Source: Protonemura montana (Eukaryota > Arthropoda > Insecta > Plecoptera > Nemouridae). From it: a stretch of 64,000 nt of DNA. The stretch is from the NCBI GenBank assembly GCA_947568835.1, contig OX387609.1, positions 2,298,001 through 2,362,000 of the forward strand. Reading direction: 5' to 3'. Positions within the stretch are counted from its first letter, which is position 1, and each line of letters starts with the position of its first letter. The notes below the pieces were generated by a model. That model ran no database searches. It was given only the letters and a program-made list of their open reading frames with translations, and had not been told where the DNA came from. This document shows positions 1 through 64,000 of the stretch, piece by piece. The position numbers were made by a program, and so were the translations under genes.

Positions 1-999
1 TGTTCCCACCCGTTCACCGCTCAGTGCCATCGCAACCAACGAAGCTACGTCCACCAACAGACGCAAAACCTCGGATACGATCAGTTGGACAGACAACGGT
101 GACGTAGACAGCGTCAAGAATACGGTCAGATTATAACAACCTGCCACAAAGCTGAACAAAAACCGTGCGGCTGCAAGGAATGCCCCAAATCCAAGCGAAG
201 CGTTGATCTCTACGCAAATATCGCCCAACTCTTGGTGAGCCGATTTCATCGTCGTGATCATCGCTCTGCGACCGGTCTCGGACGACAAATCGAACGAGAA
301 GAGGTCATCTCTCGGGATCTTCTTTTCGAGAAGCAAATCAGGGTTCACCTGCAGATCAGCATCTTCGAGCAGCGAGCCGAGATGGCGGTTTACGGCGTCG
401 TAACGCGACCTCACGACGATGACGACGCCCACGTACTGTATGACCACGAACATGCAGATGACCAGCACTAGAGCGTTGCCCAAGGCGATGGGAAACGGTG
501 TGCTGTAAAATTTCACGTCAACGTTTGGCGAAACGAATTGCATTGCTAAGAAAAAAGCGAAGAGGTCCATCCCGATGATGCCGTATGCTCCGGCGATCTG
601 CATCCACAAGATCTTTCTGAAGTAATCGAAAGGATTGCTCATCGGCTTGAAGAGAGCGGCGTCGACGCGGTTTAAAGAGTCCACGAGGCGTTTCACCACC
701 GGTCCAAGATTCAAAGACGCTCGGATTGCCACGAGGCACGATGCGGTAGCGGTAAAGTGGTGGAGGCCGCGGGGTAACATTGTGTAGATGCGAAGTCCTG
801 CGTTGAGGCTAAGACAGATGGAGTACCAGTTGGCGAGCTCGTTGGTGATCAGGGTGGCAATGAGCACTACGCTGTAGCATAATGCCGGCCACGATTTGGT
901 GAAATTTTTGGTGAAGGGAGCCAGGCCTGTGGATCGGTATGCGTGGAATATCGGAGTAATGGATATGGGACCGCTGATCGTGTAGGGTGAGGTCTTCAT
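1..999 (-). CDS. Gustatory receptor, 7TM chemoreceptor (partial, continues past left edge)
   Basis: Read on the minus strand from the ATG at 999-997, with an in-frame TAA four codons upstream that fixes the start. The frame stays open for 333 codons to the window edge. Hydrophobic segments lie near residues 37-55, 130-152, 170-196, 268-297 and 303-326, with a weaker one near 80-97. The intracellular loop carries VNRHLGSLL (203-211) and AHQELGDICVEIN (254-266), which are typical of the arthropod Gr (7tm_7) family. In that family these proteins are ligand-gated cation channels of chemosensory neurons, with an intracellular N-terminus. The last transmembrane helix and its usual TYhhhhhQF signature are absent here and should lie in sequence or exons beyond base 1. 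The ligand cannot be told. Family assignment is by pattern recognition only; GRL proteins of other invertebrates are the main alternative. Confidence 0.82.
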   Translation of the reverse strand, partial: MKTSPYTISGPISITPIFHAYRSTGLAPFTKNFTKSWPALCYSVVLIATLITNELANWYSICLSLNAGLRIYTMLPRGLHHFTATASCLVAIRASLNLGPVVKRLVDSLNRVDAALFKPMSNPFDYFRKILWMQIAGAYGIIGMDLFAFFLAMQFVSPNVDVKFYSTPFPIALGNALVLVICMFVVIQYVGVVIVVRSRYDAVNRHLGSLLEDADLQVNPDLLLEKKIPRDDLFSFDLSSETGRRAMITTMKSAHQELGDICVEINASLGFGAFLAAARFLFSFVAGCYNLTVFLTLSTSPLSVQLIVSEVLRLLVDVASLVAMALSGERVGT

Positions 1000-3900
1000 G
1001 GTGTTGAATTAATGGTAAACAGGGACATGAGGAGGCTTTCTGGTGGTCGGTGGTGTGGTAAAGAGGGTAATGAATGGGAAATTTTTTACGAGAATTGAGT
1101 GGGAAATGGTTGCTAGGGGAGCAAGGTGACAAACAATCTATTCCCTAGAGATTGAGAACAATAGATTTCAAGACATGGTGATATGATGAATGCACTGCAG
1201 AAAGCAAGGTAGAAATCAATAAGACATTTACAAAAGAGTCTTGAAGTTGCTTATTACTTTACCTTATTACTTTGAGTTTGAACCCTTGCAAAAATACCCC
1301 TATTACATTTTGATCTCTTAAATATGAAATATGAAAATGTAAATATTTAAAATTAATAAATGAATAAACTGGAATGAAACTTTGTAATTACAATTATCCT
1401 ATTTTTTTTCTAGATATTGTCATGTTGTGTTGCATTTGCTCTAGAAATTGTCTTTATAATTAAGTTCCAATGAATGAGTTTCAATTCAGTTCAGCCTCAA
1501 ATCCTGGATGTCCAGTAGATTCACATTCACAGCCTGTGACTGAATGGCTCTCTTTTAAAAATACTTTCCAATACATCTGTACTTACAAATAAACCTTTCT
1601 AAATTCTAATCTAAGTGTCAGTGGCCTAGCCATTCTTTTGATACCCGACATTGAGGGACGGGAATTCTAGGCTTGGACCTTGTGCCAGTGGGACATCTTT
1701 GTCTTAATGTAACTTTCTTGCAGGTGACTTTTATTAACACAAACACGTAAGCAGAAAGATATTGGCATTTCTTTTTATTAAAAAAAAAACAAACAATAAT
1801 GTGCAAATAACAAGACGTGTTCATACAGCTAGAGAATCGAAGCAAATTGCTATTTGATACTTAGGTAGGTACGTCTAATTGAATAGGAATGTACGTAAAT
1901 ATTGACCATGAAAAGATTTTTTGTTTGAACACCTCTATGCTGCAACTTGCACCCATAATAATTTGTTTGAATTTCCGTTCATTAGTAAATCGAAACGAAA
2001 CGAGGATAAATCGAATCACTTACATGCAGAGCACAATCTTGTATTTTAAATACATTAAGATTTTATTTGATGGCTTGAATATTGCACCTGTGCCGTCTTT
2101 GGGTACATTGACTAGAACAGAGGTGTTTAAGACATTTTATCTGTCTGCTGTCCACCCTCAAGGTTCATGTGAACAGATACAGCCTTGCCAATTAGATACT
2201 AGCATAGAAAAAAGTTAGGTTAGGTTAGATATACTAGCATACATGTTTACAGAACCTGTAACCTAAGTTTGCAGCACATTTTTCATCATCCAACGTAAGC
2301 ATGTTGGTACAGAGTTGCACACATTTTGCATAAGCTTACGTTTGGTTTGAGTTGCCGCTTTTGGTAAGCTTTATCATAAATTAAAAATTATATTACTACA
2401 ACTTTGCTGAAGGTTTCTTCAACATTCAAGAATACTGCATTTTCCATATTATATACATAATATATATTATCGTTAAATTATTTCATTATTCCCCGCCGTA
2501 ACAGTAATTTCTCTTCGTACTAATAAATATCTTTATAATAAAAATGAGCTATTTTTTTTGAGCTAAAATAGTTGTTTGAACTTTAATCGAATACCAACTC
2601 ACAACTTAGCAATAAGATATGTCCGGTGATAAGCGACGATAAGGCGGAGATATAAATTCGGCCGGCTAATGGACTGAATCATCTTGGACGCAAACTAGAC
2701 TCCGAAATTTGATCGGACCCCAAATCCTGCGATTTCGTATTGTCATGGCGAGAAGCTCGACATCGGCTGGTTTCAGACAAACTGGATCACAAACGGCAAG
2801 CGACCATCATTTCAAGAAATATTTCTGGTAACTACTTTACCTGCATTACCGGTCTATTACCAACGAAAAAATTCAACATGAATAAAAATAGCAATTTTAT
2901 ATTAGCCTAAGCTAATAGGATATTTAAAGCTAAATTAGCTAATATTGTATTAGCTACAAAAATAAATAGTGTGCCTAAAAGAAAATGTTTATTTTTACTT
3001 TACCATAAAGCAACTGGCTAGTTACCGACACTAAGCCATGGAGTTGCAACTGGTAGTAGTAGTAGTAGATAGCAACTAGTAGATAGTTCATATTCACAGA
3101 TGATTCATCAAGAATTTCTATTTTCTTATATCAAAGGCCACATTGTCATTTCTATCGTAAGTTTGTCTGAAACGAACGTCAGTCGGTCCTAAAAAAGCTC
3201 CCGTCACACTTATAGGTATTCCACGCGAGGTGGCATATTGTAATAAACGTACCCGCTTGAAGGTAGTGGTACGATCTAACCGCTTTCTGCTTCAATACAA
3301 AAAATATTCTTATGTTGAAAGTTTAAACAGAGGTATGAAAAATAAAACATATCATTGCATTTACATTAGAGATATTTAGCATTTCTCTTGAGCTACGAAC
3401 AGTTAAAGACGACGGTTTACCTATCTAAATAGTTATTTTATTAATAGCTTATTATTTATTTAGTTATTTATGTATTTTATTATTATTGTTATTATTATTG
3501 GGTGTGTTGGTTGAGTCCAAGTAGCAATAAGTTTATGCAGTACGCAATCTTAAATCTATCCTATACCGATACGTAATCAATCGATTTAGTTGGCTATTCG
3601 TATTCGGCAAAGCAAAATTGTGCAAGTTACTCACAATTCTCTGATGAAAGTTATTGATTTGTTTCACAATGACCGTGCTTTTGAGCCTCCAAGTGTGAAT
3701 GGAAAAATTTCACGCAATATCTATTCTGAACTTCTTGCCTGACCAACGGCGCAAAATGATTTGAGTTGCAAAACATTTGGTGCAATGCACAAACTAAAGA
3801 TTTCCAATAATTCCCAGCGTATGAATTTCATTTCTTACATTACATTTGTAGAAATCAATTCTATGAGCGAGACCCAGGTAATCAAGTTAAGAAATCTTTT

Positions 3901-4412
3901 CTTATCCCTCTTATCAACTCCAAGCAATCAGGTTAATGGAAAACCCGAGCGTTATTACCGAATTATTAGAAGACTTTCTTTAGAATTCAGTAAATCCCTT
4001 GAGTTCTGCTTTTAATTTAAGTAGAGGTTTGCAAGAATCCTCAAAGCAAACTGCAACCACCCAAAAAAAGAAGAAACGGAAGCCAAAACCAGTGGGTTTT
4101 GCAATAAAAATACCATTGTCCGTTCCAGGGGAGAAAATACCAAAGCAAAACCATCTCAATCCATTGTTGAAATAAGATAAAATAAAAGTAAATGCATGCT
4201 GCGTTGATACGATATCTTCTCTCACCGGGCTAAAGATTAAAAACTAAAAAGCGATATAGGAACGTAAAAAAGGATAGCAGCTAAAGAGCCGTAATATTTC
4301 ACCAATACAAACCAACAAAGTTCAACTAAACCAGCAGACAGTCCCGAATGTTTGCGAAGGATGGGAGGCTCTTTAACTTTCCAGAACGCAGCTAACTAAA
4401 GTTCAGAGGTAA
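1000..4412. other. Intergenic spacer between Gr and GOPC 3' end
   Basis: AT-rich DNA with no exon-like open frame that I can support. Short frames (for example 1889-2218 and 3761-4015) lack splice context and family resemblance. The stretch should hold the Gr promoter just above 999 and the GOPC 3' UTR just below 4413, but I cannot place either precisely. Several TTTATT words on the plus strand near 3430-3500 could be minus-strand polyadenylation signals. Confidence 0.5.
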
Positions 4413-5123
4413 CTAAACTGGGGTCCCGAAGTCAGGGTCGCCCAAACTATCTCGAAGCCTGTCTTTATAATTAGTAACATAATTTGGACCGCCCGCTTCG
4501 GTGCTGAGCTCCGATCGCAGAACCCTGAGCCTCGCGTTGGGGAAAGAAAAACTCTTTGCCGCGACTTCCCGCAGCCGTTCCCTCGCCTCTGCGTCGAGAT
4601 CGGGCTTCATGCGCTGAGCGCAGCCGCCTCGCTTGTCCGAAAGTTTCACAGTGAACTGCGTGCCTTTCACCGAAATCTTCCGCCGACCTTTCGTCGTCAC
4701 TTGACCTTCGCTCTTCGTGTATTTCACCGGCCGCTTCTTTTCCGTCGACGGCAACCCGGACTCTAGTCTTACCTCGTCTTCTTTGTTTTCCTCGTCGACG
4801 TCGTCTTTAACTTCAATCTCCGAAATGGAGAGCTTCGTTTTCGTTTCCTTTTCTTCGAGATGGGTCGGGCTGTGGATGTTTTCTAAAAGTGCGACCGATT
4901 CTGGAGGTTCGTTCGAGATGAGCTCGTCGTTTTTCGCTTCGACTTCTAGCAGCGTGTCCGTTTCTTGCGAGCTCGTTTCACTTCGACCTTTCCCGACGCC
5001 GAAGATCTGCTGTAGCGTTGAGATGACGAAGCGTCTGCCTCCCTTCTCTTCCGTGTAGTTCATGTTGTTGATGTTCGTGCTCGTTACCTTCTCCGGACTG
5101 GACGGCTCGGAACTCTCCTGACC
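4413..5123 (-). CDS. GOPC: GOPC exon 9 (terminal, long charged tail)
   Basis: 236 codons plus stop, phase 0, acceptor TGTCTGCAG. The peptide is highly charged (E/K/T/S), starts [12 protein letters not shown], includes [18 protein letters not shown], and ends DPDFGTPV. The last three residues T-P-V fit a class I PDZ-ligand pattern. No such tail exists in vertebrate GOPC. A separate downstream gene is possible, but phase continuity favours one gene. Confidence 0.75.
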   Translation of the reverse strand, partial: GQESSEPSSPEKVTSTNINNMNYTEEKGGRRFVISTLQQIFGVGKGRSETSSQETDTLLEVEAKNDELISNEPPESVALLENIHSPTHLEEKETKTKLSISEIEVKDDVDEENKEDEVRLESGLPSTEKKRPVKYTKSEGQVTTKGRRKISVKGTQFTVKLSDKRGGCAQRMKPDLDAEARERLREVAAKSFSFPNARLRVLRSELSTEAGGPNYVTNYKDRLRDSLGDPDFGTPV

Positions 5124-8100
5124 CTGCAGACACAATTGCCTTTCACTAACTTGCACTAACTTGCACTAACTTGCACTAACTTGCACTAACTTGCACTAAC
5201 TTGCACTAACTTGCACTAACTTGCACTAACTTGCACTAACTTGCACTAACTTGCACTAACTTGCACTAACTTGCACTAACTAGTAGCTAACTATTTGGGA
5301 CTAAATATTTGGGACCCAAACTGTTTGGTGGCATTGCTATCAGCAAGTACTATCAACTCTACCACACTCCAAAGTAAATACTTGCAAATTATGCTATGAA
5401 ATACACCACTGAGTTAATAGACATCGCCAGAGGGTCTCTGCTTCACAAGAAATGGCAGTCATAAAACTTCACGCACAAAAACAGAGAATGCAACACCGAT
5501 GTTTTCGGTGTTGACAACTTTAATTTGATTATTTCTTGTAGATCATTTGTATTTAAGACTGTTTTTAGCTCAATTCGACTTTATTAATGCTAACCTCAAC
5601 GGATGATAAGCATGTATCGAAATTTTGAGTCGTAATTATTTAATTTAAGAGGCTTGCTGAAAAGAATGGCCACATTTGCCTTCGGGTGACAATTTACCCG
5701 GCAGAGAGTTAAACATTAACGCTGGCCTAACTATACCAATTAACTCAATGATTCGATATAGCACACTTGGTGTTTTTTTAAAATTACTTGAATGCAGCTC
5801 AAATGCAATTCAGTGACTTACAGCGTTCATAAAAGCTTGGGAAGCCCGGTAATGCAAAACTGCTAAAAAATCCCTCTCTTACCTTATCAGGACTCTTCTC
5901 TGGCCCATAATAAAAGTTGTTGGTCTTGTTCTGCGCTGGCCAATCGGGAGACGCTAGAGATTCCTCGCTGTTTGACAGTCGCTGGTTGATTCCTCGGGGT
6001 CCGTTGACGCTCTCGTCTGTAGACACCTGCATCGGTGAACTGCCGGGCACGAAGTACGCTGGCGCAGTCGCAGGTTGATCTGCGTGCCGTGATTCTAAAC
6101 TGCAGTCCGACGCAGATCGTGACCTAGTACAGCAGGAGCACACTTTCATTGATCTATTACGTTTAAGTTTGAAGAATACGTTGGGAAATTTAGTTGTTCT
6201 TTACTTAGCATTCATAACCCATTTCAAATAGTTTTTGTTAAAACTAGTACTAAGTTTAGATCAAGTAGACATGAGTCTAAAATCTATTCATACCCCATTA
6301 TTTATTATATGTAGTGTTAGTTAACAGAGCCTTGTCTTGCTAACGAGCTGTTAGCTAACAGAGCCTTGTCTTGCTAACGAGCTGTTAGCTAACAGAGCCT
6401 TGTCTTGCTAACGAGCTGTTAGCTAACAGAGCCTTGTCTTGCTAACGAGCTGTTAGCTAACAGAGCCTTGTCTTGCTAACGAGCTGTTACCTGATGACTG
6501 GTAACAGAGACTCTGGGGTTCGTGGGGCAGTCGGCGTTGACAGGACGTCGGCATGGTTACGATCTTGACGGTCGCCGAACGAGTTGTTAAGCGGGTGAAG
6601 TGCCACGCCCTGGCTCGAACCCAGGACCTCGTCGTCGTAGAAACGGTACCTGGCCGTGCAAACAGTGTTAGTGCTCGTCAAGTAATTAACAGACTGTTAA
6701 CCAACAAAAAACATCTTCCGATTCTTTTTATTATTATGAACACTATAACCGTCTCAAAAATTGATGCCCAAACGGGGACTCAAACCCCGATCTCCACCTG
6801 TCGCGGGTGTTGCTCTAACCAATTGAGCTACTTGGACCCCGATCTCCACCTGTCGCGGGTGTTGCTCTAACCAATTGAGCTACTTGGACCCCGATCTCCA
6901 CCTGTCACGGGTGTTGCTCTAACCCATTGAGCTACTTGGACCCCGATCTCCACCTGTCGCGGGTGTTGCTCTAACCAATTGAGCTACTTGGACCCCGATC
7001 TCCACCTGTCACGGGTGTTGCTCTAACCAATTGAGCTACTTGGACCCCGATCTCCACCTGTCACGGGTGTTGCTCTAACCAATTGAGCTACTTGGACCCA
7101 GATCTCCACCTGTCGCAGGTGTTGCTCTAACCAATTGAGCTACTTGGACCCCGATCTCCACCTGTCGCGGGTGTTGCTCTAACCCATTGAGCTACTTGGA
7201 CCCCGATCTCCACCTGTCGCGGGTGTTGCTCTAACCAATTGAGCTACTTGGACATTGGCTTTTTGAGACGATTTTAGTGTATTTGTCCACATTTGGACAT
7301 CAATTCATAAGACGGTTATAGTGTTGTTAATAATAATAAAAAAAGTTATAAAAAAGTTTTCTATCCCAAAAAAATAAATTGAGTACTTCGTCACTTTGAA
7401 TGATTAGCTGAAATAAAAGCCGAACTAAATCGACTCACCGATACGCGTAGATGTCTTCTCCAAGACTGTCATCATCGCTGTCGTCGCTGGCAACGAACTG
7501 TACGCGAAGTTCAACTGAGCCGACCTGCGCGCTCAGCAACGCTACTGCCTCCTGGTGGCAGGCCGCCGAAAGATCCCGGCCGTTCACTCCCAAGATGGCG
7601 TCACCGACAAACAGCTGCCCGGACCGAGCTGCCGGGCCTGCCGGCTCCAGCTCCGAGATCAGGATGGGAACCCCATTCTCTCGACCACCCTGTCCAGGAA
7701 CAATCCGGTCAGATCGGTTCAGGTTTAATCAGAAAAATATCTGTTCTTAACTGTTCAATAAAAGTTCCAATCTCTGTTAAGGCTAGTTACACTAAATTAT
7801 TTGATTCTAAATTTAGCTTTTAGCCCACAGAAACATCTGAATTTCCTTGCATATGATTGGAAGTCGTCATGGCAATTGTTGTGGCACTGGTTTAATGGCG
7901 TCAGTGAATGAGTGGATGGCAATGAACCTAATATAGACTAGAAGGGAGGAGGGGAAACCCGGTGCCGGCACGTAGCCTACTCCTGTCGAAGAGCACCAAG
8001 GGGACCACCGGCTTAACGTCCCTTCCGAAGGACGGTACAACGCGAACAACAGGATTCCTCTACAAATCCATGCTGTCGAGAGGTTGATAAGCAAGGCGAG

Positions 8101-11100
8101 TGAAGTTGCTGTACTAACTTTCATCCCTCCAACCTCTCTCTCGAACAGAACTGGTCATGTGTATGATGGTCACCCATCCAATACCTGACCCAGGGCAGTG
8201 TTGGTTAACTTTCATCCCTCCAACCTCTCTCCCGAACAGAACTGGTCATGTGTATGATGGTCACTCATCCAATACCTGACCCAGCGCAGTGTTGCTTAAC
8301 ATTGGTTACTTTGCTAGCACTCTAAACGTACCGTGATTGACAGGCCGAGTCCCTCCCCAGAAGCCAGCTGCAGGGTAACTGTGCGTGGTTCACCAAGAGC
8401 TCCCTGCGCAGCGGGCAGCGCTGCGCGCGACTGACTGACAACGCCGCGGCCGCGGCAAGCTCGTACGATCGTTTTGTGTCGGTGAAGCAAGATCTCGGAC
8501 TCGAGCTGACGCCACAGACGGTCTCGGACATCGCCACGCATTTCACGACCAAGCAGTTGCAGCTGCTGGATCCTGGAAAACAATTTTGAAATAGGAATTT
8601 TTGTAAAGAAAAATAATTTTATGAACATTATTATTATGAACACTATAACCGTTGAGTACAGGTTATAGGTAGAGAAACAACGTTAATGTTACAGTCTCTG
8701 CGTGAAAGATGGCCGCCAAATGACTACCTTACCGGCAAAAATGCAGAGTACCGGAACATCACGTTAAGTGGAGCCACTGTCGTATGAAATTTAATTTCGA
8801 TATTTCTTGTAGGTTACTCGCTTTTGAGACTTTTCATGTTTGAGACTCCATCAATGTTTACCTCAAAGTTTGATATACACGTAACGATATTCCTACAAGA
8901 TGTTGATGCAACTAACCTGCCTGCCAGCTCCTTGTCCAGATACTTTGCCGCCAGCTTAGCGCCGCTGACTTCGCTGTGTAGCGCTAACAAAGTGTTACGC
9001 AGAGCGGCGTTCTCCTGACGAAGTTGCCACGCCTCGCTACGTAGGCTAGCGCCCTCGGCAAGACCCGATGTCAGCAGAACATCTCCAGCACCTGCCAGAC
9101 AATGGGTAACGTTTCTTAGATGAAATCTTATTTCAATTGCAAACGCTTGTAATCCGCGGTTTTTTTTTTATTAACAACGCTCTAACCGTCTCAAAAATTG
9201 GTGCCCAAATGGGGACTTGAACCCCGATCTCCACCTGTCGCGGGTGTTGCTTTAACCCATTGAGCTACTTGGACACTAGCTTTATGAGACGATTTTAGTG
9301 TATTTGATGAGAATGATCTCCATGGAGTAGAATCATGAGGCTGTGGATACTCTTCTCCTAATTTTCTACTCCTTGGAGATCCATCATTCTCATGAAATAC
9401 ACTAAAATCGTCTCAAATAGCCAGTGTCCAAGTAGCTCAATGGGTTAGAGCAACACCCGCGATAGGTGAAGATTGGGGTTTGAGTCCCCGTTTGGGCATT
9501 TTTGAGACGGTGATAGCGTTCATAATAATAAAAAATGGGTAACGTTGTTATCTTTTGCAAGTTAGCTTTTTAGCCTGGTGTTTTAAAAAAGCAATTTTAA
9601 ATATGTCGTCTTCTTTTTTTAAGGTCTTAATCAAAGGTTTTAATTTGATCAAGTATTCACCCTTGATAAAGTACCAAGAAGAGAGTACAAAATGTTATAA
9701 TAAAGTTAAGTTATTGACAGTAAAGTGAGAAGTGGTTGGAGCATAGAAAGCTGGTTAGCGTTTAAAGCATTGGCAGTATTGTTTTGAGATGTAGATGAAG
9801 ATTTATAACCGTGGTTGCATAAAAGAAGGTACGTACAGCGAGGGACTTACGTTTTAATCGCACGCAACAAATAAAATCTCCGCTCACCTGTCTCAGGTGC
9901 TACGTGAATCGCTGGGATTGGGGGACCGAAGTAAAGCGGAGACCGCATGCAATGACTGGTAGTGGATGAAGTGGAGACGATAGCATGCTTTGCTACGAGA
10001 AATAGGTTAAGTCACAAAGCAAGACATATCATGCGGTTAGAGATGTCAAAACAACAGCATAGGAGATTGATTGAATGAGGACTGAAGTTACCGCTGAGGT
10101 TAAATTAGTAAAATTAGTTTCTTACTAGGAAAGGACTTGCAGCTTTCTTACGCTCTCACTGACTTTGCAAGGGACAGGTATGGGCTATGCAAAATTTACG
10201 ACATGGGTCAGGCCTTGCCTAGATTGGCTATTCTGTGGTCTTGCATAGAATACCAAATCAAGTCAGAAGAACATCCTAATAAGAAAAGTTACTAAGAAAA
10301 AAATTGCATGGCATTGCAAGAAAGTATGTAATACTTTAAGAATATGATTGCTGAGACATGGTTGGGTATGAAAGTTATATGAAAGTGGTATGATTATTAT
10401 AATAGGATTAATTTCTGACATAACTTAACAGGACTCATTAGTTTCAGTTAAAATTTCCACCAAGTGCAGGATTAAATTATGAGAGATGTTTGTCAAAGAG
10501 TGTCTATTTTAAGAATTATCAGTGAAACTGATTCGTCCGTCAATGCTCTTCCCAAGCCAAGTCCATACCTTTCGAGCGAGGTTGGTGCACAGGCGAGTTG
10601 TGGATCTCGGTCTCGAAGCGCTGCCGAATGTGATGTGAGTTGACGTCCTGCACGGACAACTGCTGCAGTTGCGTTGAGTGAAGTCGCAACAAAACGCTGT
10701 GAAGTTCTTGTTCGAGCGTCGAGTGCCGGGCTTGTGCATCGATCAACTCTGCACGCAGGTGAACTAGCTCGGCCTGCAAACCAAACGTCAACAATGTTGT
10801 TAGCTTTGCGAGATAAGCTCATATGTAGTGTAACTTAAATGTTCCAAACAATTTTTTGTTTGCAGTTCCATTAGTTAAAATGGCCTACCCCACTGAATAA
10901 ATAGTAATTTTACGATAAGAAAGGCCAACAAAAATGGCTTTAATGACTATTTGCTCTTATGGGCGAATTTTGTTAAAAGGCCGCTATTTCGGATATTTTT
11001 CTTGGTGGTTCTAATCCAGAAAATACAATACTTGCACCATGAATTGTCCAAACTGTCGATTGGAGCCGTAGTAGAATCGTCGATTCCCACAACATCGCCT

Positions 11101-14100
11101 ACCCTGAACCACTCTCCAAATAAAGCTGATCTTCGATGATGGTCATCCATTCAATACCCAACTTCTGCACAATGTTGCTTAACTTTGTTGAATGTTTAAT
11201 AGCATTGTAAGGAACTCGCTCATTTGTTTAAGTATCTGTTTTAGGGTGAATGACAGGAGTAACGAACCATGAACCAGCAATGCATACTTTTTTGCAATGA
11301 AGTCATCGATCATCAATCATTAGTCTGTTATTTACCACATGGGGCAGAGGCACACAGACAAGGCTAAGCGGTGGCCGGTCCTTGGTGCTGTTGGACAGGA
11401 GCAGCCAACACAGTGTGTCAAAGTGACAAGGCTAAGCGGTGACCGGTAATTGGTGCTGTTGGACAGGAGCAGCCAACACAGTGTGTCAAAGTGACAAGGC
11501 TAAGCGGTGGCCGGTCATTGGTGCTGTTGGACAGGAGCAGCCAACACAGTGTGTCAAAGTGACAAGGCTAAGCGGTGACCGGTCCTTGGTGCTGTTGGAC
11601 AGGGGCAGCCAACACAGTGTGTCAAAGTGACAAGGCTAAGCGGTGACCGGTCCTTGGTGCTGTTGGACAGGAGCAGCCAACACAGTGTGTCAAAGTGACA
11701 AGGCTAAGCGGTGGCCGGTCCTTGGTGCTGTTGGACAGGAGCAGCCAACAAAGTGTGTCAAAGGGACAAGGCTTAGCGGTGGCCGGTCCTTGGTGCTGTT
11801 GGACAGGAGCAGCCAACACAGTGTGTCAAAGTGACAAGGCTAAGCGGTGGCCGGTCCTTGGTGCTGTTGGACAGGAGCAGCCAACACAGTGTGTCAAAGT
11901 GACAAGGCTAAGCGGTGGCCGGTCCTTGGTGCTGTTAGACAGGAGCAGCCAACACAGTGTGTCAAAGGAACAAGGCTAAGCGGTGACTGGTTCTTGGGGC
12001 TGTTGGACAGGAGCAGCCAACACAGTGTGTCAAAGTGACAAGGCTAAGCGGTGGCCGGTCCTTGGTGCTGTTGGACAGGAGCAGCCAACACAGTGTGTCA
12101 AAGTGACAAGGCTAAGCGGTGGCCGGTCCTTGGTGCTGTTGGACAGGAGCAGCCAACACAGTGTGTCAAAGGGACAAGGCTAAGCGGTGACTGGTTCTTG
12201 GGGCTGTTGGACAGGAGCAGCCAACACAGTGTGTCAAAGTGACAAGGCTAAGCGGTGGCCGGTCCTTGGTGCTGTTGGACAGGAGCAGCCAACACAGTGT
12301 GTCAAAGTGACAAGGCTATGCGGTGGCCGGTCCTTGGTGCTGTTGGAAAGTTTCTGTACTCTCAGAAGCGAGCAAACACAAAGACAGGTAAAATGGCCCA
12401 CTAAAAATGATGCCAGGAAAGAATTTCCAAAGTTATTTTTGATATGTTTGTGTCCCTGTAGACTTCGTTTGTGACGGATGACAGACAAGGAAAGAAGACA
12501 ACTTGAAGAATGGACTATTGTCATCGCCCTAAACTCGTGTCTGTGCCAAGGTAAATGTTTGCCTCCCTACAGGATCCTACGTCACGTGATGTCTACGTCG
12601 TCTAGAGGCTGATGACTTGTGAAACGACTGATTACCGATGAAAGACCCAGAAGGGCTGACTCCCTTGTAGCACCTGATGGCATATTTTTACAAGAGCTGT
12701 CAACAATTGCTTGACAAAAAAGTCCCTGAAGGAATCAAAACCGAGACGGGAGCGTCTTGAGTTTGGGTTAACGGAAGCTTGTCGAGTGAGAGGATGATTT
12801 ATCATCGTAAGGAGCTGAAATTAGCTGCGTCAGTTGGCTGCTCTTTGACTTGTGTAGCCAATGATGATGCTGATGAATTTCAAGTGCATCGCTGATAGTA
12901 TCTCAACCCTGAAACGTTTGGGGAGCCTAGAAAGTGGAATCGCTCCAAAGAATCATCTACAAGTACCGCAGTGTTGGTTAGCTTATTTATATTCAAGGTG
13001 AGTCTGTCAACAAATTTGTAGAAGAAAATGTAGAAAATATAAAAACTCGTAAATAAAGGTAGATTGAGAAAGAAATCTACGCCGGAGCCAACGAGTTTGA
13101 AGCTGATTGATTGATTATTGTGTTTAACGACGCACTGTTTGGACAATGGGCCATGTGACACTGGTCTAATAGCGTCGCTGAATGAGTGGATGATAATGTG
13201 GATGAAGATGAACCTAACCTTACTTAGAAAGGAGGAGGCTAAACCCGGTGCCGGCACGTAGCCTACTCCTGTCGAAGACCAAGGGGACCACCGGCTTAAC
13301 GTCCCTTCCGAAGGACGGTAAAACGTGAACAACAGGATTCCTCCACAAATCCATGCTGTCAAGAGGTTGATTGGCAAGGCGAGTGAAGTTGCTGTACTAA
13401 CTTTCATCCCTTCAACCTCTCTCCCGAACAGAACTGGTCATGTGTATGATGGTCACCCATCCAACACCTGACTCAGCTCAGTGTTGCTTGACTTTCATCC
13501 CTCCAACCTCTCTCCCGAACAGAACTGGTCATGTGTATGATGGTCACCCATCCAATACCTGACTCAGCTCAGTGTTGCTTAACTTTCATCCCTCCAACCT
13601 CTCTCCCAAACAGAACTGGTCATGTGTATGATGGTCGCCCATCCAATACCTGACTCAGCGCAGTGTTGCTTAACTTCAGTGATCTCATGGGGGCCTGTGT
13701 TTCCAACACAACAAACCGTTCGGTCACGAGTGAGAAGCCAGCGAAAATGTAGGCCTCTCAGGAGACCGGAGATGACATCATCTAAGATAAGAATTATAAA
13801 AAGGGCTGGCGAATGAAAATGAAGACGTCAAAAATTACCAATTGAGACAATTAATTATCCATTTTAAAAGAGAAGCTCGCATTCGTGTACAGGCAATGAT
13901 GATGTACGCGCCGAATTAACGAAAGAAACGTATATTTTTTTACGAGATGGGGAGCGACGTGAAACGACTTTTACGAGTGTAATAATTCTGCTTTAGAGGT
14001 TTTCAAAACGCGGTGGAATTTAGCAGCCGTCGCAGAGCTGCAGAGGCGGCTCGTAAATTCCAAACGAATCTTTTCGCAAAATATTTCTCGCGTGCGACTT

Positions 14101-17100
14101 TTTTATTTTTTCAAGTGTCGTTAAAATGGCCGTGTGACACGAGATGATTTTTTCATGTCAGAAGGCGATTTAAAATTAGAGCTCAGTCAGTTTTCCTTGT
14201 TTTCAAGAAGTTGCTGTTTTTATGATGGTTCGGGGGCATTGGACAGATTTGCTGAGCCTATGACTGCGTATGGCTGCGGGATACCGACCAGTTTGGCGTG
14301 TTGATAACACCGGTCTTCGTGAGATCACCGAAGTTAAGCAACACTGCGCTGGGTCAGGTATTGGATAGGTTTGTTGGTCACCCAAGAACACCGGTCCTCG
14401 TAAGATCACCGAAGTTAAGCAACACTGCGCTGGGTCAGATATTGGCCGACCACCGAACGATTTTGTGTGTTGGAAACACAGTTCCTCGTGAGATCACCGA
14501 AGTTAAGCAACACTGCGCTGGGTCAGGTATTGGATGGGTGACCATCATACACATGACCAGTTCTGTTCGGGAGAGAGGTTGGAGGGATGAAAGTTAAACA
14601 ACACTGCGCTGAGTCAGATATTGGATGGGTGACCACCGAACGATTTTGTGTGTTGGAAACACAGGTCCTCGTGAGATCACCGAAGTTAAGCAACACTGCG
14701 CTGAGTCAGATATTGGATGGGTGATCACCGAACGGTTTGGCGTGTTGGAAACACAGGTCCTCGTGAGATCACCGAAGTTAAGCAACACTACGCCGAGTCA
14801 GATATTGGATAGGTTTGTTGGTCACCCAAGAACAGCGGTCCTCGTGAGATCACCGAAGTTAAGCAACACTGCGCTGAGTCAGATATTGGATAGGTTTGTT
14901 GGTCACCCAAGAACACCGGTCCTCGTGAGATCATCAAGGTAAGTCAAGTGACCATCATAGGTGACCATCATACTCATGACCAGATCTGTTAGGAAGGAAT
15001 TGGAGGGATTTAAATTGGAGATAAAGCGAGGGTGTTAACATTTCAATTGAAAATGGTCACATGTGAGTGATTGTACTAAATATTTAAGTTTTTCCAAGAG
15101 AAACTTTGCCCGTCAGAGCGAGTCAACGCTCGGAGGAATAACGAGGAAACCTCTCGGCGTGGGCAGGGGCGGGGGAGGGGGAGGGGGCCTGGGTTCGCGA
15201 CTCGTCAGACGGTCGTAAAAACGCAAAGAGAAGCCCGAAATCTGTGTCTTTAACGAGTGGGTCTAATTTGGGGTCTGCTGTTGGATCTGCTGCTTGTTTT
15301 GCTGCCCACACAATGAATGTTTGGTTTCTGTCACTTCTATGTTTCCTATCTCTGTGCTTAGCTCGTGAAATATGCGTGGAAAGAATTTCCGAGCAGAGAA
15401 GTTGTGATTTGAAGAAAAAAAAACCATGTTAACATCGAAAAAATGTGAATGAAACAAGAAAAAAAGTCGAGCGAATCGTAATTTAAGGAAAAGTGAATAT
15501 TGAGTCTCTTGCCGAGTGAAAAAAGTCGAATAAATTATGGTTAGGTTTATGTTTTAGCTACTTTATCTAGCCAGCAGCCAGCAGCACTGGATTTCCCCAA
15601 AAAAATTAAATCATGGTTTTAAAATGGTAAATAAAATAAAATATTTTCCCAATAACTTTCCATTTATTTTTTTCCATAGAAAAATAGTTGATTTTCCCCA
15701 GCATTTAATCCCATTTCTGAGAATAGTTTTTATATAGTATCTACCTACATAGCTTTTAATAAAAACTCGCAGAGTTCGATTTATTATTTTTTACATTTTT
15801 TTTTGTTTTTGGAAAAATTGATTTGAAGGGTCTTAAATGGCTGCAAAATAAGGTTTTGGAATTGACTTTACTTTTGTTACCCCTCCGTATTATTCAAACA
15901 CCACATCATATTACTTACATATATGTTAGTAGTTAGGTTAGGTTATGCCCGTGGAATTTATTCCATTTATTCCATTTATTATGGAATAAATTCATTCCAC
16001 GGGCATGAATTTATCCCCGTGGGAAGATATACCTTTCCACGGGCATAAATTTGTTAAAAATGAATTGAGTAAAGTTCTGTTCAAGAGCGCAACGGGACAG
16101 AAGGGTCCACCCAAGAGTCCACCCACACAGATATAGCACTGCAACCAAGCAAGCGACCAGACATAAATTATATACCAGACCAGTAGCAGACATAGAGACG
16201 ACAGCACTAGAAAATAGCTCGTTGATACACTCTAAATTTACCCGCGCAATGAGCGTCATACACGAGTCATAGCATAGTTCACTGTGAGAATGATTCAATG
16301 TCATTTCCTCCCATTTAATTGGCTTTTGGCCATAGTGTCTCTATGGGACATGGATGCAAAACTAATTAATATCAGTAATAAAGATTGGCGCAATGATACC
16401 AGTTTCAAAGCAAATGGATAGATTTTTGTTGTGGTTTTTGTGGTGCTATGGGCTTTCAGCTATACGAGCAATGCCACTCTGTAAAAAAATTAAAGGACGC
16501 ATATATATATATATATATATATGTTTTTTTTAATGATCATGTAAGTTTGTTGGTGCAAGAATGCAACGAATGATATTTGGCCTCGTCAAACGATGATCTA
16601 ATGAATTTATTGTCTAGCTAAAAACGATTATTTTTATAATTATCAAATTATTGTAAGGTGACGTAGTTGGATCTTTTGGTGAAAGGTTTACTAGGAAATA
16701 CTTGCACTGCATGACGCATTGATTGAGTTTTTTGACAATCATTAATCATTAAATGGCGAGAGACGAGAAATAATACTGCATATAATTAGATGAAGTATGT
16801 ATTATTTGTGCCAAGCCTAGTTTTGTATTTCAAACCGTCGTGCTTTGTTTTGTGCTCAATTATATATTGTAAATCAGTTTTGTAATCTTCGGTAGAGCAT
16901 CAAAGTTTGATGCATACAGGTACCTGTACCTAATGAAGTGCACTTACCTGTTTACCAGTTAGTATAATATAAAGATAATCTATCTGCTCATTACTTTTAA
17001 GCATATTGCTTTTCAATGATCAAGGTTAGCTCAATTACGTTTCACAATCCAGCTCCATTATTAGAGTTAAAAATAAGTACAAGAACATGTTTGGTTCTTT

Positions 17101-20100
17101 CAGATGTGATATTCGATCAAGGCTTGAGCAGGATTTTATGCAAAGTTTTACCAAAGTGTTCTGATTTATAAAATATTAACATTAGGATAGTAAGAGATAA
17201 GTTTTATCCTTTGACTATAGAAGGTAGAAATGCAGCATAACTCCAAAAAAACATGACCAGAGATTTTAAATGTGTAAAATAATATACTTTGTGGAATAAG
17301 AAACCTGAAAAGCTGTCAATTTCACACAAAAAAACTAGCTATATTTGGTTGTCAACTTAAAGTTGATTTTCTGATATTTTAAGATAACTACAAAAATTCT
17401 GAACAAAAAAACAGGTAAATTTACAATTATATCTGGCATTTTTCAAGATGCCACTTTCCTGTCACATCAAAGAAAATTAATTTTGTAGCTGTCAATATTT
17501 TCTTCTTGTGCTAATCTTCGTTTAAAATTTGAAACCAGATCAATGGAGGTTTTAATTTTAAACCACTCTTAGAGTTCAAACGACTTAGTGCCAGACAAAA
17601 CCGTAACGCATTTCAATATCACAAAGTATTTCATTTAGGATAAAAAGACTCTGCTAAAAACTATATTATTCTCGTTTTACATGTTTTGCCTTAATTTACG
17701 TTTGCTAAATATCGTGGCTTTAGCAAATATCAAATCTAGAGCCTAAACCACGATTAAAATCGGTCCAAAAATCGGATAAAATCGGTCAAAATGAAAACAT
17801 ATCTTTTACACACTTGCCGGTTAAACATCTCCTAGTAAATAGAAACCATCAAGATCCAGAGAAAATTGCACGGATACCCAACTCGGCGGCACCACCTTTG
17901 TTTCTATTGTAGACAAAGTTGTCTTCACAATATCTCAAGTGCATAAGTGCATAATTACTGAAGAAAAAAAAAGGATCTCCAAGCCATCCTTTGCGGTGTG
18001 CACTAAATGGTTTGCCAGGGGTGTCTGGGTACATGGCCATGACAGTCTCGAGAGGTACATGATGTTTCACAGAAGCCCGGCAAATATTTACAGTGCTGGG
18101 TCCTGGGTGGCCACCACACCCGTAGTCCACTCTCAACCATTGACATTGCCACTTTAAGAGAGCGTGTGGAACGTTTTCAAACACAATGTGCATGCCAAGA
18201 AGCTTGGAGGAAGGTCTTCATTTCATAGAAGTCTGTGTTGTTGACGGTAGATTATTGAGTTTGAAATGCTTTTTGGCATGAGTCTCTGTTGTATTTTGGA
18301 ATATTTCGAGTAATTCGATATTTTTTTTTGAAAAGGCGACATGTGTGTTGAGATTTTACAAAAGGAAATGCAATGAATGACAAGTGGGCTTTTGAAAAGG
18401 GATGTGAGAACCGATTTTGGGAATGATCCAATCCTTAAACAGAGAGTTTATAGGTATTGTCAGAGAGCCAGCGTTTGTGGTAAACTTTCTGCTGAGAAAA
18501 CGAGCTGGCAACTCGTGGTGACGGAGAATGATACACGATGGCGCTTACTGCTGTCTTTTTTAACAAACCACTACAGATCAATAATTAAGACTCAAAATAT
18601 CGATAAATGTTTATCAATCGTTGAGGTTAACATCAATAAAGATTAATTGAGCGAAAACCAGTCTCAAATGCGAGTAATCTGCGAGAAATAACGAAATTCA
18701 ATTTCTTAACACTCAAAACGAAGGTGACTCAACCTAATAGAAATCCACTTTTGGCTGTAAAATAGTAATTTGGAGTCAATTTTTGCGAAGACAGTTAACC
18801 ATAAGCACTGGCTTTTTGATTACACCTATAAGCTCAATTTTTACACATTTAAGTTCAGGTTTCTGAACGTCATAACCTCAAAATGTTTGAATATACGCTG
18901 CATTGAAGCTTCGCAAGAAGTTACCGTCAAGAATTCACGAACAAGATATGAAATGGAAGTCAGAATGTGCAAACGACTTCTCAACACATGGTGCACAGCG
19001 GGTATCGGAATGAAGGAAGCACCCAAACGACATTGCCGCGTTAATGCCGTGAGAAAAGAAGACGCAATATTGTAACTGCAAGATCGTGCGCCAGGTGCAA
19101 GACGATGCTTCGAATTGGCACGGAAAGCATTTCAATTGGACGTTACAATTTCAGCGAAGAACGTTTACGAAATTCTGGAACAACCAGAATGCAGCGCTCG
19201 CCGAGGAAAGTACAACTTAAGTAACGCGAATTGTAGAAACGTTGTCACAATTTGGGTTGAGTACAAATTCTTATTTCACTTTATTTCATCAGCGAGTTTA
19301 TAAATAGAAAATAGTCCAAGCGTTAGTGTTTAACTTTTTGCTAAGCAAACGAGGCCGGCAACACGTGGTAACGGTAGGTGCCACCCGATGATGCTTGCTG
19401 CTGAGCATAGGAATACAACTCAAAATATCGATACATGTTTATCAATCGTTGAGGTTAACATAAATATAGATTAATTGAGTGTAAACCGGTCTCAAATGCG
19501 AGTAATCTGTGAGAAATAACGATATTCACTCGAAAGGACGGTGACTCAATCTATAGTAGCATCATCCATTTTATCAGCTAAGTCAGTTTAACCCTTAGCG
19601 CTATGGTAGTAAGGTAAAACCAAGTTTATACAAATGGGAATATGAATAATATGAAACATATGATGCCCCATGACGGGATAAATACTTTGGTAGACATGCA
19701 CTGTAACTATTTTACTACAAGCAACCAGGAACAATAGAATGCGGTGTCTAGCGTCATCGAAGAGAGAGAGAGCCAACAATCACAAGCTACGCATGCTAAC
19801 GTCGTTTACACACTTTGTCGCTATCCAAGCTATAGGATGAAAGAGAGATGGGAAACAAAAGGTCACTGATCTTTGACCAAATATTTCGATCAAGTTCAAA
19901 ACGTGTCGGTCGCGAGTGCCCCGGTAAATGGACATTGGTATAGAATTATTGAGGGTCGAACTTTGACCCGGCGGTTCTATGTGACAATACTGAGCTGGGC
20001 AGGGGGGGACTGATGATTGCAAATCAAACAATTGTGGGTCAAATGACATTCTGATATTTCTATACTGGTTGTTAGACTCATGTCTACTACTAACCTTACT

Positions 20101-23100
20101 TGTCCTACCTTTACCCTACCCTTACTTGTTCTACCCTAGGTACTAACCTTGCCTTGTCTACTTTATCTAACCTTAGCACTAGTTTTGACACAAACTAGTT
20201 CAACTGGGTTGTAGATTTTGGGTGTAGATTAGGTTACAGCTTCATGACATTGGTAATTTCTTTCCATTTTTTAAAGAAAACACTTTTGGTACAAGATTGG
20301 CCACATTTATGAGCATGGAAACAAACCATGGTAAATATATACATAGGTAATTTCAATCAAATATTTTACAGTCAAATCCATGAGTCAATTATTTGTAAAC
20401 CTGTAGATTTGAGTACCCGATTTTGATGCGTTCTGGTAATTTGTTAAAAATCATTGCACCTTTGCTCAATTGTGTTCTTTAGTATTTTATTTAGAGCGAT
20501 GGTCGATATCGTAAAATAATTTCAATAGTTTTACTAAATTTGTTCTACATATTTATAATTAAACTGGACGATGCAGTCAACATGATTTACAGCATCGTAA
20601 TAAGCAATAAAATGAGTCATACTGATTCTAATTAATCGCTATATAATCGATCTAAATCAAATATTAGGTCATACCACTGAGGAAAGAAGCAAGACCCTAA
20701 TAGTTCCCAAGCCTAACGCAAAATAATAACATGTCAAATTCATCTTCAATTTCATTCTGTTGAGGCCTTTTAATACACAAATAATAAAATATATATTTTA
20801 TTTATCTTAATATTTTATGTATTTGACTTTCTTTATGTTATAGAGTATGAAATCAAACGTGAAATCAAAATCTTTATTTGTCTATAATCACAGGGCTTAC
20901 ATTTAAGTAGTAAAAGGTTGTGGACTCAAAAAAACAAAGTCAATGCCTAACACTAAAATACTTAGATAGGCGCGTGAAATACTGAAGTAACAACAGTCAC
21001 ACCTTTGTCCAATCATTCTTGTCTAATTGATCAAATTCGTCAATATTATAAAACCTTTGTAAAATAAAAATTTGTTAATAGTGTGTCTAAACTTCAGCTA
21101 TTGTAGCAACATTGTCAGGAAGGTTGTTTAAATATTTATGCAACGCAGACCTAGCTAGTAACCATGCAAAACAGTTCGTGCCAATGTCACGATTGACTTT
21201 TGAACCCTCATGTATACAACTGGTTTAGATAGATAATTAGCCTGCAATTAGCCACCTCTTGAACCTAAAGTTCTGGGAAAATATAAACAGATAGAATGCA
21301 ATAAGCATGTGATTGCTTTCTGGGCTTGGTTTCCGTTCGAGAAGCTGCAACTGGGAAAAGATTGCTATGTTGAGAATAAAACTGTGCACGTTTACGTTGG
21401 GGTACTTGCTTTTCCTCGGTGTTTTCAAACAATTGTCGGCATGAAAACGAAATGTAATGAGTTAAAAAGATGGATATAATTAAGAATAATTGCTTATTTA
21501 GATTAAATCTTATTTAAATTGCAAACGCTTGCAATGCGCGGGGTGTTTTTATTATTATTAACACTATAACCGTATCAAAAATTGATGCCGTCATTCTCAT
21601 CAAATACACTAAAATCGTCTCAAAAAGCAAGTGTCCAAGTAGCTCAATGGGTTAGAGCAACACCCGCGATAGTTCAAGATCGGGGTTCGAGTCACCGTTT
21701 GGGCATCAATTTTTGAGACGGTTATAGTGTTTATAATAATAATAAAAAAAAAAAAAAAAATTTTGTATTTGTAAAGTAAATTTAAGCTGTATTGACCACT
21801 GACTGTTGACCTTTTGAAATACAAAAACATTGTTAAAATGTAGTCTAATAGCTACCTGTAACTACGTTTAATCATCAATGGAATTTATGGGCTAAAAATG
21901 AACTCAGCTCTTCTCACAAATAATAGAACAATCTAATTCTGTTTGACCGTTACGATTGCAGGATATTTTTAACCCCCAAACAGGTCGATGTTGTGTCAAA
22001 GTCCATTCAGAAGCCAGAAATCAATCAGCACCAGTCAATCACATTTAAAATAAGACATAAAGCCATTTGCCAAAAAGAATAAACACAGTAATCTTGGCAC
22101 TGATAAAACATGAAGAACATCACGTCCGGTATTTCATCTTCAAGGCCCAAGAAAAAAGTGCATTCATGAAAGAATTGCATACAAAATTGCAACTGGCAAT
22201 TACGATGACGATTGAAAAGTAGGGATTAAAATCATCTCATGTACAGATTTTGTTTTTTTAACTACAACAGATGTGGCCGTTGAATTAGAGAATTCTAGAG
22301 TTGCTAAAAACATATGAGTCACCTCGGCGTCTTCCCCTTTGAAGGGATCCCTTATCCCACCCCACGAAGCAGAATTTATATACCCGGATAGCTCAGTAGG
22401 TAAAGCACCTGACAATTGGGAGGTTCCGTGTTCATATCCCGGTTCGGTTGCACATTTTAAAGTCTATCAACATCAGATGTGTCTTTTTGGTCATCTGAAA
22501 ATATCGCTTGTGAGGTTTGAAAAATAATTATGACCGCGCCAGACAATGATGCAGGTAAAGGTGTACTCGTGGTGATTGTGTTTTCGAGCACATATTGTGT
22601 GTCGGCGAGAGGAAATGACGGAACGCACAAAGAATGGAAACCGCTGCCGAATCACAATACTTTTACAATAACAATACTTTGGTCTGATGGTCACCTACGA
22701 GCCTACCTATATGACAAACCGCCAATACCATCCAAATCCTCAGTTCAAGTTGTGTGTGTGGATGAGTCATTTGAAATCCAATCTAATTATTTGAATTGGT
22801 ACCAACACCGCTAAAGTGCGATGATTTTTGGAGCACAATTATCTCAAAAATGACAATAAAATAACGGCAGGCAAAATAAAAACGACAGAGGTAATATTTT
22901 TTTAAGTTGAACCTAGCGATTCCTCGTAAATGACAAGGGTTTAAAAGACATAAACAGTATAAAAGGGTAAAATTGAGAGGTTTGAGGCGACCAACTCACA
23001 AATTAAAAATTAATTTTTATGATTTCTTTGGGAAAATATACAGTTTTTATGACATTCTGCAATTGGATTTAATAGAATTTACCCAAAACGAAACATTCAG

Positions 23101-26100
23101 ATAATTTCTACTCTCTTTGAACCCCCGCACCTAGTTCATACTCAACCCACGTCCAATCGATCATCACCTGTATTACATCACATGCCCACTATAAGCAGTT
23201 AGACATACAGAAATAGAACACAATTTAAATGTGCACGTCTAGCATGCCCAGCCCGTGCCATCACGAACTCATGCGACGCAACGAGGGTGAGGCGTCCAGG
23301 GAAATGACATAAGTAGACGCCATTCTTACGGTGCAAGACGGTGACAAGTAATCAGGATGCATCGCGACATGCTGATTACAAATAGTAATCGCTGTCTACG
23401 CGTGACTTACCACTAATCACTCTAGACCTAGCAGTGGCGAGTGTTAGGGGGTGGGCGCAAGAGGCAGTGCTCAGTGGCGGAAATACTGGGTGGAATTCGT
23501 GTTGAAGAACTTCCCTGGAGCTTTTAGTGGTTGTCATTTAGGTTAAATAATTCATCTGTGGCAACATAAAAGGGTGGGATTGAGAAGTCAGCGATTTTAA
23601 AATCTTGTTTTTGTCAAACAAAGTAAACATGTGTAGATTTAAAGCTCCAAATCATGATCGAATCAGTTTTTTTTTCATAGTTTGGTCACAAAATAGGCTA
23701 TATTTAAGAATAAATAAGTGCGAAACGATTATTTCTTGGTAGTCAGGATGGATAAAGGAAGTCGCACCAATGGCAAGCGATCTTTGACAATAAAGAGATC
23801 AGTATGATTTGCTTTTCTATATTCCGCAAGAGTGTGAAGGGTTTCAGAATCATCAACTGGGTCAGCACTGAAAAATAAAATGCAAAGACTCCAAGAGTTT
23901 TAACTGTCAACTTTAGAGACATTCACCGCGCGGGAATATCAAGCTACTATTAGCTCACTGTAATGTCCAAGGTTTTACAAAAAGTGCTTTCTAGTACTTA
24001 GGTACCGAACGGTTTGGCATGTTGGAAACACCGGTCCTCGTGAGATCACCGAAGTTAAGCAACACTGCGCTGAGTCAGGTATTGGATGGGTGATCATCAT
24101 ACACATGACCAGTTCTGTTCGGGAGAGAGGTTGGAGGGATGAAAGTTAGTACAGCAACTTCACTTGTATTGCTTACCAACCTCTCGACAACATGGATTTG
24201 TGGAGGAATCCTGTTGTTCGCGTTGTACCGTCCTTCGGAAGGGACGTTAAGCCGGTGGTCCCCTTGGTCTTCGACAGGAGTAGGCTACGTGCCGGCAGCA
24301 GTTTACTTCTCCTCCCTTCTAGGCTAGGTTAGGTTCGTCATGATCCTCATAATTCTGCGCCACCATTATAACCAGTTCGGCAATGCCAGTTGTCAAAACA
24401 GCGCGTATTTAAACCCCATAAATCAATCAATTATTACTTATAATTCAAGATGAGTACACATCGTCAAGTTATGTTGCTACATATAAAGCACTGCCTCTGC
24501 GTTCAACGCATAAGACATTCTAAAGCCATACTCTGTATGCCTCGACTTACAGAATTGGGTGTGTCCAGAACATGGCAATTCTTTTCGGCAAGCGACACTA
24601 CTTTCTTAGCGAGCTAAGAACTCGAGGAATAAAGTATGGGCATGCGAATAGCGAAGAGGAATTGAGTAAACCGACGTGAAGTAAAGGAATTAACCTCAAG
24701 GAGGACTTCATGTTGTATAAAGAAGCCGATATCGTGCCGTTTTAACGTCCTTTTTAAAACTTATAAACATCAAGCTTGCATTTGAAAAGTTCAGATAGTA
24801 GGTACTTATTTTCGCAAAAAATTAACTGCCTTTTTTTTAAATTTACTGGTCTATTTTGGTATAATTTCAGTCCTAGAGTGGATGGAGTATTTTCAGCTGT
24901 GGTATATGTGGGTAATTTAGTGGGTCTGCATATGAAATGGTGTTTAGAAGATGCCATGGCTGAGACGCGGGATAAGACGTTGGTCCAGACCTAGAGGCGT
25001 CAATGCCGTCGACTTGAAGGCAATATCTGCAAGATGGACAGAAATTGACGGCGCAATTGAATTGTTCTTTCAACACTTTTAGGTCAAGTCTAGCCTTGTT
25101 TTTGTTCGGGTATGTTTGAAAGTGTCAGTAATAATTGAAAGAAGGTTCATTTGATTTCAAATTATGCAAACACCGTTGCACAAAAGCACCAATAAAAAGT
25201 GTCTGCGCTTTGAAAATAAATACATACAAACTATTCTAGTTTTCGCTCGTTGTCCCAAACTTTTAATCGCTTTCCATGACGTCATTCTAAGGTCGACCAT
25301 TTTCACGGTCAATCGAAGAGATAGTAGAAACACTTGCTCTAATCAATGTCTGGTCATTTTGTTTGTTTAGCAAAGTGTCTGTGATCAACAATGCACCATG
25401 GAGCTTCTGCACTTTCAAGATTCAATCGTGGTGAACCAAATTTCGGATTAAAGTGTCATTTTTTGATCTGTTTAATATAAATTTGTTCAATTTTAACTAA
25501 GAATGTTACAGTAATTAGGCATGAGGCTCATTGAAAAAATAAAACTGCATCAATTTAGTAGATTTTCAAATTTTTGGTTTAAAGTAACTTGTGACTGAGC
25601 GTAAAAATCCTCTCTATTACCAAAAAAAAAAACCAAAAAGATTCACCTGGGACTTAATGATCCGTCATTCTCATCAAATGCACTAAAATCCTTTTAAAAA
25701 GGCCATCTCCAATTAGCTCAATTGGTTTGAGCAACATCCGCAACAGGTGGATGATCGGGGTTTCAGTTCCTGACCGGACACTAATTTTTGAAAGGTAAAT
25801 AAAATAATTCTCTGCCCATTACAAGCTTTTAAAACTTAAAAAAGACTTCACAATACAGACAAGTGTAAAATAAATAAAAAATAAACGAGCAAGGTCCAGA
25901 TTTCAAACTACAACCGACCGTAGCTAACCAAAACAACTTAATTTAATTTTGATAGACAACAATAAAAAACTAACTCCTCACTCCAACCAAATGGGTGGCC
26001 CTTGTCTCCGGGCGCATCATTCGCGTGCTCAAAGTTCGTACCCTTTAAGTTTACAACCCTCATCACCCACAACCACTTGAAGAAATCCACCTCAATTAGA

Positions 26101-29100
26101 TTTAGATATAAATCAAACAAATACGTTCCACCCCATTACAGCCACAGGTACCGTGTAACTACAAAGTAACGAGGAGAGTTAACGAACTCATTTCACATTT
26201 AACGACGCATTGTAAAACTGTGTAAAGTGGTTATATGTACCGACCGGTGTCTATTGAGTATCGAAGTGGCAATAAAATAGCGAATGATCAATTAATGAAA
26301 GGATTGAGGTTCGGGCAAATTAACTCGCCATTAACCTGGTTTAGGCCTTGACCCGGGTTTCAAGGCTGTGAGACGAATTGATCGAGGCTCGAAGCAGGAC
26401 TTAAATTGATCGTGCACTGAGAGGCGGAAGGGAAACAGGTGCTGAGCTGCGTACGAGTGCGTAGTACCTACGTGAAATCGGAATAGGAAATAGTGTAAAC
26501 ATCTTGCATGATATGATTTGTAACCGGAAAAGTTTAGTTTTGGCAAAGATTTCAGTTTCTTGTGAAAGGAAATCTTGATCGCAAGGATATACGCAAAACA
26601 AACAACAGATTTTTTGACAAAAAAAACTGTATTCTCAAACAGAATTCGCAAAAGGTGCACGATTTTTACTGACTTTCTTGATTGGTTACCAAGAAAATAT
26701 AGCTTAACTTATAAAAATGTTATAAAATAAATAATAAAACGCATATAAAAATGTGTTTCTTTACTCAAAAATTCAACGGACACCCACAAACCCAATACCA
26801 CAACCACACACTCAACGGCCAGAGACCACCCATGCCACAAAAAAAAAACAATGACATCAGAACGCACCTCTCTAAACATCGACGCCGGTAGTCAACATAT
26901 ATTAGAGAGTCTAGAGAAACGCACAACATCTCAGTCTTGCTTCGACCGTTCGAGATGCAGCAACGCGGTACCCAGAGCACCCAGAGCACCCAGAGCGTTT
27001 CGCCGAGCAACTCACAGAGGTGCAGAAGCTGAAGACCCACGTGTGTGTGTGTGGTGAGATCAAGATGGACATGGATGCGTGTAAAGTGGGGTCAGGTGTT
27101 CTATGCACGGTGGTCGTTTGTTTGTGCTGGTTTACTGGTGGGGTACAGGCCAGTCCTGAAGGGGTGCGTGGGGTGGACAGTGCGAAAAGTGTGTCACCGA
27201 TTGTGTCACCGATTATCGCAGGGAATAATGGACAACAGGTAATTTTTTTTTTTTTTAGGTGAGTGTGGTGATTTTAAATGTGTTTCAGTTTTTTTTTTGA
27301 ACGGTTTGGATTCGTTTTTAATGTCATAAGTCTGTATTTTAGAAAAAGTTCTGTGAAAAAATATTACAACGGCATTTCACCAAAAATTTAAAAGCACTGG
27401 CAGCTAATTAGCTATGGATATACGGGGACCGGACAGATAATAGAGACAAAATAATCAATATTTTTATGTAATTTACACAGAATTTCATATTTAAACGAGT
27501 GGCATATTTATTTATTTTTATTTGGATATATTTACTAGTGCACCGTGGCCCTTTTTCGGGTCAAAAAACCTCTTCAAACCTGAGCTACACCGCAAAACCT
27601 ACCACTAGAAATAACCAAACGCCAAATAACCATTTGAAAATCATAGGAATATACAATTGAGTCATCAAATTGCTTAGCTCTAGCTACATGAAGCATCTTG
27701 CTAAGGCTAAGATGCTTTGATTGTGCATCTTAAACATTCTAATCAATTCCAAGTTCCAAAGAAACGCGTGCGCCGGCTTGAACTGTGCTCGAAACGTCAC
27801 CTAGTTTAACGAGCTTACGATGTGATAACAAGATAATTGCATCATCGACTTCTAAAATAGATTTGCTGTAAAGTTCCAAGCTAGAATGCAACAGTGCAAC
27901 GCGATGCACTTTATTTATCGCGGTAACTGCACCTAGCAACATAGAAAATGAGAAATGAGTTGTGGTATTTTGTGAAAAAATTATGAACTTTTATGGTTTG
28001 CCGTGAAAAGGGTCCACACTTTAAGGCTTGGTCGAAAGGCACATTTTGGTGCTATTTCCTCGACAAAAGCCGTCTTAGAATATTTGTTTCTTAGTTATTT
28101 GTTCTTGCAAGATGCACAAGTTTGTAAAAACTTCACAAACTTCATTTTAAGCTTTAAATTTTTCTCTTATCAGACGAATTGCTAGCGGTAAAATCGGAAG
28201 AAGACTTTGAGGTTAGATTTCTTATCTGAAACATCAGAGTTTTTGAGCCAAATTTCAATAGACATTTAAAGAAGTCGGTGAAGGTCGTACGTGCAGTAGA
28301 CCTGAGCCAAAACCAAAAAAAAAAAAAAACGCTAAATGACTTTAACCATTGAGTTTATACGTTAAATCAGAGAGCCAGCGTTAATGTTAAACTTTCTGCA
28401 CGGAGCTGGTAACACGTGGTAACGGTAAGTGCTACTCGATGTCACTTCAGAAATTAAATTACAAAAAATATCTATAAATATGTATCAATCGTTGAGGTAT
28501 TTAAAGATTAATTGATGTTAAACCAGTTTTAAATGCGAGTAATCTGCGAGAAATAACAAAATTGAATGTTTTCTCATTCAAACCCACAGTGACTCCACCT
28601 GGCAGCATATTATATTTTTGTCGGTAAAGCAGTCATTAGGCGGCCATTTTTCGTAACGACAGATTTTTTAAAATAATATTGTTAATTAATTAATTAATTA
28701 AACGCAAAATAATATTGACATTGACAATATTTAAATTCCTATGCGATAACAGCTCATAATTTCCTGTAGCTTTTAAACATTTTGATTTTAAAAACACATA
28801 CACATCAGCGCTACGGTGGCACCAATAAAACAAATCCCTATTGTAAACCACGGTTATTTTTAACAGTTCGTTAATTCAGCAGAAAAGCACAGATATCTAA
28901 TTGATGAAAGAGAGGTTGGGACGGGTGTCTGTTCCCGGTTCCGGTATGTCGCGCCCGGTCGAACTCAAAGGGCACACCGGCCACTCTTGGCTCACCTACA
29001 TGACAGCAACCATCAATTAGCTTGCTAGTCGACCCACCACTGGGTCGACTAGCAAGCTAATTGACATGGGGATATATATCGTGGTAGCCAGTTTGCTGCA

Positions 29101-32100
29101 GATTGGCGTGGTGGGCTCTGAATGTTTTTACATCATTTCACAGAATAGTTGGGAATAATGCATAAAGTTAGATGCACTTTTAGAAAATATGTTCCATTCG
29201 AGAGATAAATGCATTTTTTTTTTAAATATCCTGTCAAATAAGTTTGTTTTTAGGATGAAATTTTTTTAAATTGCAAACGCTTGCAATGCGCGGGGTATTT
29301 TATTATTATGAACACTATAACCGTCTCAAAAATTGATGCCCAAACGCGGACTCGAACCCCGATCTCCACCTGTCGCGGGTGGTGCTTTGAACCATTGAGC
29401 TATCTGGACACGTCCGCGTTTGGGCATCAATTTTTGAGACGGTTATAGTGTTGTTAATAATAAAATAGTTTGTTTTTGTTCTGAAGTTGTTTGTCTAGCA
29501 AAACAAATGCTATTTACAGTACATTTTAAATTTTTGTAATTTCTTGGCTCAAATTTTTACTTAATTATTAGCATTTGGTATTTTTAAAACGATCGATATC
29601 TATATCTATATATTTTAATTCGCAAAGTAAATATGGAATAAATTGGCTTTAATTATGTAAATCTAGGATTTAGAAATGGAAATGCAGTTAAGTTAGTGTG
29701 GAAATCAGTATTTGAGGAATCTGATATGCAAAAGTCCACCGCAAACATGTAGACATTTGGAGAATGAAACGTATGTGCGAAAAGTGCGACTAGTAAGATT
29801 ATTTGAAAGAATTTTACCTTGATTAACTCGAAATTTATGCACGAGCATGCGTAGTTGTAGAATACACAAGGCAATTAGAGAAAAAGCGAAAAAAAAAAAC
29901 AGTTTTTCGAAGTGAAACGTATATATGTATTTGCATTTGAGGTAATGACATTCGGGAATAATTTGCCATTTAGCAAATTTACCTAATCTCGCGCCAATAT
30001 TGTACTTTGCAAAATAAATGAAGACGTGGCAAATATTGGCGACTTCATGGTTAGCATTTCACGGCAAAGTGAAATGCAAATTGTCGACAGGTGTTGACGA
30101 CTATAGGTGTTACAGAGAATTGTGATTCAAAAAGTGTAAAGAACAAATTTAATTTCAATGCAATTTCAATCTGATTTCAAACCAACGTCAAATTGGAGTT
30201 ACTCGAGTTTGACAGGTTGTGACGTGATATAGCGTCACTAGAATCAGATTGACTGTGAGTATTCACAGCCTCTTGGTTCTACTCCTTGGAGATCCGTCAT
30301 TCTAAAAAAAAAGCGTTAAAATTCTCTCAAAAAGGTCATTTCTAACTAGCGCAATTTCTTCTAGGAGTTCGAGATTGCGGTAAAACACAAATTTTTTAAA
30401 GTTTTAGTGTTCCTAAAAGTAAAATACTTTGCCCACTCCAACTCGAGAGTAAAAATTGTCAAATTATATTGCATAACGACCCAGTTTTTTCAGCTGTTTT
30501 CATCCAATATTAGAGAAGCAACCGGTGAACAGCTGATAAATTTATCTTGCAAGCGTAGCATGACAAACGAGAGCGACTTCCAGTGAGCCATAGGAAGTGA
30601 TCCACCACCATGAACCACATTAAAATTTGTTTACGTCAGGCGTATTTATATTGTAATTAATATTAATGACGTCTAATTGAAGGAAAGAAGCTAGAAAATT
30701 GTATTTATGACGAGGCATGTTTACAATGACCACGTTTATTCGCATGCCAGTTTGCGCATGGCCGCACTGAATGAATGTAGATGCAAGAACGATGAAAGAA
30801 CCTGTAAGAAATACAATCTGGAGATATCAAGAAGCATTGAAGATATTTTATTATTAGCAACACTACCCCTCTCAAAAAGTGATGCACTCAAATACACTAA
30901 AATCCTTTAAAATTTATATGTCCTAGTAGCTCAATTGGTTAGAGCAACACCCGCGACAGGCGGAGATCGGGGTCCAAGTAGCTCAATTGGTTAGAGCAAC
31001 ACCCGCGACAGGTGGAGATCGGGGTTCAAGTAGCTCAATTGGTTAGAGCAACACTCGCGACAGGTGGAGATCGGGGTCCAAGTAGCTCAATTGGTTAGAG
31101 CAACATCCGCGACAGGTGAAGATCGGGGTTCAAGTAGCTCAATTGGTTAGAGCAACACCCGCGACAGGTGGAGATCGGGGTTCAAGTAGCTCAATTGGTT
31201 AGAGCAACACCCGCGACAGGTGGAGATCGGGGTTCAAGTAGCTCAATTGGTTAGAGCAACACCCGCGACAGGTGGAGATCGGGGTTCAAGTAGCTCAATT
31301 GGTTAAAGCAACACCCGCGACAGGTGGAGATCGGGGTCCAAGTAGCTCAATTGGTTAGAGCAACAATCGGGGTTCGTGTCCCCGTTAGAGTATCAATTTT
31401 TGAGCCGGTAGTATTATTGCTAATAATAAAATACCCCGCGCATTACAAGCGTTTGCAATTTAATTAAAATTTCACTGAAGCATCGACGATATTTATAATT
31501 TTTTAAGAATATTTATCGAGAGTTTTCAGATTCGTATCAAACCGTTTATGTTAAAACTCAAAAAGCAAATCAGAGAATGAATTTGCAGACCAAGCTCAAA
31601 TTCAGATGCATATATGAGTCGCAACTGAGCCTTTGATGTTAGCGCTGTTCAACTCTGATTCTAAGATGGTAATCGTACACTAGCGGGTGTTTTCTAAGGG
31701 CTAAAATTACAATAAAGAACGTGTTATGCAGTCATAGAGCTGTTCCTGGACATCAAAGTGGAAGGAGTTGCTAAACAGGTATATTTATAAGATATAGCGA
31801 TATTTAAATCGCAGAACCTCTTACGCCGGCGGATGGTCTGCCAGATAAATAACACTTTTGACTCGTGAGACAGGATAGTTATAAATTGCCAAACACTTTC
31901 AGGAACATATTTCTTCCAACAATCTCTGTAGGATAATATATTATTCTTCTTTTGTGAGAAATTATGGAATAAATATAGGAAAAGCCAAGTTATTATCTTT
32001 AATGCCACCTGGAGAAATCACACTAAAATATTGCAATGTACAATAATTCGTTTTCTTGTAATTAAGATTTAAAACGTACCCAATGCACGGCTGGATAATA

Positions 32101-35100
32101 ATTTATTGTTTAAATAATTAAGTTTTTGCCTTAAATCTGTCAATCGCCATCTAAATATTTCCTGTTCATTTTTCTAGCCAGTTGTAATATGTTAAAAACG
32201 ATGCTTTGATTGATTGATTTGTTGTGTTTAACGACGCACTGTTTTGACATCTGGCCCTGCACGGCACTCATCTAATGGCGTCGGTGAATGAGTTGATGAT
32301 GATGATGATAAACCTAACATAGCTTAGAAGGGAGGAGGGGAAACCTGGTGCCGGCACGTAGCCAACTCCTGTCAAAGAGCACCAAGGGGACCACCGGCTT
32401 AACGTCCCTTCCGAAGGACGGAACAACGCGAACAACAGGATTCCTCCACAAATCCATGCTGTCGAGAGGTTGATAAGCAAGGCGAGTGAAGTTGTTGTAC
32501 TAACTTTCATCCCTCCAACCTCTCCCCCGAACAGAACTGGTCATGTGTATGATGGTCACCCATCCAATACCTGACCCAGCGCAGTGTTGTTTAACTTTCA
32601 TCCCTCCAACCTCTCTCCCGAACAGAACTGGTCATGTGCATGATGGTCACCCATCCAATACCTGACCCAGCTCAGTGTTACTTAACTTTCATCCCTCCAA
32701 CCTCTCTCCCGAACAGAACTAGTCATGTGTATATATATGAAACGATACTTTTCCCCTATATTCATTGCCGAAAAATATCTTTTTATTGATATAAATCAGG
32801 TACTGAACCCATTTTTGACCCAGATTTCCCATCAGCTAACAGAGTCATCAAACTCTAGATCCACACACACATTGGCACCGCAAAGGGGGGCGACTGAGTC
32901 GCATTGCGCGCGATACAATCAAGCTAAAAATAGTCCCGCCCGCCCCGCTCATAGTTTAGTGGTTGACAAATAACACCTGTCACCTCGTGCAAGCTGCCAA
33001 GCTCACATTTTGAGGGTCACTGGCCCGTGAACCAGCCATAGATTCGTCACTTTCGGCTGGGACATTAGTGCGGAATGGGTTCGCTTTAGTTTGCAGGTAT
33101 ACAGTAGGTATTAAAAAACAGACAATTGAAGATGTCAACGGTTTTTTTATTAATTCTTCTATTGCATAAAAATATATAAATATTCTAGTAGTTAATCAAA
33201 TTAATAGGAGAGCGTTGGTAGTAATGGTAGGTAGTGGTCAAGTTGGGGACATATCCTTCGGTAAAGTGGTTAAAAAATGTGTACCGTACACTACCATAGC
33301 ACTACTGTTAAACTGTAGGATTTTACCATAGATAAATGAGCTATCACCGATGATGCTACAATAGGTGGATTTACGAAAATTTCATGTGTTAAGAAATTTA
33401 ATTTCTCGCAGATTACTCGAATTGGTTTACGCTCAATTGATATTTATTAATGTTAAACCCAACGATTGATACATACATGTACCGATATTTTGAGTTGTAA
33501 TGTTTTAATTGTATATGTTTAAGTATATGTAGTACATCCCAGAAATATAGCTGCACAACTTAGATGTGGTATATTTTGGTAGATGACCTACTACAGCCTA
33601 ATGAACGAAACGTTAAAACACGTCCAGGTTTCCAGAGTCTAGAAGCTTCCAATACTCAAAAGATAAATTGCATGAAAGCACAATTCATAAAAGGCGATAT
33701 CTAAATCGAAATCAACCAGCGCTATTCGGCGCGTGCAGTATTTTAACTATCAATCATGTCCAATCGAAGACTGAAACCTCCCAAAGGTTCGACACACCTT
33801 CAAGATTCCTCGCTCACTTGACTGGTATCTGGTTTTTGGCCACCAACCCGTCGAGCACCCGAAGGTACAAATGGCAGAGCACCTGTGCAGAACACGACAT
33901 GACAAATGACCATAGTTAAGTTGTTGATTGTGTAGCTAAGATTGTAGTTTTAATGTCGAATCACTGCGGTATTGTCTTCCGGAAGTCTGCCAGCGAGTCT
34001 ATGGTTGGATTTCGATGACGCTTGGTTTTCTGGTATGTCTGCATTGCGCCATCGGTGGTAGCGTTTAAGGAAGGGGAAGTTGATTGTGTGACAGAGTGGA
34101 AATTCCAGATTTTATCTTTAAAATCGATAGAATTTTGAGAAGTGTAGTTTTGTTGTTTTTTATTCTTTGATCCTTTGCAGAGTTGTCATTAAAATATGAT
34201 AATTATTGGTTAATTACAAAAACAGATCAAGGAAACGGTACAAATATTCCAGGCACTTCATACCTTCATAAATCAATTATATGTTATACCAGCCTGCGAT
34301 GGTTTTTGGAAAAAATCTTTTTTTAAATGCGTTTTTGTCATTATTGGCCAGATTATTGCAATATCTACAACTATCGATGGTCATCGACTTTCGTATCTCG
34401 CTTTCGGTGTTTGATGATTTGATTGTTAATGGACTTGTTAACGACCCGTTAGTTTATTGGTCCGTTAGTTAATGAGGTTTGAACTAAAATCAACAGCGGA
34501 AGCAACGAAATTACAATTTCAGTGGCCGCTCGTTTAAAAGTATTTAATTTAAGATCCTTGCCTCGGTTTTGGGAGTTGGTAAAGTGGTGTTAATTAGTTT
34601 ACGGACTGTTACATACTTAATCGACTGTTTTTACTTTCAATAAGGGATGGGCTGGGAACTTTGATTGCTGTTATAATTATGCAGTAATCACAAAAATCGT
34701 ACATATCACAGTAACCACTCCTAAATCAACCCTTCTCATGCTGTCCAACTTTTTATGTAATGGAAATTAAGTCATCAAAACAGAGACAACTTAAAAATAG
34801 AGATGCTTTGCAGGCAACACCAAACAACCATTGAGTTTAAAGCGTAGTCGGAGATCCAGCGTTAATTACTTTCTGCCAGGCAAACAAGTCTACAACAAGA
34901 ATTAACGGTAGGTGCTACCCAATGGCGATTGTAACAGTTTTTATTTTATTTAAAAACACCTCTAAAATTACAAAGTTATGACTCAAAATATCGAAACATG
35001 CGTATAAATCGTTGAGGTTAGCATCAATAAAGATTATTGAGCATAAATCAGTCTCAAATGCGAATAAATCAACGGAATGAAATTGCTTAGCACTCAAAAC

Positions 35101-38100
35101 GAAGGTTCCTCCATCTCTATCGCGGTAAAACAGTCATTTGGGGGCATTTTGGCGGTAAAACCTACGGTAAAAACCGTCCATAACCTTAACTTTTGAAGCA
35201 AACATCAAAAAGCTCAAAATCTATATCAAATATAATATATAATCAAATACACTAAAATCTTCTCAAAAAGCCAGTGTCCAAACAGCTCAATGGTTCAGAG
35301 CAACACCCGCGACAGGTGGAGATCGGGGTCCAAGTAGCTCAATTGGCTAGAGCAACACCCGCGACAGGTGGAGATCGGGGTCCAAGTAGCTCAATTGGTT
35401 AGAGCAACACCCGCGACAGGTGGAGATCGGGGTCCAAGTAGCTCAATGGTTCAGAGCAACACCTGCGACAGGTGGAGATCGGAGTCCAAGTAGCTCAATG
35501 GTTCAGAGCAACACCCGTGACAGGTGGAGATCGGGGTCCAAGTAGCTCAATGGTTCAGAGCAACACCTGCGACAGGTGGAGATCGGGGTCCAAGTAGCTC
35601 AATGGGTTAGAGCAACACCCGCGATAGGTGGAGATCGGGGTCCAAGTAGCTCAATTGGTTAGAGCAACACCCGCGACAGGTGGAGATCGGGGTCCAAGTA
35701 GCTCAATGGGTAAGAGCAACACCCGCGACAGGTGGAGATCGGGGTCCAAGTAGCTCAATTGGTTAGAGCAACACCCGCGACAGGTGGAGATCGGGGTTCA
35801 AGTCGCTCAATTGGTAAGAGCAACACCCGCGACAGGTGGAGATCGGAGTCCAAGTAGCTCAATGGTTCAGAGCAACACCCGCGACAGGTGGAGATCGGGG
35901 TTCAAGTAGCTCAATTGGTAAGAGCAACACCCGCGACAGGTGGAGATCGGGGTCCAAGTAGCTCAATGGTTCAGAGCAACACCCGCGACAGGTGGAGATC
36001 GGGGTTCGAGTCCCCGTTTGGGCATCAATTTTAGAGACGGTTATAGTGTTGATAATAATAAAATAACCCAGGAATATAAAGTTAATAAAATGTGGGCAAG
36101 CAAATACAGCCAATATCAATTGATAGAAAAAAAGCGTCAAATCTTTTTATAGCCCATCTGAAAATCAAGAGATTGCGGGTGTGGATTATTCAGTAAAAGT
36201 TAAAACTACCAAACAGCAACAGATTCTACATACGAGCATGTGACCAGTATTTTAGTGCACACAACCTCCACACCGTACCTATTTTTACACCTCGATGGAA
36301 AAGTGCCAACAATGAAAATTGAGCTGCTGTCCAGCTTTTTTTGTTTACCCCTCCTAAAAAACTCTGAACGCGACGGTACCGCCGCATTGTAAACTAATTT
36401 CAAATGAAATGAGTTCGCTGTGACTGGAGGTAAATCGTGTCGTAGTTTATTTTTGAATTCGTAAGATTGTAAAGAGAAATAGTTCAGTTCAACGTAAGTC
36501 AAACGTCAGAATGGTATTTGGGGGTGAACAAAAAAAACTACGAGAAATGACAGGCAAGCAAATTGAAAAGAACTGAATTGAAAAAATAAACGAAGACATG
36601 TGTTCGTTTTTCTTTTTAATAAAACAATTATGCGGGAAAGTCATCGCCTATTTGACAGGAATTCTTCCTCGTCATAAATTGGGATTGTTACGGCTGTAAG
36701 AAGAAGTTATGTCTTAATTTCACAGTGAACACCTTCTTCTTGAAATAGCTGGCAACATCAGCTCAGTTATATCATTGAGTTTATACGTATAGTCAGAAGA
36801 CAGGCGTAAATATTAAACTTTCTGCTGAGCAAACGAGGCCGGTAGCACGTGTGGTAACAGTAGGTGCCACCCGATGGCGCTTTCTGCTGAGCAAACGAGG
36901 CCGGCAACACGTGCTAACGTTAGGTGCCACCCGATGGCGCTTGCTGCTGAGCAAACGAGGCCGGTAGCACGTGTGGTAACAGTAGGTGCCGTGCCACCCG
37001 ATGGCGCCTTCTGCTGAGCAAACGAGGCCGGCAACACGTGGTAACGGTAGGTGCCACCCGATAGCGCTTGCTGCTGAGCAAACGAGGCCGGCAACACGTG
37101 GTAACGGTAGGTGCCACCCGATAGCACTTGCTGCTGAGCAAACGAGGCCGGCAACACGTAGTAACGGTAGGTGCCACCCGATAGCGCTTGCTGCTGAGCA
37201 AACGAGGCCGGCAACACGTGGTAACGGTAGGTGCCACCCGATAGCGCTTGCTGCTGAGCAAACGAGGCCGGCAACACGTGGTAACGGTAGGTGCCACCCG
37301 ATAGCGCTTGCTGCTGAGCAAACGAGGCCGGCAACACGTGGTAACGTTAGGTGCCACCCGATGGCACTTGCTGCTCTACAATTCAATACTTACGACTCGA
37401 AATATTGACACAGGCAAATCAATCGTCGAAGTTAGCATTACTAAAGAATACTTGAGAGTGAACCAGTTTCACATGCGAGTAATCTGCACGAAATGCAATT
37501 TTTTAACACTCGAAACGTTGGTGACTAAGTGCAAGTAGTTATTTTATTTTTAAACTGGTTTCCGTCTCTTTGAATGCGTAGCTGACTGATTACGGGAGAA
37601 GGTTTACATTCTTTAAGCATTTACTGCGATAAAGCGCCCCAAATAATTCATCATTATGGGAATATCAAGCTACTCTTAGCTCACTATGATATCCAAGGTT
37701 TTACAAGAGGTGCTTTCTAGTACTTAGGTACCGAACGGTTTGGCGTGATGGAAACACCGGTCCTCGTGAGATCACCGAAGTTAAGCAACACTGCGCTGGG
37801 TCAGGTATGGGATGGGTGACTATCATACAAATGACCAGTTCTGTTCGGGAGAGAGGTTAGAGGGATGAAAGTTAAGCAACACTGCGCTGGGTCAGGTATT
37901 GGATGGGTGACTATCATACAAATGACCAGTTCTGTTCGGGAGAGAGGTTAGAGGGATGAAAGTTAAGCAACACTGCGCTGAGTCAGGTATTGGATGGGTG
38001 ACTATCATACACATGACCAGTTCTGTTTGGGAGAGAGGTTGGAGGGATGAAAGTTAAGCAACACTGCGCTGGGTCAGGTATTGGATGGGTGACCATCATA

Positions 38101-41100
38101 CACATGACCAGTTCTGTTCGGGAGAGAGGTTGGAGGGATGAAAGTTAAGCAACACTGCGCTGAGTCAGGTATTGGATGGGTGACCATAATACACATGACC
38201 AGTTCTGTTCGGGAGAGAGGTTGGAGGGATGAAAGTTAAGCAACACTGCGCTGGGTCAGGTATTGGATGGGTGACCATCATACACATGACCAGTTCTGTT
38301 CGGGAGAGAGGATGGAGGGATGAAAGTTAGTACAGCAACTTCACTCGCCTTGCTTATCAACCTCTCGACAGCATGGATTTGTGGAGGAATCCTGTTGTTC
38401 GCGTTGTACTGTCCTTCGGAAGGGACGTTAAGCCGGTGGTCTCTTTGGTGCTCTTCGACAGGAGTAGGCTACTTGCCGGCACTGGGTTTCCCCTCCTACC
38501 TTCTACGCTAAGTTAGGTTCATCATCATCCACTCATTCACCGAGGCCATTAGACCAGTGCCGCATGGCCAGATGTCAAAACAGTGCGTCGTTAAACACCA
38601 CAAATAATTTAAATAAGATCAGCGAACTAAACAGGTCCTGTTTTCCCAACAGAACCTGCAGTCGGTGCTGTACTCCATCGAGGAGCGTCTACGCGGGCTG
38701 GACCTGGTGTATGCGCCGCGCTACCCTCCGACGTCACGCCACTGGGACGGCGAACAGAACGCTCGGCGTCTCGACGCCGTGGACGCCCGACTGGCGAGGA
38801 TAGAAGCATTGCTGGAGCTACGACTTGACAAGATCGTCGAGGTCGGTGGCCAACACATAGTTTCATTTTCTTCGCTGAACTCCGTTTACAACAAAGGCGT
38901 GAATCATTTTGAGCGCGCTTTTCGCTCCCCTTAGGCGTTTTTTTTTTTCTGGCTTCGCTGCACATGAGCCACGCGAAGCTAACTTTCAACGACTTCACTT
39001 GCAGCAAAAATTATTCTAAAAAACACCAGACGATATCCTGATCTCAAATAACCTGGATAGAGCATAGGATCCAGCCAGCTGATCTCAAATAACCTGGATA
39101 GAGCATAGGATCCAGCCAGCTGATCTCAAATAACCTGGATAGAGCATAGGATCCAGCCAGCTGAACTCAAATAACCTGGATAGAGCATAGGATCTGGCCA
39201 GCTGATCTCAAATAACCTGGATAGAGCATAGGATCCAGCCAGCTGATCTCAAATAACCTGGATAGAGCATAGGATCCAGCCAGCTGAACTCAAATAACCT
39301 GGATAGAGCATAGGATCTGGCCAGCTGATCTCAAATAACCTGGATAGAGCATAGGATCCAGCCAGCTGATCTCAAATAACCTGGATAGAGCATAGGATCC
39401 AGCCAGCTGATCTTAAATAACCTGGATAGAGCATAGGATCCAGCCAGCTGATCTCAAATAACCTGGATAGAGCATAGGATCCAGCCAGCTGATCTCAAAT
39501 AACCTGGATAGAGCATAGCATCCAGCCAGCTGATCAAAATTTAAGTCAGGCAATAATTCATTGTTAGCAACAGGTAGCAGTTCCTAAATTTGAGGTGTCT
39601 CTATGATTTCAATGCATTTTTTAGAGTTTTTGATACACTTTGAAACCAATTTGGACCATTAAGTGATGAAAACAACGAAAACCTCAAAAACTAATTTTGA
39701 AAAAACTAAAAAAGTATGAACTCTTTAAGAGAACACAAAATCAGGGATTCCCAACATGGCGGCCTTGGCTTCAAAGTCTCATTATGGCAACCGCTATCCA
39801 GGTTATTTGAGTGAGATTCTCTGCCATCGTAGACGATCCAGTGGCAAACGCCACAATCCTTTTGCAGACCAAATAGCCATCAACAGAGTGAATAAATATC
39901 CCACAGAACCACAGTATATGGTTCTTATAAATAATATTGTTCTTCTGATTTCTTTGTGTCCATGACAGACAGTGAGTGGAAGTCACACGAGGCAGTCATT
40001 GTCTAACGAGCAGTTGGCGCGGAAGATCGAGTCTCTCCACGACCGACTCAGCTTGCGAATCGACCACACGGAGAGTCGACTTGACTTGGGCGTCGCCAAA
40101 ATTCAGGTAACACTTACAAACACAACTTGGCTTATACGATCTTTCGAAAATAGGTTAAGATTCGTTGATTTGTGGGGTTTAACCATACACTGGTTTGACA
40201 ACGTGCTATGGGACACTGGTCTAATCGTGTCGGTGAATGAGTGGATGATGATGAAGTTAATATAGTCTAGAAGGAAGGAAGGAAATTTGGTGCTGGCGCG
40301 TAGTCTACTCCTGTCGAAGACCAAGGGGACACCGGCTTAATGTCCCTTCCGAAGGACGGTACAACGCGAACAATAGGATTCCTCCACAAATCTAGCCTGG
40401 AACATCAACCTAATCAAGCATAGAAGTGAGAAAGAGAAGCCAGTGCCTGGAACACATTGGATTTTAATTAATTATTTTGTTAATTTTAAAAGTAGATGGT
40501 ATAAAAGTCTTCGAATGGTTGAATGCCTACCAACCTATGTGGAAAATAGGATTTCACAGAACAAATTAATTGCTATGCTTCTAATGAGCAGTTGACATAG
40601 CAATTAACCATATCTAAACTATATATATATAACGCACAAGTATTTTCACGGTTGTTTAGTGGCATAGCTAAATAATTTGAAACACCAATCATATGCCTGG
40701 TTTGATCTTCATATAGGCTGCGTATCTCGAATTAGAAAAGAAGGGAGATAGTTAGTTGAATGAATGAAGAAGGAAGTAATCTCAAGCTAAATTAGCTTGG
40801 AGTGTAAATAGCCCCGGGTCTTGTATGCAATGCACGGGACAACAGGCAAAGCTACCACACAAACCAATCTGAACAAACAACGGAAAGACAAACAGAAAGA
40901 GACAAACATAGAAGATAACTGGAAGGCTGGGATACAAGCAGGCTGCTTTGTCACTGCAAGTTGCTTTATGGAAATTAAAATTTGTGGCAAGATGTAAAAC
41001 TGTTCTCTAAAAATAATAAAATTGACGTTTTCTTTTTAAATTTGTTTATGAAATGTTGATCTTTCTTTACTGCATTTCATTTCGAGATCAAGTTTTAAAC

Positions 41101-44100
41101 GTTTCTTAGCAAGAAGCTACAAGTTTCAAAGCTGAATAATGTTTTGTCCTTCGTCATCTCAATAGAAAATTAGGATGTTTACTGCGAATAAAATTATTAA
41201 TTAGATTTCCAATTACTTCACTCTTCCACTTTATTGACGAGTAATTAAATTAAGTAAGCAAATAGTTTTATTAAAATTAATATTTTCTTTACTTTTCAGT
41301 TCAAAACGGCTCTAGTTAATTGTATTATTTCGATAAAATCTGAAATATTAACAAAAACTATTTCAACTGGGTTTTGAATGCTAAGTAAAGGGCTACTAAA
41401 TTTCCCAACGTTTCGTAACATATACTAGTTACTTCTTCAGAGGTAAGAGCAGTCCTGAAAATTTTCCAATAACAAAAGAACCACACAAAATCAACCTAAG
41501 GTGGTTCTCTTCTCTCGGAGTCTCGCCAATCTATCTACTAACTTCCCACGTTTCTCCCCATAGAGATTCTTTAAGATGGTTTTTAGACTCATGTCTACTT
41601 GATTTATTTGATATTTATTCATATTAAAGATGATATAATAGCTCATACTCATACCTTAGTTCCAAAACAATAATCAAAAGATCAAAGCCAAATCAACGGC
41701 CAAACATCGCAGACATTTCAAAACAAACGTTTGCTTGTAGGCGAGCATAGCGCGAACAGAACGTGATTCGGACAGCATCGAAGCAGACGTTGAAACCCAG
41801 ATCAGCGATCTTCAGAAACAGTTTGACAACTTCGAGGCAACGCAGAACACGACAGTGTCCATGCTGACCGAGCTATCCAGCAATCGGTGTAAACGCGGGG
41901 AACTGAACGATGCCCAGAATGTTGTCAAGGACTTCACGAAGCAAGATATCGAACAATTTGCTTCCAGTATGGAGAACGTTGCAACAAAGGTAAGCAGAAT
42001 CCCACAAATCTAATACCGTTGAGTGCAGGTTCTAGGTAGAGAAACAACGTCAATGTTACAGTCTCTGCGTGAAAGATGGCCGCCAAATGACTACCTTACC
42101 GACAAAAATGCAGAGTACCGGAACGTCACGTTAAGTGGAGCTACTGTCGTATGAAATTTAATTTCGATATTTCTCGTAGATTAACTCGCTTTTGAGACTT
42201 TTCATGCTCAAAAAATCTCCATCAATGTTTACCTAAACGATTGATAAACACCTAACGATATTAAAAAGCGAGTAACCTACGAGAAATATCGAAATTAAAA
42301 TTCATACGACAGTGGCTCCACTTAACGTGATGTTCCGGTACTCTGCATTTTTGTCGGTAAGGTAGTCATTTGGCGGCCATCTTTCACGCTGAGACTGTAA
42401 CATTGACGTTGTTTCTCTACCTAGAACCTACACTCAACGCTAATACAGATGAGAAGTTGGGCGTGTTGCTGTCAAAGTTCTAACCGTGAAACTAACTTAA
42501 CTTCCTGAACTACCGTTCTGCTTAGATAGGTTTTGTTCAGAAACGTCTGCCAATGTCCAAGACACCTTCTAAGAGAAGATTTCTTGCTCAATTCATATTC
42601 CTGCGATGCTTTTGAACTGTTCACCTAGAACTTAACTAAATAATTCTGTAACATGGTCACCCATCTTTTCCTATATACCTTTAACGTTGCATAAATAGTT
42701 CATAAGAAAAGCAACAGAACTTTAGCTTGAACCTAATTTTTCATGAATCGTCTGAAAGTCTATACTTATTGATTGTGGTGAAGAGAGAAAGAAAAAAAAA
42801 GCTTAACTTTGAAGAGAAAAATTGATTTCTTGTGGTGCACTTATCGAGAAATTTGTAATAACTCTGAGAAGTTATGAGTAAAATCTGTAACGATGATCAA
42901 GACACCTCGCCGAAACGTAAAATTCCTGAGATTTCAAGACATTTCTCGAAAGTGCACAAAGAGACGCCAACTTTCTTCTCCAGTAATTTGTTCTCCGTCT
43001 CCCTTTCTTTCTTTACCACAACAAACATTGAGCCTCTTGGCAGTATATTTGATTATATTAACAATATGTTATGTTTGTTGATGATATTGGCCAGGTACAC
43101 AAGATGGTCTCAGACTTTGGGCAGCGAACGCAGACGATGGAGTCGCTGGTGAAGAACTCGATGTCGCTAGCAAATGCAACGCGTCGAGAGCTTCAAGACG
43201 GACTGCGATCGCTAGGTCTACGCATCGTACATCACGGCACCAAGCACAACAAGGAGAAAGAAAGTACGTAACGCTTTGCACTACAACGGTTTAGCTAACG
43301 GCAGATCAATGCGTCAGGTCGTTTATCTTTGTGTTGGGACCAGGGAATGTTTGTCATGTCATTAATTCCAGAATAAAGCACAGAAGCACAAGGGATAAAA
43401 TGTATCCTGTGTTTTATTATTATCAACACTATAACTGTCTCAAAAATTGATGTCCAAACGGGGACTCGAACTCCGATCTCTACCTATCGCGAATGTTGCT
43501 CTAACCCATTGAGCTACTTGGACACTGGCTTTTTGAGACGATTTTAGTGCATTCGATGAGAATGACGGTTCGAGTCCCCGTTAGGGCATCAATTTTTGAG
43601 ATGGTTATAGTGTTGTTAATAATAAAATACCCCGCGCATTGCAAGCGTTTGCAATTTAAATCAGATTTCATCTAAATATCCTGTGTTCTTGCCAATACTG
43701 GAAACCTTTCAGCATGGCACCTGACTAAAAGATGCTTTGAAACTGGAAATTAGGAGGGGTTTTGTTTGATTCATGTTCATCTTGTCATATGTCAACATTT
43801 TACAAATGCTTTAACAAATTGCTTGTCGATTTTTTTGTTGAAATCCCAAGAATCTCTAACTCTGACAAAGGCAACTCGCCAAAACATCTTAATTCACGGG
43901 ATTCCCACAAATTTTTCAAAAAGCAGATCATACGATGCCACTTTTCCTCTACGATAAGTTACGTTTCATCTGTTTCTTTTTTCACCACAATCAACCGCTT
44001 ATGCTTACGGATTGATGATGACTAACGATGAGGTTAGGTTGCTAGAGATTTCAAAGTAGGTTTTGCAATGTTGTTCTACCTATGCCTATTATGAACTAAT

Positions 44101-47100
44101 ACTTGTGGTCACATAAGACAGCCTCATAAGATAACACCGAATGGTTTGACATGTTGGAAACACCGGTTCTCATTAGATCACTGAAGTTAAGCAACACTGT
44201 GCTGGGTCAGGTATTGGATGGGTGACCATCATACACATGACCAGTTCTGTTCGGGAGAGAGGTTGGAGGGATGAAAGTTAAACAACACTGCGCTGAGACA
44301 GGTATTGGATGGGTGACCATCGTACACATGACCAGTTCTGTTCGGGAGAGAGGTTGGAGGGATGAAAGTTAAGCAACACTGCGCTGAGTCAGGTATTGGA
44401 TGGGTGACCATCATACACATGACCAGTTCCGTTCGGGAGAGAGGTTGGAGGGATGGAAGTTAAGCAACACTGCGCTGAGTCAGGTATTGGATGGGTGACC
44501 ATTATACACATGACCAGTTCTGTTCGGGAGAGAGGTTGGAGGGATGAAAGTTAAGCAACACTGCGCTGGGTCAGGTATTGGATGGGTGACCATCATACAC
44601 ATGACCAGTTCTGTTCGGGAGAGAGGTTGGAGGGATGAAAGTTAGTACAGCAACTTCACTCGCCTTGCTTATCAACCTCTTGACAGCATGGATTTGTGGA
44701 GGAATCCTGTTGTTCGCGTTGTACCGTCCTTCAGAAGGGAAGTTAAGCCGGTGGTCCCCTTGGTCTTCGACAGGAGTAGGCTACGTGCCAGCACCGGGTT
44801 TCCCCTCCTCCCTTCTAGGCTAGGTTAGGTACATCATCATCCACTCATTCACCGACGCCATTAGACCAGCGCCGCATGGCCTGATGTCAAAACAGTGCGT
44901 CGTTAAACACAATCTTAAAGAAGTTTTCTTTTTAACGATAGCCTCCTTGTTGCAGCCTCCTTTGAAAACGGCTGGGACGCTCTGGCAGGTCTGATAAGCC
45001 GTGAGTTCGGGGACCTTGGTAACCAGTTGTCCAAGAATCACAACGCGCTGGCGTCGGCCCAGGATGAGTTCAGGAACAGTTGCTATTTGTTGCAAGACCG
45101 AGATCAACAGCTGGACGATCTCATCGGCATTGCATTGCAAAAAATGCTTGACCTTACTGACAACAGGTGGGTACAACAGGGTGCATGCATATAACGATAT
45201 CGGCACGTTTTCTTGCCGGCTTAGTTGATAGTACTAGCTAATACCTACTACTATTAACCTATAGCCACCTATTACCTATTAGATTAGCTTGAAGATAATA
45301 CTAGCAGTTGATAGTATTTGCTTAATGCACTGAACTGGTTTCTATTTAGTTTCAGCAAATTTTAAAAGACAAAGTTTTAATTTTTTAGCAAAGGAAACAA
45401 AATTACATTTTTATTATTATGAAACCTATAATTGTCTCAAAAATTGATGCCCAAACGGGGACTCGAACCCCGATCTCCACCAGTCGCGGGTGTTGCTCTA
45501 ACCAATTGAGCTACTTGGACCCCGATCTCCACCTGTCGGGGGTGTTGCTTTAACCCATTGAGCTACTTGTACATTGGCTTTTTGAGACGATTTAAGCGTA
45601 TTTTGATGAGAATAACTTTTGACTGCAGGAGCCAGGAGGTGGCCAAGAGTCTTGACATGCTCGGTGAGATCGTGAAGAGTCTCGGCAGCGACGGTCGAAG
45701 ACTCGACTCGCGCGACAAGAACTTGGAACTGATGCCGCAGCAACTCAAAGACATCGACGCAGTGTTGCAGGTAAATATTTCACGGAAGCCAACTCGGAGG
45801 CCCGAATCCAAATCAACGTCTTATTTTGTGCAACGCTGTCCATGTTTAGGTTTCAGTGGTTGACTAGTTTTTACTTTTACACTGCATAATAAAATGAGTT
45901 ACAAAGTAGACATGAGTCTAAAAACTATCATTATTTAATCAACTTTGACTGTTAATCTGTTATTTATTCCGATTCCGATCAACTAAAAGTAAAATTTTCG
46001 ATTTCTTTTCCAATCCCATTTATCAGAAATTAAAAATTCCAATTCTGATTCTGATTCCGGTCCTTGAATTGAAAAGATGAGGGGATCAGACCCCTCAGGA
46101 TCGATGAGGGGAGATGATATGAGAATGCACAGAAGGATAGAAGGTTGGAATTGAAACGGGAAAACTATAATGTTTGGTATGACATTTCATCCAAAAAACA
46201 AGGCTAGAGGTTTTATAATATTTCGGTAACATTATCGTGTAAATTAACTAAAAGTGAATGATATAAATTATATTTTATTATTATTCTTGTGAGACTTGCC
46301 ACTGGAGGTAACAACTTGATGTGAATTACTCCTTCTAAAGATTTTAGCAATGTTTAAAGGGTCCAGGTTCATGTTTTCCAATATTATTGAAGCCACGGTG
46401 GTCTGCACCTCAACACAAAGTCTCTTTCTGCGAGTTAATTCGGTCCAAGAGTCGAGCCACGTTAACGGATGTAGACTTACGTAGCGGCAACTTAACCCAA
46501 CATAAACTTGCTGTTCTAGGTTATACCTAGAGGGAAAATTGTTCTTACCCTTGATAAAGTAACAGGTACAAGTTACGAAACGTTGGGAAATTTAGTTGTT
46601 CTTCACTTAGCATTCAAAACCCAGTTGAAGTAGTTTTTGTTAAAACTAGCGCTAAGTTAAGTTAAACTAGACATGAATCTAAGACCCAACATAACCTCAC
46701 TGTTCCAGGTTATAAAAGGGCAGGTCGCCGAACTGGCGGCGCTAAACGCAGCCAGCGAAGACGCGAAGGAAAACTGCCTCGACGCGTCGCATGTCATCGA
46801 CAGCCGCCTGGTGGCGGAGAAAGTAATCGCGTTTATCAACGCTTCGCGCAACGAAGACCGAACGTTCCCCGAAGACGAAGAGTTCCTTCATCTGGAAGAG
46901 TTTGCGAGCAAGGGGGAGAAGGAACCGAAGAGCGTGGGATTGAAACGGAAGAGTTTCTTGGACATAGCTGAAGAGGATCTCGGCGAAACCCTAGAGTACA
47001 ACGTTACGGAAGACGTTGAGGCAAAAGCCCCGGTAACGGCAGGTCTTCGCGGTAAAGATGTCGCCGGAGAACTGAGCGACTTTGAGTTTGATAAGTCGCA

Positions 47101-49582
47101 TCACGAAGGAGATGCAGACTACGACGATGAAGAGGAAGGGACGGATGATTTAGCGGAAACGGGCGAAACTTCGGCTAAGAAGCTCGGTACCGGCATCGAA
47201 ACTGAAGATAGGACGGAGAACAGAAACAAAACTAAGGTAGATCCGAGTATCGATGTTGATATCCTGGAATCTGGACCAACGAGTTTGTCGGCGGAGAGGA
47301 ATCAAGGGGGAGTGGCCTCAACGGAGATTGACTCGAGTAGAAATAGAGAAGAATATAAAGAAGGTGATAAAACCAATTCGACACGTGTAGATATTGATCC
47401 GCCTAAATTCTCGGGCTTTTGGCAACGTTTGAAAAATGTCAACGCCAGCGACCTTTCGCCTGGCGGCAACGTGGAAGTAAAGGTCACTTCGAAAGGTCGT
47501 AGCGGTGAAAATGTTAAGACGCCTGCGGCCGAGAGCGAAGATTCAGTGACGGCAAACAATCTACACCTGAGACTGGACCACGTCAACGTGAACCACGACG
47601 AAGAATACGATTACGGTGATTAAACTAAAGTCACGCTTCAGGGACCGATCTTTACCAGTACTTAATTAATTAGGTTTTATATATATATGTGAAAAATTTC
47701 ATTGCCAACAGCTGAAAGTTTGATGGAAAGATATGCTACTGAATACCGCACAGTAACTCTACAAAACGTCCGAGCGTGAAAATATTTTTCCTACGATAAC
47801 CGGTTAGAACTAGAATCCTCCTCAACGCAGTACCAATGCCTAGACCTGTACAAATATGTATCCTTCTAACGACTGTCAAATGTATGTCAAAACAGTACAA
47901 CTTATATGTAATTATATAAAACGCAAGCCATCCCGATAAAATGTATCTTCTACGCAAGTTCATGAAGTGGTACCAACTAGAATAGAGGTTCACTCGCTCT
48001 TTGTCAAATTGCTATGTAAAAAATATGATGTGATCGACATTCATTACCGTAATTACTATCCATAACCACATGTCTTGACGTAAACGTGCCAATAATTGTG
48101 TCAGTAATAAATAATTACAACAGGTTTATATAAAAAAAAGCGGTCATTATTATTCATAATATGCAAAGGTAAAAAGTGAATCCATAATTAATCATTAACT
48201 TATTAATAGTGATAGTTACAGCAGTTTTATTTGTAAGTATCTATCTGTAGATATACACCTATAGTTATCCTACCTCCAAATATCACCCCAAACCCGGCCT
48301 TTTAAGAGGGTGAACCAGATCATCCCACAGAATTACTGACGAGGAAATCCTTCGGGGTCTACGTCATCGATTTTTCTTGACTTCATATTTTTATTTTTTA
48401 TTGCATTGCAGAGAGTTCGTAGTATTGGTGGTGTTTTTCTTTGAAATGTGTCGACAACTGTCCCTGTGGTACACGTCAATTGGCGTATGTGAATTTGACG
48501 ATGGTCGATGAATGAAGAAAACATAGTCTTGAAGGGAGGAGAGGAAGCCCGGTGCTGGTACGTAGCCTACAGTGAGATTTTATATAGGTAGTTAGTTGGT
48601 GTATCAAAATAGTATCAACCTAATCATTTTGGTTAATCCAGCTATTCCAGCAGATTGTACCATATGGCCATGTCTGTAAAAATATAAACGGATCATCAGA
48701 AGCTCCTTTTTTAGTCTTACAGCATTGATGACGAGACACCGTTCCTTGGGCCTCTAAATAATAATTTGTACTATATGATGACGGATGACATAGAAACTGG
48801 AGAGCAGATACCCACCCACAGAATTAAATGCTACAGCGTCATTTTCTTGAAATTACACATGTTTTTTTGCACTCACCTCAACTTTGGCACTGTTTTGGAA
48901 GATGGTCTGTGCCTTGTGGGTAAGTTGTGCAAAGCATGAGCTGAGCGTCGAGATTTTCTGACGAGCGTTGTACACCAAATCCGGTTCTTCATTGTCCACT
49001 TCACCTGCGAGTTTAAGCAACAATAATTGTGAGTGGACAAATTCAGATATTTGAAAGATCAACTCTAATAAGTAAACATTTCTTATGTATCAAATTAGGC
49101 AAATAAAATGAGTCAATGGTATTTCTAATTGGCATTAAAAGTGCCAAGTTCATTACTGAATCGTTTCCAAAAAATTGCCAAAGATTTCTGAAACTGCTGG
49201 GTAACAAGGTAGAAAAATGGAAAACTCCCAAATTTGGAATTTAGCAAAATTAATAAATTAGGAAACTACAATGAGAGAATGATCGTAGATGTATTGTGTC
49301 ATAAACCAAAGGAGAAATATCGCAGGTGACAGGAAAACCAGAAAGAGTCATGCCAGTGTCAGAGCTGGCTGACTGGCTCTTATTGATTTTTGGGATACTA
49401 CCACCAAAATGGATCGTAGTCTACCATATTAACAACTCAACTGTGGCTTTATTTAACAGGAATGGGAGGTTTTATAATATTTTTCAGTCCTTACCAATAA
49501 TTATGTCTAAATCCACGAAAGCTTTATCGAATTCCTTTTCTAAGATATCTAACCACCGAAAGCTTATTGCAGTCGTCGCCAT
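4413..49582 (-). CDS. GOPC: GOPC (PIST/CAL) Golgi PDZ and coiled-coil protein, nine exons
   Basis: Exons on the minus strand: 49582-49495, 49004-48877, 10773-10569, 9091-8917, 8572-8332, 7689-7439, 6649-6491, 6123-5883, 5123-4413. Every join is GT-AG with matching phase, and the total is 2199 nt, or 732 residues plus stop. Residues 1-72 match the GOPC N-terminus ([29 protein letters not shown]). About 73-225 is coiled coil, including [11 protein letters not shown] and [14 protein letters not shown], both GOPC hallmarks. Residues about 262-347 are a PDZ domain with carboxylate loop GLGLSI and [12 protein letters not shown] binds membrane-protein C-termini and Rab6/syntaxin-6-type partners at the trans-Golgi and steers receptors or channels (CFTR in mammals) between recycling and lysosome. 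The tail after the PDZ is about 385 residues, far longer than in human GOPC (462 aa in all), and polar/disordered in look. Intron 2 is about 38 kb and holds another gene. Confidence 0.93.
5148..5280. repeat. 10-bp minisatellite, about 13 copies, next to GOPC exon 9 acceptor
   Basis: The unit TTGCACTAAC (plus strand) repeats almost perfectly. In the GOPC sense it reads GTTAGTGCAA and ends about 27 bases before the exon 9 acceptor. A cysteine/asparagine-like open frame through it is not coding. Confidence 0.97.
5480..5625. repeat. Diverged copy of the 60-bp-motif repeat family
   Basis: Shares the words for 'CTCAATT...TTTATTAATG.TAACCTCAACG.ATGATAA' and 'TTTTGAGTCGTAATTA' with copies at 18.4, 28.4, 33.4 and 34.9 kb. 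In GOPC intron 8. Confidence 0.5.
5883..6123 (-). CDS. GOPC: GOPC exon 8 (lineage-specific tail)
   Basis: 80 codons after a one-base carry-over, S/P/N rich, with no domain recognised. Phase 2 in, phase 0 out, donor GTAAGA. Membership rests on agreement of splice phase with exons 7 and 9, not on similarity. Confidence 0.78.
6155..6290. mobile_element. MITE-like repeat fragment (AGACATGAGTCT family)
   Basis: Contains ACGTTGGGAAATTTAGTTG, CTTAGCATTCA, AATAGTTTTTGTTAAAACTA and GTAGACATGAGTCTAAAA, all shared with copies at 41.35-41.6, 45.9, 46.5-46.7 and 58.9-59.3 kb. In GOPC intron 7, close to the exon 8 acceptor. Confidence 0.65.
6320..6489. repeat. 34-bp minisatellite, 5 copies, abutting GOPC exon 7 donor
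   Basis: The unit begins TTAGCTAACAGAGCCTTGTC and is 34 bp. In the GOPC sense, the donor GTAACAGCTCG is itself a one-change version of the unit segment GCTAACAGCTCG, so the array begins at the splice site. Confidence 0.95.
6491..6649 (-). CDS. GOPC: GOPC exon 7
   Basis: 53 residues starting [10 protein letters not shown], which lines up with human RYRLYLDELEG; after that the sequence diverges into a polar tail. Phase 2 both sides. The donor GTAACA lies at the very start of a 34-bp minisatellite. Confidence 0.87.
6717..7345 (-). mobile_element. tRNA-headed SINE with 9-unit half-head array
   Basis: From the right: an AATACACTAAAATCGTCTCA-type arm, a tRNA-like head with A box TAGCTCAATTGGTTAGAGC, then eight extra 52-bp half-heads, a B box near 6777-6790 (GGTTTGAGTCC in sense), and the arm GAGACGGTTATAGTG. 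Units start at 6789, 6841, 6893, 6945 and so on. It lies in GOPC intron 6. Open frames in the array are by-products of the repeat. Confidence 0.85.
7439..7689 (-). CDS. GOPC: GOPC exon 6 (PDZ core)
   Basis: [20 protein letters not shown], then [16 protein letters not shown] and [21 protein letters not shown]: strands B-F and both helices of a PDZ domain, closest to GOPC. It continues with an acidic [17 protein letters not shown] link equivalent to the human [20 protein letters not shown]. Phase 0 in, phase 2 out, donor GTGAGT. Confidence 0.95.
7865..8312 (-). mobile_element. 5S-rRNA-derived SINE, about two heads, 5' truncated
   Basis: Body (CCTTCGGAAGGGACGTTAAG in sense) plus two head units in reverse. 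The 5S part is cut at the AAGTTAAGCAACAC box A. GOPC intron 5, with its 5' end only about 20 bases from the exon 5 donor at 8331. Confidence 0.85.
8332..8572 (-). CDS. GOPC: GOPC exon 5 (end of coiled coil, start of PDZ)
   Basis: [21 protein letters not shown], then [19 protein letters not shown], then the first PDZ strand and carboxylate-binding loop GEGLGLSIT. Phase 2 in, phase 0 out, donor GTACGT. The intron splitting the PDZ after GLGLSIT sits just before the GG of the loop, where the family reads GISITGG. Confidence 0.94.
8640..8905. repeat. 60-bp-motif family member (no array)
   Basis: Near-identical over about 175 bp (from GAGTACAGGTTATAGG to GGTTACTCGCTTTTGAGAC) to each arm of the fold-back at 42018-42439. 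In GOPC intron 4. Confidence 0.75.
8917..9091 (-). CDS. GOPC: GOPC exon 4 (coiled coil, KYLDKELAG)
   Basis: 57 codons with two-base carry-over at each end. [17 protein letters not shown] gives heptad-like leucines, and [15 protein letters not shown] is almost unchanged from vertebrate GOPC. Donor GTTAGT. Confidence 0.93.
9125..9535. mobile_element. Two tRNA-SINEs head to head (inverted pair)
   Basis: 9125-9320 is a minus copy and about 9345-9535 a plus copy. Both have a complete tRNA-like head with A and B boxes, and both carry the shared CTACTCCTTGGAGATC / CATTCTCAT segment, meeting near 9330-9350. The locus is therefore a long imperfect palindrome in GOPC intron 3. Confidence 0.8.
9536..10500. 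other. GOPC intron 3, remainder
   Basis: No gene, RNA or repeat that I can support; moderately AT-rich. Confidence 0.4.
10569..10773 (-). CDS. GOPC: GOPC exon 3 (coiled coil)
   Basis: 68 codons plus one base. The peptide begins [14 protein letters not shown] and continues [18 protein letters not shown], matching the GOPC coiled coil (human LHSIQLQLHAK region). Donor GTATGG, phase 1. Confidence 0.92.
11130..11190 (-). mobile_element. Old 5S-SINE head fragment
   Basis: GATGGTCATCCATTCAATAC and GTTGCTTAAC match the reverse of 5S box C and box A with several changes. No body remains. Confidence 0.5.
11357..12347. repeat. 68-bp minisatellite, about 14.6 copies
   Basis: The unit starts ACAAGGCTAAGCGGTGGCCG and contains GTGCTGTTGGACAGGAGCAG. 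Variant units (TTCTTGGGGCTG) recur 204 bp apart near 11990 and 12194, giving a three-unit higher-order period. Because 68 is not a multiple of 3, frames rotate and every frame shows 63-95-residue open stretches; these are not genes. GOPC intron 2. Confidence 0.97.
12350..13100. other. GOPC intron 2, unique stretch
   Basis: No exon-like frame with splice context and no recognised repeat. Confidence 0.4.
13100..13730 (-). mobile_element. 5S-SINE, full body, three head units
   Basis: Starts with the 3' end GTGTTTAACGACGCACTG (reverse), then body, then three 91-bp head units and the remainder of the 5S part ending near CCGTTCGGT at 13722. Confidence 0.9.
14285..14990 (+). repeat. Array of 5S-derived heads without a SINE body
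   Basis: About seven copies of CGAAGTTAAGCAACACTGCG with box C-like TATTGGATGGGTGA or TATTGGATAGGTTTG. Some junctions include GGTCACCCAAGAACA, a break not seen in the other 5S-SINE copies. There is no CCTTCGGAAGG body. Open frames of 99 and 105 residues here follow the repeat and are not genes. Confidence 0.85.
15000..17840. other. GOPC intron 2, AT-rich DNA with a GC-rich patch and a palindrome
   Basis: About 15120-15215 is a G-rich, CpG-containing patch. About 15946-16003 is a palindrome built on ATGCCCGTGGAAT and ATTCCACGGGCAT. 16500-16522 is (AT)n. Nothing coding is supported. Confidence 0.5.
17849..18193 (-). other. 114-codon open frame of unknown nature
   Basis: Open from ATG to stop on the minus strand. 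It is not low-complexity ([31 protein letters not shown]) and may be a remnant of a mobile-element protein or chance. I could not match it to a family; no splice partners were found. Confidence 0.2.
18440..18745 (+). repeat. 60-bp-motif family member, single unit
   Basis: AGAGAGCCAGCGTTTGTGGT..ACTTTCTGCTGAG, one GAGCTGGCAACTCGTGGTGAC unit, then ATCAATCGTTGAGGTTAACA and GCGAGTAATCTGCGAGAAA. Same order as copies at 19.3, 28.4, 34.9 and 36.8 kb. Confidence 0.75.
19310..19565 (+). repeat. 60-bp-motif family member, single unit
   Basis: One GAGGCCGGCAACACGTGGTA unit followed by the CAAAATATCGATACATG and GCGAGTAATCTGTGAGAAAT blocks. Confidence 0.75.
19566..21495. other. GOPC intron 2, no features
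   Basis: AT-rich; a CTAACC/CTTACTTG-rich cryptic repeat lies near 20087-20170. No gene seen. Confidence 0.4.
21500..21760 (+). mobile_element. tRNA-SINE inserted in a tRNA-SINE fragment
   Basis: 21500-21590 is the reversed 3' part (TTGCAAACGCTTGCAATGCG ... AACACTATAACC). It is broken by a plus copy beginning CGTCATTCTCATCAAATACA with a complete tRNA-like head (A box about 21648, B box GGTTCGAGTC at 21693), ending in a poly-A-rich tail at 21745-21760. Confidence 0.8.
21761..23930. other. GOPC intron 2, mostly featureless
   Basis: Apart from a tRNA-like segment at 22383, no gene or repeat is supported. Frames at 22339-22814 lack splice signals. Confidence 0.4.
22380..22453 (+). other. tRNA-like segment, degenerate
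   Basis: CCCGGATAGCTCAGTAGGTA resembles a tRNA 5' half and A box; TGTTCATATCCCGG resembles a changed T arm. The acceptor arms pair only in part and the anticodon arm is poor. A tRNA pseudogene or the head of an old SINE is more likely than a working tRNA. Confidence 0.4.
23998..24440 (+). mobile_element. 5S-SINE, single head, complete
   Basis: ACCGAACGGTTTGGCATGTT, 5S boxes A (GAAGTTAAGCAACACTG) and C (TTGGATGGGTGA), a TTCTGTTCGGGAGAGAGG link, then body with CCTTCGGAAGGGACGTTAAG and a 3' part near CAAAACAGCGCG. This is the simplest head among the copies. The 70 bases upstream match those before the copy at 37729. Confidence 0.92.
24441..27064. other. GOPC intron 2, spacer before the nested gene
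   Basis: Holds a diverged tRNA-SINE (25660-25860), otherwise unique. 26713-26750 has TATAAAA-like words, and 26880-27064 is probably the 5' UTR of the nested gene, with a short upstream frame from ATG 26955 (about two dozen codons). The promoter position is inference only. Confidence 0.4.
25660..25865 (+). mobile_element. tRNA-SINE, diverged subfamily
   Basis: GTCATTCTCATCAAATGCAC, TTAGCTCAATTGGTTTGAGC, GATCGGGGTTTCAGTTCC and a GCCCATTACAAGC tail match the family order with many substitutions. Confidence 0.7.
27065..27238 (+). CDS. Nested gene exon 1 (signal peptide)
   Basis: 58 codons, phase 0 out, donor GTAATT. I take the ATG at 27065 because it sits in AAGATGG and places the hydrophobic stretch correctly. 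An in-frame ATG at 27020 would add 15 polar residues. Confidence 0.78.
27065..47623 (+). CDS. Secreted coiled-coil protein with acidic tail, eight exons, nested antisense in GOPC intron 2
   Basis: Exons: 27065-27238, 38653-38841, 39969-40106, 41741-41989, 43095-43263, 44956-45166, 45629-45770, 46709-47623. Phases agree at all seven joins; total 2187 nt, 728 residues plus stop. Residues 1-29 are a signal peptide ([16 protein letters not shown], cut before SPEG). Residues about 59-424 are charged and heptad-like ([40 protein letters not shown]), a long probable coiled coil. Residues 425-728 form an E/D-rich tail ending [10 protein letters not shown], with several N-glycosylation sequons. No fibrinogen, lectin or EGF domain is seen. 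It looks like an extracellular oligomeric protein. I do not recognise the family; fibrinogen-related coiled-coil proteins are the nearest guess. The exon 2 donor (GTCGGT) is weak, so that edge is less sure. Confidence 0.82.
27239..28340. other. Intron 1 of the nested gene, start
   Basis: No coding or repeat feature supported. Confidence 0.4.
28340..28680 (+). repeat. 60-bp-motif family member, single unit
   Basis: CATTGAGTTTATACGTTAAA start, GGTAACACGTGGTAACGGTA unit, GCGAGTAATCTGCGAGAAA block, then TTTTTGTCGGTAAAGCAGTC and GCGGCCATTTT near the end. Confidence 0.8.
29013..29064. other. Perfect 24-bp palindrome with 4-base loop
   Basis: Arms 29013-29036 and 29041-29064 (TCAATTAGCTTGCTAGTCGA...), loop CCAC. 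Not linked to a gene end or terminator-like T run. Confidence 0.95.
29265..29475 (-). mobile_element. tRNA-SINE with perfect 41-bp terminal inverted repeats
   Basis: Left arm 29311-29351 and right arm 29412-29452 are exact reverse complements over 41 bases (AACACTATAACCGTCTCAAA...). Between them lie the tRNA-like A box and part of the head; outside is the family tail CGCTTGCAATGCGCGGGG. Confidence 0.88.
30240..30450 (+). mobile_element. tRNA-SINE, old diverged copy
   Basis: CTACTCCTTGGAGATCCGTC, AATTCTCTCAAAAAGG, then a poorly kept head. The order fits the family. Confidence 0.6.
30845..31480 (+). mobile_element. tRNA-SINE with 9 tandem half-heads
   Basis: AAATACACTAAAATCC arm, then nine A boxes (AGCTCAATTGGTTAGAGC) at 52-bp steps from about 30928 to 31350, then one B-box-like GGTTCGTGTCCCCG, the TCAATTTTTGAGCCGGTA arm and the tail CATTACAAGCGTTTGCAATT. 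Confidence 0.9.
31481..32205. other. Nested-gene intron 1, unique stretch
   Basis: AT-rich, nothing supported. Confidence 0.4.
32208..32730 (-). mobile_element. 5S-SINE, full body, about three heads, 5' truncated
   Basis: GTGTTTAACGACGCACTG 3' end at 32222, body, then head units to TCATGTGTATATATATG, where the last unit is cut. Confidence 0.9.
33340..33505 (-). repeat. 60-bp-motif family fragment
   Basis: TTTCTCGCAGATTACTCG and CAACGATTGATACATACATG in reverse orientation relative to the 18.4-kb copy. Confidence 0.65.
33520..34825. other. Nested-gene intron 1, unique stretch
   Basis: No feature supported. Confidence 0.4.
34830..35190 (+). repeat. 60-bp-motif family member
   Basis: CATTGAGTTTAAAGCG start, ACTTTCTGCCAGGCAAACAA, AACGGTAGGTGCTACCCAAT, ATCGTTGAGGTTAGCATC, and GCGGTAAAACAGTCATTTGG near the end. 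Confidence 0.75.
35235..36065 (+). mobile_element. tRNA-SINE with 14 tandem half-heads
   Basis: AAATACACTAAAATCTTCTC arm, fourteen A-box half-heads at 52 bp, a single intact B box GGTTCGAGTCC (about 36002) and the closing arm GAGACGGTTATAGTGTTG. Units alternate between AATGGTTCAG, AATTGGTTAG and AATTGGTAAG versions. Largest array of this family in the window. Confidence 0.92.
36770..37535 (+). repeat. 60-bp-motif family member with 9-unit array
   Basis: CATTGAGTTTATACGTATAG start. Nine units of 60 bp (CTGAGCAAACGAGGCCGG...CCCGATAGCGCTTG) run from about 36822 to 37372, with one 66-bp variant, then the usual GCGAGTAATCTGC block. Since 60 is a multiple of 3, long open frames (up to 197 codons) appear in four frames; they are repeat artefacts, not genes. 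Confidence 0.93.
37728..38612 (+). mobile_element. 5S-SINE with six tandem heads
   Basis: ACCGAACGGTTTGGCGTGAT, then six heads (GTTAAGCAACACTGCGCTG at about 37782, 37871, 37962, 38054, 38145, 38236) in 91-bp steps, then the body to AACAGTGCGTCGTTAAACAC. It ends about 40 bases before exon 2 of the nested gene. The upstream 70 bases match those before the single-head copy at 23998. Confidence 0.93.
38653..38841 (+). CDS. Nested gene exon 2 (coiled coil)
   Basis: 63 codons, [20 protein letters not shown] to RLDKIVE, phase 0 both sides, acceptor TTTTCCCAACAG. It begins about 45 bases after a 5S-SINE 3' end. Donor GTCGGT is weak. Confidence 0.78.
39037..39534. repeat. 41-bp minisatellite, about 12 copies
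   Basis: The unit starts GATCTCAAATAACCTGGATA and ends CAGCCAGCT. Variants GAACTC and GATCTGG recur in a pattern. In intron 2 of the nested gene. Confidence 0.97.
39969..40106 (+). CDS. Nested gene exon 3 (coiled coil)
   Basis: 46 codons, [20 protein letters not shown] to LGVAKIQ, phase 0 both sides, donor GTAACA. Confidence 0.8.
40155..40400 (-). mobile_element. 5S-SINE body without head
   Basis: Reverse 3' part (GGTTTAACCATACACTGG), CCTTCCGAAGGACGGTACAA, ending at ATTCCTCCACAAATCTAGCC; the 5S head is missing. It starts 50 bases after exon 3 of the nested gene. Confidence 0.85.
40401..41335. other. Nested-gene intron 3, unique stretch
   Basis: AT-rich; (AT)n at 40620. Nothing else supported. 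Confidence 0.4.
41340..41640. mobile_element. MITE-like repeat (AGACTCATGTCT family)
   Basis: AAAAACTATTTCAACTGGGT, CCCAACGTTTCGTAAC, GTAAGAGCAGTCCTGA and TTTTTAGACTCATGTCTACT, shared with 46.5 and 58.9 kb. Confidence 0.7.
41741..41989 (+). CDS. Nested gene exon 4 (coiled coil)
   Basis: 83 codons, [20 protein letters not shown] to SSMENVATK, phase 0, donor GTAAGC. It contains sequon NTT and one cysteine (NRCKRG). Confidence 0.82.
42018..42439. repeat. 176-bp fold-back of the 60-bp-motif family
   Basis: Arms about 42018-42193 and 42264-42439 are near-perfect reverse complements (GTTGAGTGCAGGTTCTAGGT ... TACTCGCTTTT) around a 70-base spacer. In intron 4 of the nested gene. Confidence 0.92.
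43095..43263 (+). CDS. Nested gene exon 5 (coiled coil)
   Basis: 56 codons plus one base, [20 protein letters not shown] to HNKEKE, phase 0 in, phase 1 out, donor GTACGT. Confidence 0.8.
43405..43685 (-). mobile_element. tRNA-SINE plus flanking reversed fragment
   Basis: A minus copy with complete head (ACTATAACTGTCTCAAAAAT to TTTTGAGACGATTTTAGTGC), followed by a plus fragment GTTCGAGTCCCCGTTAGGGC with the family tail GCAAGCGTTTGCAATTTAAA. Confidence 0.82.
44130..44925 (+). mobile_element. 5S-SINE with five tandem heads
   Basis: ACACCGAATGGTTTGACATG start, heads at about 44188, 44277, 44367, 44459 and 44550, then body to AACAGTGCGTCGTTAAACAC. It ends about 45 bases before exon 6 of the nested gene. 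Confidence 0.93.
44956..45166 (+). CDS. Nested gene exon 6 (coiled coil)
   Basis: 69 codons between split ends, [20 protein letters not shown] to MLDLTDN, phase 1 in, phase 2 out, donor GTGGGT. It lies just after a five-head 5S-SINE. Confidence 0.82.
45410..45612 (-). mobile_element. tRNA-SINE with two half-heads
   Basis: AAACCTATAATTGTCTCAAA arm, B box, two 52-bp half-heads, then the TTTTTGAGACGATTTAAGCG arm. It ends about 16 bases before the exon 7 acceptor of the nested gene. Confidence 0.85.
45629..45770 (+). CDS. Nested gene exon 7 (coiled coil)
   Basis: 47 codons after a one-base carry-over, [18 protein letters not shown] to DIDAVLQ, phase 2 in, phase 0 out, donor GTAAAT. The acceptor is about 20 bases after a tRNA-SINE. 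Confidence 0.82.
46528..46684. mobile_element. MITE-like insertion between duplicated acceptor segments
   Basis: CCCTTGATAAAGTAACAGGT, ACGTTGGGAAATTTAGTTG, AGTAGTTTTTGTTAAAACTA and CTAGACATGAATCTAAG match the family at 58.9 kb. About 30 bases ending AGGTTATA are repeated on both sides (46496-46525, 46685-46714). Confidence 0.7.
46709..47623 (+). CDS. Nested gene exon 8 (terminal, acidic tail)
   Basis: 304 codons plus stop. It opens [20 protein letters not shown], then becomes E/D/K/T rich and ends in an acidic tyrosine-containing stretch (DEEYDYGD) of the kind that is often tyrosine-sulfated in secreted proteins. Sequons include NAS, NVT, NKT and NST. The acceptor context is duplicated 189 bases upstream. 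Confidence 0.9.
   Translation, partial: VIKGQVAELAALNAASEDAKENCLDASHVIDSRLVAEKVIAFINASRNEDRTFPEDEEFLHLEEFASKGEKEPKSVGLKRKSFLDIAEEDLGETLEYNVTEDVEAKAPVTAGLRGKDVAGELSDFEFDKSHHEGDADYDDEEEGTDDLAETGETSAKKLGTGIETEDRTENRNKTKVDPSIDVDILESGPTSLSAERNQGGVASTEIDSSRNREEYKEGDKTNSTRVDIDPPKFSGFWQRLKNVNASDLSPGGNVEVKVTSKGRSGENVKTPAAESEDSVTANNLHLRLDHVNVNHDEEYDYGD
47624..48876. other. 3' end of the nested gene and rest of GOPC intron 2
   Basis: Probable 3' UTR of the nested gene, with AATAAATAATTAC near 48105 as a candidate polyadenylation signal. 48440-48575 holds a reversed 5S-SINE body scrap. Confidence 0.45.
48440..48575 (-). mobile_element. 5S-SINE body fragment
   Basis: GATGGTCGATGAATGA and AAGGGAGGAGAGGAAGCCCG match the reverse body with many changes; no head. 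Confidence 0.55.
48877..49004 (-). CDS. GOPC: GOPC exon 2
   Basis: 42 codons after a two-base carry-over, ending in phase 0 with donor GTGAGT. The peptide [20 protein letters not shown] matches the conserved GOPC block just before the coiled coil. The acceptor follows a short pyrimidine-poor tract (ctcgcag). Confidence 0.92.
49495..49582 (-). CDS. GOPC: GOPC exon 1
   Basis: Codes for residues 1-29 plus one base (phase 1): [19 protein letters not shown], nearly the same as the vertebrate GOPC start. Donor is GTAAGG at 49494. The ATG at 49582-49580 has a good context (AAAATGG). An in-frame ATG 42 codons upstream, at 49708, would give a longer N-terminus like the mammalian one; I prefer the downstream ATG, without certainty. 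Confidence 0.9.
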
Positions 49583-50029
49583 TTTTAAAGCAACTGACAG
49601 TGCCTTGCTAGAGCATGAACCTAGTGCCCGGAATCTAGCCTCGCTTTTGCTTGACGCTAAGTTCTGGAATTCAATTTTTACCAACCTTAAGGAAATAATT
49701 AAGCTCAATTCTATGATTTCTGAATTTACATAATAGAACCAAAAGAAAATAAATATGACTTAAACTAAAATTTAATAGTACAAATAAATTGGTAGTATAA
49801 AATATAGTATTTATATATATTATACTAGATTTTAAGACTTAGATATATTATTTAAGCTCACGGTGTTCGTGGGAAGTTAGCCTCAGCCTTCGCCTTCAAA
49901 AGCTCGGAATTGCTCGGAATTGCTTAACAGACTTTGTGAACAAACCGCAGTAAAAAAAGTGTGTACAAAAGGAACAGCACATAAATATTCCACCCTTAAT
50001 AACGCATGAAAGCAAATAGTAACATCATT

Positions 50030-50645
50030 GAATTTTTCACAGTTAATAGAACACGTGATGGGCTTTCGATCCGTGATGGTCTAAATTTTAAGCCCAGTCT
50101 AGGACAAAAATAGGCTAACTTTGACCAAAATTTGCTTTTCAATTATTTGCGAGAAAATGAAGGGGGGGTTCTCCCTTGAAATTTTCACAGATGATAGAGT
50201 AAGTGATGGGCTTTCGATCCGTGATGGTCTTAATTTTTGGCCCAGCCCTGGACAAAAGAAATCTCGATAAAGCCATAGAAATCTCGATGTAGCCTGGAGG
50301 CTACATCGAGATTTCTATGATTAGTTGAACATGAAACGGCAAATCGACTGCATCTACCAGAATAAAATCGTGTGAAACTCAAAATCTTGTAAAATTATAA
50401 AAACAAAATAAGGTCCCTTGAGGTAGACGCAAATTTTGTGCCCAAATTTTCAAAATGGGTTTTCAAGCATCCAACACCCAACAAAGACACAATTTCTTGT
50501 TACCTTGAGTTACTAAACCGTTACAGCAACTACCAAACGAAATCCCGGCCCAACTCAAAAATCTTTGTAAAATGATAAGAACATACAGAGGTACCTCAAG
50601 GCAAAAGGAAAATGTGGGCCGGATTTTCTGAAGTGGTTAAACGGC
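50030..50645. repeat. Dispersed repeat, unnamed family
   Basis: GTGATGGGCTTTCGATCCGT occurs twice here (50054, 50200) and is seen in reverse near 62560. TTTTCTGAAGTGGTTAAACG at 50625 recurs in reverse near 60645, and CTTGAGGTAGACGCAAATTT at 50416 resembles 61055. Confidence 0.7.
50274..50319. other. Perfect 21-bp palindrome with 4-base loop
   Basis: Arms 50274-50294 and 50299-50319 (CATAGAAATCTCGATGTAGC...), loop TGGA. Confidence 0.95.
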
Positions 50646-52267
50646 GTCTAAACCCAACACCAATACGATTTCTTGGGTTATCCACTGCTATCGCCTGTAT
50701 GTATGCAACCCACGAGCACACAGAATTGCGTTACGACCACTGATCGTTACGACACGGCGTTGTCATTGCCCGTTTGATTCTACGATTCTACCGTCCCTTG
50801 CGCCAGAACAGCTGTTTTGAAATATTAACCTTTACGTTTGTAGAGGAAATGTCATCGACCGATTGCAAACGAAAATGATTTCACATTTATTTATCATACT
50901 ACGGGTGTTTATTTACTTAAATAATTTTACAAGTTATCAATGAATGCTTAGTGAGAAGGTTTACGTAACAGTAACAACAGAAATTTTAATTCGCAACTAG
51001 AATTCGAACTGCATTGATACGGCCAGGACAAGATATGAAAGATTGGTCTGAAACTAATAATGTGCCTTCTCATTTAAATGATTGTAAGTACGATTTTACT
51101 GTTATTTATTTGTGTGATCTCGTTTGAATGTTTCTAAATGTTTTCTCGACAGATAGTTTGAGCAAAAACTCTCTTTTGTAACTCCAACAAACCGCCGTAT
51201 GAACGTCACGTTGGATAAAGCTTACAAATAATGTTAATTTTACAACCATTTCCAGTTGTTTCCAATCAATTTTCACAATCTCTTTTTGGGGTGTCGATTT
51301 CCAAGTGAATGTCGCGGAAGAGACAGGCCACTTACCGATGTACTTACATACCAACAACCATTGTTACATGAAATTACACAGTTTTCACATTTTGTTTGGC
51401 TTTCTTGGTTTTTCTTTCGACGAGCTAAAATCCTGTACACTGCTGATTCACGATCTAATCACGAATTAAGCTTTAAATAACTTTGACCGTTTTCAATCAC
51501 TTTTGACATATTGGCATACCTCTCTGCGGAGAGGGTCACATATTTCTCAGCGAATTTTTAACACACAAAGGACAGGTATGTGATTAGGTATAGATGGGGT
51601 ACGCATTGACCGTTGTTCAGCTATTTATAGAAAATAACTGCCTCGTTTAGGTAGACCTATTGTCTATGTATATATCCACCAATTATGTAGGCCGTCGATA
51701 TCAAAGTTTTATCCAAACTAACAAAATGCTACACGATCAAATAAATCCACTAGAATAGGAAAGTGAGCAAGAAAACTCATCAAATATTCACTTATCTTAG
51801 GCTTCGAGCCTTTTTCAGAGCTACCAAAAGTATTTTGAGAAAAAGGAATTCCTAATTTTCATATTTTTTTCTTAAAAAATAATTTTAAAGACCGTTGACA
51901 ATGACATTGCACACTACGATTCTAATAAAATCTAGCGCTATGCTCTTGTAATTATAAAGATCAACCCCATAAAACACTGCTATTATAACGCCATCATTTA
52001 TCTGCCTAGCGAGCTATCTATCTATGCATGCAACTGGGTAAGTAGCTAGGGTACACACATATTTACCAAACTATATTTATTTTGTGAAATTGTACGGTTT
52101 ATAAATTTGTTTCGTGCGTGCAAGGAAAATTGCGCCGAGGAATATGTTTTCTCTTGAATGTGTTCATATTTTCCGAGCAGTTCGGCTGAGTACCACTGCA
52201 TGCAGCCAGGTAGCGTTGTTAAATTAGCAAGTAGTCCACTTCCCGCCAAAACGCCCCTACCGTTTAC

Positions 52268-55200
52268 TGGGTGTTTTTAGCGGAGCTCGGGCATTCGCTT
52301 CTGAACTCTCCGACGAGAACGTTGTGCTGTCTTCTCGTCTCTTGGCCAAGACAACTCTGTGGAAGATCAACTTGCTTGCTGTTGGCTCAAAATGTCTCTC
52401 AAATTATTTCGGTAAGTTGACATTTTACGTTTTTTACAATTCAACTAAATAATTCAACCGTCGCAGCTCGACTCTCGGTCGCCACATTTATGTTACTAGT
52501 ATGCATTAAAATTTACCCGAGGTCATTTAACCCAGCCTTTTTTATTATAAATAATCTATTTGGCTTCAAATTATAACAGCAGAGAAAATACGGGGACGCA
52601 ATATCCGAGGCGCTATTACAATCATTATTAGATTTACTGCTATCGTTTATTTCAATATCCACTTCATTTTGACATCATTTTTGCAATTAACACTTCAAAA
52701 CGCTGTTGTAACTTTGCTGAACGAATGGCGTACAATTGCACTTGTTGCAGGCAACGAGGAGTCGTGGTTAGAATGTGTTTCATTGTCCAATAATGGCGTG
52801 TGTTTTTCAGACATGGGACGCCTTCAACACGAGAGCAGCAACATGGAGGAACATTTCCCGCCCATGAAAGACAAGATGGAGTCGTCGCTTCATTGTTTGG
52901 GTGAGTCTTTCAATGCTTTGTCATTCCTCTTCATTTCGCAAAACCTGCTACTGCTATTGGTTGTATATTCCTCGCGTGTTGGCTAGTTTATTTAATTTCT
53001 GGTTACCTGCGTTTCTTTCTTTAGAAGATTAGACCTTAAGAGTTTAGACAATCATTTAGTCAATCCGATCTCCACCTGTCGCGGGTGTTGCTCTAACCAA
53101 TTGAGCTACTTGGACCCCGATCTCCACCTGTCGCGGGTGTTGCTCTAACCCATTGAGCTACTTGGACCCCGATCTCCACCTGTCGCGGGTGTTGCTCTAA
53201 CCAATTGAGCTACTTGGGCACTGGCTTTTTGAGAGGATTTCAGTGTTTTTGATGAGAATGACAGATCTTCAAGGAGTAGAACCACGAGGCTGTAAATACT
53301 CACAGTCACTCTGATTCCAGTGACGCTATATCACGTCACAACCATTCAATCTCGAGTAACTCCAATTTGACGTTGGACGCGTTTTATTTAGTTAAAATAT
53401 TATTTAACTTGCATCAATTTTGAGACGGTCGTAGTGTTCGTAATAATAAAAAAGCGTTTTTTTGCTTCATAAAGACTCTCCCTTGCCGTGAAGTTTTTCC
53501 TCGAGTTACTTGTTTTTGAGAGTGCAAACGTTCCATTTGTTCAGATGGTTTGTTTTAAAGAACAACAATTCGTCACGTCCTGCCAAACTTCCGAAGTATC
53601 ATCCCGGGTTCCAACAGATTTGATTTCTTATTTCAATTGAACACACGACCTTGTATCTTTCACCATCGTAAGGAAACATAGCACCACTTGTAGCCAAGAC
53701 TTGGATCCTAATTTTGGAAAGGGTTTTTTCAATTGAGAACTCTCGTTCCACGAATGGAGATTCCATCATCCTTCATCACCTGTTGCCTTGCTCTCCAGTA
53801 CTTTGCCAGTCTCCTCCCCTGTTTGTATCGTTGAAGTAGTCTGAGACACAGCGTGCTTTTTTGTCATCATTTAGGCTCATTTCAATTCCTGGGGCTGCCC
53901 CAATCGACTACTGAATTTAACAAAATTTATATTGTGTTTTCTCCTTTCATATTGCCGAACAACATTTAACGATGACATATGTTTTATTATTAGAAACACA
54001 AAAAACCTCTCAGAAATTGGTGATCTTGGTTTTACTCCTTGGAGATTCGTCGTTCTCATCAAATTCACCAAAATCCTCTCCAAAGTAAGTCTTCTGTCCA
54101 AGTAGCTCAATTGGTTAGAGGAACACCCGTGACAGGTGGAGATCGAGATTCCAGTCCCCGTTGGATCATCCATTTTTTAGAGATTATTAGTGTTCTTAAT
54201 AAAAAAATACTTTGCCCATCGCAAGCATCGAGTCACCGAGGTTGAATGGATGTGGATAGAATCAGAGTGACTGTCACCATGCACGGTCTCTTGGTCATTC
54301 ACCCGTCATTCGTATTCGACGCATTAAAATCCTCTTGAAAATATCTTGTCCTATTAGCTCACTTGGATGTTTGAGCAACACCAAGACTAGACGGACCGGG
54401 TTCGAGTCCACGAGTAGCCACTAATTTATGTTTGGTTAATTATGTTCCTAACAATAAACTACCCCGGGGACCAATTGCGAGCAATTGCATCAATTTTGAA
54501 TTCCACAATCAAATTAAAACTGAAGCTGGTTATTGATTAGAGTGTACCTTGGTTCGTTGCAGGCCCCGCCGAGATTGAGTCTACTTCGACGCCAAGACTC
54601 CGACGCCGAGACTCCGACGCCGAGACTCCGACGCCGAGACTTCGACGCCGAGACTCGCCCGCGTTTCTCGTCGCTATCGGAATCGGGACACGGGCGCGTA
54701 ATCTGTTACCTCGGTCGGCCGGGTCGTTTGCGTTCAACGTCAGCTAAGTGGTCTAGGGTTAGCGCTACAAGGCCTCACACAAACAAACAAACACACACAC
54801 ACACACACAACCAGTTAGGCAACAGGTATCTACAGGTCGCAGTCATCCACGAGCCAACGGGTCCACGAGCCGACGAGTCTTCATCTTCTGCATGGCATGT
54901 GGGCACCGCATGATTGCATGGCATGGGGACATGGCATGGGGAATCAGCTAAAGGGTGGGAGCGCTAGGTTAGGGCGTCGTGTTTTCTTAATGGTGGGTCG
55001 TATGCAGGGGATAAGTAAGGGAAAGCCCAAGTAGATCCCCTGTTCCATCGCGACGAGTGGGGTAACTGGCCTAAAGGGTGGGAGTAGGAAACTTAGCTCG
55101 GCAGGAGGCCTGCTGGTGGGGTTAGGGCAGGTGGAGGATATCGGGGATCCCGGGGCCCAACAGTTATAAATGGGAGGGTTTTTGTTAGGAGTAGGGCGTC

Positions 55201-58200
55201 GTGGGAGGCATTGCGGCGGTCGGGAATAGCCCAGTAGTATACCGTCCCTCTACGACGAGGAGGGTTTGCTGGCCTCAGGGTGGGTTAGGCCGTCGAGTCA
55301 ACGAGTCTTCGAGTCTTCGAGCATCCATCAACGCCGTTCTCTACTCTAGGTCCCGAGGGTCAATGGCTTGCCTTCCCTCTTGGGTTTTCTCGGGAGGGTT
55401 TCGTACTAGGGAGGGTCGTGCTCGAACGTGTCCTGGAGGCAAGGGGGGATGATTGACGTCAAGCGATCCTCTTGTCTAATCACTCAGACACGATGGAGGG
55501 GAACAGGACCATCAGGATGGTCAACGAAGGGTTGGTGGGTAGCTACTTTAGCCGCAAGACAGAAGGTCTGCTTCGGCCAGCGTAGGGTGGGGTAACGTTA
55601 CGGCTTGGGGTAGTTTTGCAGCTAAGTCCGCGTCTTCGAGCTCCCAGCTTCCAGCGTCAGCTTCGAGATTCACCAAAGTTCCTTTCCAGCCTTTCAGGTC
55701 AGCGATCGCATCTACGCCGAGGATCACGCCGGGAGACGCAGCAGGAGTCTGAGGAAGAACGTCACAAGATAGCTCACACACACACACTCACTTACACTCG
55801 AAGCGCTAATCCTACGACCTCTTTCCTCAACGTTCATTACGATTTCGCTTCCGTACCGTGATTAGTCGTGCGTTTATTCTGCGTTTATTCTGCGTTTATT
55901 CTGCGTTTATTCTGCGTTTATTCTGCGTTTATTCTGCGTTTATTCTGCGTTTATTCTGCGTTTTTACTGCGTTTTTACTGCGTTTTTACTGCGTTTATTC
56001 TGCGTTTATTCTGCGTTTATTCTGCGTTTATTCTGCGTTTTTACTGCGTTTATTCTGCGTTTTTACTGCGTTTATTCTGCGTTTTTGATGCGTTTTTACT
56101 TCGTTTATTCTGCGTTTATTCTGCGTTTATTCTGCGTTTTTACTGCGTTTATTCTGCGTTTTTGATGCGTTTTTACTGCGTTTATTCTGCGTTTACTCTG
56201 CGATTTTACTGCGTTTTTACTGCGTTTATGCTGCCGGCCCGTATAGCTGGCACGATCTGAACTGGAGGAATCGTGGTGGGAACGAGAGTTTGGAATCAGG
56301 AACTGTTGTGGTTGTCAAGTGTGAGATTGTAACAAATGTTGTGCCTTTAAATGTTCCTGTTTGTGTCAATGTTTGTGTTAATGTTTGTGTCAATGTTTGT
56401 GTCAATGTTTGTGTTAATGTTAATGTTTGTGTTTGTGTCAATTTTTGCGACTATGTTTTTGATTTTGTACCCGACTGTTCTAATTGAGTTTGATGTTATT
56501 TTTACAATTGCGTTCTGTTTCACTAACTTGTGTTCTTGTAATCCATGTCACAGGAACCTAATGACGGAGCCTTTACCTTTCAGCGCCTGATAATCAAATG
56601 CCAGACAATAACAAAAACTTTTTTGATTTCATTGTTGCGAACGTCAAGTGTCTTCGTGAACAATGCTACCAACACGACTGGCCGATTGTTGCATCAGCCC
56701 ATGGCTACCAACTGGATCATCATCTCGGCAACAAAGATGGAACGGAGTGTAGAAGAGGGTTCTGGTTCGACTCCCAGTACCTAGCCAGTCGCCACGGCAA
56801 CAAAGATGGAACGCAGTTTAGAAGAGGGTTCTGGTTCGACTCCCAGTACCTAGCCAGTCGCCACGGCAACAAAGGTGAGCCAACAAATAAACATTACAAA
56901 TTATTAAACAAGTTGAGTCGAGACCGATGAAGCACTCTTGACTAGATTTACATAATAACCGTTGTTTGCTTCGGGAATATTTTGAAACTCTGTGCATCTC
57001 TTCCCGGTGAAATTTGTCAGCCCAACGTTTGTTTTATTTTTGTCCTTTGATTTGCAGCTGACCGCGCGAGGCTACAGAATCTGCACCCGTAACACTTGTC
57101 GCTCGAGACCAAAACGAAGAATGAAGATCGACATGCTGCTCGACTGACCGATGGTAAGCCAAGATTTTATCGGGATTTTCCACAATAAATCCGCTGCAGG
57201 AATCGATTCTTCCAACTTACCAGTGGTGTAGTCCTACATTTTTTTTGGGGTATACGCTGGGTTATTAGGCTATGAGTTCCAAATGCCGTGGTCATCACTA
57301 GGTTAGGTACTGGCTAGGTACTTCTAGTCTATTCACTAGTTATAGTTCATAGATAGTCCATTCCTATCAACACTAAAACTACTACTTGGTGTTGGGGTCG
57401 CTGCAATCGCGCTTTCCTCGGGTGGGTTGAATGAGTACGTTGACTGTTTGGAAAAACCATTGCATACCCATCCAGATCATACGAACCGCTACCATACACG
57501 GACTACCCACTTTTCGGAATAAACTTTGCTTTTCGAGTTTTTATAGTGCATGTTGTAGGGAGATTAAGAATTGTCGTTGCATAACGCATTTGAAAGTTTT
57601 GCAAAGTGTATTTACTGGGCGTATACCCTGTAATTTTTTTGGGTATACGCTCGGTGTCTAAAAGTTTTTTGGGTATACGGCTAATACCCGCGTACACCCT
57701 CGACTACACCACTGCAACTTACCTTGCACTAAACGAGTCCGTCCGTTGTGCTTTGCTCGTTTAAATTTCGCGTCTACCCGTCCCAGTGGCGTTGCAAGCC
57801 ACTGTCGATCGTGACTAACGTGTTTCTGGTTTTGTCTGCAGTCGGCGGTTGTCATTCACGATTGAAGAAAGTGACGGTGAAGACCTCGAGGAACCTGAGC
57901 CCCCAGGCTTCCCCCGCGACAAGTGTCGTACGATGGAATATATTCGACAACAAAACTACAGGTACGCAACTGCATGGACGTAAAGCTCCCTGCTCCAAAC
58001 CGTCACTTGAATTGTAAGCTGACATTTTAATTCGACATGAACATCGGTGAGAATGCAATCAACTGAGAGCGTACACAACTACTCTCTAGAAACTTTGTTC
58101 CCATTCGTGGAATCGACCCCCAGTTGTTAGCTTACGAGGCACATACTTGGACTTAGCCACAAAAAGTTGTTGCTAGCAACCGTCTAGCGGGAACATAATT

Positions 58201-59559
58201 GATGAACGGTTTGTCGTGTTAGAAACACCGGTTCTCGTTAGATCACCAAAGTTAAGCAACACTGTGCTGGGTCAGGTATTGGATGGGTGACCATCATACA
58301 CATGACCAGTTCTGTTCGGGAGAGAGGTTGGAGGGATGTAAGTTAGTACAGCAACTTCACTCGCCTTGCTTATCAACCTCTCGACAGCATGGATTTGTGA
58401 AGGAATCCTGTTGATCGCGTTGTACCGTCCTTCGGAAGGGACGTTAAGCCGGTGGTCCCCTTGGTCTTCGACAGGAGTAGGCTACGTGCCGGCACCGAGT
58501 TTCCCCTCCTCCCTTCTAGGCTAGGTTAGGTTCATCATCATCATCCACTCATTCACCGACGCCATCAGACCAGTGCTGCATGGCACGTTGTCAAAACAGT
58601 GTGTCGTTAAACACCGCAAATAATAATAATAACATAGATGTGTTGCCTAATCTGCGGCCTTTCTTTTCACGCAGGTTTCCACTCTGCCTTGGTTTGGATG
58701 GAAAGCTGTCCGCGGTGGGACGTAATCCGATCTCCTACAAGCGACATCGAGACGTCTCTACAGCAGCGTCGATAGATGTAAGTCGGCATGCGAGCCTTCC
58801 AATACAAGTCCGTAATCTCTCGCCCTAGAATTGGCTTTTCAAAGACGTATCGCGTCAAAAACTGGATACATTTTGTCTCCGTCTAAGAGATATAATCCAC
58901 AGGTTCATGACCAACGAACAAAGCTAATGATAGTTTTTAGACTCATGTCTACTTGATGTAAACTTAGCAATAGTTATATCAAAAACTATTTCAACTGGGT
59001 TTTGAATGCTAAGTGAAGAACAACTGAATTTCCCGACGTTTCGTAACTTGTACCTGTTACTTTATCAAGGGTTCAAGCAGTCCTGACAATACAAAATACA
59101 TTAGTTTTTAAGTTATTGACCCTGATTATTTTCTTTGAATGCATTTAGGAAGCTTGAACTAGGAAATTGGAAAATTGTCAGGACTGCTCTAACCCTTGAT
59201 AAAGTAACAGGTACAAGTTACGAAACGTTTTATACTTTACTAAGCTTTTAAAACCCATTTAAAATAGTTTTTCTACATAGCTAATGTTTTCCCAAGTTTG
59301 AAAACTGGTTTTGCGCAATTTTTCCCGAGTAAACGTCGCTGTCCGGAGCATGTTTTACTGAGTGCAAGAGTCGTCATGTACCTGGCAACGAGTCTAATAT
59401 GACTTTATTCTGTTGTCTTCAGGTGAACTCCACGAGCCGCTGCTGGAATCGGCTTCCTCCGACGAGACCTTGCTTCAAGCCCTGGAAATTGTAGCAAGGA
59501 CGCGCTGTGAGAGTTTTATCGGGGCTCTGAGGAAACGTGGGGCAACTTTTGTTTGTTAG
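52268..59559 (+). CDS. Tentative multi-exon gene(s) or spliced RNA, unrecognised
   Basis: Blocks with good splice signals: to 52411 (donor GTAAGT); 52811-52900 (GTGAGT); from 54563; 56584-56874 (GTGAGC); 57058-57153 (GTAAGC); 57842-57961 (GTACGC); 58675-58777 (GTAAGT); from 59423. Some read like protein: MGRLQHESSNMEEHFPPMKD; RRLSFTIEESDGEDLEEPEP; ELHEPLLESASSDETLLQAL. The block 56584-56874 includes an in-frame 69-bp duplication (RRGFWFDSQYLASRHGNK twice). One chain of compatible phases exists only if weaker donors (GTAATC, GTAACA) are used at 54698, 57089 and 58722. With the stronger donors the frame stops at 57092. It may be one gene, two, or non-coding. Function unknown. Confidence 0.35.
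52811..52900 (+). CDS. Candidate coding exon (MGRLQHESS...)
   Basis: Acceptor TGTTTTTCAG, donor GTGAGT. ATG at 52813 opens 29 codons in phase 1. A second frame, continuing from ATG 52392, is also open, so the reading frame is undecided. Confidence 0.4.
53050..53465 (-). mobile_element. tRNA-SINE with three half-heads
   Basis: Three GATCTCCACCTGTCGCGG units at 53066-53220, then the TTTTTGAGAGGATTTCAGTG arm and upstream part GATCTTCAAGGAGTAGAACC. The B-box side is lost; a GAGACGGTCGTAGTGTTCGT arm remains near 53422. Confidence 0.8.
54025..54245 (+). mobile_element. tRNA-SINE, moderately diverged
   Basis: CTCCTTGGAGATTCGTCG, AAGTAGCTCAATTGGTTAGA, AGATTCCAGTCCCCG, and a GCCCATCGCAAGC tail. Confidence 0.75.
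54290..54500 (+). mobile_element. tRNA-SINE, strongly diverged
   Basis: TATTAGCTCACTTGGATGTT as A box and GGGTTCGAGTCCACG as a good B box, with an ACCAATTGCGAGCAATTGCA tail. Confidence 0.6.
54586..54660. repeat. 14-bp tandem repeat
   Basis: AGACTCCGACGCCG repeated about five times inside the candidate exon that starts at 54563. It shifts frame every unit, which weakens the coding case. Confidence 0.85.
54778..54812. repeat. (CAAA/CA)n simple repeat
   Basis: ACAAACAAACAAACACACAC and on. Confidence 0.9.
54900..55860. other. GC-rich stretch of unknown origin
   Basis: Rich in GGG and in AGGGCGTCG and AAAGGGTGGGAG repeats, unlike the rest of the window in base composition. It could be a remnant of a mobile element, but no hallmark protein motif is clear enough to name one. 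Confidence 0.3.
55868..56228. repeat. 11-bp minisatellite, about 33 copies
   Basis: GCGTTTATTCT and variant GCGTTTTTACT alternate in blocks. The 130-codon frame of FCVYSAFILRL peptides through it is an artefact. Confidence 0.97.
56355..56445. repeat. 12-bp tandem repeat
   Basis: AATGTTTGTGTC repeated about six to seven times with T/C variants. Confidence 0.93.
56584..56874 (+). CDS. Candidate coding exon with 69-bp internal duplication
   Basis: Acceptor CTTTCAG, donor GTGAGC. The frame reads PDNQMPDNNKNFFDFIVANV, CLREQCYQHDWPIVASAHGY, then two 23-residue repeats (GTECRRGFWF / GTQFRRGFWF). The duplication keeps frame. A second, shorter frame is also open. Confidence 0.4.
57842..57961 (+). 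CDS. Candidate coding exon (acidic)
   Basis: Acceptor TTTGTCTGCAG, donor GTACGC. One frame reads RRLSFTIEESDGEDLEEPEP then GFPRDKCRTMEYIRQQNY; another is open too. Codon look favours the acidic frame. Confidence 0.4.
58203..58640 (+). mobile_element. 5S-SINE, single head, complete
   Basis: GAACGGTTTGTCGTGTTAGA, boxes A and C, body, CAGTGTGTCGTTAAACAC. It ends about 45 bases before the block at 58675. Confidence 0.92.
58928..59275. mobile_element. Fold-back MITE-like element
   Basis: Arms about 58981-59090 and 59173-59272 (GTTTCGTAACTTGTACCTGT / ACAGGTACAAGTTACGAAAC) pair with some changes around about 80 bases. The outer TAGACTCATGTCTACTTGAT marks the family end. Confidence 0.82.
59423..59559 (+). 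CDS. Candidate terminal coding exon
   Basis: Acceptor TTGTCTTCAG. After two carry-over bases, 44 codons read ELHEPLLESASSDETLLQAL, EIVARTRCESFIGALRKRG, to TAG. The frame needs a phase 1 intron, met either by splicing directly from 57961 in one frame or from a weak donor at 58722 in another. Confidence 0.4.
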
Positions 59560-61170
59560 TTAATATCTTTCATTGCTTGCTTTGCGGGGCTTAACGTCAC
59601 GTCAGTTCAGAGGCTGTTCAAGTCTCGAGTTCGGGAAATATTCATAATTATTGATTAATTTGTGTGACATGAGAGAAGTTGAGAAAAATTTGGGGACAAG
59701 GCCATTGTTGTTAGACTTCCTGTCCAAGTTTTGGATTGTTGTAGGTTCTTGCTAGAGGCTGTTTCGTTCTTCACAGTTAGATTGGTTCGGTACCGAACCG
59801 TAGTAGGTTTGTTAGGTTTGTTAGGTTTGTTAGGTTTTGGTGTCGAATGGTTGTTTCTTTGTCGCTTTGTCCATCGTTGAGGGTCGCTGGAATTAGGTTA
59901 ATTTGATCTTCTAGTTTTCATGTCCATTTTTTTTTGTCTTCTCTCATGTTGCGTTTTTCTCTTAGCTCGCCTTACGCCTAGAACATTTTGTAATATTGTG
60001 GTAAATAGAGCCAACATAAAATCATAGCAGATCGAGTCATAAGGGAGAGTAGAGTTTCCTCAGATGCTTTGAGATTCATGTGACCAAATTTACAAGCCAT
60101 AGGACTTTATCGCTCGCCTGCATAATGTTCCTGTTTGCACCCGTGAGGCCCGCCTCGGACGTTCGTTTTTCATGGTTTTCGCGCGTCTTAAGTTAAGCTA
60201 ATGCTGGGCGATTGATTATAATCTTCACAAATCACAGATTATAATCGGCCATGACCACTGACCTCACGGAACAAACGCTTGGAAATATCAAATGAATCAC
60301 TCTCACAGTTAGCAAGATTTACGTGAACACAAACACGTGAATAGTAATTCAGATATTGTTAAACATTTGAATTGTATTTGATGGCGATATTATTGTCATT
60401 ATATATATATATTGTGTTGTGATATAAAAATTTACAACCCTATAGCCTTTTAATTGGGATCCCTGGATGAAAAGAAATTTCACGAATTTGCGGTGCTTGT
60501 AAATCTGGAATTCCTGTAACTTCCACTTCCGAATTTTCCTTCCGCCTAAAGGTACCTCAGTATATTCTTATTATTGTACACATTAAGTTACTCAAGGTAG
60601 CAAGAAGTCGTATGTGTGTTGGGAATTAGACGCCGTTTAACCCCTTCAGAAAATCCTGCTGGTTTAGACATTCACGCTTCTCTGGTATGTTTATTATTTT
60701 AGTCGTAATTGTGTCCTTTTAATGCATTCTCAGTTTATAAGTAATTTTTGTGTGTTTTGATGTGATTTATTTTATTTGGAGCCTAGATTTAAATTGTTCT
60801 TGTATTTCTTTTAATTACTCGCAATATTTTTCATTTCTTTATGTTCGAATTTGCGCGAATGGCCTTAAATTACAAGGTCCATTGCTGGGTTCTTGATTGG
60901 CTTAGCGGGCATGATAGTAGCCTCCTAAGGGGTGTTTAAATGTCAGCCATGTTTAATCAGAATGTGCCGCTGGTTGGGCCGGACCCCTACAAGCAGCCCA
61001 TTGAGATAGTCGAATTGAAACATCTTGTAAAATGATGACAACTTAACGAGGTTTCTTGAGGTAGAAGGAAATTTTGTGCCCGAATGTTCTAAATGGGTTT
61101 GAAATTATCCACGACACGATTTCTTGCTATCTTGAGTAACTAAACCCGGCTTCAACTTCCAAACGAAAAC
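59560..61170. other. AT-rich spacer with repeat scraps
   Basis: GTTAGGTTT short tandem near 59804-59836; (AT)n at 60401; dispersed-repeat pieces at 60600-60660 and 61015-61170. No gene seen. Confidence 0.45.
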
Positions 61171-62395
61171 CTATTGATTGAATGATTGATTATTGGGGTT
61201 TAACGACGCACTGTTATACAACTGGGCATGCGGCACTGGTCTAATGGCGACGGTGAATGAGCGGATGATTATGAGGATGATGATTAATCTAACCTAGCCT
61301 AGAAGGGAGACGGGGAAACCAGGTGACTACACGTACCCTACTTCTGTTGAAAAGCTTGGACCACTGGCTTAACGTCCCTTCCGAAGGACGGTACAACGCG
61401 AACAACAGGATTCCTCCACAAATCCATGCTGTCGAGAGGTTGATAAGCAAGGCGAGTGAAGTTGCTGTACTAACTTTCATCCCTCCAACCTCTCTCCCGA
61501 ACAGAACTGGTCATGTGTATGATTGTCACCCATCCAAAACCTGACTCAGCGCAGTGTTGCTTAACTTTCATCCCTCCAACCTCTCTCCCGAACAGAACTG
61601 GTCATGTGTATGATGGTCACCCATCCAATACCTGACCCAGCGCAGTGTTGCTTAACTTTCATCCCTCCAACCTCTCTCCCGAACAGAACTGGTCATGTGC
61701 ATGATGGTCACCCATCCAATACCTGACCCAGCGCAGTGTTGCTTAACTTTCATCCCTCCAACCTCTCTCCCGAACAGAATTGGTCATGTTTATGATGGTC
61801 ACCCATCCAATACATGACCCAGCGCAGTGTTGCTTAACTTTCATCCCTCCAACCTCTCTCCCGAACAGAACTGGTCATGTGTATGATGGTCACCCATCCA
61901 ATACCTGACCCAGCGCAGTGTTGCTTAACTTTCATCCCTCCAACCTCTCTCCCGAACAGAACTGGTCATGTGTATGATGGTCACCCATCCAATACCTGAC
62001 CCAGCGCAGTGTTGCCTAACTTTGATCCCTCCAACCTCTCTCCCGAAAATACCTGACTCAGCGCAGTGTTGCTTAACTTTCATCCCTCCAACCTCTCTCC
62101 CGAACAGAACTGGTCATGTGTATGATGGTCACCCATCCAATACCTGACCCAGCGCAGTGTTGCCTAACTTTGATCCCTCCAACCTCTCTCCCGAACAGAA
62201 CTGGTCATGTGTATGATTGTCACCCATCCAAAACCTGACCCAGCGCAGTGTTGCTTAACTTTCATCCCTCCAACCTTTCTCCCGAACAGAACAGGTCATG
62301 TGTATGATGGTCACCCATCCAATACCTGACTCAGCGCAGTGTTGCTTAACTTCGGTGATTTAACGAGAACCGGTGTTTCCAACACGCCAAACAGG
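61170..62395 (-). mobile_element. 5S-SINE with about ten tandem heads
   Basis: 3' end GGGGTTTAACGACGCACTG, body 61215-61470 with a small deletion, then about ten 91-bp head units to the 5S start (CACGCCAAAC) at 62388. One unit near 62035 is shortened. Largest 5S head array in the window; its 5' end lies about 480 bases before the NUDT9 start. Confidence 0.93.
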
Positions 62396-62728
62396 GAGTA
62401 CCCCCCCTTCATTTTCTCGCAAATAAATGGAAACCAAATTTTTTTATTGTTATGTCTGTTTCGTTCAGTACATCACGTATTTTTGAAGGCTAGAGCTTAT
62501 GAGTTTTGTAGGCTTTTTCTCATTTTTGTCCAGGGCTGGGCCAAAAATTTAGACCATCACAGATCGAAAGCCCATCACGTACTCTATCATCTGTAAAAAT
62601 TTCAAGGGAGTAGCCCCCCTTCATTTTCTCGCAAATAAATGATAACACAAATTTTTTTATTGTTAGCCTGTCTCGTTCAGTACATCACGTATTTTTGAAG
62701 GCTAGCGCTTATGAGTTTTGTAGGCTGT
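62396..62728. repeat. Tandem duplication (about 212 bp) of the dispersed repeat
   Basis: CTTCATTTTCTCGCAAATAA recurs at about 62407 and 62619, each followed by TCAGTACATCACGTATTTTT and GCTTATGAGTTTTGTAGGCT. Reverse matches lie at 50.04-50.24 kb. Confidence 0.85.
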
Positions 62729-62872
62729 TTTCTCGTTGCGCTATGTTGAGTTGGTGCCTTTAGATGGCGTTTTAGATTTTGCGAGCTAAGTATCCACTAG
62801 TGCTCACGGTGTGGTACGGCTGAAAAAACTAGTGACCGCAACACCTGTCGAAACTTCGCAGACAGTAGGGTT

Positions 62873-63754
62873 ATGTCAACGACATTAACGCCGGTTAGAC
62901 AAGCATTGAGAAAAATGATTCACCAGAAATGTCGAGGAATTTATTATCCTAATACCAATAACACAATTAAACGTTTTCCAGTGCCTGACGACAAAGTGAA
63001 ATGGGACATCCGGTTTGATGATTACATCCATGTCAAATACACTGACAAGTCTTTGCTGGGTAAACCTTGCGCAGACTTGGAAATTGGCCATCCCAACTTT
63101 CAGCCACTTTGGAACCTAATCGACGGTCCAGTTAATAGAGCTAGTTTCTCGTCTGTCTATCAAATCGTACAAGAATATCCACAGAATATCGGTGGTCGCA
63201 CGGGAATTTCCGGGAGAGGATGCCTTGGTCGTTGGGGACCTAACCATGCAGCAGATCCAATAGTTACCCGATGGAAGAGGAAAAGTAATGGTGATATCGA
63301 ACATCACGTTGCCTCTGGTGATCCAATACTTCAGTTTGTCAGCATTCAGCGGAAAGACTGTGGTGAATGGGCAATTCCTGGAGGTATGGTCGATCCATTC
63401 GAAATCGTAACGACTACTTTAAAACGAGAGTTCATGGAAGAGGCTTTAAACTCCTTAGAATTCATTCCAAGTGACAGAGAAATCATCCAGAAGAGTATTG
63501 ATAAGTTCTTCAGTGGAGGAACAACAATCTATGAAGGTTACGTTGACGATCCAAGAAACACAGACAACGCTTGGATGGAAACGGTAGCAATGAATTTTCA
63601 CGACTCGACTGGTGATACAGTTGGATTCGACTTGAATGCGGGCGATGATGCAGCAAAAGTTCGATGGATTGACATTTCTAAGGAGCTGGTTCTTTATGCT
63701 TCACATATTGACTTCATTTCAGCAGTGGCACATGAGAGGAAAGCACATTGGTAA
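62873..63754 (+). CDS. NUDT9: ADP-ribose pyrophosphatase, NUDT9 type, intronless
   Basis: 293 residues in one exon. It hydrolyses ADP-ribose to AMP and ribose 5-phosphate; the vertebrate enzyme is mitochondrial, and the same fold forms the NUDT9-H domain of TRPM2. Family blocks: GRGCLGRWGPNHAADPI (115-130), KDCGEWAIPGGMVDP (161-175), YVDDPRNTDNAWMET (223-237), LYASH (274-278), AHW end. The Nudix box runs from G171 (GX5E with E177) to R185-E186-F-M-E189-E190, keeping all metal-binding glutamates, unlike the changed RIL box of human TRPM2; the family glycine in VDPGE is F176 here. The N-terminus is basic (RQALRKMIHQKCRG), compatible with mitochondrial import but short. The vertebrate gene has several introns; none here. 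AATAAA repeats at 63945-63970 follow. Start ATG 62873 is the first in frame. Confidence 0.93.
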   Translation: MSTTLTPVRQALRKMIHQKCRGIYYPNTNNTIKRFPVPDDKVKWDIRFDDYIHVKYTDKSLLGKPCADLEIGHPNFQPLWNLIDGPVNRASFSSVYQIVQEYPQNIGGRTGISGRGCLGRWGPNHAADPIVTRWKRKSNGDIEHHVASGDPILQFVSIQRKDCGEWAIPGGMVDPFEIVTTTLKREFMEEALNSLEFIPSDREIIQKSIDKFFSGGTTIYEGYVDDPRNTDNAWMETVAMNFHDSTGDTVGFDLNAGDDAAKVRWIDISKELVLYASHIDFISAVAHERKAHW

Positions 63755-64000
63755 TTTACGTAAAGGTTCGTTATAGGTCCTCGTATTATATGGTCGTCAT
63801 TCCTGAAATGTAGCAAAGTTTTATTTCTTTAAAGAACTACTGCTGCTTTAGAATTTACAAAAAACTGAACTGCTAGTTATGCTTTATATCGACAAAACAA
63901 CGACTATTTTTATATTGTACTATACTAGAATGACATGAACTGATAAATAAATAAATAAATAAATAAATAACTACATCAATTAAATATACGTATCTGACTA

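Follow-up and report, generated by a model that had tools for sequence, protein, structure and literature searches.

Tandem arrays that derive from a part of a mobile element have been described in several systems. The squamate reptile satellites sSat1, sSat2 and sSat3 derive from tRNA-related SINEs, and in orthologous pairs from two rattlesnakes the unit number was equal in 74%, differed by one in 14% and by at least ten in some cases, according to the parts of the study concerned with these arrays (PMC10702118). The VNTR of SVA/LAVA elements is an inner tandem block of a non-autonomous retroposon, whose repeat number changes at the DNA level at microhomologies; the sections on this change report eight copies spread by segmental duplication (PMC4432496). 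Tandem repeats from a tRNA-related or other SINE region are described in the passages on Hy/Pol III, Xenopus satellite 1 and a mouse B1-derived VNTR (PMC9659126), the tRNA origin of Hy/Pol III being doubted in a passage of another study (PMC10702118). Mobile elements bearing or spawning tandem repeats also include, in the passages devoted to them, the Tetris/TIR-220 foldback elements (PMC4079207, PMC9659126) and oyster Helentrons (PMC7492417). Insect 5S SINEs have also been published.

The arrays described here resemble sSat1-3, as characterized in those parts of the study (PMC10702118), in that part of a SINE, often the head with a promoter box, stands in tandem beside SINE sequence, and in that several families are affected together (there three SINE families in one clade). 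Unlike sSat1-3, they belong to a 5S-headed SINE, a palindromic tRNA retroposon and a family in which Pol III boxes are lacking; in addition, 42 filled copies of a single insertion can be compared. The features listed above for SVA/LAVA are shared, whereas the units there are GC-rich, 30-50 bp long and part of a composite element and here are a piece of a small-RNA-like head. The passages on Hy/Pol III, Xenopus satellite 1 and the B1 VNTR give no shared-insertion series, and Tetris/TIR-220 and the Helentrons are, in the passages cited, DNA-transposon types, in contrast to the two small-RNA-headed, retroposon-like families with variable-length target duplications found here. SINE-derived satellites and microhomology-driven VNTR change are thus already published, and the present case is an unusually clean natural experiment. 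Most accounts of the course from a transposon copy to a satellite are deduced from end states. In the present genome a single insertion exists both as an empty site and in 42 filled copies. The 13 copies that were read are at most 3% apart, which allows the birth, expansion and loss of units to be placed in order and in time. The tRNA unit, the 60-bp unit and a second 5S unit provide parallel cases in the same genome.

The window, i.e. the whole stretch of DNA analysed (64,000 nucleotides), contains three families in which an inner block is tandemly multiplied, as the initial annotation had proposed. The host genome looks arthropod-like, both by its mitochondrial code (AGA=S, ATA=M) and by a chemosensory receptor domain (7tm_7). 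Table 1 gives an overview of the elements. Tandem Repeats Finder recovered the 91-, 52- and 60-bp arrays at the positions first noted and, together with whole-genome pattern counts, shows that the arrays are real and genome-wide. With 5S and tRNA units counted if the match covered at least 90% of the unit length, ten 5S arrays with 1, 1, 1, 2, 2, 3, 3, 5, 6 and 6 units were obtained (one 3 and one 6 are two parts of the single array at 61476-62351). Twelve tRNA arrays had one unit in seven cases and 2, 3, 8, 9 and 14 in the others. The 60-bp block is repeated about nine times at 36818-37375 and is single in the diverged relatives at 18444, 19317 and 34829; the evidence for this third family consists of counts and anatomy.

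Table 1 Position, strand and unit number of the elements in the window
Element	Position	Strand	Units	Remarks	Evidence
5S-SINE	7880..8306	-	2	head without 5' part
5S-SINE	13106..13724	-	3	units at 13403-13675
5S-head array	14283..15009	+		~92-bp unit with ACC edge mixed with 91-bp unit
5S-SINE	24004..24440	+	1		including Rfam
5S-SINE	32206..32733	-	2 whole + part of third
5S-SINE	37730..38619	+	6	91-bp units at 37779-38324
5S-SINE	44135..44913	+	5	units at 44185-44639	including Rfam
5S-SINE	58201..58636	+	1	site A insertion, one of 42 filled copies	Rfam, flank pairing
5S-SINE	61183..62392	-	9 whole + one 57-bp partial	site B, same host segment as site A
tRNA-like element	6722..7340	-	9	units at 6786-7253; inverted repeats at both ends
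tRNA-like element	9114..9533	.		longest copy; imperfect palindrome with two outward-facing tRNA heads
tRNA-like element	29249..29478	-	1	11-bp target duplication; head inverted relative to outer part
tRNA-like element	30844..31474	+	8 + a partial	units at 30920-31335
tRNA-like element	35242..36079	+	14	52-bp units at 35276-36003; mixed D-loop haplotypes
tRNA-like element	43409..43678	-	1	11-bp flanking repeat AACACAGGATA
tRNA-like element	45388..45620	-	2
tRNA-like element	53065..53438	-	3	site C, in host segment of site A
Third family	18444..18729	+	1
Third family	19317..19546	+	1
Third family	36773..37526	+	~9	60-bp units at 36818-37375; edges CTTKCTGCT

Whole-genome counts rest on junction patterns, not on body or tRNA consensus searches. 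Unit-unit junctions exceeded unit-body junctions in the 5S family (23,210 vs 6,911) and unit-end junctions in the tRNA family (12,853 vs 2,635), and the third-family unit pattern occurred at 2,469 places; reversed-pattern controls gave 0 in all three cases. Arrays therefore also exist outside the window. A sample of 190 kb, taken by hand at round coordinates from 23 further places, yielded nine 5S arrays (1, 1, 1, 1, 1, 1, 2, 4 and 15 units) and six tRNA arrays (1, 1, 1, 1, 1 and 2 units); by these counts the window is richer in arrays than the places sampled. If gaps between exact matches represent diverged units, the spans of such matches would correspond to arrays of about 20 units at C1:62179 (5S), over 50 at C1:1119328 (tRNA) and over 25 at C5:648411 (60-bp unit). 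Additional arrays with 41- and 68-bp units were found at three places each. All array lengths are lengths as assembled.

The 5S family carries a 5S rRNA-like head at its 5' end, which matches the full Rfam model RF00001 (1-120) with up to 63.7 bits. It ends in an A-rich or simple tail (AATAAT or AATCAATC) and shows target site duplications, as expected for a 5S-derived SINE (SINE3 type). Exact target repeats of 15 and 10 bp flank 2 of 13 copies, whereas mismatched pairings never reach 8. Three of the other 11 copies represent one insertion (site A), whose repeat AACATAATTGATG / AACATAGATG is interrupted by a 3-bp difference; at the remaining 8 of the 13 copies examined no exact repeat of at least 8 bp was present. 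As in SINE-derived satellites, the tandem units come from within a SINE and are adjoined on one or both sides by further SINE sequence. The proposed 91-bp unit was recovered, and presumably takes in the stretch of the 5S match that corresponds to the internal promoter boxes in 5S genes. It is not the sole unit of this family: a second one of about 92 bp with other edges occurs at 2,165 places. Judged by title and abstract opening, no publication on arthropods or crustaceans fitted a 5S-SINE with a tandemly repeated head.

The second family, previously called a tRNA-SINE, is not adequately described by this plain label. Its tRNA-like head (RF00005) was found at nine places of the window, as was 5S_rRNA (Rfam, E ≤ 0.1; one of each below the gathering score), and ARAGORN reported it at seven. 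The head contains an A box (TAGCTCAATTG) and, by eye at the junction between last unit and end, a B box (GGTTCGAGTCC), as in tRNA-derived SINEs, but the head does not lie at the 5' end of the insert. Where target duplications are clear, the copies have an outer segment plus inverted repeat as their 5' end, and the tRNA is internal in either orientation. The longest copy, a long imperfect palindrome with tRNA heads at 9223-9274 (-) and 9426-9477 (+), is bounded by the 13-bp repeat AATGGGTAACGTT at 9101-9113 and 9534-9546. Target duplications of 8-13 bp were detected in 5 of 13 pairings vs 2.6% of mismatched pairings, the 8-bp case among the five being doubtful. We regard this element as an inverted-repeat retroposon; by title and abstract opening, no publication fitted a palindromic or inverted-dimer tRNA retroposon. 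A foldback/MITE DNA transposon was considered as well. Inverted arms are present, but the ends are asymmetric, with an extra outer segment at one end and a TAA-rich tail at the other, and duplication length varies.

The history of single insertions could be followed at three sites, all within one repeated host segment. The 5' and 3' flanks of site A (≤3 mismatches) occur at 44 and 47 places and are paired at 43, comprising 42 filled copies and one empty counterpart (L039), which has one copy of the target repeat. By flank spacing the filled copies contain 1 (15 copies), 2 (5), 3 (9), 4 (4), 5 (3), 6 (1), 9 (2) or 10 (3) units, and all 27 multi-unit spacings deviate by at most 6.5 bp from the value expected for whole 91-bp units. 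Thirteen copies were read, 12 of the 42 filled ones and L035; in all of these 12 the number of units read equalled that inferred from spacing. Body and 3' flank of the 13 differ by 0-3.0% (mean 1.7%). Unit number differs in 7 of the 11 pairs with at most 0.6% difference in this part, and L041 and L048 have identical flanks with 2 vs 4 units. In L035 a four-unit block is duplicated. Three copies of site B have about 10, 13 and 3 units, with an ordered unit block common to two, and the tRNA element at site C has 3, 6 and 7 units in three segment copies; there, units 1-6 of L037 match units 2-7 of L038 in order (marker bases by eye), with at least one base difference. With respect to the subtelomeric preference of SINE-derived satellites, the available figure concerns site A, where unit number did not correlate with distance to the contig end (rho -0.15, P 0.41; 34 of the 42 filled copies, on contigs with an entered length). 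Since the same insertion has varied unit numbers and near-identical pairs differ, the number of 5S and tRNA units changes in place after insertion, as DNA.

The edges of the units lie at short homologies. This had been noted for both SINEs; the homology is modest. AAGTTA at the 5S unit edge is the sole exact match of at least 4 bp at offset 91 in the 413-bp single-unit consensus, but in ungapped 14-bp windows this edge is not the best position at that offset. In the same type of scan the tRNA edge (GTYCRAGT) is the best at offset 52, yet with 8 of 14 matches and no exact run of 4. The second 5S unit has ACC as edge repeat, and the third family, beyond the two SINEs, has CTTKCTGCT (by eye), which at offset 59 gives an exact run of 6 bp in the copy at 18444, whereas the 19317 copy has no exact run of 6 at offsets 52-67.

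We consider it highly probable that the arrays arose inside dispersed mobile elements, the inner block having been multiplied in tandem via DNA-level errors at short direct repeats. A first duplication would arise by strand slippage or microhomology-mediated repair between two direct repeats of 3-10 bp bounding the block (AAGTTA, GTYCRAGT, CTTKCTGCT or ACC). With at least two units in register, the number would rise and fall in whole-unit steps inside the inserted copy, faster than point mutation, and blocks of several units could duplicate. Such change was observed in both the 5S and the tRNA element. Its probable cause is slippage or unequal exchange, and the common process of this kind suggested in the initial annotation is well supported by the edge AAGTTA and the whole-step spacings in the 42 filled copies. 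Multi-unit elements would then be propagated through copying of the element itself or of its host segment. As this process would act on any block with suitable edges, the Pol III boxes would be passengers and not the cause.

Comparison of units gave a more mixed picture. Within-array and between-array differences were 3.94% vs 4.11% for 5S units (292 of 2000 shuffles as low) and 4.79% vs 5.13% for tRNA units (328 of 2000). If a single unit were simply amplified on the spot, units within arrays should be closer than seen. Adjacent 5S units resemble each other more than shuffled ones do (as close in 14 of 2000 shuffles), and no neighbour effect was detected in the tRNA unit order (1031 of 2000). 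Distances within arrays reach 6.6% vs flank differences of 0.6-1.2% between close copies; many unit differences therefore predate these copies or have an outside source. A concerted evolution of units across loci, at first indicated by unit divergence below body divergence, was not borne out by private substitutions.

These private substitutions per site at array loci (0.93% in units, 0.81% in bodies, both lowered by paralogues of one insertion) are alike, and thus units look about as old as the insertions. This would fit arrays mainly inherited from a few multi-unit sources and merely trimmed in place, a course which we hold to be possible rather than probable. Multi-unit copies are indeed the less diverged ones, and the divergent last unit of L042 and L043 is absent from L045-L047, the related copies with a single unit, a pattern that speaks for loss. 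The block duplication in L035, however, shows growth too.

The arrays could also form an exchanging library, in which units are swapped between unlinked loci from a genome-wide pool while bodies diverge separately. Exchange would account for the similar within- and between-array differences, for the 21A/21G polymorphism within 6 of 7 independent 5S array groups and for the differing unit sets of L041 and L048; we regard it as rather unlikely. Among independent 5S arrays, shared variant pairs including 21A/G were above all 5000 random placements, and without 21A/G no significant sharing was found (P = 0.36 for variants, 0.11 for pairs). For shared pairs of tRNA arrays P was 0.024 with site 17 and 0.75 without it.

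An origin at the RNA/cDNA step, by slippage or template switch of reverse transcriptase between units or RNAs, appears unlikely. Units within one array being about as mixed as between arrays, the 21A/21G polymorphism, and the mixture in one tRNA array of D-loop haplotypes found also in single-unit elements (by eye) are in line with it. Nevertheless, it cannot explain unequal unit numbers at the same insertion with the same flanks, and LAVA source and new copies are reported as unchanged in the section comparing them (PMC4432496).

Selection for stronger Pol III promoters, by which more heads give more transcription and more copies, had been offered as an alternative and is improbable. Insertions with arrays are less diverged than those with a single head (one-sided P = 0.037 for body differences; P = 0.014 with paralogues collapsed by hand), and the 91-bp unit overlaps the putative location of the 5S internal promoter boxes. 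The further claim that both SINE units carry such boxes has to be modified, as the tRNA unit contains box A and lacks box B by consensus. No A or B box was found by consensus in the 60-, 41- and 68-bp units, which form arrays all the same, so that promoter selection is unnecessary. Moreover, spacings fit 1-10 units in copies of one insertion moved as passengers of a larger segment. This suggests that a promoter inside the unit is not required for array formation; promoter selection may additionally affect which elements turn into active sources. Mis-assembled, collapsed or expanded arrays are very improbable, given that most arrays studied (0.1-1.4 kb) are short for long reads, that unit variants and ordered blocks are common to independent copies and that several contigs are chromosome-scale.

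Among eight open frames of the host segment (49.3-63.8 kb) no protein explaining its spread was found, NUDIX being the only match above the Pfam cut-off. Convergent 5S array pairs were also considered as terminal inverted repeats of a transposon; each of the two pairs that were read consists of two distinct SINE insertions within one repeated segment.

Three dispersed families, as the initial annotation had claimed, hold a tandemly repeated inner block, and this was borne out by their layouts and by pattern counts over the whole assembly (258 Mb in 34 contigs; the window is C12:2298001-2362000). The 5S-headed element opens with a head that corresponds to the first ~48 bp of 5S, followed by a variable number (n) of 91-bp units and a ~290-bp body. 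In the tRNA-like element a left inverted arm precedes n 52-bp units, after which come the remainder of the tRNA and the right arm; the inner block of the third family measures 60 bp. With at most one mismatch, 23,210 unit-unit and 6,911 unit-body junctions were counted for the 5S element and 12,853 unit-unit and 2,635 unit-end junctions for the tRNA-like element, and 43 bases from the 60-bp unit, searched with at most three mismatches, gave 2,469 matches; diverged copies escape these counts. Reversed-pattern controls for all five genome searches yielded 0 matches.

A repeated host segment, with copies at 57.8-62.6 kb of the window, at C1:20.98 Mb (L035) and at C1:23.32 Mb (L036), contains two 5S-SINE insertions of opposite orientation, sites A and B. 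At a limit of three mismatches, site A has 44 occurrences of its 5′ flank and 47 of its 3′ flank, which form 43 pairs. An empty site, in which the target GGGAACTTAATTGATGTGTTG is present once, lies at C16:15283617 (L039). In the 42 filled copies the flank spacing equals 464 + 91(n-1), with n being 1 at 15 places, 2 at 5, 3 at 9, 4 at 4, 5 at 3, 6 at 1, 9 at 2 and 10 at 3. Eleven of the 15 one-unit spacings are exactly 464 bp and one is 39 bp short, and all 27 multi-unit spacings fall within 6.5 bp of a whole unit number. Reading confirmed the number inferred from spacing in 12 of 12 copies, while in the other 30 of the 42 it comes from spacing alone. One 5′ and four 3′ flanks are unpaired, L035 being among the latter, with its 10 units read directly. 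Unit number was not correlated with how far a copy lies from the contig end (34 of the 42 copies; rho -0.15, P 0.41).

Among the 13 site-A copies read (window, L035, L036 and ten further), body and 3′ flank (~340 bp) differ by 0-3.0%, with a mean of 1.7%. Seven of 11 pairs at ≤0.6% divergence, which are not independent, are unequal in unit number; L041 and L048 have identical flanks and carry two and four units of different make-up. A divergent last unit common to L042 and L043 is absent from the close single-unit relatives L045-L047, which points to unit loss, and a block of four units present twice in L035 points to unit gain. Site B totals about 10, 13 and 3 units in three copies; the window and L035 have in common a block of three marked units in the same order, and in L036 the head is absent and the upstream flank diverges starting at a unit edge. 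The tRNA array of the host segment (site C) has three units in the window, six in L037 and seven in L038, units 1-6 of L037 matching units 2-7 of L038 in order (marker bases, by eye). The differences at the three sites therefore show that unit number changed in place in both the 5S and the tRNA family.

Units of 5S arrays differ by 3.94% within and 4.11% between arrays (292 of 2000 shuffles as low) in a set of 11 arrays of at least three units, some of them paralogues or parts of one array; for tRNA units the values are 4.79% and 5.13% (four arrays; 328 of 2000). Adjacent 5S units are closer than in random order (14 of 2000 shuffles); a neighbour effect was not found in tRNA arrays (1031 of 2000). 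Within-array distances reach 6.6% and exceed the flank distances between close copies; therefore, either unit diversity predates the dispersal of the segment or units were imported. The variant 21A/G varies within six of seven independent 5S array groups. The excess of shared pairs between independent arrays is clear when it is included, and rare-variant sharing with 21A/G excluded showed no excess over chance (P 0.36, 0.11). Units are less diverged from the consensus than bodies. Private substitutions per site at array loci, however, are alike in units (0.93%) and bodies (0.81%), both figures being depressed by paralogues among the loci, so that body differences from the consensus seem to be mostly subfamily differences. 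At single-unit loci the values are 2.6% and 3.8%. Insertions holding arrays are less diverged than those with a single head (P 0.037, or 0.014 after manual collapsing of paralogues), and thus arrays may already exist when an element inserts, or arise shortly afterwards, and be remodelled later.

Within the 413-bp consensus of single-unit 5S copies, AAGTTA at both unit edges is the sole exact match of at least 4 bp at offset 91; in ungapped 14-bp windows at this offset, non-edge places score slightly above the edge (7/14). For the tRNA element the top 14-bp windows at offset 52 sit at the edge, e.g. GTGTCCAAGTAGCT and GGGTTCGAGTCCCC, but this homology is weak, because 8 of 14 positions are identical and an exact run of 4 is absent. 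The block of the third family is flanked by CTTKCTGCT (by eye); of two single copies tested, that at 18444 has an exact run CTGCTG at offset 59, and in that at 19317 an exact 6-bp edge run was not found. A second 5S unit of ~92 bp, with the junction GGGTGACC to ACCGAACGG, occurs at 2,165 places (at most two mismatches), and in several of the places listed its junction repeats at 92-bp spacing. Therefore, one family was duplicated at two different edge pairs.

Against selection for stronger promoters, which the initial annotation had offered beside slippage or unequal exchange, a consensus scan for A and B boxes showed box A but no box B in the tRNA unit and neither box in the 60-, 41- and 68-bp units. 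Arrays with a period of at least 20 make up 7.2 kb of the window and 9.4 kb of the 190-kb sample from other places, and four of the 27 arrays in that sample consist of the 5S or tRNA unit. The 41-bp and 68-bp arrays each occur at three places with different copy numbers. We infer that the arrays are better accounted for by a tendency of the genome as a whole than by promoter selection.

Location of arrays, insertions and protein domains
Feature	Location	Strand	Details
41-bp array, dispersed	window 39038-39535; L012:1848-2195; L033:2124-2876		12.1, 8.5, 18.4 copies
68-bp array, dispersed	window 11357-12347; L032:240-561; L033:4021-4213		14.6, 4.8, 2.8 copies
Longest tRNA-element copy	window 9114-9533		flanked on both sides by AATGGGTAACGTT (13-bp target duplication), TAA-rich tail
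Chemosensory receptor domain (7tm_7)	window 1-1008	-	E 5.4e-10
PDZ domain	window 7438-7728	-	E 6.7e-12

The 68-bp unit looks by eye like a portion of the 5S-SINE body, and at two of its three places the array lies near a 5S-SINE or a fragment of one. A 34-bp unit is repeated five times at 6315-6489 of the window, near a stretch (6242-6282) with similarity to L036.

The 5S element behaves as a SINE, with 5S head, tail and target duplications. Two of 13 copies have exact target duplications (15 and 10 bp), and three, all at site A, have a 13-bp duplication interrupted by a 3-bp difference, for which the empty site exists; in the remaining eight an exact target-repeat match of 8 bp was not found. 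The architecture of the tRNA element is more unusual. Flanking repeats of 13, 12, 11, 11 and 8 bp were found in five of 13 pairings, and 2.6% of mismatched pairings reach 8. These five copies start with a ~60-bp outer segment and inverted repeat and end with a TAA-rich tail, the tRNA lying internally in either orientation. The longest copy forms an imperfect palindrome, 82% over 380 aligned positions of its 420 bp, in which the two tRNA heads face outward; its strand has a predicted fold of -265 kcal/mol, whereas 50 mononucleotide shuffles average -101. The other copies appear to be derivatives of this palindrome shortened by deletion. On C1, tRNA junctions of opposite strands lie 0.6-0.8 kb apart at three places, which suggests that such loci carry arrays in both arms.

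This kind of phenomenon is already known. Passages of the respective papers describe SINE-derived satellites of squamates whose unit numbers vary at orthologous loci (PMC10702118), microhomology-driven change of the SVA/LAVA VNTR at the DNA level, also in segmental duplicates (PMC4432496), and an insect 5S-derived SINE (PMC3272025); part of PMC9659126 tabulates further cases. The literature searched gave no match to 5S-headed or palindromic tRNA carriers or to the 42-copy series.

The region ~52.7-62.6 kb of the window is part of a repeated segment, one flank sequence of which occurs at 47 places on many contigs, and an exon-like sequence with splice sites adjoins site A (by eye). At the end of contig C11 (70-105743), 5S genes lie in both orientations, their spacing first regular at ~9.5 kb and then less so, and are perhaps linked to other rRNA genes. 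C4:5760925-5777755 contains a COX1-like sequence scoring the same as the mitochondrial contig C34, together with a partial one; this may reflect a join error or nuclear mitochondrial DNA.
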